Source: SAR202 cluster bacterium bin87
GTDB lineage: Bacteria > Chloroflexota > Dehalococcoidia > Lucifugimonadales > UBA3495
NCBI GenBank assembly: GCA_002238825.1
Contig: MPNC01000021.1
Location: 1 to 38,305, forward strand
Reading direction: 5' to 3'
Length of the DNA stretch: 38,305 bases
The notes under the pieces are model-generated. The model saw only the letters and a program-made list of their open reading frames with translations. It did no database searches and had not been told where the DNA came from. Made by a program: the position numbers and the translations under genes. The number at the start of each line of letters is the position of its first letter. The stretch's first letter is position 1. Shown piece by piece: positions 1-38,305 of the stretch.

Positions 1-157
1 CGGCCGGCGTGTTCGCCAGACGGGCTCCGCCTTCCAGCAGGGGCAACGCCGCCTCCTCGCGCAAATCGTAGACGATCATCGGGTAGCCGGCCCGCTGTAT
101 GTTGGCGGACATGCCCCCGCCCATGTTGCCCAGTCCAATGAATCCCACAGTTTCCAT
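1..157 (-). CDS. NAD(P)-dependent beta-hydroxyacid dehydrogenase (3-hydroxyisobutyrate dehydrogenase-like), N-terminal part
   Basis: Only the first 52 codons are in the window; the gene runs off the left edge. The reading starts at an ATG (bases 157-155) and gives METVGFIGLGNMGGGM followed by a helix and the strand MIVYDLR. That is the Rossmann dinucleotide-binding start of the 6-phosphogluconate/3-hydroxyisobutyrate dehydrogenase superfamily, with the GLGNMG glycine motif at residues 8-13. These enzymes oxidise beta-hydroxyacids with NAD(P)+ in the cytosol. A GGTG-like ribosome site lies just upstream of the ATG. The substrate cannot be decided from this fragment: tartronate semialdehyde reductase and 3-hydroxyisobutyrate dehydrogenase share this motif. 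The gene diverges from the tRNA that follows. Confidence 0.8.
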   Translation of the reverse strand, partial: METVGFIGLGNMGGGMSANIQRAGYPMIVYDLREEAALPLLEGGARLANTPA

Positions 158-232
158 AACGCATCACCTGCTCTCAAATTTTGGTTCGCAGCCGCAGTAT
201 ATCGCACGGGAAACGGGCGAAATTGGGCCGAA

Positions 233-241
233 TGCTATAAT
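233..241 (+). promoter_or_regulatory. Extended -10 promoter of tRNA-Gln
   Basis: The sequence TGCTATAAT is an extended -10 element (TGn plus the consensus TATAAT). It ends nine bases before the mature tRNA 5' end, as expected for a tRNA gene transcribed with almost no leader. I see no good -35 hexamer. The same TGCTATAAT occurs upstream of the CoA-transferase gene at 20622-20630. Confidence 0.6.
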
Positions 242-250
242 GTTTTCGAA

Positions 251-321
251 TGCCCCGTGGTGTAGCGGTAGCACGTCAGCCTTTGGAGCTGTAAGCCCTG
301 GTTCGAACCCAGGCGGGGCAG
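251..321 (+). tRNA. tRNA-Gln (anticodon TTG)
   Basis: A full cloverleaf can be drawn. The acceptor stem is 251-257 with 314-320, the D arm 260-274, the anticodon arm 276-292 and the T arm 297-313 with loop TTCGAAC. The anticodon loop CTTTGGA (281-287) places TTG at 283-285, which reads CAA for glutamine. The U1-A72 pair and discriminator G at 321 are classic glutamine identity features. CCA is encoded at 322-324. The outermost anticodon-stem pair is a T-T mismatch, which slightly lowers certainty about the exact isotype. Confidence 0.88.
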
Positions 322-346
322 CCAATTTGTCCCGGATACAACATTC

Positions 347-376
347 AGGGCGACCGTCTGGTCGCCCTTATTTGTT
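347..376 (+). terminator. Rho-independent terminator after tRNA-Gln
   Basis: A perfect 9-bp stem (AGGGCGACC at 347-355, GGTCGCCCT at 360-368) closes a GTCT loop and is followed by TATTTGTT. It sits 22 bases after the tRNA and overlaps the stop codon of the convergent P450 gene, so it may also mark the end of that transcript. Confidence 0.75.
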
Positions 377-1768
377 GGCCCGCCGTTCCAGGAACAACGG
401 CATCCCGCCCTTGGGCCGCAGCGATATCAGCGGCAGCATCTCGGCCTTGTGCCTCGGGTCGTGGCGGGCCTTCCAACCCTGCCCCAGGGTAGCCAGTATC
501 ATCTTGGCTTCCATCATCGCGAAACCCTCGCCGATGCACTGGCGCGGTCCACCGCCAAAGGGGTAATAAGCGTAGCGCGGCAAGGCTTCCCGGAACTCTT
601 CCGTCCACCGTTCCGGATGGAACTCCAGCGGATCGTCGAACCAGCGCGCGTCGCGCTGGATCACCAGCTGCGGCGCCGCCAGCAGCGCGCCCGGCGGGAT
701 GCTGTAGCCGCCCAGCTCAAAGGGCTGGAAAGCCATGCGCGACCAGAACCAGATGGGCGGATAAAGGCGCAGCGATTCCGCGAGAACCTGATCCGTGTAG
801 GTCAGGTTTGCCAGGTCTGCCAACTCCGGCGGCCGATCGCCAAGAACGTCGTCCAGCTCGGCGTGGAAACGCGCTTGCGCATCGGGGTTGGTGGCCAGCA
901 GGTACCAGGTCCACGTGAGGCAGACGGCGGTGGTTTCGTGCCCTGCCGCAAACATCGTGATCGTCTGGTCGCGCACCTGCTGATCGGTCAGCGGCTGGCC
1001 GACTCCCGCCTCGTCCTCCAATCTGGCGTCGAGCCACAGGGAGAGCAGATCGTCCTCGCCCGTCGATCGTTCCCGCCGCTCGGCGATTAACCCAAAGATC
1101 ATGCGGTCAAGTTCCGCCCGGGCCCGCCGGAAACGCACCGTGTACGGCACCGGCAGCCGATGCATCAGCCGCCGCAACTTCGGCGGTTGGTTCACCCGTC
1201 GGACCAGGTAGTTGTTGATCAGTTCGAACGCCTCGCCGATGCGGCGCACGTCATCCGGCAGTTCCAGCCCGAACAGCGTTTTAACCACCACCCTCAGCGT
1301 CAGCGCCCCCATTTCCCGGGCCATGTCCACGCGCTGCCCGTCAGTCCACGTTTCCCGGTGGTGCGCGGCGAAGTCACGCATCGATTCGCCGTAGCCTTCA
1401 ACTCGTCCCCGGTGGAACTGCGGCTGCATCAACCGCCGCTGCTGCAGGTGCTCCACCGGTCCGGCGGTCACCAAACCCTCGCCCATCGCATACTTGAGCA
1501 CATCCGTATTTGGCCCTCTTCCCACCAGCCGGTGGTTCGTAACCACCACATCGCGAATCAGGTCGGGATGGTTGACCATCAGCAGCAGGGCCGGCTTGAC
1601 CGACAGCGTAACCAGGTCGCCGTACGCGGCAGAGTCCAGCATGAACCGGATCGGGTCGCGAACGTAACGCAGCGTCTGCCCAATGACGGGCAGCTCCGGC
1701 GGGCCGGGTGGCAGGTCGCTGCGGTCGACTACCGGTCGCGGCGGATATGTCACCGTGGAAGTCGTCAT
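368..1768 (-). CDS. Cytochrome P450
   Basis: This 466-residue protein is a full-length cytochrome P450 haem monooxygenase. The oxygen-binding I-helix motif AGHETT is at residues 275-280, the K-helix ExxR at 331-334 (ESLR), and the haem-thiolate loop FGGGPRQCIG ends with the ligand Cys411. The Pro-rich start (PPGPPELPVIG) resembles the hinge of CYP4/CYP102-like proteins, but there is no membrane helix, so it should be soluble. It would hydroxylate or epoxidise a hydrophobic substrate using electrons from a separate ferredoxin or flavoprotein; no redox partner is encoded nearby. The cupin gene lies 49 bases upstream on the same strand and may be co-transcribed. The substrate cannot be told from sequence. 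Confidence 0.93.
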   Translation of the reverse strand: MTTSTVTYPPRPVVDRSDLPPGPPELPVIGQTLRYVRDPIRFMLDSAAYGDLVTLSVKPALLLMVNHPDLIRDVVVTNHRLVGRGPNTDVLKYAMGEGLVTAGPVEHLQQRRLMQPQFHRGRVEGYGESMRDFAAHHRETWTDGQRVDMAREMGALTLRVVVKTLFGLELPDDVRRIGEAFELINNYLVRRVNQPPKLRRLMHRLPVPYTVRFRRARAELDRMIFGLIAERRERSTGEDDLLSLWLDARLEDEAGVGQPLTDQQVRDQTITMFAAGHETTAVCLTWTWYLLATNPDAQARFHAELDDVLGDRPPELADLANLTYTDQVLAESLRLYPPIWFWSRMAFQPFELGGYSIPPGALLAAPQLVIQRDARWFDDPLEFHPERWTEEFREALPRYAYYPFGGGPRQCIGEGFAMMEAKMILATLGQGWKARHDPRHKAEMLPLISLRPKGGMPLFLERRANK

Positions 1769-1817
1769 GGCCAGGATCTCGGGCTCACCGCTCGGCGGCC
1801 CGCGAAAAAGAGCACAT

Positions 1818-2156
1818 CTAGCCGTCCAGCGGAATCGTTGCCGTCAGGCGGGGCTGATCCCCAACCGCGCGCGTCGTGTGTCCGCGGCCGGTCAGATCTT
1901 CCGCCAGTGTCACGTGCCCGGCGCCGAACCGGTGCACCGACCCGTCGCCCAGTCCGATTTCAACCTCGCCCTCCAGCGTGATGACAAACTGCCTTCGCGG
2001 GGCGCAGTGCCAGTCGCTGAAATATCCCGGCTCGACGCGACGGAAAACAATCCCCTTGGCGGCCTGCATCGCCGCAAATTCCGGATGCGATTCCAGTTCG
2101 ATTTGCTCGATGTGCGACTGCCCGTCGTCGCCCGTGTAAAGTCTCATGATCGGCAT
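1818..2156 (-). CDS. Small cupin-domain protein
   Basis: The 112-residue product is a single cupin beta-barrel. The pattern YFSDWHCAPRRQFVITLEGEVEIG with the later GAGHVTLAEDLTGRGHTTR matches the two conserved cupin motifs, the histidines being likely metal ligands. Such small cupins bind a metal and may be isomerases, dioxygenases or ligand sensors; nothing here fixes which. The chosen ATG is preceded on the minus strand by GGGGGA. An in-frame ATG three codons later is a possible alternative. It lies directly upstream of the P450 gene in the same orientation, suggesting a two-gene unit. Confidence 0.8.
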   Translation of the reverse strand: MPIMRLYTGDDGQSHIEQIELESHPEFAAMQAAKGIVFRRVEPGYFSDWHCAPRRQFVITLEGEVEIGLGDGSVHRFGAGHVTLAEDLTGRGHTTRAVGDQPRLTATIPLDG

Positions 2157-2401
2157 GGTCGTCCCCCTGTTGGTGGTGAACCCTTACTTGATTACGCCCA
2201 ATTCTATCAAAATGGACGCGGCGGTCGCGTCTTTGATACTGGTTCCCACCGCCAGACGAATATCCGGCAACGTCCCAACCGCACAACTGAAAGCCCAACC
2301 GGGGCGTCGATGTCCTTCCGGGGTCGGTTTGGAGCGACCGCAAAGGTTCAATCCGGCGGGCTTTCGAGCCCGTCGAACGCGGCTGCTGCGATGCCTTTCA
2401 G
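2157..2401. other. Intergenic region between cupin and coaE
   Basis: No gene is seen in this divergent gap of about 245 bases. It holds two small hairpins without a U-tract: GACGCG/CGCGTC near 2214-2230, and CGGGCT-TTCG-AGCCCG at 2357-2372, a stem with a UUCG tetraloop. The right end adjoins the coaE promoter; the left side should carry the cupin promoter, but I see no clear consensus there. Confidence 0.5.
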
Positions 2402-2430
2402 TTGACCGATGTTTAGTGCCTTGTTAGAAT
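2402..2430 (+). promoter_or_regulatory. Sigma-70-type promoter of coaE
   Basis: TTGACC (2402-2407) and TAGAAT (2425-2430) are separated by 17 bases, with an extended TGn before the -10. Transcription would begin near 2437. The upstream in-frame ATG at 2429 overlaps the -10 box, so it cannot be the start codon; this favours the ATG at 2459. Confidence 0.65.
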
Positions 2431-2458
2431 GCCCGGCAGTCTATTAATTCGGGCGGTC

Positions 2459-3076
2459 ATGCTTACAATCGGTCTAACCGGCGGTATTGGAAGTGGCAAA
2501 AGCGTAGTTGCCGAGCTGTTGCGCGAGCAGGGCGCGTCGATAATCGACGCCGACAGGCTGGGCCACGAGGCTTACGCTCCGAACTCCGAAGCCTGGCGGC
2601 AGGTCGTCGCAGCCTTCGGAGAGGACATATTAACCACGGAAGGCGAAATCGATCGGCGCAAACTGGGCTCCATAGTGTTCGCTGACCCCGCCCAACTCGA
2701 GCGGCTCAACGGCATCATGCATCCGTTGATGGCTCGGATGGTCGAGGACCGCAAATCCGGCCTTGCTGCAGACGGCATCCAGGTCGCTGTGGTGGAAGCC
2801 GCGGTACTCTTCGAGGCGGGTTGGGATAAGCTGGTCGACGAAGTCTGGTCAACGCACACCCCAGCCGACGTGGTCGTCGAACGCCTGCGTCAACGCAACG
2901 GAATGACCGAAGAGGAAGCCAGAAAGCGAATCAACTCGCAGATGCCAGCGGAAGAACGCAACGGGCGTTCCGACGTGGTCGTTGAAAACTCTGCTGATTT
3001 GGCCGCATTGGAACGCGATGTGGCAGCTCTGTGGCAAGCTCGAGTCAAAGGAAAGGTAAATCAAGGCAATGGTTGA
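2459..3076 (+). CDS. coaE: Dephospho-CoA kinase
   Basis: The product (205 residues from ATG 2459) begins [15 protein letters not shown], the N-terminal P-loop typical of CoaE. This enzyme phosphorylates the ribose 3'-hydroxyl of dephospho-CoA with ATP, the last step of coenzyme A synthesis. The following IDADRLGH and the LID/CoA-binding segments ([30 protein letters not shown]....[10 protein letters not shown]) are all present, and the length fits the family. An upstream ATG would add ten residues but lies inside the promoter -10. The gene overlaps the next ATPase gene by 8 bases. A CoA-degrading Nudix gene follows two genes later, so opposing CoA reactions sit in one run. Confidence 0.95.
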
Positions 3077-3977
3077 AGCAAACATCGAAATGCTGGAAGA
3101 CGAACCCAGTTTCAAAGAGTTCGCCATCGAAGAGTTCCTGGTCCGCAGCGAGCCCTACTACCGCGCGGTCGGCGACGAACTGGAACTCTTCGAGGCTGCC
3201 TACGAGCAGCACATCCCGGTCCTTCTCAAGGGCCCCACCGGTTGCGGCAAGACTCGCTTCGTGGAGTACATGGCCTGGAAACTCGGCCGACCCATCACAT
3301 CGGTTCGGAACGAGGGCCAGGACATGCGCGAAGGCGAAGTTCGTGTCCCGCTGGTAACCATTGCCTGCCATGAAGACCTCACCGCCAGCGACCTCGTGGG
3401 TCGCTACCTGCTCGATGCCAACGGCACCCGGTGGATTGACGGCCCCATGACCCGCGCGGTCAAGGCCGGCGCAATCCTGTACCTCGATGAAGTGGTGGAA
3501 GCCCGTAAAGACACCACCGTGCTGATCCACCCCCTCACCGACCACCGGCGCATCCTGCCAGTCGAGAAGACCGGCAACATCATCGAGGCAGACGATCGCT
3601 TCCTGCTCTGCATCTCCTACAACCCTCATTACCAGAGCGCCCTGAAGGACCTGAAGCACAGCACCCGGCAGCGGTTCATCTCCATAGAATTCGACTATCC
3701 GCCGGTCGATGTGGAAGCCGAAATTGTGGCCAAGGAAAGCGGCTGCGACGAAGACCAGGCTCACGCCCTGGCCCGCCTCGGCGAGAAGATTCGCAACCTG
3801 CGTGAACACGGTTTGGCCGAAGGCGCCAGCACCCGCCTCCTGATCTACGCCGGCCGGCTTATGCAGCAGGGCATCCCCGCCCGTCGCGCCTGCCAGGTCG
3901 CCATCGTCTGGACCCTGTCTGACGAAGCCGAATTGCAGCGGAGCATCGAAGAAGTGGTGTACTCCATCTTTGAGTAG
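3069..3977 (+). CDS. MoxR-family AAA+ ATPase, CbbQ/NirQ/NorQ type
   Basis: A 302-residue AAA+ ATPase. Walker A is GPTGCGKT (residues 55-62), Walker B is ILYLDE (136-141), and the CbbQ C-terminal region follows (residues about 225-302). Proteins of this family form rings that remodel or activate metalloenzymes together with a VWA-domain partner: CbbQ/CbbO for Rubisco, NorQ/NorD for nitric oxide reductase. The partner is encoded two genes downstream (4636-7944). No Rubisco or nitric oxide reductase genes are in the window, so the client is unknown. The start overlaps the end of coaE, consistent with one transcript. Confidence 0.93.
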
Positions 3978-3991
3978 CTGATGGAACCTCA

Positions 3992-4594
3992 ATGGGTGCA
4001 ATCACCCTCGACCTAGTCCGCAACGCGCTGGCCAATCGCCAGTTGATTACTGCCGCCGCTGAAGGCCTGATGCCGGCGGCAGTAATGATATTGCTGTACC
4101 CCAAGGACGGCGAGTTCTGCGTGCTGCTGAACAAACGGTCCATGACGGTTGAGCACCATAAGGGAGAGATGTCCTTCCCCGGCGGCGCCCGCGACCCGGA
4201 AGACGCGGATTTCGAAGACACCGCCCGTCGTGAGACCGAAGAGGAGATGGGCATCGCCCGGGACGACATAACGATCCTGGGACGCCTCGACGACAACGTC
4301 ACGCGGTCCAACTTCATCGTAAAGGTCTTCGTGGGAACCATCCCTTACCCCTACCGGTTCAACCCCAGCTCGGACGAAATCGCGGAGGTTGTCGAGATTC
4401 CCGTGAACGTTCTGCGCGATCCTGCTACCCTGCGCTGGGACTCCCGGATCGAAAACGGCGAGAGGATTTCCGTGCGCTCCTACGGCTACGAGCAGCATCT
4501 CGTTTATGGAGCCACCGCCAAGATCCTCGACCAGTTCCTTGAGACCATCGATGCTGAGCTGCAGAACGATGCTGAACTGCAAAACGATGCTTAG
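3992..4594 (+). CDS. Nudix hydrolase, CoA pyrophosphatase type
   Basis: A 200-residue Nudix protein. It has the CoA-diphosphatase signature before the box (LLNKRSMTVEHHKGEMSFPGG, residues about 45-65) and the Nudix box running on to RRETEEEMGI (about residue 88), with the metal-binding REXXEE residues. Such enzymes split CoA or oxidised/acyl CoA into phosphopantetheine and 3',5'-ADP. It lies between the MoxR ATPase and its VWA partner and shares the transcript of coaE. The C-terminus ends in a repeated AELQND caused by an 18-bp DNA tandem repeat that continues past the stop codon. Confidence 0.88.
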   Translation: MGAITLDLVRNALANRQLITAAAEGLMPAAVMILLYPKDGEFCVLLNKRSMTVEHHKGEMSFPGGARDPEDADFEDTARRETEEEMGIARDDITILGRLDDNVTRSNFIVKVFVGTIPYPYRFNPSSDEIAEVVEIPVNVLRDPATLRWDSRIENGERISVRSYGYEQHLVYGATAKILDQFLETIDAELQNDAELQNDA

Positions 4595-4617
4595 CTACCA
4601 AACGATGCCGAGCTGAC
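4549..4617 (+). repeat. 18-bp tandem repeat across the Nudix stop codon
   Basis: About 3.8 imperfect copies of an 18-base unit (first CGATGCTGAGCTGCAGAA) run at 4549, 4567, 4585 and 4603. The first two encode the AELQND repeat. A base change in the third creates the TAG stop at 4592-4594. The remaining unit fills the short space before the ribosome site of the next gene. Confidence 0.85.
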
Positions 4618-4635
4618 ATAAGGAGGGCACGAGCC

Positions 4636-7600
4636 TTGACTAATCCCGCTACCGGCAACCTGCTGGACGAACTGGCCAAATTACCTCCGGCAGTCGCCGA
4701 AGCCTATCAAGCCGTGGCCGACGCCATGGCCGAGTCCTTCAGCGATGAAGAAACCGCTCTGTGGGCCCGCGAGGGCGTCGCCATCGGCACCCAGACCGTA
4801 CGCTCATGGGAGTCCGCGGTGGAATACTACCGCGTGAGCCCCGAGGTGGCCCGGTCCCTCGCCTTTGCCTCGTTCATGCAGTGGGCCCGCTGTGGGACCT
4901 ACCTGTCCCAGGACTCGCCGACGCTGGCCGTCGCTTTTTTCAAAGCCAGTCCGTCCATCGTCACCAACCTCCGACCTCAGTACATTCCGCGCTGGGCCGG
5001 TCTGGGCCGTTCCCTTTACAAGGGCACCTGGAAATCCAGCACGCTGGCGGCCCGGTTCTTCGAAGTCAGCCCCGACCTGGTTCGCAACCTCCCCTTCTGG
5101 GACGTCGAAGTTTTCGCATCGCTGATCGAGGCATTGTCCTACAAGTCTTACGACGTTGCCGCTGAATGCCTGGTCCTCGGGCGGGATGTCCTGCCGGCTA
5201 TGGGGCGGGAACGCGAGGCGTTCCTGTCGATGTCGCGCGCCCTGACCGACAGCAGTTGGAGAGAGGTCAAGGCATGCCTGGAGATGGCTCCGCGCGCGCT
5301 GCAGCATGTCGAGGAGGGGCAGACGGGCCGGTTCCTGCGCCTCGGCGAAAAGCTCGCCAAGATGGGCCTCCGCGACACCTCCCGGTTCCTTTACGACGGC
5401 GCCCAGGCTCTGTCCCACGTTTCTGCGGGCTCCCAGGGGCACATCCTTGACCTGTGCGAGGGTCTGCTGGCCAGCACCCCCGACGCGGTTCCGCCCTTCC
5501 TGAAGAGCCTCGACCCCGTGCTCAACCGGATCACTCTGCAGCAGCTTGACCAGTGGTATCAACACGGCGTCGAACTGCTCAACGAGAACCCGGAAAGCGG
5601 CATCGCATTTTTCAAAATCGAGTCGAATACCTCGGAATCCATGCTGGAAACCCTTTCCTCCAGCTTGGACCTGGAGCGGGTCAAAGGCATCATGCGCCTC
5701 TACACCCGGGCGCTGTCCGGCGAGAACATCGAGGTGCTCAGCACGGCGGAACTCGTCCGTCGACAGATCGGCTGGGTCGACCAGGACACCGCCGCCACCG
5801 ACGGGACCAAGGTCTACCTGCCGCCCGTAATCGACAACTACAACGACAAGGCGCAGAACTTCGCCTGGTTCAAGGTGGTGGCCACCCACCAGGTTTCCCA
5901 CCTTGAATTCGGCAGCTTCCAGTTCGACTTTGTCCGCCCAGCCAACGTGTTTGACGATCGTCGTTTCCAGATGGAAGAAGCGATCCAGGCGCGCATCGAG
6001 GCGATTCGCACTGCCACCGCCGAGCACTTCCAGTTGCTCGACTCCGACGCCGCCCCGTCCATAGAAGTCGGGGAGGGCCCGGGCGGCACCATGCGTGTCT
6101 ACACCGACATCGGCCGCTTCCTGTCGCTGTTTGAAGACCGCCGCATGGTTTTCGACCTGTTCAGCGTGCTCGAAGACTGCCGGCTGGACTACCGCATCAA
6201 GACGGAGTACCCCGGTATCCGCCGGGCGGCGCTGGACGTGCAGGGCGACGCTCTCGCGCAGCGCCCGCGCATCGAGGAGCTGCCGCTGCAGGAAGCCCTG
6301 ATCGAGTTGCTGGTCCACATGAGCCTGGACCGCTTCGAGGGCCTGCCCGTGCCGCAGGACTATCGTGAAGAAGCCTACATGCTCGCCCGCATCATGCACC
6401 GCCTGCGGACGGTGCGCGCGTCCATTGAGGACACCGGTGAAGCGGCTTTGCGGGCTTACGAGATCATCTCCCGCCTCCAGAACGAGCAGGAACCGGAGGA
6501 TGAGTTCCAACCGGAGGACCTGGACGATCCCGGCGAATTCTCCGAGGAAGAGTACCAGGCGCTGCTCGACAAGCTGCAAGCCCAGATGAGCGAGCAGGAG
6601 GGCGAGCAGGGTGAGGGTGACCCTTACGAATCCCCCGAACCCGTCGAATATCGCGGTGACTTCAAGCCCGAGATGGTCCAGCTGCTCACCAAGCTCCAGA
6701 TGGACCAGAGCGAGATGGGCGACGCCGAGCCCATGACCCAGGAGGAACTCGAGCAGTTGCTCCAGGACAGCGCCGAGCTCGAACTGGATGCCCAGGAAGG
6801 CGACGTCGACCAGAGCATGGCCATGTTCGCCCAGAACATCATGAAGGAAGCCGGTGTGCCCCCGCCGTCCAACGACCCGGGGCGCGGCTACGGCCCGATC
6901 CTCCACGATGACGACGCCGGCGGCGAGCTGGAAGCATTGGAACCCAAGACTTTCGTCTACGACGAGTGGGACTTCCGCGCCAACGACTACAAGCCGCGCT
7001 GGTGCATCGTCAAGGAGAAGATCCTCGACGAGGGCGACCCGAACTTCTACAACGATTCCCTGCGCAACTACGCCTCGCTGCTGGCCCACATCAAGCGCCA
7101 GTTCGAGCTCATCATGCCGGAAACCTGGCGCAAGACCTACCGTCTGATCGACGGCGAGGACATCGACCTGAACTCGGCCCTCGAAGCCTGGGCTGACCTG
7201 CGCATGAACGTGCCGCCGGACGAGAAGATCTACTGGCGCCGCAACCGCGTGGAGCGCGATGTCGCCGTGGTCTTCCTGCTGGACATGTCGGCTTCCACCG
7301 CCGAGGCCATCGATGAGGGCCGCCACTCCGTGGACGACCGGGACGCTCCGGACGACCCCGTTGAGTACATGGTCTGGCTGCGCCGGCGCCGCGAAGGCCT
7401 GGTGCGCCGCCACTACAAGCGCATCATCGACCTCGAACGCGAGAGCTGCGCGCTCCTGATCAACGCATTGGAGTCCATCGGTGACACCTACGGCATCTAC
7501 GGCTTCTCCGGCTATGGCCGCGAAAACGTGGAATTCTACGTGATCAAGGACATCGAAGAGCAGTTCAACGACAAGATCAAGCGGCGCATCGACAAGGTCA

Positions 7601-7944
7601 CCCCACTGCACGCCACGCGCATGGGTTCGGCCATTCGACACGCCGTCACCAAGCTGGAAAATCAGGACGCGGCAACCAAGATCATGTTCCTGATCAGCGA
7701 CGGTCGGCCACAGGACCGCGGGTACAGCCGGGAAGGCGTTGAGAAGGAATACGCCGTCCACGACACTCACCAGGCCCTGCTGGAAGCCAAGCGCAAGGAG
7801 ATCGTCCCCTTCTGCCTGACCGTCGACAAGGCCGGTCACGACTACCTGAAGACGATGTGCGGCGACCTCAACTACGAGGTCCTGGACGACATCTGGGCGC
7901 TGCCGGAAAGGCTGCCCATGCTCTACCGGTCACTGACCATGTAG
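4636..7944 (+). CDS. VWA-domain activator protein, CbbO/NorD type
   Basis: A 1102-residue protein starting at TTG 4636, nine bases after a perfect AAGGAGG. The C-terminal von Willebrand A domain (from about residue 875) has the MIDAS motif DMSAS at 883-887, a conserved Thr in HATRMGSAI and a third site in LISDGRPQD. The middle (about 610-700) is very acidic and Gln-rich. The first 350 residues carry helical repeats around the pattern FFxxSPxxVxNL (YYRVSPEVARSL, FFKASPSIVTNL, FFEVSPDLVRNL), making it longer than ordinary CbbO/NorD (about 600-800). By family knowledge it should work with the CbbQ-type ATPase of this operon to remodel a metalloenzyme; the repeats may bind that client. Confidence 0.9.
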   Translation: MTNPATGNLLDELAKLPPAVAEAYQAVADAMAESFSDEETALWAREGVAIGTQTVRSWESAVEYYRVSPEVARSLAFASFMQWARCGTYLSQDSPTLAVAFFKASPSIVTNLRPQYIPRWAGLGRSLYKGTWKSSTLAARFFEVSPDLVRNLPFWDVEVFASLIEALSYKSYDVAAECLVLGRDVLPAMGREREAFLSMSRALTDSSWREVKACLEMAPRALQHVEEGQTGRFLRLGEKLAKMGLRDTSRFLYDGAQALSHVSAGSQGHILDLCEGLLASTPDAVPPFLKSLDPVLNRITLQQLDQWYQHGVELLNENPESGIAFFKIESNTSESMLETLSSSLDLERVKGIMRLYTRALSGENIEVLSTAELVRRQIGWVDQDTAATDGTKVYLPPVIDNYNDKAQNFAWFKVVATHQVSHLEFGSFQFDFVRPANVFDDRRFQMEEAIQARIEAIRTATAEHFQLLDSDAAPSIEVGEGPGGTMRVYTDIGRFLSLFEDRRMVFDLFSVLEDCRLDYRIKTEYPGIRRAALDVQGDALAQRPRIEELPLQEALIELLVHMSLDRFEGLPVPQDYREEAYMLARIMHRLRTVRASIEDTGEAALRAYEIISRLQNEQEPEDEFQPEDLDDPGEFSEEEYQALLDKLQAQMSEQEGEQGEGDPYESPEPVEYRGDFKPEMVQLLTKLQMDQSEMGDAEPMTQEELEQLLQDSAELELDAQEGDVDQSMAMFAQNIMKEAGVPPPSNDPGRGYGPILHDDDAGGELEALEPKTFVYDEWDFRANDYKPRWCIVKEKILDEGDPNFYNDSLRNYASLLAHIKRQFELIMPETWRKTYRLIDGEDIDLNSALEAWADLRMNVPPDEKIYWRRNRVERDVAVVFLLDMSASTAEAIDEGRHSVDDRDAPDDPVEYMVWLRRRREGLVRRHYKRIIDLERESCALLINALESIGDTYGIYGFSGYGRENVEFYVIKDIEEQFNDKIKRRIDKVTPLHATRMGSAIRHAVTKLENQDAATKIMFLISDGRPQDRGYSREGVEKEYAVHDTHQALLEAKRKEIVPFCLTVDKAGHDYLKTMCGDLNYEVLDDIWALPERLPMLYRSLTM

Positions 7945-7971
7945 GTCGAAGTTCGGGAACCGCGGAATCTT

Positions 7972-8008
7972 GCAGGGGCGAATGAACATTCGCCCCTGCG
8001 CTTTGTTT
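7972..8008 (+). terminator. Rho-independent terminator after the VWA gene
   Basis: A perfect 12-bp stem (7972-7983 with 7988-7999) closes a GAAC loop and is followed by GCTTTGTTTC. It lies between the convergent VWA and cinA genes and probably ends the plus-strand transcript. Confidence 0.8.
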
Positions 8009-8017
8009 CGTGACCGT

Positions 8018-9253
8018 CTACGGCGCGACTTCCGTAATCAGTTTACGTAACTCCGTGAGAGCCGTGTTGCAGGACCGGCGCTTGATGACCAGCCGACGCG
8101 GCGGCGTCCGCAACGGGAACTCACGCACGTCATCCCCGTGGGCAATGGCGATGTGAATCGTCCCGGGCCGGTTTCCCTCGAGTTCCTGCGGCCCCAGTAC
8201 TCCGGTCAACCCGATGCCAAAATCAGCGCCGGTGGCAGACTGGGCAACCTGGGCCATGGCGTTGGCGGTTTCCTGGCTCACTACTCCGTGGGTCTCCAGG
8301 ACACCGGAAGCGACACCCGACGCAATCATTGCCTCGATGGTGTACGCCACGTTGCCTCCCCGGTACCACTGATTGCTGTCCGGCGCCTCGGTGATCGTGT
8401 TGGCCAGGAAACCGCCGCTGACCGATTCCATGGTGGCCAGCGTCATACCACGGCCCACCAGCGCCGCGCCAACGGACAGCTCGGGGGTTTCGTCGTCGTA
8501 ACCCCACACGTAAGGCGCCAGCCGGTCGTGGATAGCGTCTTCGATCGGCGCGATCATCTCTCGTGCCGCCGCCTCATCCGAGGCGCGCGCAATAATCCGC
8601 AGGTGAATGCCATCCGCCTTGGAATAGATCCCGAGATACGGGTTCTCCAGGCCGAAATACTCGGACATAATCTCGTCCACCGATGCCTCACCCAGTCCCA
8701 GAGTCTTGATGTTGCGGGTGATGGTGACCTCGGTATCCACGAGTTCCTTCAACTTGGCGTCGATTTCATCCTGCCACATCGCGCGGTTTTCACCGGGCGG
8801 TCCCGGCATGCAGACGATGTGCTTCCCGTCTCGTTGCGCCCACCAACCGGGCGCCGTTCCGTTCCGGTTTGTGATGAACTCCGCGGACGGTATCAGGTGT
8901 GCCTGCTTCACGTTGTGGCCCGGCATTTCCTGACCCCGGTTTCGGAACCACTGCCTCAGGTTTTCCAGTTCCGGCTCCTGAACTACAGGCGTCTCCCCCA
9001 GGGCGGCAGCCACGGCCTCCCGCGTCAAATCGTCCTGCGTGGGACCGAGGCCTCCCGTGGTGAATATGATGTCGGAGCGCTGCCAGCCGTGCACGAAGGC
9101 CTCGGTGAGCATCGGCAAGTCGTCCCCGATGATGCTGACCCACTGGAGCTGAATACCCAGCGCCGGCAATCGGCCTGCGATCCAGCTGGCGTTGGTGTCC
9201 GTCAACTCGCCCATCAACAGTTCCGTGCCGACGGAGATAATCTCTGCCTTCAA
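8018..9253 (-). CDS. cinA: CinA-family protein (molybdopterin-binding-like domain plus degenerate nicotinamide-nucleotide amidase domain)
   Basis: The 411-residue protein starts at TTG 9253 (LKAEIISVGTELLMGE), five bases after a strong GAGGAGG; an upstream in-frame start would add about 21 unusual residues. Residues 1 to about 170 form the MoCF_biosynth-like (COG1058) domain, with TTGGLGPTQDD and MPGPPGEN. The last 150 residues form the CinA C-terminal domain, which in PncC deamidates nicotinamide mononucleotide. There the ESCTGG motif reads ESVSGG, keeping the nucleophilic Ser. The Y-x4-K catalytic pair reads YTIEAM, so the lysine is Met. Deamidase activity is therefore doubtful. It is the last gene of the ABC exporter run, 22 bases after the DUF4340 gene. 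Confidence 0.9.
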   Translation of the reverse strand: MKAEIISVGTELLMGELTDTNASWIAGRLPALGIQLQWVSIIGDDLPMLTEAFVHGWQRSDIIFTTGGLGPTQDDLTREAVAAALGETPVVQEPELENLRQWFRNRGQEMPGHNVKQAHLIPSAEFITNRNGTAPGWWAQRDGKHIVCMPGPPGENRAMWQDEIDAKLKELVDTEVTITRNIKTLGLGEASVDEIMSEYFGLENPYLGIYSKADGIHLRIIARASDEAAAREMIAPIEDAIHDRLAPYVWGYDDETPELSVGAALVGRGMTLATMESVSGGFLANTITEAPDSNQWYRGGNVAYTIEAMIASGVASGVLETHGVVSQETANAMAQVAQSATGADFGIGLTGVLGPQELEGNRPGTIHIAIAHGDDVREFPLRTPPRRLVIKRRSCNTALTELRKLITEVAP

Positions 9254-9275
9254 AATAGCCTCCTCAGCGGCCCGG

Positions 9276-10388
9276 CTATGGGCAGTTGTATGGTCTTTCG
9301 GTCGGGGGTTCTTCAACCAGGCAGATGGTCCGTTCCACGCGCACCCGGTTCACGACGTAAACAACCGGATCATCCGGCAACCCCGCGAAATGCACCACTA
9401 TGTCCGGGTTGCCGGCCTCGTCAAGGAACGGTTTGCCGTCCTGGTCCACCTCAATGTACCCGCCGCCCATGTAAAATTCGCGCGTTTTTTCGTGGGTCCT
9501 GATCTGCACCCTGGTCATCGGGGGTTGCAATCCATATTGCGGGTCGTGGGCCGCGTCTTCCTCAACGTGCCATCCGCCGGGCGCCTCGGGGCCGCCGGGT
9601 TTGGTCGGCTTGCCGAACCACTGCAACTGCGAGAGCCACCACTCCGGTTCGACGACCGCCGTGCGCTCGCCGTCGATGGTGACGTACCACGTGCGCGTCC
9701 CGGGCTCTGGCGTATAGGTCGCCGTCACGCCATTATGGGTGATCTCCAATTCCTGGATGTCCCGGAATTCTTCCTCGTAGAAGTATCCCAGCTCCAGCGG
9801 GGGAGGGATGATCGGCGGGCTCACCACCAGGCAGTTCACCACTCTCGCCCACACCTCCGGCACCGTCAGCAGTTGGGTGTCGCCCACCAATCGCATGTAA
9901 CTGTAGCCTTCATCCGGGGTCAGGTTGCCCAGCCAGAACTCGTACGACAGTCCGGTTTCCTCGGTGATCACGATGACCGATTCCGGCGGGTCCAGGCCAT
10001 ACTGTGCCGGGTTTTCAATCGTTTCGCCCAACACCCGGTTGACCCTGGGGCCACTCAGCAGCAGGGGAGTGCCCGACCAGCGGTCCTGGTAGACTTCCTC
10101 CCGCTCGTCGCCGTCCACGATGAACCACTTGCCCCGCCCCTGGTCTTTGTCATAGACCACGGTTTGCACTTCACCGGTGAGCGGAACGTTCTCTTTGGAA
10201 CATTCGATTGACCCACCCGGCTGCCCGCGGTGCGTTACTTCAACATGCACGATGGCGCTGTCATCGATGCGCCACGCCCACGGCTCTTCCTCTCGCGGCG
10301 GGTCCTGGTCCCATGGTTTGAACCACAGCGCCAGCGCTCCAAACAGCGCCAGCACGAACACCAGCAGGATGGTCAACCGGATGTTCAT
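9276..10388 (-). CDS. DUF4340-containing membrane-anchored protein
   Basis: The 370-residue product begins MNIRLTILLVFVLALFGALALWF, an N-terminal membrane anchor (residues about 4-23), and the rest is extracytoplasmic. The repeated pattern of short strands with EWWLSQLQ, GLDPPESVIVI and YGLQPPMTRVQI matches two DUF4340 modules, which are usually encoded beside GldG-type ABC auxiliary proteins, as here. Function is not established; a role in substrate handling at the outer face of the exporter is an inference. ATG 10388 is preferred because GGGGTGAT lies upstream. A GTG at 10436 would add 16 residues before the membrane helix. Confidence 0.8.
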   Translation of the reverse strand: MNIRLTILLVFVLALFGALALWFKPWDQDPPREEEPWAWRIDDSAIVHVEVTHRGQPGGSIECSKENVPLTGEVQTVVYDKDQGRGKWFIVDGDEREEVYQDRWSGTPLLLSGPRVNRVLGETIENPAQYGLDPPESVIVITEETGLSYEFWLGNLTPDEGYSYMRLVGDTQLLTVPEVWARVVNCLVVSPPIIPPPLELGYFYEEEFRDIQELEITHNGVTATYTPEPGTRTWYVTIDGERTAVVEPEWWLSQLQWFGKPTKPGGPEAPGGWHVEEDAAHDPQYGLQPPMTRVQIRTHEKTREFYMGGGYIEVDQDGKPFLDEAGNPDIVVHFAGLPDDPVVYVVNRVRVERTICLVEEPPTERPYNCP

Positions 10389-10442
10389 AATCTGATAATC
10401 ACCCCGACGTCCCGGCACAAACCGGAACCTGGGCACTGGCCG

Positions 10443-12236
10443 CTAGCGGCGAACCCACCAGACTACGATCGCCATGATGCCCATCAGTCCCGGCAACAGC
10501 AGCCAGGTCGAGAACCTTACGAAGTTGAACTCGTTTTCGTCGAGGTTCCATTCGCGGTACACGAACTCCCGGTCCCGTATGGACACCAGCGAATAATCCC
10601 CCATGAGGTAGTTCGCCGAGTTCAGGAACAGGGCCGCGCTCGAACCGCGGTCGACGTTGCGGTTGGAGATGAAATCCGAGTCGCCGAACACCACCATGCT
10701 GGCGATTTCGTTGTCCGGCGGCCGGGCCGTCGGCGCGGCGGCACCCACCGGCGCGATGATGTCCAGGTACATGGCCGGGAAATATACCCGTTGCGGGTCA
10801 CCCTCCACCGGGTCCACGCGCTCGATGTCGTCGATCAGGCGGGCCGACGCGGTGGTCGCAGCGATGGGACGCGGCAACCGGGTGTTGCTTTCTTCAATTA
10901 TGGGTTCGATAGCGGCCGTGCCCGGCATGAAAGCCACGTTCAGCGGCCGTCCTCTGGGCGCCACTATCTCCGGCGGGGCCTGCGGATTGTAGATCCCCAC
11001 CCGCAGCGTGCGCGGCGCGTTGGGCTGGGACCCCTCGACGTCGCGTATATAGGCGTCACTGACGATTACACCCCAGAATGCCAGGAACGCCCTGAAGGTT
11101 TCATGCGTGTCCGGCTCTGCCAGGAAGATCACTCTCGCCGCCTCTCGGCGCGGTTCGCCGTCGTGGTGCCGGCCGGCCATGTAGTAATTCAACGCTTCCA
11201 GGTGAGCCGTCGGCAGCTCGCCCGTTGGGCCGGCTACGACCAGCAGCGCGGCATCGTCGGGCACCACTACGTCCTCGTCCACCGGAGCCCAGGGCAGGGT
11301 CTCCACCTGGTAGTTGTCCACTTCCAGACCCTCGCGGATCTTGAGGTAGCCGTCCTCAGCCACCCGCGTGATGTCGCGCTCTCCGTGCCCGCTCAAGAAA
11401 TAGACCTTCTTCCGTTGCGTTTCGGTGGCCACCAGCAGCGCTGTGTAGAGGTCCTGTTCCAGCCGGCTGTAAACCTCGTCGGTAGGCTGGACCAGATCGA
11501 TGATGTCCGTGCCCACCGCTGACACCGCCAGCGTTTCGTACGCGGTTACCCCCTGGCTGCGCGCCAGGTCCGCCTCCTTCTGCGGGTCAATGAACTGGTA
11601 GGTGAAATTCCCGCTGCGTCGCGCGAACTCGCTCAAGGTGGTCTCTACCTTACCCTGCCTCGTCAGCATCTCAATGCTGGGTATCTGGTCCGGGTAATAC
11701 GCTGTGACGCTGATCGGACGATTCAGCCCGTCCAGCAGGTCACGAGACCGATGCGCCAACGAAAACTGGTTGGTCGCGGTCGTATCCCACCTGAAGTGAT
11801 TTTCAAACGCCACGTAGTTGACCAGCGCGACCAACCCGAAAAAAGCGGCGGTCATGATCACTGTATTTACGCCGTATCGGCCGGTCCGGCTGAAAAACGC
11901 TGCCAGCACCTGGCTGAAATACGAAAGCCCCACCAGCAGCACCAACACTGCCCCGATGCCGATGACAATCCCGCCATACAGCTTCAACGAACCGATGAAC
12001 GCCAGCAGCACCGCACCGACGATCAGTCCGAGTACGCCGGCAATCAGTATCGGCGCATAGAAAACCGCGATCAGATCGAACGCCGGCTCAATGAAGGAAA
12101 ACAGCGTGCGCGACTGTTCATCCAACGCCGCCGGCTGGCCACCCTGACCGTCGGCGTCTCCGACGTCTTCCTGGCGGTCCCGCCCTCGGCGCCGGCGCCA
12201 ATCTCTGGGCCCGTCGCCAGTGCGCTGTTGGCTCAT
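10443..12236 (-). CDS. GldG-like ABC transporter auxiliary membrane protein
   Basis: A 597-residue protein. After a charged N-terminus (RRRRGRDRQED) come three to four membrane helices (residues about 50-150), a large extracytoplasmic region, and one C-terminal helix (WLLLPGLMGIMAIVVWW). The segment RPISVTAYY...FTYQFIDPQKE...VYFLSGHGERDI is characteristic of the ABC_transp_aux/GldG family (PF09822), a partner of ABC-2 permeases in gliding-type exporters. It starts one base after the stop of the permease gene and is followed by DUF4340, the common gene order for this system. In non-gliding bacteria its cargo is unknown; an envelope-related export role is inferred. Confidence 0.87.
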   Translation of the reverse strand: MSQQRTGDGPRDWRRRRGRDRQEDVGDADGQGGQPAALDEQSRTLFSFIEPAFDLIAVFYAPILIAGVLGLIVGAVLLAFIGSLKLYGGIVIGIGAVLVLLVGLSYFSQVLAAFFSRTGRYGVNTVIMTAAFFGLVALVNYVAFENHFRWDTTATNQFSLAHRSRDLLDGLNRPISVTAYYPDQIPSIEMLTRQGKVETTLSEFARRSGNFTYQFIDPQKEADLARSQGVTAYETLAVSAVGTDIIDLVQPTDEVYSRLEQDLYTALLVATETQRKKVYFLSGHGERDITRVAEDGYLKIREGLEVDNYQVETLPWAPVDEDVVVPDDAALLVVAGPTGELPTAHLEALNYYMAGRHHDGEPRREAARVIFLAEPDTHETFRAFLAFWGVIVSDAYIRDVEGSQPNAPRTLRVGIYNPQAPPEIVAPRGRPLNVAFMPGTAAIEPIIEESNTRLPRPIAATTASARLIDDIERVDPVEGDPQRVYFPAMYLDIIAPVGAAAPTARPPDNEIASMVVFGDSDFISNRNVDRGSSAALFLNSANYLMGDYSLVSIRDREFVYREWNLDENEFNFVRFSTWLLLPGLMGIMAIVVWWVRR

Positions 12237-12237
12237 G

Positions 12238-12951
12238 CTACCTCCAGCGCCGCGACTCCAGCGCGCGTATCGAGAGGAACAGGAACAGCGCCGTCACCGT
12301 CACAAAGTACACGACGTGCGTTGAATCGATGATCCCCCGGTCGAAATCGTTGAAATGACTCGTGAAACCCAGTTGGTTGAATATCGTGGCCCACACTCCT
12401 GTGACCACGTCGCCAATGAACGAAGTGGCGTACAGCACCACCAGGATTCCCGTGCCCACCACCGCCGCGATGATTTGGTTGCTGGTCAAGGTCGACGTCA
12501 GGATTCCCACCGACAGCGCCGCCATTCCATAGAGGATCAGTCCGATGTAACCCGAATAAATCGGCCCGGGATCCGGCGTCGCGAACACCAGCAACAAGAT
12601 GACATAATACGAAGTCAGGGCCAGCAGGAACAGCAGAAATACGAAGCTCGCCAGGTACTTGCCCAAGATCACTTCCCAGTCACGGACCGGCGACGTCAGC
12701 AGCAGTTCGATCGTTCCCAGTTTCTGTTCTTCCGCCAGCAAACGCATCGTCAGCGCCGGAGCCAAAGGTATCAACAGGAACGTCGCGCCCTGGAAGAAAT
12801 TGCTCAGTGAAGCTTCGGGAAACGGGTTTCCCAGGTCACGAACGAAGAAAAACCCGCTCAAAGCCATGAAAATGAGCGCCACGATGTACGCCACGGGGCT
12901 GCTGAAGTAGATCTGGATTTCCTTGAACGCAACCGCGCGGATTGTTCGCAT
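12238..12951 (-). CDS. ABC-2 type transporter permease (GldF-like)
   Basis: A 237-residue integral membrane protein with six predicted helices. It starts MRTIRAVAFKEIQIYFSSPVAYIVALIFMALSG... and contains the cytoplasmic loop LLAEEQKLGTIELLLTSPVRDWEVILGKYLAS. That loop (E-x-G-T-x-E-x-L-L-x-x-P) is the hallmark of ABC-2/GldF permeases and contacts the ATPase. It lies between the ATPase gene (15 bases upstream) and the GldG-like gene (one-base gap), so the three form one exporter. Confidence 0.9.
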   Translation of the reverse strand: MRTIRAVAFKEIQIYFSSPVAYIVALIFMALSGFFFVRDLGNPFPEASLSNFFQGATFLLIPLAPALTMRLLAEEQKLGTIELLLTSPVRDWEVILGKYLASFVFLLFLLALTSYYVILLLVFATPDPGPIYSGYIGLILYGMAALSVGILTSTLTSNQIIAAVVGTGILVVLYATSFIGDVVTGVWATIFNQLGFTSHFNDFDRGIIDSTHVVYFVTVTALFLFLSIRALESRRWR

Positions 12952-12966
12952 CTTGATTCGGTCCGG

Positions 12967-13980
12967 TTACTCGACGTCGTCTTCCGCTGTCGTCACCCGC
13001 AGGAAAATCTCCTCCAGGCTCATGCTGCTCATCTGCATGCTCAGCAGGCTCCAGCCGTTGCTAACCACGGTGCGGGAGATGTCGTCCCGCAGGTCGGCGC
13101 CTTCCTTGAACTTGACGCGGTAGGCGTTGACGCCCGGCCTGGGATGGTGTGTCACCTCGGTGGCCCCGTCGATATTCCGCAGCACGGGCAGAACTTCCGC
13201 CGGCGGCCCGCCGATCTCAACCTCCAGTTGCGCCACGCCCCGCAGGTGCTGCGCCAGGTTGTTCGGCGTGTCTGCCGCAACGATGTGCCCTTCGTGAATG
13301 ATCAACACCCGCTCGCAGATCATGCTGACCTCCGGCAGGATGTGGCTGCTCAGGACAACCGTCTGCTCCCGCCCCAGATCCTGGATCAGACTGCGGGTTT
13401 CCACCACCTGAATCGGGTCGATCCCGATGGTCGGCTCGTCAAGTACCAGAACCTCCGGCTCGTGCAGGATCGCCTGCGCGATCCCGACCCGCTGTCGGAA
13501 GCCCTTGGACAGCTTCCCGATGATGGTCTTGCTGTAGTCCTCCAGGCGGCAGACGTCAATAACGTCATCAATCCGCCCCCGGATGCGGCGTGCCCTCATG
13601 CCGCGCAGCGTGCCCATGTACTTAAGGTAGCTGGTCACCGTCATTTCGGTGTGCAGCGGCACCGATTCGGGAAGGTAGCCCACCCGTTTCCGCACTTCCA
13701 GGGATTTCTCCACCACGTCGAACCCGTCCAGAGTAACCGTGCCGCGCGTGGGCGGCATGAACCCGGTCAGAATGCGCATGGTGGTCGTTTTGCCAGCCCC
13801 GTTGGGACCCAGGAATCCGAGGATCTCGCCGCGACGCACCGTGAAGTTCACGTTCTCCACCGCCGGCATGGGGCCGTAGTAATGGGTCAGGTCCCGGACC
13901 TCGATCATCGCGTCGACGTCCGCCGTCTCCGTTACCGGATCCAACTCCAGGTCAGCTTGGTTTTCAGCGTCTACGGCCAT
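12967..13980 (-). CDS. ABC transporter ATP-binding protein (GldA-like)
   Basis: A 337-residue ATPase starting at ATG 13980 behind GGAAAGGA; in-frame starts further upstream would add up to 27 non-conserved residues. It has Walker A GPNGAGKT, the Q-loop region YLPES, the signature LSKGFRQRVG, Walker B VLVLDEPTIGID and the H-loop SSHILPEV. It is followed by about 90 residues typical of GldA/CcmA-like exporter ATPases. It should energise the adjacent permease. As the first gene of a minus-strand operon running down to cinA, it probably carries the operon promoter in the gap to speD. Confidence 0.92.
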   Translation of the reverse strand: MAVDAENQADLELDPVTETADVDAMIEVRDLTHYYGPMPAVENVNFTVRRGEILGFLGPNGAGKTTTMRILTGFMPPTRGTVTLDGFDVVEKSLEVRKRVGYLPESVPLHTEMTVTSYLKYMGTLRGMRARRIRGRIDDVIDVCRLEDYSKTIIGKLSKGFRQRVGIAQAILHEPEVLVLDEPTIGIDPIQVVETRSLIQDLGREQTVVLSSHILPEVSMICERVLIIHEGHIVAADTPNNLAQHLRGVAQLEVEIGGPPAEVLPVLRNIDGATEVTHHPRPGVNAYRVKFKEGADLRDDISRTVVSNGWSLLSMQMSSMSLEEIFLRVTTAEDDVE

Positions 13981-14110
13981 GATCCTTTCCGCGATTGAGG
14001 TTGAAATTGCCACGGGATAGCCGATGTTTCGGTTGGCTGGCATACGCCGACGCCGGGTCAACGGATTTGCGACCTCGGCGCCGATGGGTTGCGGCTGCGG
14101 ATTTCACCCT

Positions 14111-14139
14111 TTGAATTAGCGTGGCGGCTATGATATTCT
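14111..14139 (+). promoter_or_regulatory. Candidate promoter of speD
   Basis: TTGAAT (14111-14116) and TATTCT (14134-14139) are 17 bases apart. The match to the sigma-70 consensus is moderate. The predicted start near 14146 would give a leader of about 70 bases that contains the hairpins described next. Confidence 0.4.
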
Positions 14140-14141
14140 AT

Positions 14142-14194
14142 GCGCCGCGATTTCACAAGACGGCGCGGCCCCGTCCTGACGGGGCTTATTTTAT
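14142..14194 (+). promoter_or_regulatory. Structured speD leader with terminator-like hairpin
   Basis: A weak stem (GCGCCG 14142-14147 with CGGCGC 14161-14166) is followed by a strong one (GCCCCGT 14168-14174, loop CCTG, ACGGGGC 14179-14185) and then TTATTTTAT. The U-rich tail is on the plus strand only. No plus-strand gene lies upstream for it to terminate, so it looks like an attenuator in the speD leader. An alternative pairing (GCCGCG 14144-14149 with CGCGGC 14164-14169) would invade the terminator stem by two bases. Confidence 0.5.
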
Positions 14195-14215
14195 CGGCGG
14201 GGGCTCGGCAGAAGG

Positions 14216-14647
14216 ATGCACTTGATCATTGACGGTTTCGGCGGCGACCACGCCATGATGTGGGACACCGACCGCCTGCGATCCTTCCTCGACGAATACC
14301 CGGCAACCCTGGGGATGACCCGGATCACCGAACCGGAAGTCCTCGAATACCACGGTCCGAAGCCCGGCGACAACGGCATTTCCGGTTTCGTCATCATCGC
14401 CGAGAGCCATATCAGCGTCCATACGTTCCCGGAGCGGGACTACGTTAACATCGACGTTTTCTCGTGCAAGTCTTTCGATCACGAGCAGGCCCTTGCCGAC
14501 GTTCGCTCGCTGTTCGATCTCCGCGACGTGAAAACCTGGTTGCTCGACCGCGGTCTGGAATGGCTTGACGCCGACCAGGGCGCCCGCGAAACGGAACGCC
14601 AGCGCACTCTGCTCCAAACCGCCGCATCCGGCTCGCCCGTTGCCTGA
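14216..14647 (+). CDS. speD: S-adenosylmethionine decarboxylase proenzyme
   Basis: A 143-residue class 1B (prokaryotic) AdoMet decarboxylase. It makes decarboxylated AdoMet, the aminopropyl donor for spermidine. The self-cleavage site is Glu63-Ser64 in ESHISVHTFPE; the Ser becomes the pyruvoyl cofactor. His69 and Cys84 (DVFSCKSF) match the processing and catalytic residues. The C-terminus is about 15 residues longer than many homologues. The AGAAGG ribosome site abuts ATG 14216 directly and is better spaced for the TTG two codons later (14222), so the true start is uncertain. The next gene is the agmatinase speB; together they supply putrescine and the aminopropyl group. No spermidine synthase is in the window. 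Confidence 0.93.
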   Translation: MHLIIDGFGGDHAMMWDTDRLRSFLDEYPATLGMTRITEPEVLEYHGPKPGDNGISGFVIIAESHISVHTFPERDYVNIDVFSCKSFDHEQALADVRSLFDLRDVKTWLLDRGLEWLDADQGARETERQRTLLQTAASGSPVA

Positions 14648-15539
14648 TCATCAAAAGCCTCCCGTTCCCTGGACGCCGACCAACTTCCTGGCTCTCCCGC
14701 CTCAGCAGTCTTCGCTGGATTCCTCGGCCGCCGTACTCATTCCCGTCCCCATCGATAGCACCACGTCCTTCCGGACCGGTGCGCGTCACGGCCCTGCCGC
14801 CATCATCGCCGCATCCGCCGCGTTGGAAGACTACGATATCGAGCTCGAAGTCGACGTCGCCGAGTTCGGTATCCACACTGGGCCGCCCCTCGAACCGCAC
14901 GTCGGCGACCCTTGCCAAATGGTCGACCGGGTTCGGTCGGCGGTCTCCTACTACGCCACCCGGGGTTCTGGCAAGCTCACCGGCGTCATCGGGGGCGATC
15001 ACTCGGCCACCATCGGTTCGGCATTCGCTCACCTCGAAATCAATCTGGACCTGTCCGTTCTGTACATCGATGCTCACGCCGACCTGCGCGACGAATACCA
15101 GGGAACCGCTTGGGGCCACAGTTCCGGAGCGCGCCGCATCGCAGAGCGTTGTCCGGTTTCGCTGGTAGGCGTGCGCACGCTGGCCCTCGAAGAGAAGGAG
15201 CATATCGAAGCTTCGGGCGTTCCCACCTTCTACTGGCCACCGGAAAGCGAAAATTACATAACGGAAGTAATCTCCACCTTGGGATCCCACGTCTACGTCA
15301 GCATCGACCTGGACGTCCTCGACCCCGCGGAGATGCCGGCGGTGGGCACTCCTGAACCTGGGGGGATGCGCTGGTCCGAACTGACCGGCCTCCTTCGCCG
15401 CGTCTCCGAAGAGCGTCACATCGTGGGCTTCGACGTCTGCGAGTTCGCGCCCGATCAGGGCCTGCCGGCACACTCGTACACCGCAGCCAAACTGGTCTAC
15501 AAGCTGATCGCCTACGCCCTCGCCCACGGCTCTCGCTAA
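14640..15539 (+). CDS. speB: Agmatinase/ureohydrolase family protein
   Basis: A binuclear-manganese ureohydrolase. The metal ligands appear in order as GGDHS, DAHADLRD and SIDLDVLDP, the arginase/agmatinase signature set; the agmatinase-like subgroup with speD next door points to agmatine to putrescine plus urea. I start it at TTG 14640, which overlaps the speD stop (TTGCCTGA) and suggests translational coupling, giving 299 residues. An ATG at 14565 is in frame, but it would overlap speD by 83 bases and add a Pro/Ala-rich tail unlike the family. Guanidinobutyrase or a related amidinohydrolase cannot be excluded. Confidence 0.87.
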   Translation: MPDHQKPPVPWTPTNFLALPPQQSSLDSSAAVLIPVPIDSTTSFRTGARHGPAAIIAASAALEDYDIELEVDVAEFGIHTGPPLEPHVGDPCQMVDRVRSAVSYYATRGSGKLTGVIGGDHSATIGSAFAHLEINLDLSVLYIDAHADLRDEYQGTAWGHSSGARRIAERCPVSLVGVRTLALEEKEHIEASGVPTFYWPPESENYITEVISTLGSHVYVSIDLDVLDPAEMPAVGTPEPGGMRWSELTGLLRRVSEERHIVGFDVCEFAPDQGLPAHSYTAAKLVYKLIAYALAHGSR

Positions 15540-15664
15540 ACCACCGGAAACTATGGGGCCCGGCAACGCATGGGTTCTCCGCTGCTCGTCCACGCGCGAT
15601 AGCGTCCACACCCCGCCGTCCCTCACGGCGCTGTCGATGCCTGATCGGTGTCCGTTCTGTTTCC

Positions 15665-15694
15665 TTGACAACGCCGGCGGGCCAACCCTAGAAT
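15665..15694 (+). promoter_or_regulatory. Promoter of the HMG-CoA-lyase-like gene
   Basis: A consensus TTGACA (15665-15670) and TAGAAT (15689-15694) are 18 bases apart. The leader of about 63 bases includes a GC hairpin with a TTCG loop (about 15702-15724). An AAGGAG site is at 15752-15757, seven bases before the ATG. The rest of the gap after speB (15540-15660) shows no gene. Confidence 0.65.
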
Positions 15695-15763
15695 TTCGGC
15701 ATTCCGCGCGTTCGCGCGCCCCGGAATCTATCCAGCAGCGCCACCCGGCGCAAGGAGTTTCCC

Positions 15764-16957
15764 ATGCCAAGCCAATGGCCCACCGTTCACTATAAGGAAG
15801 AGGGCATGCGTGAAGGCATGCAGATCGAGGACGCCAACATCTCTGTCGACGACAAGGTTGAACTCCTCGACATGCTGTCAGAAACCGGCCTCACCAGCAT
15901 CGTCGTCGGCTCCTTTGTCAGTCCCCGGTGGACGCCCCAGATGGAGCGCATCGACGAGATCGTCACCAAGTTCACTCCCAAGATGGGCGTCACCTACACC
16001 GCCCTCGCGCTGAACGCCCGCGGTGTGGAGCGCGCTCGCGCCTACTCTCCGCCCCTGACCATCGAACGCGACGCCTATCCGCGTCTGTCCTGCCATCTCT
16101 GTGACGTGTTCGCCCGACGGAACACCAACCGCAGTCAGATGGACGAGATGGAACGCTGGCCCGCCATCATCGCCCAGGCCCAGGAAATGGGGATCACCGA
16201 GGCCGGTATTGGCTGCAACGCCTCCTGGGGTTCCAACTTCCTCGGCGAGTTCGAAGTCGACACCCTGATGACCCTTATGGAATACCAGCACGGGTTGTGG
16301 GAAGAGGCCGGGATCAACGTGCGCAGTTGCTCCATGGGCGACCCCATGAGTCACTGCACGCCGGCCAAGGTCGAGGAAAGCATCGTACGCGTCAAGGAAC
16401 GCTGGCCCGAAATCGACCACTTCCGGCTGCACCTGCACAACGGCCGCAACATGGCCATCGCCTCCGCCTACGCCGCCATGCGCGTTTTGGGCCCCGAGGA
16501 TACCCTTGAGCTCGACGGCACCATCGGCGGTTTCGGCGGCTGCCCATACTGCGGAAACGGGCGCGCCACCGGTATGGCTCCCACGGAAGACCTACTCCAC
16601 ATGATGGAGGATATGGGTATCCCAACCGGCGTCGACATCGACAAGCTGGTCGACTGTGTGTGGGCCGCGGAGCGGATCATCGGTCGCGAGCTCTACGGGC
16701 ACGTCTCCAAGGCCGGCCCGCGGCCTCGGGCCAGCGCCGGCAATCTTTACGACATCAACATGCCCTTCGTGGAAACCCTGGAACAGGCCACCCACTTCAA
16801 GAAGGGCGAGCAGATGTACGAAGGCGGTCTCTACCCCTATCGCGAGCCTGTAACCAGCCCTTATCGCGACCGTCTCGACCAGGGACAGCCTGCGTTCGGA
16901 GCCGGCCCCGACGATTTCCCCTGGAACCAGGACTGGCTACCCAAAGCCAGCAGCTAG
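15764..16957 (+). CDS. HMG-CoA lyase-like DRE-TIM metallolyase
   Basis: A 397-residue protein of the HMGL-like (DRE-TIM barrel) family. The N-terminal EGMREGMQIED corresponds to the DGLRDG(L/Q) metal/substrate loop. The barrel strand with HLHNGRNMAIASA supplies the two metal-binding His residues. DGTIGGFGGCPYCGNGRATGMAPTEDL matches the GlgGCP-x-a-x-GatGNvaTED signature, including the catalytic Cys loop. Enzymes of this group cleave or form C-C bonds next to a CoA thioester or keto acid (HMG-CoA lyase, citramalyl-CoA lyase, carboxyltransferase-like). It is about 90 residues longer than HMG-CoA lyase, so I do not assign the substrate. It stands alone, with its own promoter and terminator. Confidence 0.85.
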   Translation: MPSQWPTVHYKEEGMREGMQIEDANISVDDKVELLDMLSETGLTSIVVGSFVSPRWTPQMERIDEIVTKFTPKMGVTYTALALNARGVERARAYSPPLTIERDAYPRLSCHLCDVFARRNTNRSQMDEMERWPAIIAQAQEMGITEAGIGCNASWGSNFLGEFEVDTLMTLMEYQHGLWEEAGINVRSCSMGDPMSHCTPAKVEESIVRVKERWPEIDHFRLHLHNGRNMAIASAYAAMRVLGPEDTLELDGTIGGFGGCPYCGNGRATGMAPTEDLLHMMEDMGIPTGVDIDKLVDCVWAAERIIGRELYGHVSKAGPRPRASAGNLYDINMPFVETLEQATHFKKGEQMYEGGLYPYREPVTSPYRDRLDQGQPAFGAGPDDFPWNQDWLPKASS

Positions 16958-16980
16958 ACCCAACTATCCTCGCAGCAGTA

Positions 16981-17017
16981 AGGGGCGGGTTGTTAGAACA
17001 ACCCGCCCCTTGGTTTC
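16981..17017 (+). terminator. Terminator after the HMGL-like gene
   Basis: An inverted repeat with arms of at least 12 bp (AGGGGCGGGTTG at 16981-16992, CAACCCGCCCCT at 16999-17010) is followed by TGGTTTC. It separates the HMGL-like gene from the convergent propeller gene. Confidence 0.75.
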
Positions 17018-17041
17018 GCCGGTGGGTTTCTGACGACGCAG

Positions 17042-18031
17042 TTACGCCGACGTGCATGCCACGCTGATCACGTTCTGCGCCATTTCCGGCAAACGGTCAG
17101 ACGACCAGGAAGCCCCGCCGTCGTGGGTGCCGTACACCTCGCCCCGACGGGTGCAGAAGTAGACCTGCGACGGGTCCTGCCGGTTTACTGCAACCCCAAA
17201 GGTGGTGCTGCCCGGGCTGACGCCTGAATCGAACCGCTCCCAGCTTTCGCCGAGGTTGGTGGTCCGCATCACGCCGCCCTGCTCGCTGCCAAAATTCATG
17301 CCCACGCAGGCATACAGCGTGTTCGGGTCGCTGGGGTCGCGAACCACACCGCGAGAGTACTTGATATCGGAGAACCGGTCGAATTCGCAGTCCTGCCACG
17401 ACGCTCCCCGGTCGGCGCTCCGCCACACGCCCGTTCGGTTGGAGATCAGCACCGACTGCGAGTCCGCGCCGCCCACGGCCACGCCGTGCAGGTCCAGCAG
17501 GTCCACGTCGCCGGCAAACTCGCTGTTGCGGATCGTCCAGGTGTGACCGCCATCCGTGCTGCTCGCCGCGCCGCCCACTTCCAGGGCCGCGTACATGTTG
17601 TCGGGATTGCTCGCCTCGATATCGAGGCCCAGGATCCGCATCGCGAATGCCATCTGCACCTGCGCCGGATTGGATACAGTGGCAATGTGTGCCCAGTTCT
17701 CGCCGCCGTCTTCGCTCTTGTATACCTCGGCGCCCTCAGTCCCCAGGAACATGATATTGGGGTCATTAGGGTGGAACCGAATGGACCAGACCACCCGGCC
17801 CTCGTTCATGTTCATGCGCTGCCAATGCTCGCCGCCGTCGGTGCTCCGGTAGATGCCCCGTTGCGTTCCGCAAAAGATCGTGCGCGGATCATTGGGATGA
17901 ATGGCAATGGCCCGCGCCTGAGTGGCCGGCGCCAACCCATCGGTGAGCAGATCCCAGTGGGCATCGCCCGCCGCCTTTCGGTACAGTCCGCTGGCTTCGG
18001 CGCCAACGTAGACGATAGTGTTGCCTGCCAT
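17042..18031 (-). CDS. Asp-box (BNR/sortilin-type) beta-propeller protein
   Basis: A 329-residue protein made almost wholly of beta-propeller blades. At least six Asp-box motifs (S/T-x-D-x-G-x-x-W) can be read: STDGGEHW, SEDGGENW, STDGGHTW, SADRGASW, TTNLGESW and THDGGASW, spaced about 45-55 residues. Interblade strands of the form HPNDPxxxFxGT also repeat. There is no signal peptide or membrane segment, so it is probably cytosolic or exported in an unrecognised way. Such propellers occur in glycosidases and photosystem-assembly factors (YCF48-like) but often have no known enzyme function; I see no catalytic residues. AGGAGG lies seven bases before the ATG. Confidence 0.85.
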   Translation of the reverse strand: MAGNTIVYVGAEASGLYRKAAGDAHWDLLTDGLAPATQARAIAIHPNDPRTIFCGTQRGIYRSTDGGEHWQRMNMNEGRVVWSIRFHPNDPNIMFLGTEGAEVYKSEDGGENWAHIATVSNPAQVQMAFAMRILGLDIEASNPDNMYAALEVGGAASSTDGGHTWTIRNSEFAGDVDLLDLHGVAVGGADSQSVLISNRTGVWRSADRGASWQDCEFDRFSDIKYSRGVVRDPSDPNTLYACVGMNFGSEQGGVMRTTNLGESWERFDSGVSPGSTTFGVAVNRQDPSQVYFCTRRGEVYGTHDGGASWSSDRLPEMAQNVISVACTSA

Positions 18032-18317
18032 GATGCTGCCTCCTGATCTTGTTGTGTCGGTTTGGTAGCCGTTGCCGCCATTTCAGCAGACCGCATGTAG
18101 GATGTCAAACCGCACCTGATCTCGCACGTACGCAGTTTCACGCGAAATGGCGTTGCGAGCGCAGCGTGGCAATCTCGTGATGGCAGCCGGGGTTCCTTTC
18201 AGCAACGGGTTCGCCCCGTCGCTGCGTTCCACCAGAGGACAAACTGAATGCGCGTGAGCGACCTGATCCGGTGCGACCGGTTTAGCCAGGCCCCTGCCGC
18301 CAAACCAATCCCAGCGG
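18032..18317. other. Intergenic region between comF and the propeller gene
   Basis: About 286 bases with no convincing gene on either strand. Apart from the AGGAGG site for the propeller gene near its left end, I see no clear promoter, repeat or terminator. Confidence 0.5.
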
Positions 18318-19064
18318 TCACTCCCCCGTGCGCCGGCTCCCAGCCACTGCCAACGTGAGACACCAGACCGAAGCGGCACCGGCCTCTTTGAGCGCGGATG
18401 CGCAGATATCCAGCGTGCTTCCGGTGGTCGCCACGTCGTCTACCAGGATGACTTGCCGGTCATGAACATCGCTCGGACGGGACACCGCGACGCTGTCGGC
18501 CACGTTGGTCGCCCTGCTGGCGGCGCTGGTCATGCCGGCCTGGGGGTCAACTCTGCGGGTTCGGGCTAACAGGTCCGCCTGGTAAGGAATATCGCAGCGC
18601 CCGGCGACGCGGCGGGCCAGCAGTTCCGCCTGATTGTAGCCGCGCTCCCGCCGGCGACTCGAATGCATCGGTACCGGGGCGATCAGGTCACCCGAGAGCG
18701 GGTTCGCCTCGAGGTAGTCGGCAAGCATGTCGCCCAACTGTGGCGCGGCCGCCTTTATCCCGCCATACTTAAGGGCCAGTATGGCCTGCCGGATACTTCC
18801 GTCATACCGGAACGGCGCCCGTATGCCATCGAACCGCCGACCCGATTGCGCGCAAGCCTGGCAAAGTTCGAACTCACTGGACGCTGCGCAAACCACGCAA
18901 TACGGCGGCGCCAACCAGGGCAATTCTTCGGCGCACCGGTCGCAAATGACCTTGCCCGAGCCACCGCACCCGGCGCATTCCAGCGGGTACAGCGCATCCA
19001 GCAAGGTCCGGCCCGCCTGCTCCGCCAGTCCTCGCACCGGCGCCAGGCGACGCATCAGTGACAT
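18318..19064 (-). CDS. comF: ComF-family phosphoribosyltransferase-like protein
   Basis: A 248-residue ComF protein. The N-terminal zinc-finger region has paired cysteines (CAGCGG, CDRC, CVVC, CQAC; residues about 30-70). The ComF motif Y.G.IR.AI.ALKY.G and PVPMHSSRRRERGYNQAELLA follow, and then the PRPP-binding loop VILVDDVATTGST. In competent bacteria ComF helps move single-stranded DNA across the inner membrane during transformation. In many non-competent lineages its role is unclear, and no other competence genes are here. It starts 10 bases after the Nudix gene stop, suggesting co-transcription with the ribokinase-family and Nudix genes. Confidence 0.9.
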   Translation of the reverse strand: MSLMRRLAPVRGLAEQAGRTLLDALYPLECAGCGGSGKVICDRCAEELPWLAPPYCVVCAASSEFELCQACAQSGRRFDGIRAPFRYDGSIRQAILALKYGGIKAAAPQLGDMLADYLEANPLSGDLIAPVPMHSSRRRERGYNQAELLARRVAGRCDIPYQADLLARTRRVDPQAGMTSAASRATNVADSVAVSRPSDVHDRQVILVDDVATTGSTLDICASALKEAGAASVWCLTLAVAGSRRTGE

Positions 19065-19074
19065 GATCGTCCAC

Positions 19075-19575
19075 TCACGAGCTTTGGTTTCGAATCCGTT
19101 GCCAGCGCCTCAGTATCTGCTCGTCTCTGGGAAACGCCAGCGGCGGCAGATCATCAAGCGCAAAAAAGCCCACGTCCAAAGACTCGGGCCCCGGCGCCAG
19201 CACGCCCCCCACCTCTGTCGCCGCGTATGCCGCCACCACCACCGGATTGCCCGCGTCCGAGAAGAGCCCGATCAGTTGATCGATCTCGACCAGCAGGCCC
19301 GCCTCTTCTTCTACTTCCCGCGCCGCAGCCGTCTCCACCGGTTCTCCCCGGTCGACATAACCACCCGGCATGCTCCACAACCCATAGCCGGTCTGCACGG
19401 CCCGCCTTACCATCAGCGTCAGCCCATCCCTTTCAATGACGCACGCGGCCGCCAGTTTCGGATCGTAATAGACAACCCTTCCACATTGAGGGCACACGGG
19501 GCGTTCCCGGCCTTCGTGCTCTTTCAGCACCAGGCGAACCCCGCATCCGGCACAGAATTTGTCCGCGTTGGTCAT
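19075..19575 (-). CDS. Nudix hydrolase with N-terminal zinc ribbon
   Basis: A 166-residue protein starting at ATG 19575. A rubredoxin-like zinc ribbon is formed by Cys8, Cys11, Cys28 and Cys31. The Nudix box follows from GGYVDRGEPVETAAAREVEEEAGL (residues 71-94). This layout recalls NudC-type NAD(H) pyrophosphatases and ADP-ribose hydrolases, but the protein is shorter and lacks the SQPWPFPxS motif expected of NudC, so the substrate is open. Longer readings to 19707 would run into the ribokinase gene on the same strand and are not supported. Confidence 0.85.
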   Translation of the reverse strand: MTNADKFCAGCGVRLVLKEHEGRERPVCPQCGRVVYYDPKLAAACVIERDGLTLMVRRAVQTGYGLWSMPGGYVDRGEPVETAAAREVEEEAGLLVEIDQLIGLFSDAGNPVVVAAYAATEVGGVLAPGPESLDVGFFALDDLPPLAFPRDEQILRRWQRIRNQSS

Positions 19576-19610
19576 CGCACAGGTTCGCCGGCGTGAAACT
19601 GCCCGTAAAT

Positions 19611-20546
19611 CTATTGGTCCAGCAACGCCAGCACGGCATCGCGTTCGGGCATGGAATCCTGCGCTCCAACACGCGTGACCGACAGTGCGCCGGCCGCGCA
19701 GCCCCACCGCACTGCCGAGTCCAACGGATGACCTTCGGATAACGCGACAGCCAGGGCTCCGTTGAACGCGTCGCCAGCGGCCACGGTGTCTACCGCCGGC
19801 ACCGCGAACGGGGGGACCATCCCGCCGGCGTGACCGTCCGACCAGTATGCCCCCTGCGCGCCCAATTTGATCACTGCTGCACCCACACCCCTTCCCAGCA
19901 ACTCGCTGGCAGCCTTGGCCGCCGTTTGCTCGTTCGCGATGGCGTAGCCCACCAACGCCTCCGCTTCGGTTTCGTTCGGGGTGATAACCGACACATGCCG
20001 GTAGAACTCCTCAGGCACCGGTCGCACCGGACCGGGATCCAGAACCACGTGCACTCCCCGCGAATATGCCTTCTCGGCTACGCGGATTGACAGATCGACC
20101 GACACTTCCAACTGCAGCAGGAGCGCAGACGCCCGCGGCAGCAGCGCCGCGACGGCATCGTGTTCCGCGTCCGCGCAGGTGTCGTTCGCACCCAGGACCT
20201 GCACGATCCGGTTCTGCCCGTTTTCGCCCACGCTTATCACGGCGATTCCGGAATTGGTTCCCTCGGAGACGCCCACGGCCCCGGTCTCCACGCCCGCCGA
20301 CTGCAACAAATCCGTCAGTTGCGGTCCGAACATGTCATCGCCAACCCGCCCGACCATCGCTGACCTGGCGCCCATGCGCGCCGCGGCTACCGCCTGATTT
20401 GCGCCCTTTCCTCCTGGATACGTGACGAACCGATCGCCCACCACCGTTTCGCCGTCAGCCGGCAGGCGGTTCGAAAAAGTAACCAGGTCCATGTTGATGC
20501 CGCCCAGGGACAGTATGAGAGGGCGGTTGCGCTCGTTATCCGTCAT
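19611..20546 (-). CDS. rbsK: Ribokinase-family (PfkB) sugar kinase
   Basis: A 311-residue PfkB-family kinase. The N-terminal substrate motif GGINMDLV and GGKGANQAVAAARMG fit ribokinase. Further on it has TPNETEAEALVG and the C-terminal anion-hole/catalytic motif DTVAAGDAFNGALAVAL, with the base Asp in AAGDAF. Ribokinase phosphorylates D-ribose at O5 with ATP. No ribose transporter or pentose gene adjoins it, so another sugar or nucleoside is possible. ATG 20546 is chosen because AGG lies five bases upstream; an ATG at 20576 would add ten residues. Confidence 0.85.
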   Translation of the reverse strand: MTDNERNRPLILSLGGINMDLVTFSNRLPADGETVVGDRFVTYPGGKGANQAVAAARMGARSAMVGRVGDDMFGPQLTDLLQSAGVETGAVGVSEGTNSGIAVISVGENGQNRIVQVLGANDTCADAEHDAVAALLPRASALLLQLEVSVDLSIRVAEKAYSRGVHVVLDPGPVRPVPEEFYRHVSVITPNETEAEALVGYAIANEQTAAKAASELLGRGVGAAVIKLGAQGAYWSDGHAGGMVPPFAVPAVDTVAAGDAFNGALAVALSEGHPLDSAVRWGCAAGALSVTRVGAQDSMPERDAVLALLDQ

Positions 20547-20621
20547 CGAAACCTGACATAACGAAAAATCGGCCACACGCTAACACCTGACATGGCACGC
20601 GTCAACGTGAGATTACCCCCA

Positions 20622-20630
20622 TGCTATAAT
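20622..20630 (+). promoter_or_regulatory. Extended -10 promoter of the CoA-transferase gene
   Basis: TGCTATAAT gives an extended -10 with a perfect TATAAT (20625-20630). The hexamer 17 bases upstream (TCAACG) is a poor -35. The start codon is at 20663 with GCGAGGA before it. Confidence 0.55.
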
Positions 20631-20662
20631 CCGCCAAACCTGAAAAAGCGAGGACCCGAACG

Positions 20663-21886
20663 ATGTCGCAGCCTCTGGAAAACATCAAGGTCGTCGACCT
20701 GACCCGTACCCTGGCGGGCCCGTTTTGCACTCAGAATCTCGCCGATATGGGGGCCGATGTCATCAAGATCGAAGAGCCCAATGATGGCGACGAAACCCGC
20801 AAGTGGCCGCCCATCTGGAACGGCGAGAGCACCCAGTTCATGTCGTTCAACCGCAACAAGCGGAGCCTGTCAGTCAACCTGAAGTCGGAAGAGGGCCTGG
20901 ACATCGTCAAGAAGCTGGCCAAGGAAGCTGACGTGATGATCGAAAGCTTTCGCGCCGGAACCCTTGCCCGCATGGGACTGGGCTACGATGACATCAAGGC
21001 TATCAACCCTGACATCGTGTACTGCACCATTTCCGGCTACGGACGCACCGGCCCCATGGCGAACAAGCCCGGCTACGACCTGATCATTCAGGCCTACAGC
21101 GGGTTGATGCATCTGACTGGCGATCCCAACGGCCCTCCGCAGCGTGTGGGGTTCTCGTTGGTGGACCTTTTCACCGGAATGCTCGCGTACGGCTCCATAG
21201 TCACGGCGTTGTACCACCGCGACAAGACCGGTGAAGGCCAGTTGATCGACACTGCCCTGTTGGACGGTCAGGTGGCGGCCATGAGCTACCACGCAACCGG
21301 CTTCATCGGTACCGGCGTCGAGCCCCATCGCCTCGGCTCCGGCCACCCCAGCCTCGTGCCCTATCAGAGCTTCCAAGCCTCTGATGGCTTTTTCATCCTG
21401 GGGGTCGCCAACCCGAACCTTTGGGAGCGGTTCTGCAACGCGATCGGGCATCCCGACTTGAAGGACGATCCCAAGTTTGCCACGAACCCGGATCGTGTGG
21501 CGCACCGTGGCGAGATGGTCGACCTTCTGAACGGCATTTTCTCCTCCAACACCGTGGCCCACTGGGTGAAGGTGATCGATGACGCGGGCGTTCCGGTGGG
21601 ACCGATCAACAAAACATCGGACGTGGTGGCTGACGAACAGGTCAAGGCCAGGGAAATGTTCCTGGAAATCAACCACCCCCACGTGCCGGACCTGCGGGTT
21701 CCCAACTCGCCGATAAAGCTGCAGGGAACGCCGGCCCAGCTGCGTATGGCGCCTCCGTTGTTGGGCGAACACAATGAGCAAGTGCTGGCGGAACTGGGTT
21801 ACGACGCCGAAGCGTTCGCCAAGCTGAGGGAATCGGGAGCCGTGGGAGAACCTGGAAAAGAGATCAGCGGGGTCGGCGCGCACTGA
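20663..21886 (+). CDS. Class III (CaiB/BaiF-type) CoA-transferase
   Basis: A 407-residue formyl-CoA:oxalate/CaiB-type CoA-transferase. Typical features are VVDLTRTLAGPFCTQNLADMGADVIKIEEP at the N-terminus, FNRNKRSLSVNLKSEEG, and YDLIIQAYSGLM...VDLFTGMLAYGSIVTALYHRDKTGEGQLIDTALLDG. The Asp expected to form the CoA-aspartyl intermediate lies in this central region. Such enzymes move CoA between carboxylic acids (oxalate, carnitine, succinate or aromatic acids) in catabolism. The acceptor cannot be read from sequence. It is the last recognisable chromosomal gene; 52 bases later the dense accessory gene run begins. Confidence 0.92.
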   Translation: MSQPLENIKVVDLTRTLAGPFCTQNLADMGADVIKIEEPNDGDETRKWPPIWNGESTQFMSFNRNKRSLSVNLKSEEGLDIVKKLAKEADVMIESFRAGTLARMGLGYDDIKAINPDIVYCTISGYGRTGPMANKPGYDLIIQAYSGLMHLTGDPNGPPQRVGFSLVDLFTGMLAYGSIVTALYHRDKTGEGQLIDTALLDGQVAAMSYHATGFIGTGVEPHRLGSGHPSLVPYQSFQASDGFFILGVANPNLWERFCNAIGHPDLKDDPKFATNPDRVAHRGEMVDLLNGIFSSNTVAHWVKVIDDAGVPVGPINKTSDVVADEQVKAREMFLEINHPHVPDLRVPNSPIKLQGTPAQLRMAPPLLGEHNEQVLAELGYDAEAFAKLRESGAVGEPGKEISGVGAH

Positions 21887-21938
21887 TCACGGTTGGTTCG
21901 CACAACGCACGGTATGTCACCCACCCAGGAGGAGGCAG

Positions 21939-22355
21939 ATGGGACGCGACAATAACTGGCAGTCGGACATGGTACAATCGGCACTACGACAAGCTGACGA
22001 CGCAATCACGCAGGCGCTCCGGATGGGAACGCCCGAGGATGTCCTCCACGAGATGATCGCAGACCGAGCAATCGCAATCAGCAGCCCTGACGACATCGTT
22101 CGCCTGCTCGACGGAATCGAGCCGGACCCAGAACGCATTTTTGACGGCGATCTCCCCGATGGACTTACCACCATCGCCCAGGCCTGCCGCGAATACCACA
22201 TCCTCAATCAGACCGCGCTCCGCTGGGTCCAGCGCGGAGACATTACATCCCTAGGGCGCAAGCGGGTAAGAGGGGGAGCGACCCACGTCATCCGGGACCG
22301 GGACTTCAAGCACCTGGCAAACAACCTACGGCCTCGCGGCAGACCGCCAAAATAA
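21939..22355 (+). CDS. Helix-turn-helix protein with C-terminal AT-hook-like tail
   Basis: A 138-residue protein behind a strong AGGAGGAGG. The N-terminal half is acidic and helical. From about residue 75, LTTIAQACREYHILNQTALRWVQRGDI looks like a MerR/excisionase-type helix-turn-helix, followed by a wing (GGATHVIRDRDFKHLANN). It ends in RPRGRPPK, an AT-hook core (RGRP) for minor-groove binding. It is the first gene of the accessory block, so an excisionase, transcription regulator or DNA-binding maintenance protein are all possible. No close family is recognised. Confidence 0.65.
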   Translation: MGRDNNWQSDMVQSALRQADDAITQALRMGTPEDVLHEMIADRAIAISSPDDIVRLLDGIEPDPERIFDGDLPDGLTTIAQACREYHILNQTALRWVQRGDITSLGRKRVRGGATHVIRDRDFKHLANNLRPRGRPPK

Positions 22356-22366
22356 AGTTGCCTTGT

Positions 22367-22393
22367 TGACAAAAATGTTATCCTACCTATAAT
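22367..22393 (+). promoter_or_regulatory. Strong promoter of the methyltransferase gene
   Basis: Perfect consensus hexamers TTGACA (22367-22372) and TATAAT (22388-22393) are 15 bases apart, shorter than the ideal 17. Transcription should start near 22400, leaving a leader of only about 23 bases with GGGGGAT before the TTG start codon. Confidence 0.65.
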
Positions 22394-22418
22394 CCCCCGG
22401 GAAACCGACCGGGGGATT
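22391..22418 (+). promoter_or_regulatory. Candidate operator palindrome over the promoter start site
   Basis: A perfect 10-bp inverted repeat, AATCCCCCGG (22391-22400) and CCGGGGGATT (22409-22418), is separated by 8 bases. It covers the last three bases of the -10 and the predicted start site, the usual place for a repressor operator. The methyltransferase's own winged-helix domain or the preceding HTH protein could bind it. As RNA only the right arm would be transcribed, so a DNA role is more likely than a hairpin role. Confidence 0.5.
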
Positions 22419-22422
22419 ACTT

Positions 22423-23514
22423 TTGTCAGCACCTCCATCACCGCAGAGCCTGGAGCCTTGGCTGGACCGCGTCCACCACGGGGACTGCCTGGAGCTCATG
22501 CGTTGCCTCCCCAGCCGCTCCATCGGGCTCATCGTGACGAGCCCGCCCTTCAACCTCTCGCTGAGCACGGGCAACGGCGACCGCATCCGCTACGACTCCT
22601 GGGGCGACGCCATGCCCCACCACGAGTACGTGAAATGGCAGCGGCGCTGCCTCACGGAGATGATGCGCATCCTGCGGCCCGACGGAGCGATTTACTATCA
22701 CCACAAGACACGGGTGCAGTCCGGCGTCGAGCAGGACCGCATCGACATCCTCGAGGGATTCCCGGTGCGGCAGACGATCACCTGGGCCAGGGACGGAGGG
22801 ATCAACCACAACCCCGGCTATTACCTCCCCACGGCCGATTTTGTGTACTTGATCGTCCCCAGCCGCCAGGCCTTCCGGCTCAGCAAGGAGGCCCGAGGCA
22901 TGGGCACGGTCTGGAGGGTCCGTCAGGACACCAGGAACCGCTACCCCGGATCATGGCCCCAGGAAATCCCCGACCGCTGCATCCGCGGCACCGCTGCCGA
23001 AGTGGTCCTTGACCCCTTCATCGGCTCCGGTACCACCGCCCTGGCGGCTCTCCAGGCCGGGCGCCGCTACATCGGCATGGAGATCAGCGAATACGTCTGC
23101 CAGCTGGCCCGGAGACGGATCGCTGCCAGCGCGAAGAGCTCGCGCCAGCGCATCCTGGCCTATCTGGCCACCCGCCAATGCGCAGACCGCCAGGCCATCA
23201 TCGCAGACACCGGGATAGCCCTCCGCACCATCATGTGGCATCTGGGGAAGCTGACCCAGGAAGGCTTGATTGTCGCCACGACCGACCCTCGCGACGGCAG
23301 GAGACGACGATATAGGCTCGACCGCGGTAGCCATTTTGACCAAAAAATAGGTGCAACACCCCCCCCCGAAAGGGGCTGCGTTGCACCTATTTTTGACCCT
23401 GGTAGCGCCCCTGACCCGCGCACCGACACGAGCGCCAGCAGCACGGAGGCCCTGTTTGAGCGCAGCAGCGAGAGAGACGAACCCCCGGGCCCGGGCCCGG
23501 GGAGTAACTCTTAA
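22423..23514 (+). CDS. Beta-class DNA methyltransferase fused to a winged-helix domain
   Basis: A 363-residue reading from TTG 22423. Motif IV TSPPFN (residues 39-44) comes before the AdoMet motif DPFIGSGTT (197-205), the order of beta-class amino-methyltransferases (N4-cytosine or N6-adenine; SPPF slightly favours N4-cytosine). Residues about 240-297 (RQRILAYL...IIADTGIALRTIMWHLGKLTQEGLIV) form a MarR/ArsR-like winged helix ending in a basic RRRRYRL. No restriction enzyme is adjacent, so it looks like an orphan, possibly also regulatory. After about residue 300 the reading runs through a terminator-like hairpin and into the 52-bp repeat (tail EPPGPGPGSNS). The real protein may be shorter, or a frameshift may lie in the run of nine C bases. 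Confidence 0.85.
   Translation: MSAPPSPQSLEPWLDRVHHGDCLELMRCLPSRSIGLIVTSPPFNLSLSTGNGDRIRYDSWGDAMPHHEYVKWQRRCLTEMMRILRPDGAIYYHHKTRVQSGVEQDRIDILEGFPVRQTITWARDGGINHNPGYYLPTADFVYLIVPSRQAFRLSKEARGMGTVWRVRQDTRNRYPGSWPQEIPDRCIRGTAAEVVLDPFIGSGTTALAALQAGRRYIGMEISEYVCQLARRRIAASAKSSRQRILAYLATRQCADRQAIIADTGIALRTIMWHLGKLTQEGLIVATTDPRDGRRRRYRLDRGSHFDQKIGATPPPERGCVAPIFDPGSAPDPRTDTSASSTEALFERSSERDEPPGPGPGSNS
23343..23394 (+). terminator. Large hairpin inside the 3' end of the methyltransferase reading frame
   Basis: A perfect 15-bp inverted repeat (AAAAATAGGTGCAAC at 23343-23357, its complement at 23380-23394) encloses a second stem CCCC-GAAA-GGGG with a GNRA tetraloop. The 3' arm ends in TATTTTTG. It has the shape of a strong, possibly bidirectional terminator, yet lies about 120 bases before the annotated stop. 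Confidence 0.6.
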
Positions 23515-23605
23515 CCAAGTTAATCATAAGGTTCCCCCGGGCCCGGGCCCGGGGAGTAACTCTTAACCAAGTTAATCATAAGGTTCCCCCGGGCCCGGGG
23601 GAACC
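23482..23605 (+). repeat. 52-bp tandem repeat with GC palindromes (2.4 copies)
   Basis: Two identical 52-base units (23482-23533 and 23534-23585) and a partial third. Each unit begins with the self-complementary run CCCCGGGCCCGGGCCCGGGG, then AT-rich DNA with a small inverted repeat TTAACcaaGTTAA. The third, shortened unit completes a perfect 24-base palindrome (23582-23605). The array lies in the gap before the small Cys-rich genes. An origin iteron, partition or recombination site are candidates. Confidence 0.9.
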
Positions 23606-23634
23606 AACGCCAAAGAAACGAATCGGAGGATACC

Positions 23635-24030
23635 GTGACCACAACGCTTAGTCAATCGGCGACAGCCTCTCCGGCAACCTGCCCCTATCACCAGGAGGCC
23701 GCGCTGGTGCGGACCACCAAGTGGCCCAGCGTCACGCGCGCGGCCCGGGCCCACGAGGACCGGGTCTACTACTGCGTCGGAGACTCCGGCGCTTGCGCCT
23801 GGGTGGCATCGGAGCTCCTGGGCGACCTTAACGACCCCGACGCCGCGCGGTTGGAACCGCTGGCGCTCCTCCGGCTCTATCGCGACCGGGTGAACCGGGC
23901 ACAGGAGCCAGCGGAGCGGAACCGGATCATCTCCTCGGGCGGCACGGACGTCACCGACAGCCCCCACCTCGCCGATTACGTCAAACGTTACGGATACCTG
24001 CCCTGGGAACAGGACCAGGAGGCACGATGA
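23635..24030 (+). CDS. Small Cys/His-containing protein of unknown function
   Basis: A 131-residue protein starting at GTG 23635 behind GGAGG. It has CPYH near residue 17 and YYCVGDSGACAW near residue 46; these Cys/His pairs could bind zinc. The rest is helical and charged (LARLEPLALLRLYRDRVNRAQEP). I recognise no family. It opens a chain of short genes that overlap by four bases or less and lead to the ParB-like gene, so it is probably translated from the same message. Confidence 0.65.
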   Translation: MTTTLSQSATASPATCPYHQEAALVRTTKWPSVTRAARAHEDRVYYCVGDSGACAWVASELLGDLNDPDAARLEPLALLRLYRDRVNRAQEPAERNRIISSGGTDVTDSPHLADYVKRYGYLPWEQDQEAR

Positions 24031-24290
24031 GTTACCCGGACGAGATCAACTACCCCCCGTGCGCGAGCTGCGGAGGGGATGTGGTGTACGACATACACAT
24101 GGAGGCCACCGACGGGGAAAGCATCGACCAGGGTTGCACATTGACGATAAAAGCCGTCTGCGGCGACTGCTCCGAGCTCCAAACGCCGACCCCCAGGATG
24201 CGACAGGACATGATGGTCATCGCGGCCAGACTAACGCCCGAGGACGCGGTGGTGGAACCAGCCGGCGCCAGCGAGACACCGACACCATGA
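24027..24290 (+). CDS. Small zinc-ribbon-like protein
   Basis: An 87-residue protein overlapping the previous stop by ATGA. CASCGG near the N-terminus and CGDC about 33 residues later form a likely zinc ribbon. The tail is Pro/Thr-rich. The function is unknown. It belongs to a set of four consecutive short Cys-rich proteins. Confidence 0.65.
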   Translation: MSYPDEINYPPCASCGGDVVYDIHMEATDGESIDQGCTLTIKAVCGDCSELQTPTPRMRQDMMVIAARLTPEDAVVEPAGASETPTP

Positions 24291-24301
24291 GGAGGTACAC
24301 C

Positions 24302-24535
24302 ATGGCACCATGCCCACGCCCCGAATGCGACGGCACGCTGGTGGTGCAAAAAATCTACGGCGGGACCGAGACCACCTGCCGCTCCTGCGGCCGCCACCCG
24401 ACGAGCCCCAAGGTGGAACATCGCGCCGCGCCGGTCCACGTCGCCGATTACACACCGCCCTGGTCCACCGGCCACGGTCGGCCGGTGGCCACCATGGGCA
24501 AGCGGAAGGCCGCCAAGATGCGAGGGAGGACCTGA
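24302..24535 (+). CDS. Small zinc-ribbon-like basic protein
   Basis: A 77-residue protein. ATG 24302 has GGAGG six bases upstream; an in-frame ATG at 24287 would overlap the previous stop by four bases and add five residues. CPRPECDG and CRSCGR make a compact zinc ribbon, and the C-terminus (MGKRKAAKMRGRT) is very basic, suggesting nucleic-acid binding. The function is not known. Confidence 0.6.
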   Translation: MAPCPRPECDGTLVVQKIYGGTETTCRSCGRHPTSPKVEHRAAPVHVADYTPPWSTGHGRPVATMGKRKAAKMRGRT

Positions 24536-24720
24536 TGGCCAAAAAACCACTCGCCCCATGCCCGTCCCGCGCTGACGGCGAACGATGCAACCCTGCCGCC
24601 ATCGGCGTGAATTACAAGGGCACGGTCTGGCGATGCGAGAAGCACTCCATCGCCTACGTGATCGGGCCCAACGGAAAGCTCTTGACCAACGACGCAAAGG
24701 ACGCTCGATATGCCGGATAA
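24535..24720 (+). CDS. Small Cys-containing protein
   Basis: A 61-residue protein whose ATG overlaps the preceding stop (TGATG). It has Cys at CPSRADGERC and a later WRCEKH, again a possible metal site. No family is recognised. The tight overlap on both sides (the next gene starts inside it) is the main evidence that it is translated. Confidence 0.55.
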   Translation: MAKKPLAPCPSRADGERCNPAAIGVNYKGTVWRCEKHSIAYVIGPNGKLLTNDAKDARYAG

Positions 24721-24826
24721 TGCACATGAGGACCTGATCAATTACATCAAAGGCCTGGTCAACGAAGATTGGGTGTCCGAAAAATGGACATCATTGACCA
24801 ACAACGCACAGGAGGTGACCCGATGA
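24710..24826 (+). CDS. Very small protein overlapping the ParB-like gene
   Basis: A 38-residue reading (MPDNAHEDLINYIKGLVNEDW...) starts inside the previous gene and ends with the ATGA that begins the ParB-like gene. It is acidic and likely helical. It is supported only by its place in the overlap chain; without it there would be a 100-base gap in an otherwise gapless run. Confidence 0.45.
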   Translation: MPDNAHEDLINYIKGLVNEDWVSEKWTSLTNNAQEVTR

Positions 24827-26835
24827 CGACGATGACAGTCCGCGAGCGCCAGCAGGTGGACCTCCGCCTGCTGGACGACAACCCCTGGCAGCCGCGCCAG
24901 GACCTGGACCCCGACGCCCTCAGCGAGCTGGCCGGGAGCATCAAACGGCTGGGCCTGATGCAGGCGCCCCTGGCGCGCCCCCACCCGGAGGTTTCCGGCC
25001 GCTACCAGATTGCCTTCGGCCACCGCCGCGTGGCCGCGTTGCGCCTGCTCCGCGCCGAAGTCGCCTGGCCGGATCACGTCGAGATCGACGTGGCCGGGAT
25101 CAGCGACGAGGATATGGCGGTGATGGCGCTGGCCGAGAACGACCGCCGGCGGGACCTGACCGATATTGAGCGGGTCCGCGCCTATCGCCGGGCGGTGGAC
25201 GAGACCGAGCTCACGCCCACGACGCTGGCCGAGCAATTGGACATCCACATCTCCACCCTATCGAATCACCTCCGCACCCTGGAGCTGCCGGCCTCCGTCC
25301 TGGAGCACGTGGAATCGGGCGCCCTCAGCCTGGGCGTGGCCCGGGAATTCCTGGCGCTCCAGGGCCCCGATTGCGTCCACGAAGACGAGATGCAGGACGT
25401 GATCCGGAAGATCGTGAACGTTGAGAACTACAACGACGGAGGGCGCGCGGACTGGCGAAGGCGCAACGTCCGCAAGATGATCAGCGAGACGGTGTCCTTC
25501 GTTGAGAACCGGTCCTTCAGGCCCATCGGGCCCAGGACCGGTCATGAGATCGGCCGCGGCAACGGCGAGCCCACATTCGACGTGGACGCCTTCAGCGCCG
25601 CCCACCCCCATCGGCTGCACACGATACCGGCCGATGACGGCGCATCGGAGAATTACCGGCTGCTCGAACGCTACGAAAAGAGCCGGGTGTGGACCTGCCA
25701 CGTCCGCGAGTGGAGCCGGTGGCAGTCCCGCGACACCAGGGAGCGGAACCGGGCCATCGAGGCGCACGGCGACGGGTCGGGCGGTAGGCCGCCCGAAAAG
25801 AAGGACACCTCCAACGTTCGCCTCCTGGAGCAACTCCTGGGCAAGGACCCGGTGTGGACCCGCATCGCGGCCGCCCGCCCCCAGCCCGGGCCCGACCGCC
25901 CCGTCACCGACGAGGAAAAGGAGCTGCTGGGCACCAGGGCCACCTTCCATCAGGTCGGGTACGACTCCGCCCTCTTTTACAAAATCCTGAACAAGGGCGA
26001 CCGCACCGAGGTCCACAGGTGGGAGGACGATAACGGCGGATTTGTGCCGCCCTTCTTCGACCTGGAGGAATGCCAGGATTGCGTCATCGGCGCCGCCTAC
26101 GGGGGCTCCCAGCACGGTTACCCCATGCACAAGCCCGCCCTGGCCTGTTTCAATCGCGAGCACTACCAGGAGAAACTGGCGGCCGCCAGCGCCGAGTACC
26201 GGGCCAAGCTGGACTCCCAGATCACCGGCGCCGAGCGCCAGGACATGCGGACGGTGCGTGCGCTGGTCCGGACCCTGGACGCCCTGCCCGATGACGCGCG
26301 CCGGGCGCTGGCGCTGGCCATGATCACGGCCCGGGGCATTTTCGAGTGGGAGCACCCCTTCGTGCGCGGCTCCGAATGGAGTTATGAGCCGGGGACGGTG
26401 GCCCGGATCCGCGAGATTCTGGGCGACCGGGTGGCCGGCCGGTGGGACGGCTCGAAGCGCAGCGGCCTGCAGAACAACCGGGCCGCCGCGACCGTCCTGG
26501 ACGATGTGGACCCGCAGGACCTGCGGGAGCTGATCGGGCTGCTGGCCACCTACCACCTCCGCCAGGCCGGCCAGGTCGATCTGGACTTTTCCCGGGAAAA
26601 GTCGCAAGGTGCGTCGGAGCCGGAACCGCCGGCGCCCACCGGGGATGACTCCGGCGCGGAGACCAGGCGCTGCACGGCCTGCAACCGGGACAAGCCCATC
26701 GCGGACTTCGGACGCCAGCTCCGGAAGGGTCCGGACGGCGAATATTACGACGTGCGCTGGATGTGCAAGGCTTGCACCGCCGAACGGCAGAAGCAACGCC
26801 GACAGAACCAGACCCCGATAGGAGCGGCATCATGA
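24823..26835 (+). CDS. Large ParB-like protein with zinc-ribbon C-terminus
   Basis: A 670-residue protein starting at ATG 24823 after an ideal AGGAGGTGA. Residues about 12-110 are the ParB/Sulfiredoxin domain; FGHRRVAALRLL (65-76) is the counterpart of the GERR box that binds CTP in ParB. A helix-turn-helix follows (TLAEQLDIHISTLSNHLRTLELP, about 134-156). The rest, about 500 residues, is unlike chromosomal ParB. It has a Cys/His cluster (C417xxC420, C442) and a terminal zinc ribbon (C617xxC620, C648xxC651). ParB proteins bind palindromic parS sites and spread; the gene contains a parS-like palindrome at 26584. No ParA ATPase is in the window, so silencing, regulation or partition with a host ParA are all open. 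Confidence 0.85.
   Translation: MTTMTVRERQQVDLRLLDDNPWQPRQDLDPDALSELAGSIKRLGLMQAPLARPHPEVSGRYQIAFGHRRVAALRLLRAEVAWPDHVEIDVAGISDEDMAVMALAENDRRRDLTDIERVRAYRRAVDETELTPTTLAEQLDIHISTLSNHLRTLELPASVLEHVESGALSLGVAREFLALQGPDCVHEDEMQDVIRKIVNVENYNDGGRADWRRRNVRKMISETVSFVENRSFRPIGPRTGHEIGRGNGEPTFDVDAFSAAHPHRLHTIPADDGASENYRLLERYEKSRVWTCHVREWSRWQSRDTRERNRAIEAHGDGSGGRPPEKKDTSNVRLLEQLLGKDPVWTRIAAARPQPGPDRPVTDEEKELLGTRATFHQVGYDSALFYKILNKGDRTEVHRWEDDNGGFVPPFFDLEECQDCVIGAAYGGSQHGYPMHKPALACFNREHYQEKLAAASAEYRAKLDSQITGAERQDMRTVRALVRTLDALPDDARRALALAMITARGIFEWEHPFVRGSEWSYEPGTVARIREILGDRVAGRWDGSKRSGLQNNRAAATVLDDVDPQDLRELIGLLATYHLRQAGQVDLDFSREKSQGASEPEPPAPTGDDSGAETRRCTACNRDKPIADFGRQLRKGPDGEYYDVRWMCKACTAERQKQRRQNQTPIGAAS
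26584..26603. promoter_or_regulatory. parS-like palindrome, copy 1 (inside the ParB-like gene)
   Basis: The perfect 20-base palindrome GACTTTTCCCGGGAAAAGTC. Its centre TTTCCCGGGAAA matches the chromosomal parS core TTTCACGTGAAA at 10 of 12 positions, the differences being symmetric. An identical copy lies at 31653-31672. A parS inside or next to its own parB gene is common. Confidence 0.55.
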
Positions 26836-27050
26836 CGACACCAGCCCCAGAACCCACCGGCGAAACCCACCTGGCCCGCCTGCAGGAGATGATCGAGGTC
26901 CAGGAGTCGCTACCCTGGGAGGACAGCGACGTGGACCGCCACGACCGCAGCATGAGCCTGGGCCTGCTCCACGGGTTGGCGGGTCTCCAGATGATATTGG
27001 GCGAACTCTGCGACGCGCTGGTTGCCCTGGACCCCGACGAGGAGGAGTGA
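26832..27050 (+). CDS. Small acidic protein
   Basis: A 72-residue acidic protein (MTTPAPEPTGETHLARLQEMIEVQ...DPDEEE) whose ATG overlaps the ParB-like stop by four bases. It looks all-helical. No family is recognised. The tail ends in EEE and supplies the GGAGG ribosome site of the next gene. Confidence 0.6.
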   Translation: MTTPAPEPTGETHLARLQEMIEVQESLPWEDSDVDRHDRSMSLGLLHGLAGLQMILGELCDALVALDPDEEE

Positions 27051-27289
27051 TGTTCGTCGGACCCGAGACCAGAGCCCTCCACACCCCCGAAGGCAGCTGG
27101 GAGAGGATCGATCCGGAGGCCTTCTCGGTCCAGGGATGCGGCCACATGGCCGACCCGCACCTCGGCGCCTACCGCTGGATGCGCCAGACCCGTCGACGGA
27201 CCAGGACCCTGGCCTCCGTGATCTGCGCGGCCTGCATGGATCTGGAGCTGCAGCGCCAGGCCGTGGCCGCCCGTAACCTTGGAGATTGA
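27050..27289 (+). CDS. Small protein with possible zinc site
   Basis: A 79-residue protein starting at ATG 27050 (overlapping TGATG). It contains CGH and, about 30 residues later, CAAC, which may form a zinc-binding site, with a basic stretch RQTRRRTR between. The function is unknown. Confidence 0.55.
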   Translation: MFVGPETRALHTPEGSWERIDPEAFSVQGCGHMADPHLGAYRWMRQTRRRTRTLASVICAACMDLELQRQAVAARNLGD

Positions 27290-27291
27290 TC

Positions 27292-27666
27292 ATGCAATAC
27301 ACAGTGCACGTCTTCTGCGGGGAGTTTGACCTTTTTTGCATCGAGCTGAACGATATGGTGATTGTGAATTGGGCTGAGTTGATGACCTCGGACAACCGCC
27401 ACCACGTACCGACCTGCGAGGCTATGCCCTTCATAGTCCCAGCGTGGCAGCACGCGATACTCTCATGGAGATCAGGGCCGAATGGTTGGGCGCCGCCGCC
27501 TGACGAAGACGATTTCCAAGCCATTCACGATGCGCTGTGCTCCCATACCGGCGCTCTACACGTTATCGAAACGCGGTACTGGCCGCCGTTTATAGGAGAC
27601 CCTAACTTGCCGCACCCTACGCGAGTCACAAAGGAGCCAGAAGCCCACACAGTGGATGGAAAATGA
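27292..27666 (+). CDS. Hypothetical protein of lower GC content
   Basis: A 124-residue protein from ATG 27292, seven bases after GGAG. It is rich in Trp, His and aromatic residues (VNWAELM, PAWQHAILSWRSG, RYWPPFIGDP). No family is recognised. Its GC content and codon use are visibly lower than those of its neighbours, suggesting a separate origin within the element. Confidence 0.55.
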   Translation: MQYTVHVFCGEFDLFCIELNDMVIVNWAELMTSDNRHHVPTCEAMPFIVPAWQHAILSWRSGPNGWAPPPDEDDFQAIHDALCSHTGALHVIETRYWPPFIGDPNLPHPTRVTKEPEAHTVDGK

Positions 27667-28166
27667 CCATGACGACATATCGCAAATTGATCACGGGAAT
27701 AGCGGCGGTGGCGCTGCTGGCGGCGTTTGCCGCGACGGTGACGCATCCGGCAAGCGGTGACGGATTGACCCGTATCGCGCAGCAGGTGGACCACCGGTCA
27801 TCAGGCGCCACCGGATCGGGGCAGACCAGGGTGCTGGCGCTCTACGAATTCGGGGATGACATGGAGAGCCGCGAGGGCATGTTGCAGGCGTGGCTGGACG
27901 CGGTTCGCTCCAACGGGACGGCGCTGGCGATGCATGGCCAGAGCGAGGCGGACCGGAACCAGGCCATCGAAAATCTGGTGGTGTTCGCCGACGGGTTCGG
28001 CCAGCTGGCGGACCACTACCGGGAGGCGGACCCGCAGCGCAGCGCCGAAATGGACCGCATTGCGCGGTCTCTGGACAGCCAGGCGATGGCGGCTAAACAG
28101 CGGTGGGGATTGAGCGGCACGGGGACGGGTGTAGCCGGCTCCGCGGGATACTTCGGACGTGAGTGA
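27663..28166 (+). CDS. Secreted small protein with signal peptide
   Basis: A 167-residue protein overlapping the previous stop by four bases. Its N-terminus has a basic YRK followed by LITGIAAVALLAAFAATVTHPASG, a typical Sec signal peptide cleaved near residue 30. The mature part is helical, acidic and Gln-rich and has no Cys. It is the first exported protein of the element and may be a structural or periplasmic component; the family is not recognised. Confidence 0.6.
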   Translation: MTMTTYRKLITGIAAVALLAAFAATVTHPASGDGLTRIAQQVDHRSSGATGSGQTRVLALYEFGDDMESREGMLQAWLDAVRSNGTALAMHGQSEADRNQAIENLVVFADGFGQLADHYREADPQRSAEMDRIARSLDSQAMAAKQRWGLSGTGTGVAGSAGYFGRE

Positions 28167-28212
28167 GCCCGACCCTGCCTACCAACTCGAAGCACACCAT
28201 GAGGAGTCAACC

Positions 28213-28872
28213 ATGAACCAACCCATCACCATGATGCGACCCACGCGCATCCTCGCCTTCTGCCCGGGCCACGTCTGCAACGGCGCGCACCCCGGCGCCG
28301 GGCCCAACTACGACGCCGGCGAACCGGACCCGCTGCCGGAGGCGCCGGGCTACACCCTGACCGAGGTCACCGAGCGCCAGGCCTGGGAGCTGGAGCAGGC
28401 CGCCGACGCGCTGGCCCGAGCCGCCGAACGCCACGAGGTGGACCTCCGGATCGCCGAGGGCCCGGTGTACAGCTCGATGGGTCTGCCCAACGTCGTCTAC
28501 CAGGGAAATCGCAGCGCCGCCTTTGAGCGGGGCAAAAGCCGGGTGGTCCGCCTGGCCCGGGACGCCTGCGCCCTGCGCCGCCGGTTTTGCCCGGGCCGCC
28601 ACGGCGAGGACGACCTGCGCCGCCACCTGCGGGAGGTGAAACGGGCCGGGGGACATGGCCTGGAGGCCGCGGCCCAGGCCATTGCAACCATCCTCCGGGA
28701 GACCGCCCGGGAAATCCGGTACGAGGTGGGCTGCAACGCCTGCAGCGATGAATACGGGCCACCGACCCCCCACAACCCGCTGGACGGCGTCCACACCGCG
28801 CTCGGCATGGTGCGGGTGTCCTCCCGACAGATCGCGGAGTTTGACGTGGACCGCTGGTATGAGGACGACTAG
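28213..28872 (+). CDS. Hypothetical helical protein
   Basis: A 219-residue protein. ATG 28213 follows GAGGAG by six bases; a GTG at 28159 would add 18 residues and is less likely. It has CPGHVCNGAHPG near the start and CNACSDEYGPPTP near the end, and a long helical, Arg-rich middle (LARDACALRRRFCPGRHGEDDLRRHLREVKRAGG). No family is recognised. It is the last gene before the promoter of the spike-like gene. Confidence 0.6.
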   Translation: MNQPITMMRPTRILAFCPGHVCNGAHPGAGPNYDAGEPDPLPEAPGYTLTEVTERQAWELEQAADALARAAERHEVDLRIAEGPVYSSMGLPNVVYQGNRSAAFERGKSRVVRLARDACALRRRFCPGRHGEDDLRRHLREVKRAGGHGLEAAAQAIATILRETAREIRYEVGCNACSDEYGPPTPHNPLDGVHTALGMVRVSSRQIAEFDVDRWYEDD

Positions 28873-28879
28873 CCCCGTG

Positions 28880-28908
28880 TTGACGCGGCTCGTCGACTGG
28901 CTTATGTT
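28880..28908 (+). promoter_or_regulatory. Promoter of the spike-like gene
   Basis: TTGACG (28880-28885) and TATGTT (28903-28908) are 17 bases apart. Transcription would begin near 28915, almost at the ATG (28918), so the message may be leaderless or use the next ATG at 28933. A similar unit (TGGACT, 17 bases, TATGTT followed by GC) lies at 32112-32140. Confidence 0.55.
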
Positions 28909-28917
28909 GCCGCTGGC

Positions 28918-31626
28918 ATGAGCTCCCCGGGCATGATCCACCGGACCCGAGGCCGCGCCTTCCGCGCGGCCTCGCTCGTGGTCGCCCTGGCGGGTGTCCT
29001 GGCCGCCGTGGTCGCCCTGGCCCTGGTCGAGGCCCAGGGACAGGCCGGCGACGTGCTGCTCTACCTGGCGCCCAACGGGTCCAACCAGCCCCTGCACCTG
29101 GTGGACCCCGAGACCGGCTCCGATACCGAGGTGGGCGGCCGAAACGGCACCACCTACGGGATGGCGCAGGTGGGCGCGCGGATCATCTTCGCCCAACAGG
29201 GCGATTCCCGGTTCCTGGTGCTGAACCGCTCCAACGGCTCCCAGGCCTACGCGGGCCGCGGCCACAACCTGCCCAACGGCGCCGCGGCGGTCCTCCACAA
29301 CGGCGAGCTCCTGGTGTTCGCCTCGTCCGGCCTGCTCTTCAATGCGCACGACCCCGACACCCTGATCCGGCCGTCCACCGGCGGCCTGCGGACGCTGTCC
29401 GGCGGCATCGGCGCCGTCCGCGGCGCCCTGTCCTACCAGGGCGAGCTCCGGCTCCTCGACGTGTCGGGCAATACCTGGACGGTCGACGCGGCCAGCGGAC
29501 AGGCCACGATGGTGGCGCATATTGACGGCAGCCCGGTGGGCCTGGCCGAGGTGGGCGGGCGCATCCTCACCACCGACAGCAACGTCCTCTACGAAATCGA
29601 CTGGCCCACCGGCGCGCGGACGCGGGTGGGCCCCACCAGCAACACCATCCACGGAGAGGGCGCGCTTCTGGCCTACCGGGTGCCGGCGCCGCCCGTCCAG
29701 GTGGACATCGACGGGGTGACCGCCACCGCCGACAGCGTGCGCGTCGAGTGGAGGCCCCAGCCCACGGAGCGGACCGCCACCGGCTACGACGTGCGGTACC
29801 GCATCTCCGGCGCCGCATCCTGGACCGAGCTGGTGGCGGACCCGGACGGCGGCGCGCAGTCGGTGACCATCGACGGCCTGCAGGCGGGGCGCTTTTACGA
29901 GGTGGAGGTGCGCGCCTACAACGGCGACGGCGCCGGGCCCTGGAGCGTTGGCGCCGTGGCCTACACCACCGGCGCGCTGCCCACGACCTACGGCGGCCAG
30001 TGGACCATCACCGAGCCCGCCTTCGAGGACGGGGTGATCGAGGTGACCGCCCTGGCCCGGTACGCCTTCGGCGTCTCGACGACCACGGCCTGGTTGCCCT
30101 TGGGACGCGCCCCCGCCATCTCCATCGGGCCCGCGGCCGCCACCGTGTACGACTGTCGCCCCAACCGGATCATGCGCGTGGGCTCCGGCGGCAGCACGCC
30201 GTTCTCCTTCCTGGCGGACTCCGCCTCCCCCGGCGCCACCTTCTCCCTCTGCGAGCCGGGGACCTTCGAGTTCGCGGTGGCGCCGCTATCGGGTTCCACG
30301 CCGAACCTGGCGCAAGCCCGTCTGATCACCATCGAGTCGGTCCCCTCGATCATGCGCCTGGAGCCCCATCCGGGGGACGCCGACAATCCGGTCCGGGCGC
30401 CCGGGACCTACACCTACACCATCCGCGTGGACGCGCCGCTGCAGCCCGGGCTGGCGGCCGGCGGCGGCGTGATGTACCAGTACCAGCTCAACGCCCGGGG
30501 AGCCAGCGGCGAATACGCTCCGGAGAACCTGCCCTGCCCGCCCACGCCGCAGCCGACCCGGACGCTGCTGCCCACGCCGGGCCTGCCGACCCTGACGCCG
30601 CGACCGACCCAGACCCCGGTGATCCGCTCGGGCCTGGCGCCGGACCGCGGCGTGCTCCGGATCCGGGCCTGCCGGGCCGGTGACGGGTTCATCGGGTTCG
30701 CGGCGCCGGGCGATCATGCCCGCCAGCTGCCGCAGTGGGCCGGCTGGGTCAGCGCCTACGTGCATCGCATCCACGGGTCCGAGGAGGAGATACCCACGCG
30801 CATCCCGCTGGCCACGTCGACCCGCCGTCCGCTGCCCACGCCCACGCTGCGGGCCCTGGACCCGCCGCCGGAATTCACCCCGCAACGCCCCGTGATCACG
30901 CTGATCCAGATTGGGGCGCAGGACCCGCCCGAATACCCCGGACACCGGCAGGTGCGGGTGGAATGGCGCGGCGAGACCATCGACCAGCGCGGCGACACCG
31001 AGGCCGAGGTCCTGGGCGCGCAGTACTATGAGGTCTACCGGGACGGGCAGCTGATCTCGGACGGCGAGAGCCCGCCGCGGCAGACGTTCTTCACCTGGAC
31101 CGAGCCCCGGGGCGGTCCGCCCCGGGAGATCACGGTCCGCGGCGTGGCGGACGGACCGGCGGTGATCGAGCTCACCACCCGGGTGGTCACGATACCCGCC
31201 GGCGAGACCCGGTACAGCCGCACGTCGGTGCCCTACCGCCTGAACATGCCCGCGGCCGACGCCGTGAGCGGCGGCTCCGGAGAGTGGCCCACCATGGAGC
31301 CCACGGACGGCTCCGAGGACTTTCGCCGGGCCGTCAACAACATCGCCACCGCCATGGGCGGCGACGAGGTGGACCCGGACGGCGACGGGCTCTGGGGCAT
31401 GTGGCTCTTCCTGTGCCTCCTGGCCGCCACCATCACCAGCGCCCTCTACTTCGCCATGACCAAGAACCTCTCCATAGCCGCCTTCATGTTCGCGCTGATC
31501 TTCGGCCCCATGTGGGGCATCGGCGGCGTCACCCTGGCCGGCATAGGCTACGGCTACGCGGTGATCCCGCCGCTGCTCATCTTCGCCGTGGGCGGAGCGG
31601 TGGCCGTCGTCCGCCGGTTCCGATAG
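28918..31626 (+). CDS. Large secreted, membrane-anchored protein with FN3 domains (spike-like)
   Basis: A 902-residue protein. An N-terminal signal or anchor (AASLVVALAGVLAAVVALALVEAQ, about 18-41) leads to a propeller-like beta region (45-255) with strands of the form GxLLVFASSGLLFNAHDPDTL. A fibronectin type III domain follows (about 257-348, with VEWRPQP and GLQAGRFYEVEVRAYNGDGAGPWS). Then come beta-rich segments, two Thr/Pro linkers (about 542-569 and 626-656), a second FN3-like region, a DPDGDG turn near 819, and three membrane helices (about 826-899). The large ectodomain plus C-terminal membrane anchor resembles a viral attachment spike or a surface adhesin. The start could also be ATG 28933. 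Confidence 0.75.
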   Translation: MSSPGMIHRTRGRAFRAASLVVALAGVLAAVVALALVEAQGQAGDVLLYLAPNGSNQPLHLVDPETGSDTEVGGRNGTTYGMAQVGARIIFAQQGDSRFLVLNRSNGSQAYAGRGHNLPNGAAAVLHNGELLVFASSGLLFNAHDPDTLIRPSTGGLRTLSGGIGAVRGALSYQGELRLLDVSGNTWTVDAASGQATMVAHIDGSPVGLAEVGGRILTTDSNVLYEIDWPTGARTRVGPTSNTIHGEGALLAYRVPAPPVQVDIDGVTATADSVRVEWRPQPTERTATGYDVRYRISGAASWTELVADPDGGAQSVTIDGLQAGRFYEVEVRAYNGDGAGPWSVGAVAYTTGALPTTYGGQWTITEPAFEDGVIEVTALARYAFGVSTTTAWLPLGRAPAISIGPAAATVYDCRPNRIMRVGSGGSTPFSFLADSASPGATFSLCEPGTFEFAVAPLSGSTPNLAQARLITIESVPSIMRLEPHPGDADNPVRAPGTYTYTIRVDAPLQPGLAAGGGVMYQYQLNARGASGEYAPENLPCPPTPQPTRTLLPTPGLPTLTPRPTQTPVIRSGLAPDRGVLRIRACRAGDGFIGFAAPGDHARQLPQWAGWVSAYVHRIHGSEEEIPTRIPLATSTRRPLPTPTLRALDPPPEFTPQRPVITLIQIGAQDPPEYPGHRQVRVEWRGETIDQRGDTEAEVLGAQYYEVYRDGQLISDGESPPRQTFFTWTEPRGGPPREITVRGVADGPAVIELTTRVVTIPAGETRYSRTSVPYRLNMPAADAVSGGSGEWPTMEPTDGSEDFRRAVNNIATAMGGDEVDPDGDGLWGMWLFLCLLAATITSALYFAMTKNLSIAAFMFALIFGPMWGIGGVTLAGIGYGYAVIPPLLIFAVGGAVAVVRRFR

Positions 31627-31655
31627 TGTGAGCTCCGACTAGTGTGAGCCCCGAC
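31624..31655 (+). repeat. 16-bp direct repeat pair beside the second parS-like site
   Basis: TAGTGTGAGCTCCGAC (31624-31639) and TAGTGTGAGCCCCGAC (31640-31655) are adjacent and differ at one base. The first contains the stop codon of the spike-like gene and the second runs into the palindrome at 31653. Confidence 0.8.
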
Positions 31656-31672
31656 TTTTCCCGGGAAAAGTC
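31653..31672. promoter_or_regulatory. parS-like palindrome, copy 2 (intergenic)
   Basis: This is identical over 20 bases to the palindrome at 26584-26603. It lies between the spike-like gene and the next membrane-protein gene, directly after the 16-bp direct repeats. The two copies are 5 kb apart on the element. Confidence 0.55.
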
Positions 31673-31699
31673 CACCGCGCACCCCGATAAGGACCCGCC

Positions 31700-32107
31700 A
31701 TGTTTGCCATCGTGATCTCCGGAGGCGCCCTGGTCTTCTGGCTCTTCGCCCACGCCATCATGGGGATGGCCTACTCCGGCTGGGGCCCCATCTTTGGCAT
31801 TGAGTCGCCCACCTGCGAGCACGTGCCCCAGGCCATCTGCGCCCACGACACGCCGTGGGCCCACCTCCGGGGCGGTGAGCAGACCTATGATCCGGAGTCG
31901 GGCAACCTGATGGTGCTGACCCAGGCCACCAGCGAGGGCCGCAACGTGTTTGTGACGGTGTGGAAGTTTCTGAGCATGGACTACCCCCTCCTGGACAACC
32001 AGATCGGGGCCATCGTGCGGGTGGGCGCGCTGCTGGCGGTCTTCGGGGCCATCGCCCAGCTGGTCTACCTGGTCATACGCATCGTCGGCGCCAGCCGCTG
32101 GCTCTGA
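31700..32107 (+). CDS. Small membrane protein with two helices
   Basis: A 135-residue protein, ATG 31700 with AAGGA upstream. Helix one is at residues about 3-24 (FAIVISGGALVFWLFAHAIMGMAY) and helix two at about 103-127 (IGAIVRVGALLAVFGAIAQLVYLVI). Between them is a loop of about 75 residues with a Cys pair (CEHVPQAIC) that could form a disulfide outside the cell. No family is recognised. It sits between the spike-like gene and the next promoter. Confidence 0.65.
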   Translation: MFAIVISGGALVFWLFAHAIMGMAYSGWGPIFGIESPTCEHVPQAICAHDTPWAHLRGGEQTYDPESGNLMVLTQATSEGRNVFVTVWKFLSMDYPLLDNQIGAIVRVGALLAVFGAIAQLVYLVIRIVGASRWL

Positions 32108-32111
32108 CCGC

Positions 32112-32140
32112 TGGACTTGCCCGCCGCCCTCGGCTATGTT
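32112..32140 (+). promoter_or_regulatory. Candidate promoter upstream of the second membrane-protein block
   Basis: TGGACT (32112-32117), a 17-base spacer and TATGTT (32135-32140), followed by GC as at 28903. The -35 match is modest. It would give a leader of about 150 bases for the gene at 32295. Confidence 0.4.
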
Positions 32141-32145
32141 GCGTC

Positions 32146-32208
32146 GCGCGAGGGATACCGGGCCAGGAGGCGTGAATCCCCGGGGTGTGTGTGTGCAGGC
32201 CCTCGCGC
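32146..32208 (+). promoter_or_regulatory. Long-range stem in a leader region
   Basis: GCGCGAGGG (32146-32154) can pair with CCCTCGCGC (32200-32208), a 9-bp stem beginning at the predicted transcription start. It encloses AGGAGG and a CCCCGGGG palindrome. No U-tract follows, so it is not a simple terminator. The remaining leader to 32294 is A/C-rich and holds no gene. Confidence 0.4.
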
Positions 32209-32294
32209 ACATACTATTAACGTACAACTAACCCCTTCAAAGACGAAAAACCCCCCAGCCCCCAGCCGCCGACCGACCAGGAACCAGGAACCCG

Positions 32295-32846
32295 ATGCCT
32301 TCCCTGATCAGACCCGCCCAGCGCGACGACTCCGAGAGGTCGGAGGGGAACAACCTCCTGATCGCGGTGGACAACTCCGGCGACATCATCCGCGACGTTT
32401 CCATCAAGCCGCGGTTCGGGATGTTGTTCTCCCCGAAGAACGACTGGCTCCTCGAGATGCGCGAAGCCCTGATGCGGTGGACCTATAAGAACCCCGAGCA
32501 CGGGCCGCGCCCCGACGGCCGCGCGTACTTCGCCCCCCAGGAGGAGCGCAGCCCCGCCGACATACCGTGGTTCATGGGCAGGTACCTGGACCTGGTGCGC
32601 CTGGACGCCCAGGCCGGACGGATCACCCAGCGCCTCAAGCAGCGGGTCAAGCAGGACTTCGCCTGGATCATCGGCATCGGAGCCGCCTCGCTGATTGCCT
32701 TCTCCACTTTGGTGGTCGCCCCCTACTGCGCGCCCAGTGCCGACATCACGATCCAGCAGGTGGTCCAGCCCACGCCGGATCCGCGGGCGCCGACGCCGGC
32801 CATTGTGCCCTCGCCGGTGCCGGCCCAGCCGCCGGAGACGCCATGA
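32295..32846 (+). CDS. Single-pass membrane protein with Pro-rich tail
   Basis: A 183-residue protein, AGGA five bases before the ATG. About 120 soluble residues are followed by one helix (IIGIGAASLIAFSTLVVAPYC, about 125-145) and a Pro/Thr-rich tail (PTPDPRAPTPAIVPSPVPAQPP). The basic KQRVKQ before the helix predicts that the N-terminus is cytoplasmic and the tail outside. No family is recognised. Its stop overlaps the next ATG. Confidence 0.65.
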   Translation: MPSLIRPAQRDDSERSEGNNLLIAVDNSGDIIRDVSIKPRFGMLFSPKNDWLLEMREALMRWTYKNPEHGPRPDGRAYFAPQEERSPADIPWFMGRYLDLVRLDAQAGRITQRLKQRVKQDFAWIIGIGAASLIAFSTLVVAPYCAPSADITIQQVVQPTPDPRAPTPAIVPSPVPAQPPETP

Positions 32847-33961
32847 CGACCGCCCCCGCCAACCTTCAGTCCAACCGGAAGCGGCCGCCGTGGATCAACT
32901 GGCGGCTCTTCACGCCGGCCGGGGTGGGCCTGGGCCTGGTCTATTTCGGGTACATCCTGCAGGTGAAGGGCGTGGCGGAGGACCTCGTCGCCCAGGGCGT
33001 GGTCATGTGGGCCGTGATGGGCGCCCTGCTGGGATACGTCGGCTATTGGGTGGCGGTCCTGGCCCACGTGGTGGTCGAGGCCCAGCGCAACCGGGTCAAG
33101 GTGGAATTCGAGACCACCGACGAGCTCGAGGCCTGGGCCAAGGAGCAGCCCCTCCTGCCGAAGTACTTCGGGCTCTCCCTCCACTGCGGCGTGGCGCAGC
33201 CGCACATCTGCCACGCCATGTACGACCAGCTGGCGCGCCTCGAGGAGATCGTGGTCCAGGGACCGACCATAGCGATGTTCCTGATGAGCGTGGCCGGAAT
33301 CGCCTGCGGCGTGGGCGCCGGTTTCTGGGCCTACTCCAGCCCCCTGGAGCCGCACTGGGCGGTGATCCCGATCCTGGCCATCGTGTGCGCACCGGTGGGG
33401 TTCGGGTTCGGATGGACCACGGCGGCCTCGATGAAATACGCCCGGGCCTGGTGCTATACCCTGGTGCTGATCTATGGCCACGGGTACAGCGAGCGCCCGA
33501 CGGACATCATCGAGACCCTGACCCCGCAGGTGGTCTGGGCCAACCGGCCCTGGTACTTCCAGGGCTCGGCCATCGAGGGCATGAAGGGCCGGTGGGTCCT
33601 CCTGCGTACGGACCAGGTGCAGTCCGAGGCCCTGGTGGACTACACCATGCGCAACATCTACGAGCTCGAGGCGGCGTCCATCTCCGACCTGATGAGCGGC
33701 CTGCAGTCGTATGACGACCAGCCGCCGCGCGGTTGGACCGGCTCCAACGCCCGCGAAATGCGCCTGATGGACAAGAAGGCGCAGCGCAAGGGCGAGCTCG
33801 AGGGAGTCCGCCAGCGCAAGGTGGGCGGCCAGACCGCCCGGGCCGTTTCCTACACCATGATCATTGTGGCCATGCTCGGCGCCAGCATGTGCAGCTCCAT
33901 GAACGGTTTCGAGAAGCCCACCGAGATCGTGGACCAGAACATCGGGCGCATCCTGGACTGA
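32843..33961 (+). CDS. Polytopic membrane protein of unknown family
   Basis: A 372-residue protein starting in the ATGA overlap at 32843. Five helices are predicted: about 23-40, 52-77 and 143-163 (with GIACGVGAG), then 172-194 and 334-350. A basic, charged cytoplasmic-type segment (residues about 295-330, KKAQRKGELEGVRQRK) precedes the last helix. It is the most hydrophobic component of the block. A role as an assembly platform or virion membrane protein is possible, but nothing in the sequence identifies it. Confidence 0.65.
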   Translation: MTTAPANLQSNRKRPPWINWRLFTPAGVGLGLVYFGYILQVKGVAEDLVAQGVVMWAVMGALLGYVGYWVAVLAHVVVEAQRNRVKVEFETTDELEAWAKEQPLLPKYFGLSLHCGVAQPHICHAMYDQLARLEEIVVQGPTIAMFLMSVAGIACGVGAGFWAYSSPLEPHWAVIPILAIVCAPVGFGFGWTTAASMKYARAWCYTLVLIYGHGYSERPTDIIETLTPQVVWANRPWYFQGSAIEGMKGRWVLLRTDQVQSEALVDYTMRNIYELEAASISDLMSGLQSYDDQPPRGWTGSNAREMRLMDKKAQRKGELEGVRQRKVGGQTARAVSYTMIIVAMLGASMCSSMNGFEKPTEIVDQNIGRILD

Positions 33962-33965
33962 CGCG

Positions 33966-34160
33966 ATGCGGGACCGACTGACGCAGGCCGTGCGGGACGG
34001 CACGTCATGGACGCAGCTCCGGATCTCCGCGGTGGCCTGGGCCTGCGCGCACCTGGTGATCAGCGCCTACCCCTACCCGTGGGGCCTCGCCGGCGTGGCG
34101 GTGTACATCAGCGTCTTCTTCGCTCTCGAATACGCCGACCGAACAACGAACCGTAGGTGA
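33966..34160 (+). CDS. Small membrane protein
   Basis: A 64-residue protein five bases after the previous gene. Most of it is hydrophobic: two short helices (about 19-35 and 39-54) between a charged start (MRDRLTQAVRDG) and end (EYADRTTNRR). Its size and position between larger membrane proteins recall minor coat proteins of filamentous phages, which is only an analogy. Confidence 0.6.
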   Translation: MRDRLTQAVRDGTSWTQLRISAVAWACAHLVISAYPYPWGLAGVAVYISVFFALEYADRTTNRR

Positions 34161-34165
34161 CCGCC

Positions 34166-34978
34166 ATGACGTCGCAGACTTTCTCAGAACAGGACGCCTG
34201 GTATCAGGAGATGCCCGGCCAGCAGGAGCGGGGCAGCCACGCCGAGTGGTACGGCATGCTCTACGCCTTCACCTCAATGGTGATGGACATCCCCACCGGC
34301 GCCGCCGTCCGGACCAACCTGACCGACGACGAAAAGGAGGAGGCGGAGATCTGCATGAGCCTGGGAATGAAGCAGTACCGCGCGCGCTGTTTCAACTCCG
34401 GCCTGGAGATCGGCCGCCGCCGCCAGGAACAGAAGCTGCTCCAGGAGGCGATGAAGGAGTGGGAGGAGCTGGATGACGACGGCGAGCACAAGGCATTCAT
34501 CCCGCCGACCATCTTCGAACTGGATTCGGACCAGAAGCAGTACGCCACGGTCTTCGCCGGCATGGGCTGCATCACCTCGGACGAGGAGTATGACAAGGCC
34601 CAGGCGCGCTATAACCGCCTCTCCGAGCAGTGCCAGCGCATCCAGGAGCAGGACGAGCTGGCCAAGCAGATGGATTGCTACTTTGACTTCAGCCTGCTCC
34701 GGCAGACCTATCACCAGCCCGACCGCGAACGCCAATTCAACGGCCTGAAGTACGACGAGGCGCCCTCATTCCTGCAGGAGCTCTACAACCTGGTCATCAT
34801 CACCTTCTCCGGCCAGCAGCAGGAGCACGAAACCGAGCTGGTGATCCGCCAGCAGCCCATGCGCCGGATGCTGCCCCCGGGAGAGGTCGTCGACGAACCG
34901 GTGACGCGGCGCCGGCCGCGCGGCGGCAAGAAGGGCGCCGAGAGCGAGGTCTACGGCGGCGACACCTACGAATTCTAG
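34166..34978 (+). CDS. Soluble helical protein of unknown function
   Basis: A 270-residue protein. ATG 34166 follows AGGTGA by five bases; a GTG at 34157 overlaps the previous stop. It is acidic, rich in Gln and Glu, and strongly helical with coiled-coil-like stretches (NRLSEQCQRIQEQDELAKQM). The C-terminus is basic (RRRPRGGKKG) and ends with a short acidic tail. It has no membrane segment. It may be a cytoplasmic partner of the ATPase encoded two genes later. Confidence 0.6.
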   Translation: MTSQTFSEQDAWYQEMPGQQERGSHAEWYGMLYAFTSMVMDIPTGAAVRTNLTDDEKEEAEICMSLGMKQYRARCFNSGLEIGRRRQEQKLLQEAMKEWEELDDDGEHKAFIPPTIFELDSDQKQYATVFAGMGCITSDEEYDKAQARYNRLSEQCQRIQEQDELAKQMDCYFDFSLLRQTYHQPDRERQFNGLKYDEAPSFLQELYNLVIITFSGQQQEHETELVIRQQPMRRMLPPGEVVDEPVTRRRPRGGKKGAESEVYGGDTYEF

Positions 34979-34996
34979 CCAGGAGGATAGCCACCG

Positions 34997-35710
34997 ATGG
35001 CCACCCAAGCAGACGACCCCCAGCCGGAGGCCACCGGCGACGATAAGGCGACCGGCCTGGCCGCGAGCCTGAAGGCGATCCCGCCCTCGCGCCTCCTGTT
35101 CTACGGCGCGATTGTGGCGGCCGGCCTCCTGGTGTCCATGGGCCTCTGCGCACTGCCCGGGCAGGCCCAGAAGTTCCAGCCCCCGCCGCCGGTGACCCAG
35201 GTGGTCGTGACCGAGGTGGCGCCGACCACCACCGTTCTGCCCACGTGGACGCCGGTCCCCACCGCGACCCCGCCCCCGCTGGTCGACCTCCCCCTGCAGC
35301 AGCGCGCCTACCAGGAGTACCGCATCTATCACCTGCTCTACGAATACCGAGCGTGCTACCGGCACCACACCCAGCCTCCGCCCACGCCGGTCCCCACGCC
35401 CACCGCCGGTCCGACGCCCGAATACACGGGACACAACCCCCAGGAGCCGTGGCGGGACGATCCGCGCTTTGCCCACCTGGAGCCGACCCCCCACCCCACC
35501 CCGACGCCGATCCCGGGCGCCCTGGTCCAGCACCTCCCGCCGCCCTACGGCCTCAGCGACCGGGAGGTGGACGATCACGCCCTGGGAGATTTGAGCGGCG
35601 CCACCCGCTGGCTGATCGAGCGCTACTCCCGGGGCGACTGCGTGGAGTCGACCCATTACGCCGCCTTCGAAGGCCGGACCGTGTTCTTGAGCAAATACGC
35701 CACCCGGTAG
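34997..35710 (+). CDS. Single-pass membrane protein with TP-rich linkers
   Basis: A 237-residue protein with AGGAGG upstream. After 30 soluble residues one helix (LLFYGAIVAAGLLVSMGLCAL, about 33-53) leads to an outside region with Thr/Pro linkers (PTWTPVPTATPPP, PPPTPVPTPTAGPTP, EPTPHPTPTPIPG) spacing a small folded end. Such TP linkers are frequent in Chloroflexota surface proteins and match those in the 902-residue protein, tying both to the same host surface. Confidence 0.65.
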   Translation: MATQADDPQPEATGDDKATGLAASLKAIPPSRLLFYGAIVAAGLLVSMGLCALPGQAQKFQPPPPVTQVVVTEVAPTTTVLPTWTPVPTATPPPLVDLPLQQRAYQEYRIYHLLYEYRACYRHHTQPPPTPVPTPTAGPTPEYTGHNPQEPWRDDPRFAHLEPTPHPTPTPIPGALVQHLPPPYGLSDREVDDHALGDLSGATRWLIERYSRGDCVESTHYAAFEGRTVFLSKYATR

Positions 35711-35719
35711 GAGCCGCCC

Positions 35720-36994
35720 ATGGTCAAGATGAAACGGGTGATGCCGACAGTGCTCGACGAGATGGAGCAGTTCGCCGAGGACCGCATCGCCCTGGAGTAC
35801 CGGCGCAAGATACTCCTCGAGGACAACTACCTGTACGAGCTGAACAAGGAGGCCGCGCTGGAGCAGCCCCTGGGCCACGATATGACGTTCGTGGCCGGAC
35901 GCGTCGGGGTGGGCAAGACCACCGACGCCATCATGCGGGCGCGGCTCGCGTTTCGCGCCGGCTACATGGTCTATCACAACGGGATCGGCTGCCTCTTCGG
36001 GATGGAGGTGCCCGACCTGGGCATCTACGCGTTCTCGCACTCCATCCGCCGGCGCGCGCATATCGTCATCGACGAGGCCCACAACTTCTGCCCAAGCCGC
36101 CGCTCCAACACCATCCGGAGCCAGACGTTTCTCAACGGGCTCAGCGGCCGCAGGAAAAACGATCACCGGTTGGACTTAATGAGCTCCCAGCCCCGCCAGA
36201 TGGACTTTTCCGTCATGGAGCAGGTGATGTGGGCCAGGGTCCCCGAGGAGCTGAGCAAGTGGGCCAGGAAGAAAAGCGCCTACGGCGAATGGTGCTATCG
36301 GAAGATCAACGTCCTGGGACCCTACCCCTGGCGGGACAAGAATATGTTCGAACAGTGGGGCATCTCGTACTACGAGCGCGACGTGGAACACCGGGAGTTC
36401 ACGGCCCTGCCCAGCCAGTGGTACGACGCCGCGGCCGCCGTCAACTCGTGGGCGAACATCAAGAAGCTCGCCGGCAAGGGCGTGGGCTCCGAGCAGATGT
36501 GGGAATACCTGGACAGCGCCGACACCGACGAGGAGCTGATCGTCGACGAATACGGCAACGAGGTGGTGGGGATGGCCGAGGACGGGACCTTCATCGTGCG
36601 GGGTCCGGAGGGACAGCAGTCGTCGGCACGGACCGCCGAAGAACGCGCGGCCCAGGATGCCCAGGTCGAATACGAGAACACCATCCTGACCTATATCCTG
36701 ATGGCATTCCGGCCGGTCATCGACGAAACCGGCGTCGAGCGCCCGCCTGCCCTGAACCCCGACCCGCAGGAAAAGATACCGGTGGCCAAGATCGCCCGGG
36801 TGATCCGCGACCACGGCGCCCCCGCCTGCACCGAGAGCCGCCTGCGCAAGATGCTGACCTCCTACGACGTGCGGGTCAGGGGCCGCGATGAGACCGTGAT
36901 CGTGGAGGACATCGCCCGGGTCTACGCCGCCTATGGCGCCTGGCCCTACCCCTTCGGCGACTACACTCCCCGTCCCCCACGCCCTCCAGGGTGA
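35720..36994 (+). CDS. Zot/FtsK-HerA-like P-loop ATPase
   Basis: A 424-residue ATPase. Walker A is GRVGVGKT (residues 60-67) and Walker B HIVIDEAH (114-121). A later strand LDLMSSQPRQMD (151-162) carries the conserved Gln (157) of FtsK-HerA-type motors. The order, with SGRRKNDHRLDLMSSQ, parallels Zot/gene I proteins (RHxGxDIxLITQ), which drive assembly and export of filamentous phages, and also virion-packaging ATPases. Unlike classic Zot it has no membrane helix; instead a long C-terminal part ends in a winged-helix-like region (about 360-412) and a Pro-rich tail. It is the last gene before a strong terminator. A conjugative coupling protein is less likely, as no relaxase is seen. Confidence 0.75.
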   Translation: MVKMKRVMPTVLDEMEQFAEDRIALEYRRKILLEDNYLYELNKEAALEQPLGHDMTFVAGRVGVGKTTDAIMRARLAFRAGYMVYHNGIGCLFGMEVPDLGIYAFSHSIRRRAHIVIDEAHNFCPSRRSNTIRSQTFLNGLSGRRKNDHRLDLMSSQPRQMDFSVMEQVMWARVPEELSKWARKKSAYGEWCYRKINVLGPYPWRDKNMFEQWGISYYERDVEHREFTALPSQWYDAAAAVNSWANIKKLAGKGVGSEQMWEYLDSADTDEELIVDEYGNEVVGMAEDGTFIVRGPEGQQSSARTAEERAAQDAQVEYENTILTYILMAFRPVIDETGVERPPALNPDPQEKIPVAKIARVIRDHGAPACTESRLRKMLTSYDVRVRGRDETVIVEDIARVYAAYGAWPYPFGDYTPRPPRPPG

Positions 36995-37116
36995 TCCGGA
37001 CCGGAATCGGCCAAAAACCGGCCGCAAATAAGCCACGGAGAGGCCCGAAAGTCGAGCCGACCGACCCGCAGGCCCTTTTACGCCTGAAATCGCAGCAGCC
37101 CCGCCCCTGACAATCC
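36995..37116. other. Untranslated gap after the ATPase gene
   Basis: No gene is seen. A small inverted repeat CGGCC-AAAAAC-CGGCCG lies near 37008-37024. The strong terminator follows immediately. Confidence 0.5.
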
Positions 37117-37156
37117 AGCGGCCGCCTCCTGAACCAGGGAGGCGGCCGCTTTTTGT
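37117..37156 (+). terminator. Strong rho-independent terminator
   Basis: A GC-rich stem of about 15 bp (37117-37131 with 37135-37150, one bulged C) is followed by TTTTTG. It ends the transcript that covers the membrane proteins and the ATPase and separates it from the repeated membrane-protein genes. Confidence 0.85.
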
Positions 37157-37277
37157 GGTGATGGCGGTGATGGGCGTGATGGAATCGTTGACTGCATAGA
37201 CCCTCCGCGCAAGTGTGGCGGAAAGGCGCTTGGAGCAGCGCCGATCAACTCACGCACGACCCGCAAGGAGGCGACCC

Positions 37278-38108
37278 ATGAAATACGGACTGGCCCTGGC
37301 GTTCGGGGCCATATCGCTCATCATCAGCATCGCGCTGTCGGACACGGTGACCGACGGCGCCCAGGACCTGGACGTGGAGTTCAGGAACGCCGGCGTCGTC
37401 GACGGCCAGCGGTTCGACAAGGTGTGGACCAAGGCCAAGACCGACGGCGACGGCCGCAACCAGGACCGAGGGAAGCCAGTGAAGGTGGAAGCGGTCGGAG
37501 ACAACGTCTGCGCCACGGTCGCCGAAACGACGCTCTACCTTTTCGACGGCACGCAGGTCACGGCCGAACGCGACCAGAAACCGTCCAGCGGCGCCGACGT
37601 GAACAACTGCGGCACACTGCCGGCGTCGGCAGGCTTTGGGACGAAAGCCCAGATAACCAACGCCACCTGGTCGAAGGCGAGCCCGCTGGCCAACGAGATC
37701 GGCGGGATATTGACGCTGCTCACGTCGGTCCTGCCCATCGTGATCCTGGGCGGCCTGGTCATCATGGCCACCACGACGGCATTCAGCCAAGCCAACATGG
37801 GAGCGGGATCATTGGGCAAGCAGCTCCTCGTCGAGTTGGGCTATATCGTCGGGGTTTTGATCATCATGCGCATGGCGCCCTCGATCACCCAGGAGGCGAC
37901 CGACCTCTACTGGACGTTCTCCAGCGGCGCGACCATTTTCAACATCTTTGGCGGGTTCCTGGGCATCCTGATCGCGCTGATACCGGTGGGCATCATCGGG
38001 TTAATTTTCGGGATCGTGGCCGAGCGCAGCATCAAAAACGTCAGTGGCCAGAGTGGCATCGGCTACGCCTACAAGAAGGTCCGCGGCAGCATGAGCGGCG
38101 GCATGTAG
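37278..38108 (+). CDS. Four-helix membrane protein, first copy of a repeated gene
   Basis: A 276-residue protein; ATG 37278 follows AAGGAGG by six bases. The N-terminus MKYGLALAFGAISLIISIAL is a signal or anchor. Residues about 22-140 form an ectodomain with two cysteines (C78, C111). Three helices follow (about 143-168, 186-204, 224-248), and a basic, Gly-rich C-terminal end. It has its own transcript after the terminator and its start is repeated 914 bases later, as expected for an abundant structural component; this is an inference. A TTGACT at 37188 may be its -35, with a poor -10. Confidence 0.7.
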   Translation: MKYGLALAFGAISLIISIALSDTVTDGAQDLDVEFRNAGVVDGQRFDKVWTKAKTDGDGRNQDRGKPVKVEAVGDNVCATVAETTLYLFDGTQVTAERDQKPSSGADVNNCGTLPASAGFGTKAQITNATWSKASPLANEIGGILTLLTSVLPIVILGGLVIMATTTAFSQANMGAGSLGKQLLVELGYIVGVLIIMRMAPSITQEATDLYWTFSSGATIFNIFGGFLGILIALIPVGIIGLIFGIVAERSIKNVSGQSGIGYAYKKVRGSMSGGM

Positions 38109-38178
38109 CCAGCCCGCACCGCTTTGTTTGAGGGAGGCGCCGCGCTCCAGGCGCCTCCCCTAGACCAGCCCCATCGCA

Positions 38179-38305
38179 AAGGAGGCGACCCATGAAATAC
38201 GGACTGGCCCTGGCGTTCGGGGCCATATCGCTCATCATCAGCATCGCGCTGTCGGACACGGTGACCGACGGCGCCCAGGACCTGGACGTGGAGTTCAGGA
38301 ACGCC
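38179..38305 (+). repeat. 127-bp exact repeat of 37265-37391 reaching the window end
   Basis: From AAGGAGGCGACCC through the first 38 codons, these 127 bases are identical to 37265-37391, and the identity begins exactly at 38179. The preceding bases differ. The offset is 914 bases. Confidence 0.9.
38192..38305 (+). CDS. Second copy of the four-helix membrane protein gene, truncated by the window end
   Basis: The ATG at 38192 and 38 codons are present, identical to the start of the gene at 37278, with the same AAGGAGG site. The gene leaves the window, so it cannot be said whether it stays identical or diverges. See the note on the 127-bp repeat: it could be a true tandem gene or an assembly loop. 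Confidence 0.55.
   Translation, partial: MKYGLALAFGAISLIISIALSDTVTDGAQDLDVEFRNA

Follow-up and report, generated by a model that had tools for sequence, protein, structure and literature searches.

What is the run of genes that fills the right-hand part of this window (the whole stretch analysed, 38,305 nucleotides): a virus, another kind of mobile element, or ordinary chromosome? The preliminary description had proposed a virus-like element at positions 21939-38305. Below, G000 denotes the window's genome, C10 the window's contig, and C28 a second contig of G000.

An integrative element at a dif-like site

Foreign DNA starts at about position 21,917, inside a dif-like site (a XerC/XerD target), and homology to relatives ends there at the latest. 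At this left boundary, attL, the XerC-side arm and centre are those of the nearest relatives, and the XerD-side arm is altered. The sole other copy of the site found in G000, attR (C28:11280-11302), shares an identical 17-nt left part with attL (C10:21895) and differs in its right arm; beyond it, the chromosome resumes. In all 13 other genomes of the genus, an uninterrupted dif-like site lies behind the same caiB gene, with downstream sequence homologous to the chromosomal side of C28. The window block is thus not fixed core chromosome: it makes up the left part (16.4 kb) of an integrative mobile element, and its genes are real. The boundaries first proposed do not hold, as the element starts earlier and, because attR sits on C28, runs off the window. 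The assembled bases amount to 16,388 on C10 and 11,279 on C28, or at least 27.7 kb in total, with an unassembled gap between. The GC content of the two parts is 0.671 and 0.663, versus 0.624 and 0.614 in the flanks. A terminase, relaxase, or integrase may lie in the unassembled stretch.

Judging from its motif and uniqueness, the insertion site looks like the chromosomal dif, at which the host would normally disentangle its chromosomes. The motif is present at one mismatch or fewer in 14/14 genus genomes and in 78 of 197 relatives (4 of 197 for the reversed control), as a single copy in 69 of the 78. GC-skew sampling of the site's position relative to the replication terminus was not polarised, and a motif scan around the sampled contig ends and antipodes detected neither a dnaA-like gene nor a cluster of DnaA boxes. 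A second dif-like site, inverted, lies inside the element (C28:7933), a position kept in locus L138. Two features of Xer-exploiting integrative elements (IMEX) are therefore present: insertion at a dif site, as identified by motif, and two flanking dif-like sites with one arm supplied by the element. No integrase was recognised by Pfam or PHROGs among the element proteins scanned from either side of the unassembled gap.

Gene content of the window block

The features of the block are as follows (palindrome copies carry no strand).

21895-21917, +: attL, dif-like site GGTTCGCACAA-CGCACG-GTATGT, from comparison with relatives
21939-22355, +: HTH protein, excisionase-like by position and domain, first gene after attL
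22366-22393, +: promoter-like site, consensus matches 12/12
22423-23514, +: orphan DNA methyltransferase (N6/N4 type) with winged HTH (PF01555, N6_N4_Mtase, 7e-32; phrog_67, 1.5e-46)
23482-23605, +: 52-bp direct repeat, two exact copies and a part copy, with GC palindromes
23635-24720, +: four small ORFs (131, 87, 82, and 61 aa), Cys pairs in three
24823-26835, +: ParB-family partition protein (TIGR00180 parB_part, 112.8 bits, cut-off 58.45; Pfam ParB_N and HTH_ParB)
26584-26603: palindrome GACTTTTCCCGGGAAAAGTC, copy 1, candidate parS
26832-28872, +: five small genes (72, 80, 126, 167, and 237 aa; a signal-like segment in the 167-aa product)
28918-31626, +: 902-aa anchored surface protein with FN3 domain (fn3, 1.2e-13)
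31653-31672: palindrome GACTTTTCCCGGGAAAAGTC, copy 2
31700-32107, +: 135-aa protein with two hydrophobic segments
32295-33961, +: membrane proteins of 183 and 372 aa, from a hydrophobic-segment scan
33966-35710, +: 64-, 273-, and 237-aa proteins
35720-36994, +: P-loop ATPase, 424 aa, loosely Zot-like (phrog_197, 1e-7)
37117-37150, +: terminator-like hairpin, 14 pairs and a T run, between the ATPase and membrane-protein genes
37278-38108, +: 276-aa polytopic membrane protein with N-terminal segment, long loop, and C-terminal helices
38179-38305, +: exact 127-nt repeat of 37265-37391, a truncated second membrane-protein gene copy at the contig end

Gene calls, with one start set by hand, bear out that all genes after 21,939 lie on the plus strand and that many show virus-like ATGA overlaps: 8 of 20 junctions between called genes overlap by 4 nt, another by 8 nt, and one more by 1 nt. 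Long ORFs on the minus strand (such as one of 512 aa at 25258-26796) were judged spurious because they overlie ParB and other plus-strand genes. Promoter-like sites in the region number 4 versus 1.4 expected, and terminator-like sites 19 versus 7.2. Profile scans covered 25 element proteins with Pfam, 25 with PHROGs, and 7 with NCBIfam. They upheld three earlier assignments: the orphan methyltransferase, the ParB-like protein, and the anchored FN3 protein.

One of the smaller genes has a counterpart in a second element, in genome G028. The product of the first gene after attL has a homolog there (29% over 137 aa, 8e-9, z=24) that is the first gene after tRNA-Val and passes Pfam HTH_17, which the window's own protein does not. 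The 273-aa protein may also have a G028 counterpart (z=6.3, weak), and the 135-aa protein aligns with small proteins from both L138 and G028, though without a significant score and with no BLAST match at the limits used. Pfam gave no match for the 131- and 87-aa ORFs, the two of the four that were scanned, and neither Pfam nor PHROGs matched the five genes at 26832-28872 at E<=0.1. The 237-aa protein at 33966-35710 has one hydrophobic segment, and the 64-aa protein none at the threshold used; a 76-aa protein on C28 has two. The 52-bp repeat may be an origin of replication.

The ParB-family protein carries both the N-terminal and HTH domains at curated score, and its C-terminus is weakly HNH/endonuclease VII-like (phrog_2255 HNH, 4e-4 at 629-680). 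The exact 20-bp palindrome occurs at three places in the element; none arose in 100 shuffles of the window, and its 14-bp core has 0 copies in 1.23 Mb of other loci (overlaps included). We regard it as a candidate parS. It differs from the canonical parS, a sequence absent from the window and from locus L041. The G028 element lacks the palindrome and has no ParB among its scanned proteins.

The candidate export module and its relatives

The Zot-like assignment of the ATPase stands by PHROG and fails elsewhere: the Pfam Zot score (17.1 bits) is under the cut-off of 20.3, and NCBIfam gave no match at E<=0.1. Phrog_197 is itself a loose marker, matching also in 43/395 relatives and 5/14 control genomes. 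No hydrophobic segment was found in the ATPase, and its weak PHROG matches to terminase and head-morphogenesis families (0.24-0.41) were counted as noise. Its G028 homolog (24%, 2.5e-13, z=28) matches neither Zot family.

The 276-aa protein was previously described as a duplicated four-helix membrane protein. The 127 bases are indeed repeated exactly, but the rest of copy 2 is unassembled, and the repeat is probably an assembler k-mer overlap. Our scan gave five hydrophobic segments; four were found in the G028 homolog (31% over 96 aa, 1.2e-7, z=20). This protein is a candidate for the major particle or pilus protein. The 902-aa protein, with hydrophobic segments at 19-37 and 825-889, is a candidate spike or adhesin. 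Structure prediction gave no usable model of the ATPase or the 276-aa protein.

Searching relatives for the gene block, we found ATPase homologs in 2 of 147 genomes and membrane-protein homologs in 2 of 395, in both cases G000 and G028. The two genes thus recur together in a different element, which lies beside a tRNA gene in another genus and also shares the first gene. A sister fragment of the element is present in G011, another genome of the genus of G000. Both large elements encode giant proteins. The giant on C28 has 2151 residues and one recognised domain (NUDIX, 5e-20). In G028, a 2551-aa giant is DarB-like (phrog_10089, 1396 bits), and its last 86 residues match the tail of the other G028 giant (44%, 9e-15). 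Tail-family matches of a 1476-aa G028 protein (0.011-0.019) were counted as noise.

Neither the ATPase nor the membrane protein matched any of 50,697 phage records, and plasmid searches with either were empty. So were IMG/VR searches, which used exact short peptides and so miss distant relatives. The proposal of a virus-like element accordingly stands as to mobility; as to its viral side, no capsid protein was matched among the element proteins scanned with PHROGs, and the phage-record and IMG/VR searches brought up no particle, no contig from a virome, and no free circular form.

Interpretation

On balance, we lean towards a large IMEX that measures at least 27.7 kb and carries a virus-like export module. 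Direct backing comes from the pair of att sites, from relatives in which the site is intact, from the genes present, and from the sister elements. Host XerC/XerD recombinases would carry the element into the chromosomal dif site. Outside the chromosome, it would exist as a circular, plasmid-like replicon; ParB would partition it through the 20-bp palindrome, and the internal dif-like site would serve to resolve multimers. Spread would proceed via a membrane-based machine in which the polytopic membrane protein is the main subunit of a particle or pilus and the ATPase is the motor for DNA or for assembly, together with the anchored spike-like protein. By analogy with polyvalent/Dar proteins, the giant protein may be delivered along with the DNA. 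A virus-like particle is favoured only moderately over a conjugation apparatus.

The chief alternative, unlikely yet a serious contender, is a non-viral transfer element, either ICE-/AICE-like or a secretion island resembling GGI of gonococci (57 kb), with the membrane proteins and ATPase forming a conjugation or secretion apparatus. GGI is a known IMEX with a type IV secretion system (PMC5357621), and both phages and conjugative elements can encode polyvalent giants (PMC5512222). ParB is also a plasmid trait, as is a multimer-resolution-like site. The preliminary description had recognised no relaxase, and no relaxase, VirB4, VirD4, or coupling protein emerged from the element proteins we scanned on either side of the unassembled C10-C28 gap; the sole ATPase seen is the 424-aa, loosely Zot-like one.

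An ordinary tailed prophage with its head and packaging genes in the unassembled gap is improbable. The minor-tail family phrog_6977 matches the FN3 region in the 902-aa protein (1.3e-9), and P1 DarB, which one G028 giant resembles, is a virion head component (PMC5512222). Yet FN3 is a common domain, and a membrane-anchored C-terminus would suit a tail fibre poorly. As in the preliminary description, no tailed-phage gene was recognised: none of the scanned G000 proteins scored convincingly as a terminase, portal, major capsid, or tape measure, the C10-C28 gap being unassembled, and none of 18 G028 proteins (not all scanned with both libraries) did so as a terminase, portal, or tape measure.

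We find it very improbable that the block is a fixed island or binning chimera. The G000 assembly is fragmented, with 4.83% contamination, and C10 and C28 both terminate inside the element; the two contigs, however, connect the element to different flanks of a single site, which is intact in 13/13 relatives, and an assembler using 127-mers would be unlikely to make a wrong join from a shared core of 17 nt.

Least credible is a large true inovirus: dif integration, as in CTXphi-type filamentous phages, and the PHROG match of the ATPase speak for it, but membership of Inoviridae or Tubulavirales (genome limit ~15 kb) fails on a size of at least 27.7 kb and on an ATPase without a membrane segment, and the scanned proteins yielded no recognised inovirus replication initiator and no profile match to a short major coat protein, the main membrane protein having 276 aa.

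The likeness to filamentous phages in the preliminary description gains from the dif-like site, unseen at that time, and loses on these size and ATPase tests. The best-known users of host XerC/XerD are small filamentous phages, joined by a handful of islands, GGI among them. An element this large and with these genes, sitting at a dif-like site in an uncultured clade of Chloroflexota, would widen the users of the Xer route and open a way into the viruses or transfer elements of a phylum for which few have been described; our literature phrase search for phages or viruses of Chloroflexi, SAR202, or Dehalococcoidia returned one paper, although others may be worded differently. The ATPase and membrane protein, paired in two elements that otherwise differ, are a searchable hallmark, and the palindrome is a directly testable candidate ParB site. 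More tentatively, and on the unlikely side, the IMEX may represent a new family of dif-integrating, tailless, membrane-based Chloroflexota viruses: phage-plasmids segregated by ParB and palindrome, exiting via ATPase, membrane protein, and spike, and injecting giant polyvalent proteins with their DNA. Such a family would be known from three elements: that of G000, a fragment in G011, and the DarB-carrying one next to a tRNA gene in G028.

Comparison with known systems

The ATPase resembles inovirus Zot/pI ATPases in a P-loop core matching phrog_197, an unspecific family, and differs in its sub-threshold Pfam Zot score and its topology. As in ParB-parS systems, a curated-level ParB-family protein accompanies a repeated exact palindrome; unlike in them, no ParA was found among the element proteins scanned. 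The giants recall polyvalent proteins and P1 DarB (PMC5512222), most clearly in the 2551-aa G028 protein, whereas the G000 giant shows NUDIX alone, with no MTase-helicase pair recognised.

Vibriophage NO16 and the Asemoviridae are non-tailed temperate phages with dif-like sites, for which integration by Xer has been suggested (PMC9966536); they set a precedent for viruses without tails at dif. Our element differs in having no capsid protein recognised among the proteins scanned and an ATPase and membrane protein that match no phage record. NO16-type non-tailed dsDNA phages have a double-jelly-roll capsid protein, to which the element proteins scanned with PHROGs gave no profile match, and the NO16 genome is smaller than this element.

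Known IMEX have no integrase of their own, and none was recognised here among the element proteins scanned, the C10-C28 gap being unassembled. Unlike in known IMEX, the host is a member of the Chloroflexota, and neither an inovirus genome nor a type IV secretion system was recognised in the cargo. In site structure the element is like TLCphi and GGI, whose att sites reportedly share one arm and the centre and diverge in the other arm (PMC5357621): the element has the same dif-like location, two flanking copies, and a divergent XerD-side arm.

Insertion at a dif-like site

The first 21,886 bases of the window have the look of ordinary chromosome in the bin87 assembly (4.96 Mb, 67 contigs) and end with a caiB-like gene that all 14 genus members have. 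Homology to the DNA of relatives ends at 21,917 at the latest, within a motif, GGTTCGCACAA-n6-KTATGT, that occurs once in each of six relatives but twice in bin87, at 21895-21917 of the window (contig C10 in its entirety, 38,305 bases) and at 11280-11302 of another contig, C28. We take this motif to be similar to E. coli dif. With one mismatch allowed, it was found in 78 of 197 relatives (14 of 14 within the genus) and was single-copy in 69 of the 78; a reversed-motif control was found in 4 of 197. Its centre is often AT-rich in other families (e.g., GGTTCGCACTATATATGTTATGT). In another genome of the genus (locus L137, G001:C42), a second dif-like site with one mismatch lies at 2376-2398 near ORFs that look transposase-like by eye, and may reflect another insertion or chance. 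Predicted dif sites are given in an excerpt of PMC3025954 for 3 of 3 Chloroflexi genomes with a single chromosome.

In all 13 other genomes of the genus, the motif stands whole behind caiB, and the DNA after it has homology to the chromosome past C28:11,302. This homology starts at the site itself in four of them (L011, L012, L014, and L015) and some hundred bases past it in the remaining ones. Because the site is uninterrupted in 13 of 13 relatives and present in two copies in bin87, we assign the window copy as attL and the C28 copy as attR. The two share GGTTCGCACAACGCACG and differ in their XerD-side arms (GTATGTCACCC vs TTATGTAGATA). We note that ACATAAC, the XerD-side arm in inverted form, lies about 40 nt past the dif-like site in seven relatives (L011, L012, L013, L014, L015, L017, and L020), and likewise past attR (L041:11280 on). 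A replication-terminus position was neither supported nor excluded by GC-skew sampling of genome G010 (20 stretches) or by a dnaA motif scan (14 stretches).

Extent and gene content of the element

Our own gene calls and profile scans upheld the genes that the preliminary description had listed after 21,939. The element is not complete in the window: it continues beyond the contig end, with its right part on C28. The two parts have GC contents of 0.671 and 0.663, vs 0.624 and 0.614 for their flanks. There is no overlap between C10 and C28, and the end 127-mers of both are absent from every other contig; a stretch of the element is therefore missing between them. The duplication previously ascribed to the membrane protein came down to a repeat of 127 bases at the end of the contig. 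A circular contig, considered on account of this terminal 127-nt repeat, was dropped because the repeat copies an internal stretch and not the contig start. The right part comprises the following features.

C28:1-11,279 (locus L041), right part of the element
C28, end of a gene for a giant protein of at least 2151 aa, with a NUDIX domain (5e-20) and PGEVP repeats
C28, other strand, 290-aa gene
C28, small ORFs, one with a match to phage family phrog_8020 (function unknown; 1.6e-13)
C28, D12-class methyltransferase adjoining attR (1.5e-15)

The scans covered 25 element proteins for Pfam, 25 for PHROGs, and 7 for NCBIfam, leaving a few small ORFs outside; Rfam gave no match in window 20000-38305. 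The gene for the polytopic membrane protein forms its own unit behind a strong terminator-like hairpin. At window 22366-22419, a promoter-like site (12/12 of the sigma-70 consensus) upstream of the methyltransferase is immediately followed by a terminator-like hairpin of 11 pairs.

The ATPase is only loosely Zot-like

The ATPase (35720-36994) had been described as Zot-like, a label that we could retain only in a weakened form. At E<=0.001, phrog_197, the family on which this label rests, has matches in 43 of 395 relatives as well as 5 of 14 control genomes. The bin87 ATPase is fourth among the phrog_197 matches listed, and the best other matches belong to different small elements. Its homolog in G028, a genome from another genus of the same family, matches neither Zot family. 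Since phrog_197 is unspecific and the G028 homolog matches neither family, we call the ATPase loosely Zot-like. The ATPase itself turned up in 2 of 147 genomes, bin87 and G028, and an ATPase profile found bin87 alone among 400 genomes from throughout the phylum, whose listing did not include G028. Five loci from other families of the same order (L077, L078, L079, L080, and L081) hold separate small elements whose phrog_197-matching ATPases are 37-67% identical to one another; some stand beside ParB-like genes and some beside serine recombinases.

ParB, a palindrome, and an internal dif-like site

The ParB protein scores above the curated NCBIfam ParB score. By tblastn it matched 261 plasmid records, none over more than 80% of its length, and the ten matches listed all fall within its N-terminal part. 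The palindrome GACTTTTCCCGGGAAAAGTC occurs exactly three times in the element, at window 26584 (within the ParB gene), window 31653, and C28 7966, and recurs with its last base altered in L138, a contig of G011 from the same genus. Its 14-bp core has no copy in 1.23 Mb of other loci, overlaps included. A scan of the genome collection returned 8 records, of chance order for an 18-mer (our estimate is about 4), and only the G011 contig among them has matches to element proteins. A single IMG/VR match to the palindrome was rejected, as it matches no element ORF and has a GC content of 0.415. We infer that GACTTTTCCCGGGAAAAGTC is a candidate partition site.

A second dif-like site lies at C28:7933, inverted, with a different centre and 3 mismatches (shuffles of L041 gave a mean of 0.01 matches). 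At the same place, L138 has a dif-like site with a single mismatch, and the surrounding DNA is conserved. This internal inverted site may serve multimer resolution.

Related elements in two other genomes

L138 (G011:C79) is identical to GenBank VXTR01000013.1, from Chloroflexi bacterium SB0666_bin_1. A homologous giant ends on this contig (31% over 64 aa, 1.8e-7), which also encodes a 126-aa protein alignable with the product of window 31700-32107, at a score that is not significant. A gene that looks TnpB/OrfB-like by eye lies at L138:491-1729, on the strand that also carries the end of the giant.

The first gene of the G028 element, an HTH gene just past tRNA-Val, is homologous to the first one after attL in the window (21939); a search as far as 816 kb gave no second att copy. 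Two further homologs are placed as follows.

G028 720,698, membrane protein homolog
G028 750,625, ATPase homolog

We scored 24 window and C28 proteins, excluding the giant, against G028 ORFs. Three were strong, namely the first gene (z=24), the ATPase (z=28), and the membrane protein (z=20); the scores of the 273-aa protein and of two ORFs on C28 were weak (z 6-7), and the others were about noise. The membrane protein was found in 2 of 395 genomes, again bin87 and G028. The G028 element also encodes a 1476-aa cadherin-repeat surface protein with C-terminal hydrophobic segments, and two giants of different build, of 2104 aa (L007:44-6355) and 2551 aa (DarB-like, L007:6380-14032). Both giants end in a common basic 86-residue tail (44%, 9e-15), which is possibly a sorting or packaging signal. 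The bin87 giant reaches at best 0.004 against a G028 giant, by way of L138. At L076:9881-10813 and L007:13857-14621, the G028 element also encodes a topoisomerase-family protein (phrog_6247, 1.6e-101) and, directly before the ATPase, a protein that looks cyclophilin-like by eye.

Searches for distant homologs, and structure prediction

In IMG/VR, the ATPase, membrane protein, and giant were without a confirmed match; these scans start from a few 8-residue peptides, matched exactly or nearly so, and have low sensitivity. By tblastn, neither the ATPase nor the membrane protein had a match in phages or plasmids, and their G028 homologs, the G028 2104-aa giant, and the 273-aa protein had none in phages. 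For the bin87 giant, 5 phage records gave matches, all confined to the NUDIX domain. No convincing relative emerged from PDB sequence searches, and the predicted structures were unusable (pLDDT 37.4 for the membrane protein and 32.4 for the ATPase).

Proposed mode of action and comparison with known systems

We propose that integration and excision would be driven by Xer, that the element would be maintained in a plasmid-like manner, and that it would be exported through a membrane machine. An anchored spike-like protein, a polytopic protein, and a soluble ATPase would be in keeping with a membrane-enclosed particle. The giants may be delivered together with the element DNA, as an excerpt of PMC5512222 proposes for polyvalent proteins. 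Because a conjugation-like apparatus could use these parts too, our confidence in the viral step is moderate.

On balance we favor a large Xer-exploiting integrative element (IMEX) with a virus-like export module, a reading that we hold somewhat more probable than all others together. A dif-integrating, tailless, membrane-based virus family of Chloroflexota is a distinctly less probable reading. The phrog_197 control made us slightly less confident in both, and marginally raised the standing of an ICE, a tailed phage, and a fixed island. The assembly gap leaves room for a tailed phage or an ICE. An inovirus differs from the element in size and ATPase topology.

Our searches of a limited literature collection, at the level of listings and abstract openings, showed no comparable element described. 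Non-tailed vibriophages with dif-like sites, as excerpted in PMC9966536, are a precedent, although we found no sequence similarity between them and the element. The element shows the testable features of an IMEX, namely insertion at a dif-like site and a dif-like site on either side. In TLCphi and the 57-kb GGI, as described in an excerpt of PMC5357621, the XerC side and centre of the att sites match and the XerD side diverges; the bin87 att sites have this same arrangement.

Follow-up and report, generated by a model that had tools for sequence, protein, structure and literature searches.

Why does this contig stop in a sequence that it has already contained once, and what does the stop say about the DNA that was sampled? 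The window analyzed here, a stretch of 38,305 bp, covers contig C10 from end to end, and its last base is a true contig end; the genome comprises 67 contigs and 4.96 Mb. The final 127 bp are 100% identical to a stretch that begins 914 bp earlier (Table 1), and this pair, the longest repeat of the whole window, is far beyond what chance would produce. The 127-mer has no further occurrence in the 4.96-Mb genome, and the region from 37100 to 38305 has no other long match anywhere in it. An earlier reading of the sequence alone had claimed a 127-base identity after which the sequence stops, and this is borne out. The base preceding the repeat is C at 37264 and A at 38178, and the left edge is therefore genuine; it coincides with the Shine-Dalgarno sequence AAGGAGG of a gene that encodes a membrane protein of 276 aa. 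On the right, only the contig end delimits the repeat, and the biological repeat is at least 127 bp long. A circular contig was ruled out, as the repeat ties the contig end to an internal position and not to the contig start.

Table 1. Features of the window and of the linked contig C28, with the evidence for each.
Feature	Position	Strand	Evidence or remark
Left dif-like attachment site GGTTCGCACAACGCACGGTATGT	21895..21917	+	23 bp; synteny with relatives stops there
Element, left 16.4 kb	21918..38305	+	Right 11.3 kb = C28:1-11302
N6/N4 DNA methylase, C-terminal winged helix	22423..23514	+	Pfam PF01555, E 7e-32
ParB-type partition protein, C-terminal endonuclease VII-like stretch	24769..26835	+	PF02195, PF17762; TIGR00180 over cut-off; phrog_4715
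Perfect 20-bp palindrome GACTTTTCCCGGGAAAAGTC, copy 1	26584..26603	.	Sequence search
902-aa surface protein: signal, FN3 domain, C-terminal hydrophobic helices	28918..31626	+	Pfam fn3, E 1.2e-13; hydropathy
Palindrome GACTTTTCCCGGGAAAAGTC, copy 2	31653..31672	.	Sequence search
P-loop ATPase, distant similarity to Zot / pI	35720..36994	+	phrog_197 'Zot-like', E 1e-7; Pfam Zot, E 0.004, below cut-off
Strong intrinsic terminator after ATPase gene	37117..37150	+	14-bp stem and T-run; z -4.8
914-bp repeat unit: RBS, gene and intergenic hairpin	37265..38178	+	Copy spacing, sequence
Repeat copy 1: Shine-Dalgarno, start codon, signal/TM segment	37265..37391	+	Repeat search, 100% identity
276-aa membrane-protein gene	37278..38108	+	ORF, hydropathy
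Hairpin between copy 1 stop codon and copy 2 RBS, no T-run	38126..38165	+	RNA fold of 38106-38200: -36.3 kcal/mol, z -2.5
Repeat copy 2: last 127 bases of C10, one assembler k-mer	38179..38305	+	Repeat search; k = 127
Second gene copy, first 38 codons, cut by contig end	38192..38305	+	Own-genome protein search, 100% over residues 1-38
Palindrome GACTTTTCCCGGGAAAAGTC, copy 3	C28:7966-7985		Full length on C28

The length of the repeat is explained by the other contigs of the same assembly. When the terminal 600 bases on either side were compared across almost all of the genome's 67 contigs, 32 pairs of contig ends were found to share exactly 127 bp, with the next commonest length represented by five pairs, indicating that the assembler worked at k = 127. 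All but five of the 32 pairs (27/32) are flush with the outer ends on both sides, and some contig ends lie inside other contigs (C56 in C27; C53 and C2 in C45). Because k is 127, the repeat length of 127 bp carries no information on the length of the biological repeat. The end of C10 is the same event as the other 127-bp ends, with C10 itself as the partner, and the break is an ordinary de Bruijn graph node. Published simulations of metaSPAdes and MEGAHIT give contig ends of maximum k-mer length (maxK) at repeats and variants (PMC10914622). Likewise, the end of C10 is a k-long sequence that recurs at a graph branch, with k = 127 in this case, but unlike the maxK overlaps of that study its partner is its own interior, making the node a loop. 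Together, the 32 exact end pairs and these simulations support well the earlier proposal that the contig stopped at a repeated assembler k-mer. No exit contig leaving the C10 repeat was found in the bin, where such contigs are absent for nearly all nodes (one 'opp' 127-bp pair). At many contig ends, two almost identical strain variants meet at a 127-mer. Since most of the 127-bp pairs resemble strain variants that share a word, the bin is a mixture of strains, and some of its size may reflect sequence duplicated among such variants.

We modeled the break in a toy de Bruijn graph built from the real C10 sequence. A single gene copy gave no break, whereas a contig end in this very 127-mer appeared under two or three full copies, and the same node formed when the second copy shared 127 or 300 bp with the first (models B127 and B300) or when a single copy was accompanied by an excised circle. 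Given that only the single copy is left unbroken and every repeat model breaks, a real repeat in the sample is implied, as the sequence-only reading had held. Contigs alone fit a tandem array, a paralogue that shares the start and an excised 914-bp circle alike; the junction 38178/38179 is present in the reads, and the contig is silent on how copy 2 continues. An assembly or library chimera at this junction, with no biological repeat behind it, would agree with the repeat being displayed by only one contig. However, the left edge of the 127-mer is clean and lies exactly at the ribosome-binding site (RBS), whereas chimeras fall randomly and are rare in depth, and the remaining 127-bp ends in the bin resemble ordinary branch nodes, leaving a chimera extremely improbable.

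Two paralogues might instead share the RBS and the first part of the gene, at least 38 codons, and then diverge, as at a variable-protein or cassette locus with gene conversion of the 5' end. Models B127 and B300 show that the contig data fit such paralogues equally well, and the onset of the repeat at the RBS would be a natural edge for a gene-by-gene layout. However, the identity extends to the third positions of all 38 codons, a protein search of the own genome found no diverged paralogue elsewhere, and in the sole and distant relative, G020, the gene is single and no array was seen; we therefore consider start-sharing paralogues unlikely. The 'cassette-like arrangement' that had been suggested for the locus is without support, and its integron version fails: the sole GTTRRRY lies inside the gene at offset 570, with none at the unit junction (attC). 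Alternatively, the chromosome could hold one copy, with either an excised circle of 914 bp or a duplication-bearing strain variant as the source of the junction reads. The graph would be the same as for a tandem duplication, and strain variants are common in the bin, but the junction has no recognizable recombination site, the integron GTTRRRY included. We know of no excised element of this kind, and rate the single chromosomal copy as very improbable.

Because the 38 codons are unchanged at every position, we favor a recent tandem duplication. A de Bruijn assembler at k = 127 would have re-entered a node already used and ended C10 there, and reads in the sample would join the end of the gene unit to a second Shine-Dalgarno sequence and gene start, with identity over 127 bp or more. 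The membrane-protein gene was most likely duplicated in tandem in recent times to give two or more 914-bp units of full or nearly full length, where we infer both the full length of copy 2 and the copy number. An RBS of its own precedes the gene start in copy 2, which sits after a hairpin. Beyond it, the DNA would continue across a gap in the assembly to contig C28, and the duplicated gene could serve to raise the amount of an envelope or virion protein. The missing exit contig, the single gene of G020 and, for the element, the GC skew of G016 speak against this explanation. As the bin contains strain variants, the repeat may occur in part of the population only. Taken as a whole, a k-mer break at a tandem duplication within an element inserted at dif is an explanation in which we place considerable confidence. 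The repeat should be regarded as an ordinary short-read break and not as a discovered array; its practical use is to flag a gap in a mobile element, the two halves of which can now be placed at dif.

By hydropathy, the product of the repeated gene has an N-terminal transmembrane (TM) or signal segment (residues 1-25) and three C-terminal hydrophobic helices (residues 137-252), separated by an extracytoplasmic stretch of ∼110 residues with two cysteines. Profile searches placed the 276-aa protein in no family above cut-off, and AlphaFold models from the element (pLDDT 37 and 32) were too poor for a fold search. A single relative turned up, in G020, a genome from the same bacterial family; identity is 28% over residues 118-275 (158 residues), and its gene lies ∼30 kb away from one that is related to the upstream ATPase gene. 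The region concerned (G020:C2 712-765 kb, another genus) holds the related membrane protein, cadherin/FN3 surface proteins, giant proteins and the related ATPase, and no dif-like site was found in the stretch examined at up to 4 mismatches. Neither the 276-aa protein, nor the ATPase, nor a 372-aa membrane protein has relatives in IMG/VR, from which the exact start of the repeated gene is also absent; the 276-aa protein matched no plasmid and the ATPase matched nothing in phage records. Across 400 genomes of the phylum, the 276-aa protein and the ATPase were found in their own genome only. A match within the class, in G355 (E 1e-4), was taken as chance, being located beside or in a gene for an ABC-transporter substrate-binding protein. 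Judging from the strong terminator between the two, the repeated gene looks like a transcription unit separate from the ATPase gene.

The element that carries the gene was delimited by comparison with relatives. In 13 relatives of the genus, the DNA match to the window reaches 21917 at most and then ends, and C28 from 11303 onwards matches what immediately follows the single dif in the complete relative G016. The missing flank is thus accounted for, and an insertion extends from 21918, past the window's end at the repeat, to C28:11302, forming an integrated element of at least 27.7 kb across C10 and C28. A second dif-like site occupies C28:11280-11302 at the right end of the insertion, and both ends carry GGTTCGCACAACGCACG(G/T)TATGT. 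Each of 30 relatives has a single site of this type, whose arms hardly vary whereas its 6-bp center does, and a reversed control gave 0. Against E. coli dif, 8-9 of 11 and 6 of 6 arm positions fit. A sample of 799,080 other positions in G016 contained no equally good fit; GC skew sampled along this genome revealed no evident terminus at the dif site. The chromosome copies of the host bacterium are separated at dif. Judged by its insertion site, the element would be Xer-exploiting (IMEX-like), in a SAR202-like Dehalococcoidia genome, and it probably entered the chromosomal dif by means of the host XerC/XerD, whose use we infer. No recombinase was recognized among 18 element proteins scanned with Pfam, a set that excludes small ORFs and the gap, and 20 IMG/VR contigs with dif-like sites share no genes with the element except a methylase fragment. 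For one gene of the window, the closest relatives with a name are in Dehalococcoidia MAGs, including SAR202 bins and bins labelled RHO, APA and IRC; going by the labels, several of these presumably come from sponges.

The repeated gene is one among the membrane and surface protein genes of this element. Palindrome GACTTTTCCCGGGAAAAGTC occurs, as far as searched, only within the element, and is a candidate parS for the ParB-type protein or a candidate operator; because copies are present on both the C10 and C28 pieces, it provides a second link between them. A gap separates the pieces, since C28 starts inside the open frame of a giant protein, the 5' end of which lies in the gap. This protein (C28 88-6456; at least 2122 aa) has no cysteine, internal repeats, a Nudix domain and a stretch of PGEV repeats. 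DNA methylases of different classes lie near the two element ends, N6/N4 on the left (22423-23514) and D12 on the right (C28 9859-11247), and the 3' end of the former gene contains a 52-bp tandem repeat in 2.3 identical copies (23482-23599), which includes GC-rich CCCGGGCCCGGGCCCGGGG. The ATPase has Walker A (GRVGVGKTT) and Walker B (HIVIDEAH) motifs and no TM segment by hydropathy, and among matches to the Zot model in relatives only one resembles it, weakly.

Whichever reading of the repeat is adopted, the element could be an inovirus, a filamentous phage, in which the repeated gene would encode a coat or adsorption protein. Like the pI-Zot ATPases of Inoviridae (PMC6813254), the P-loop ATPase matches the Zot-like phage family phrog_197; insertion at dif is as in filamentous phages, and the surface protein has a C-terminal membrane anchor. 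Unlike in Inoviridae, however, the ATPase lacks the C-terminal TM segment by which pI/Zot ATPases are recognized, and its Zot score falls below the Pfam cut-off. The element is also large, at least 27.7 kb against 7.3 kb for the dif-inserted XacF1, and at 276 aa the repeated protein far exceeds the size range of 30-90 aa by which inovirus coats are predicted. No small major coat protein (30-90 aa, 1-2 TMD) was recognized outside the gap, a 64-aa ORF at 33966 having no TM segment by hydropathy, and no coat or capsid was recognized among the scanned element proteins. We consider an inovirus rather unlikely. With the dif-integrated, non-tailed double-jelly-roll phages NO16/Asemoviridae (PMC9966536) the element shares dif-like sites, a packaging-type ATPase and membrane proteins, but no double-jelly-roll capsid family was matched among the scanned proteins, and its size exceeds 10 kb. 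A broader proposal, which we hold to be distinctly unlikely, is that SAR202-type Chloroflexota harbor undescribed dif-integrating viruses or transferable elements, whose genes would encode a giant Nudix protein and a distant Zot-like ATPase and would include tandem membrane-protein gene copies of constant start and variable remainder.

There are parallels with Xer-exploiting elements (PMC5357621), as the element is inserted at the chromosomal dif with dif-like sites on both flanks. At its left site the XerC arm and center equal dif and the XerD arm differs, recalling TLC-phi (PMC5357621), which likewise departs from dif in the XerD arm on one side. In contrast to the known members, its host belongs to Chloroflexota, which the review of Xer elements does not mention (PMC5357621), and the only gene content in common is the distant Zot-like ATPase. 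At 27.7 kb or more, it falls in size between the dif-inserted phages and a 57-kb island. If confirmed, it would extend these Xer/dif-inserted systems to uncultured Chloroflexota, and its gene content would be unusual among them.
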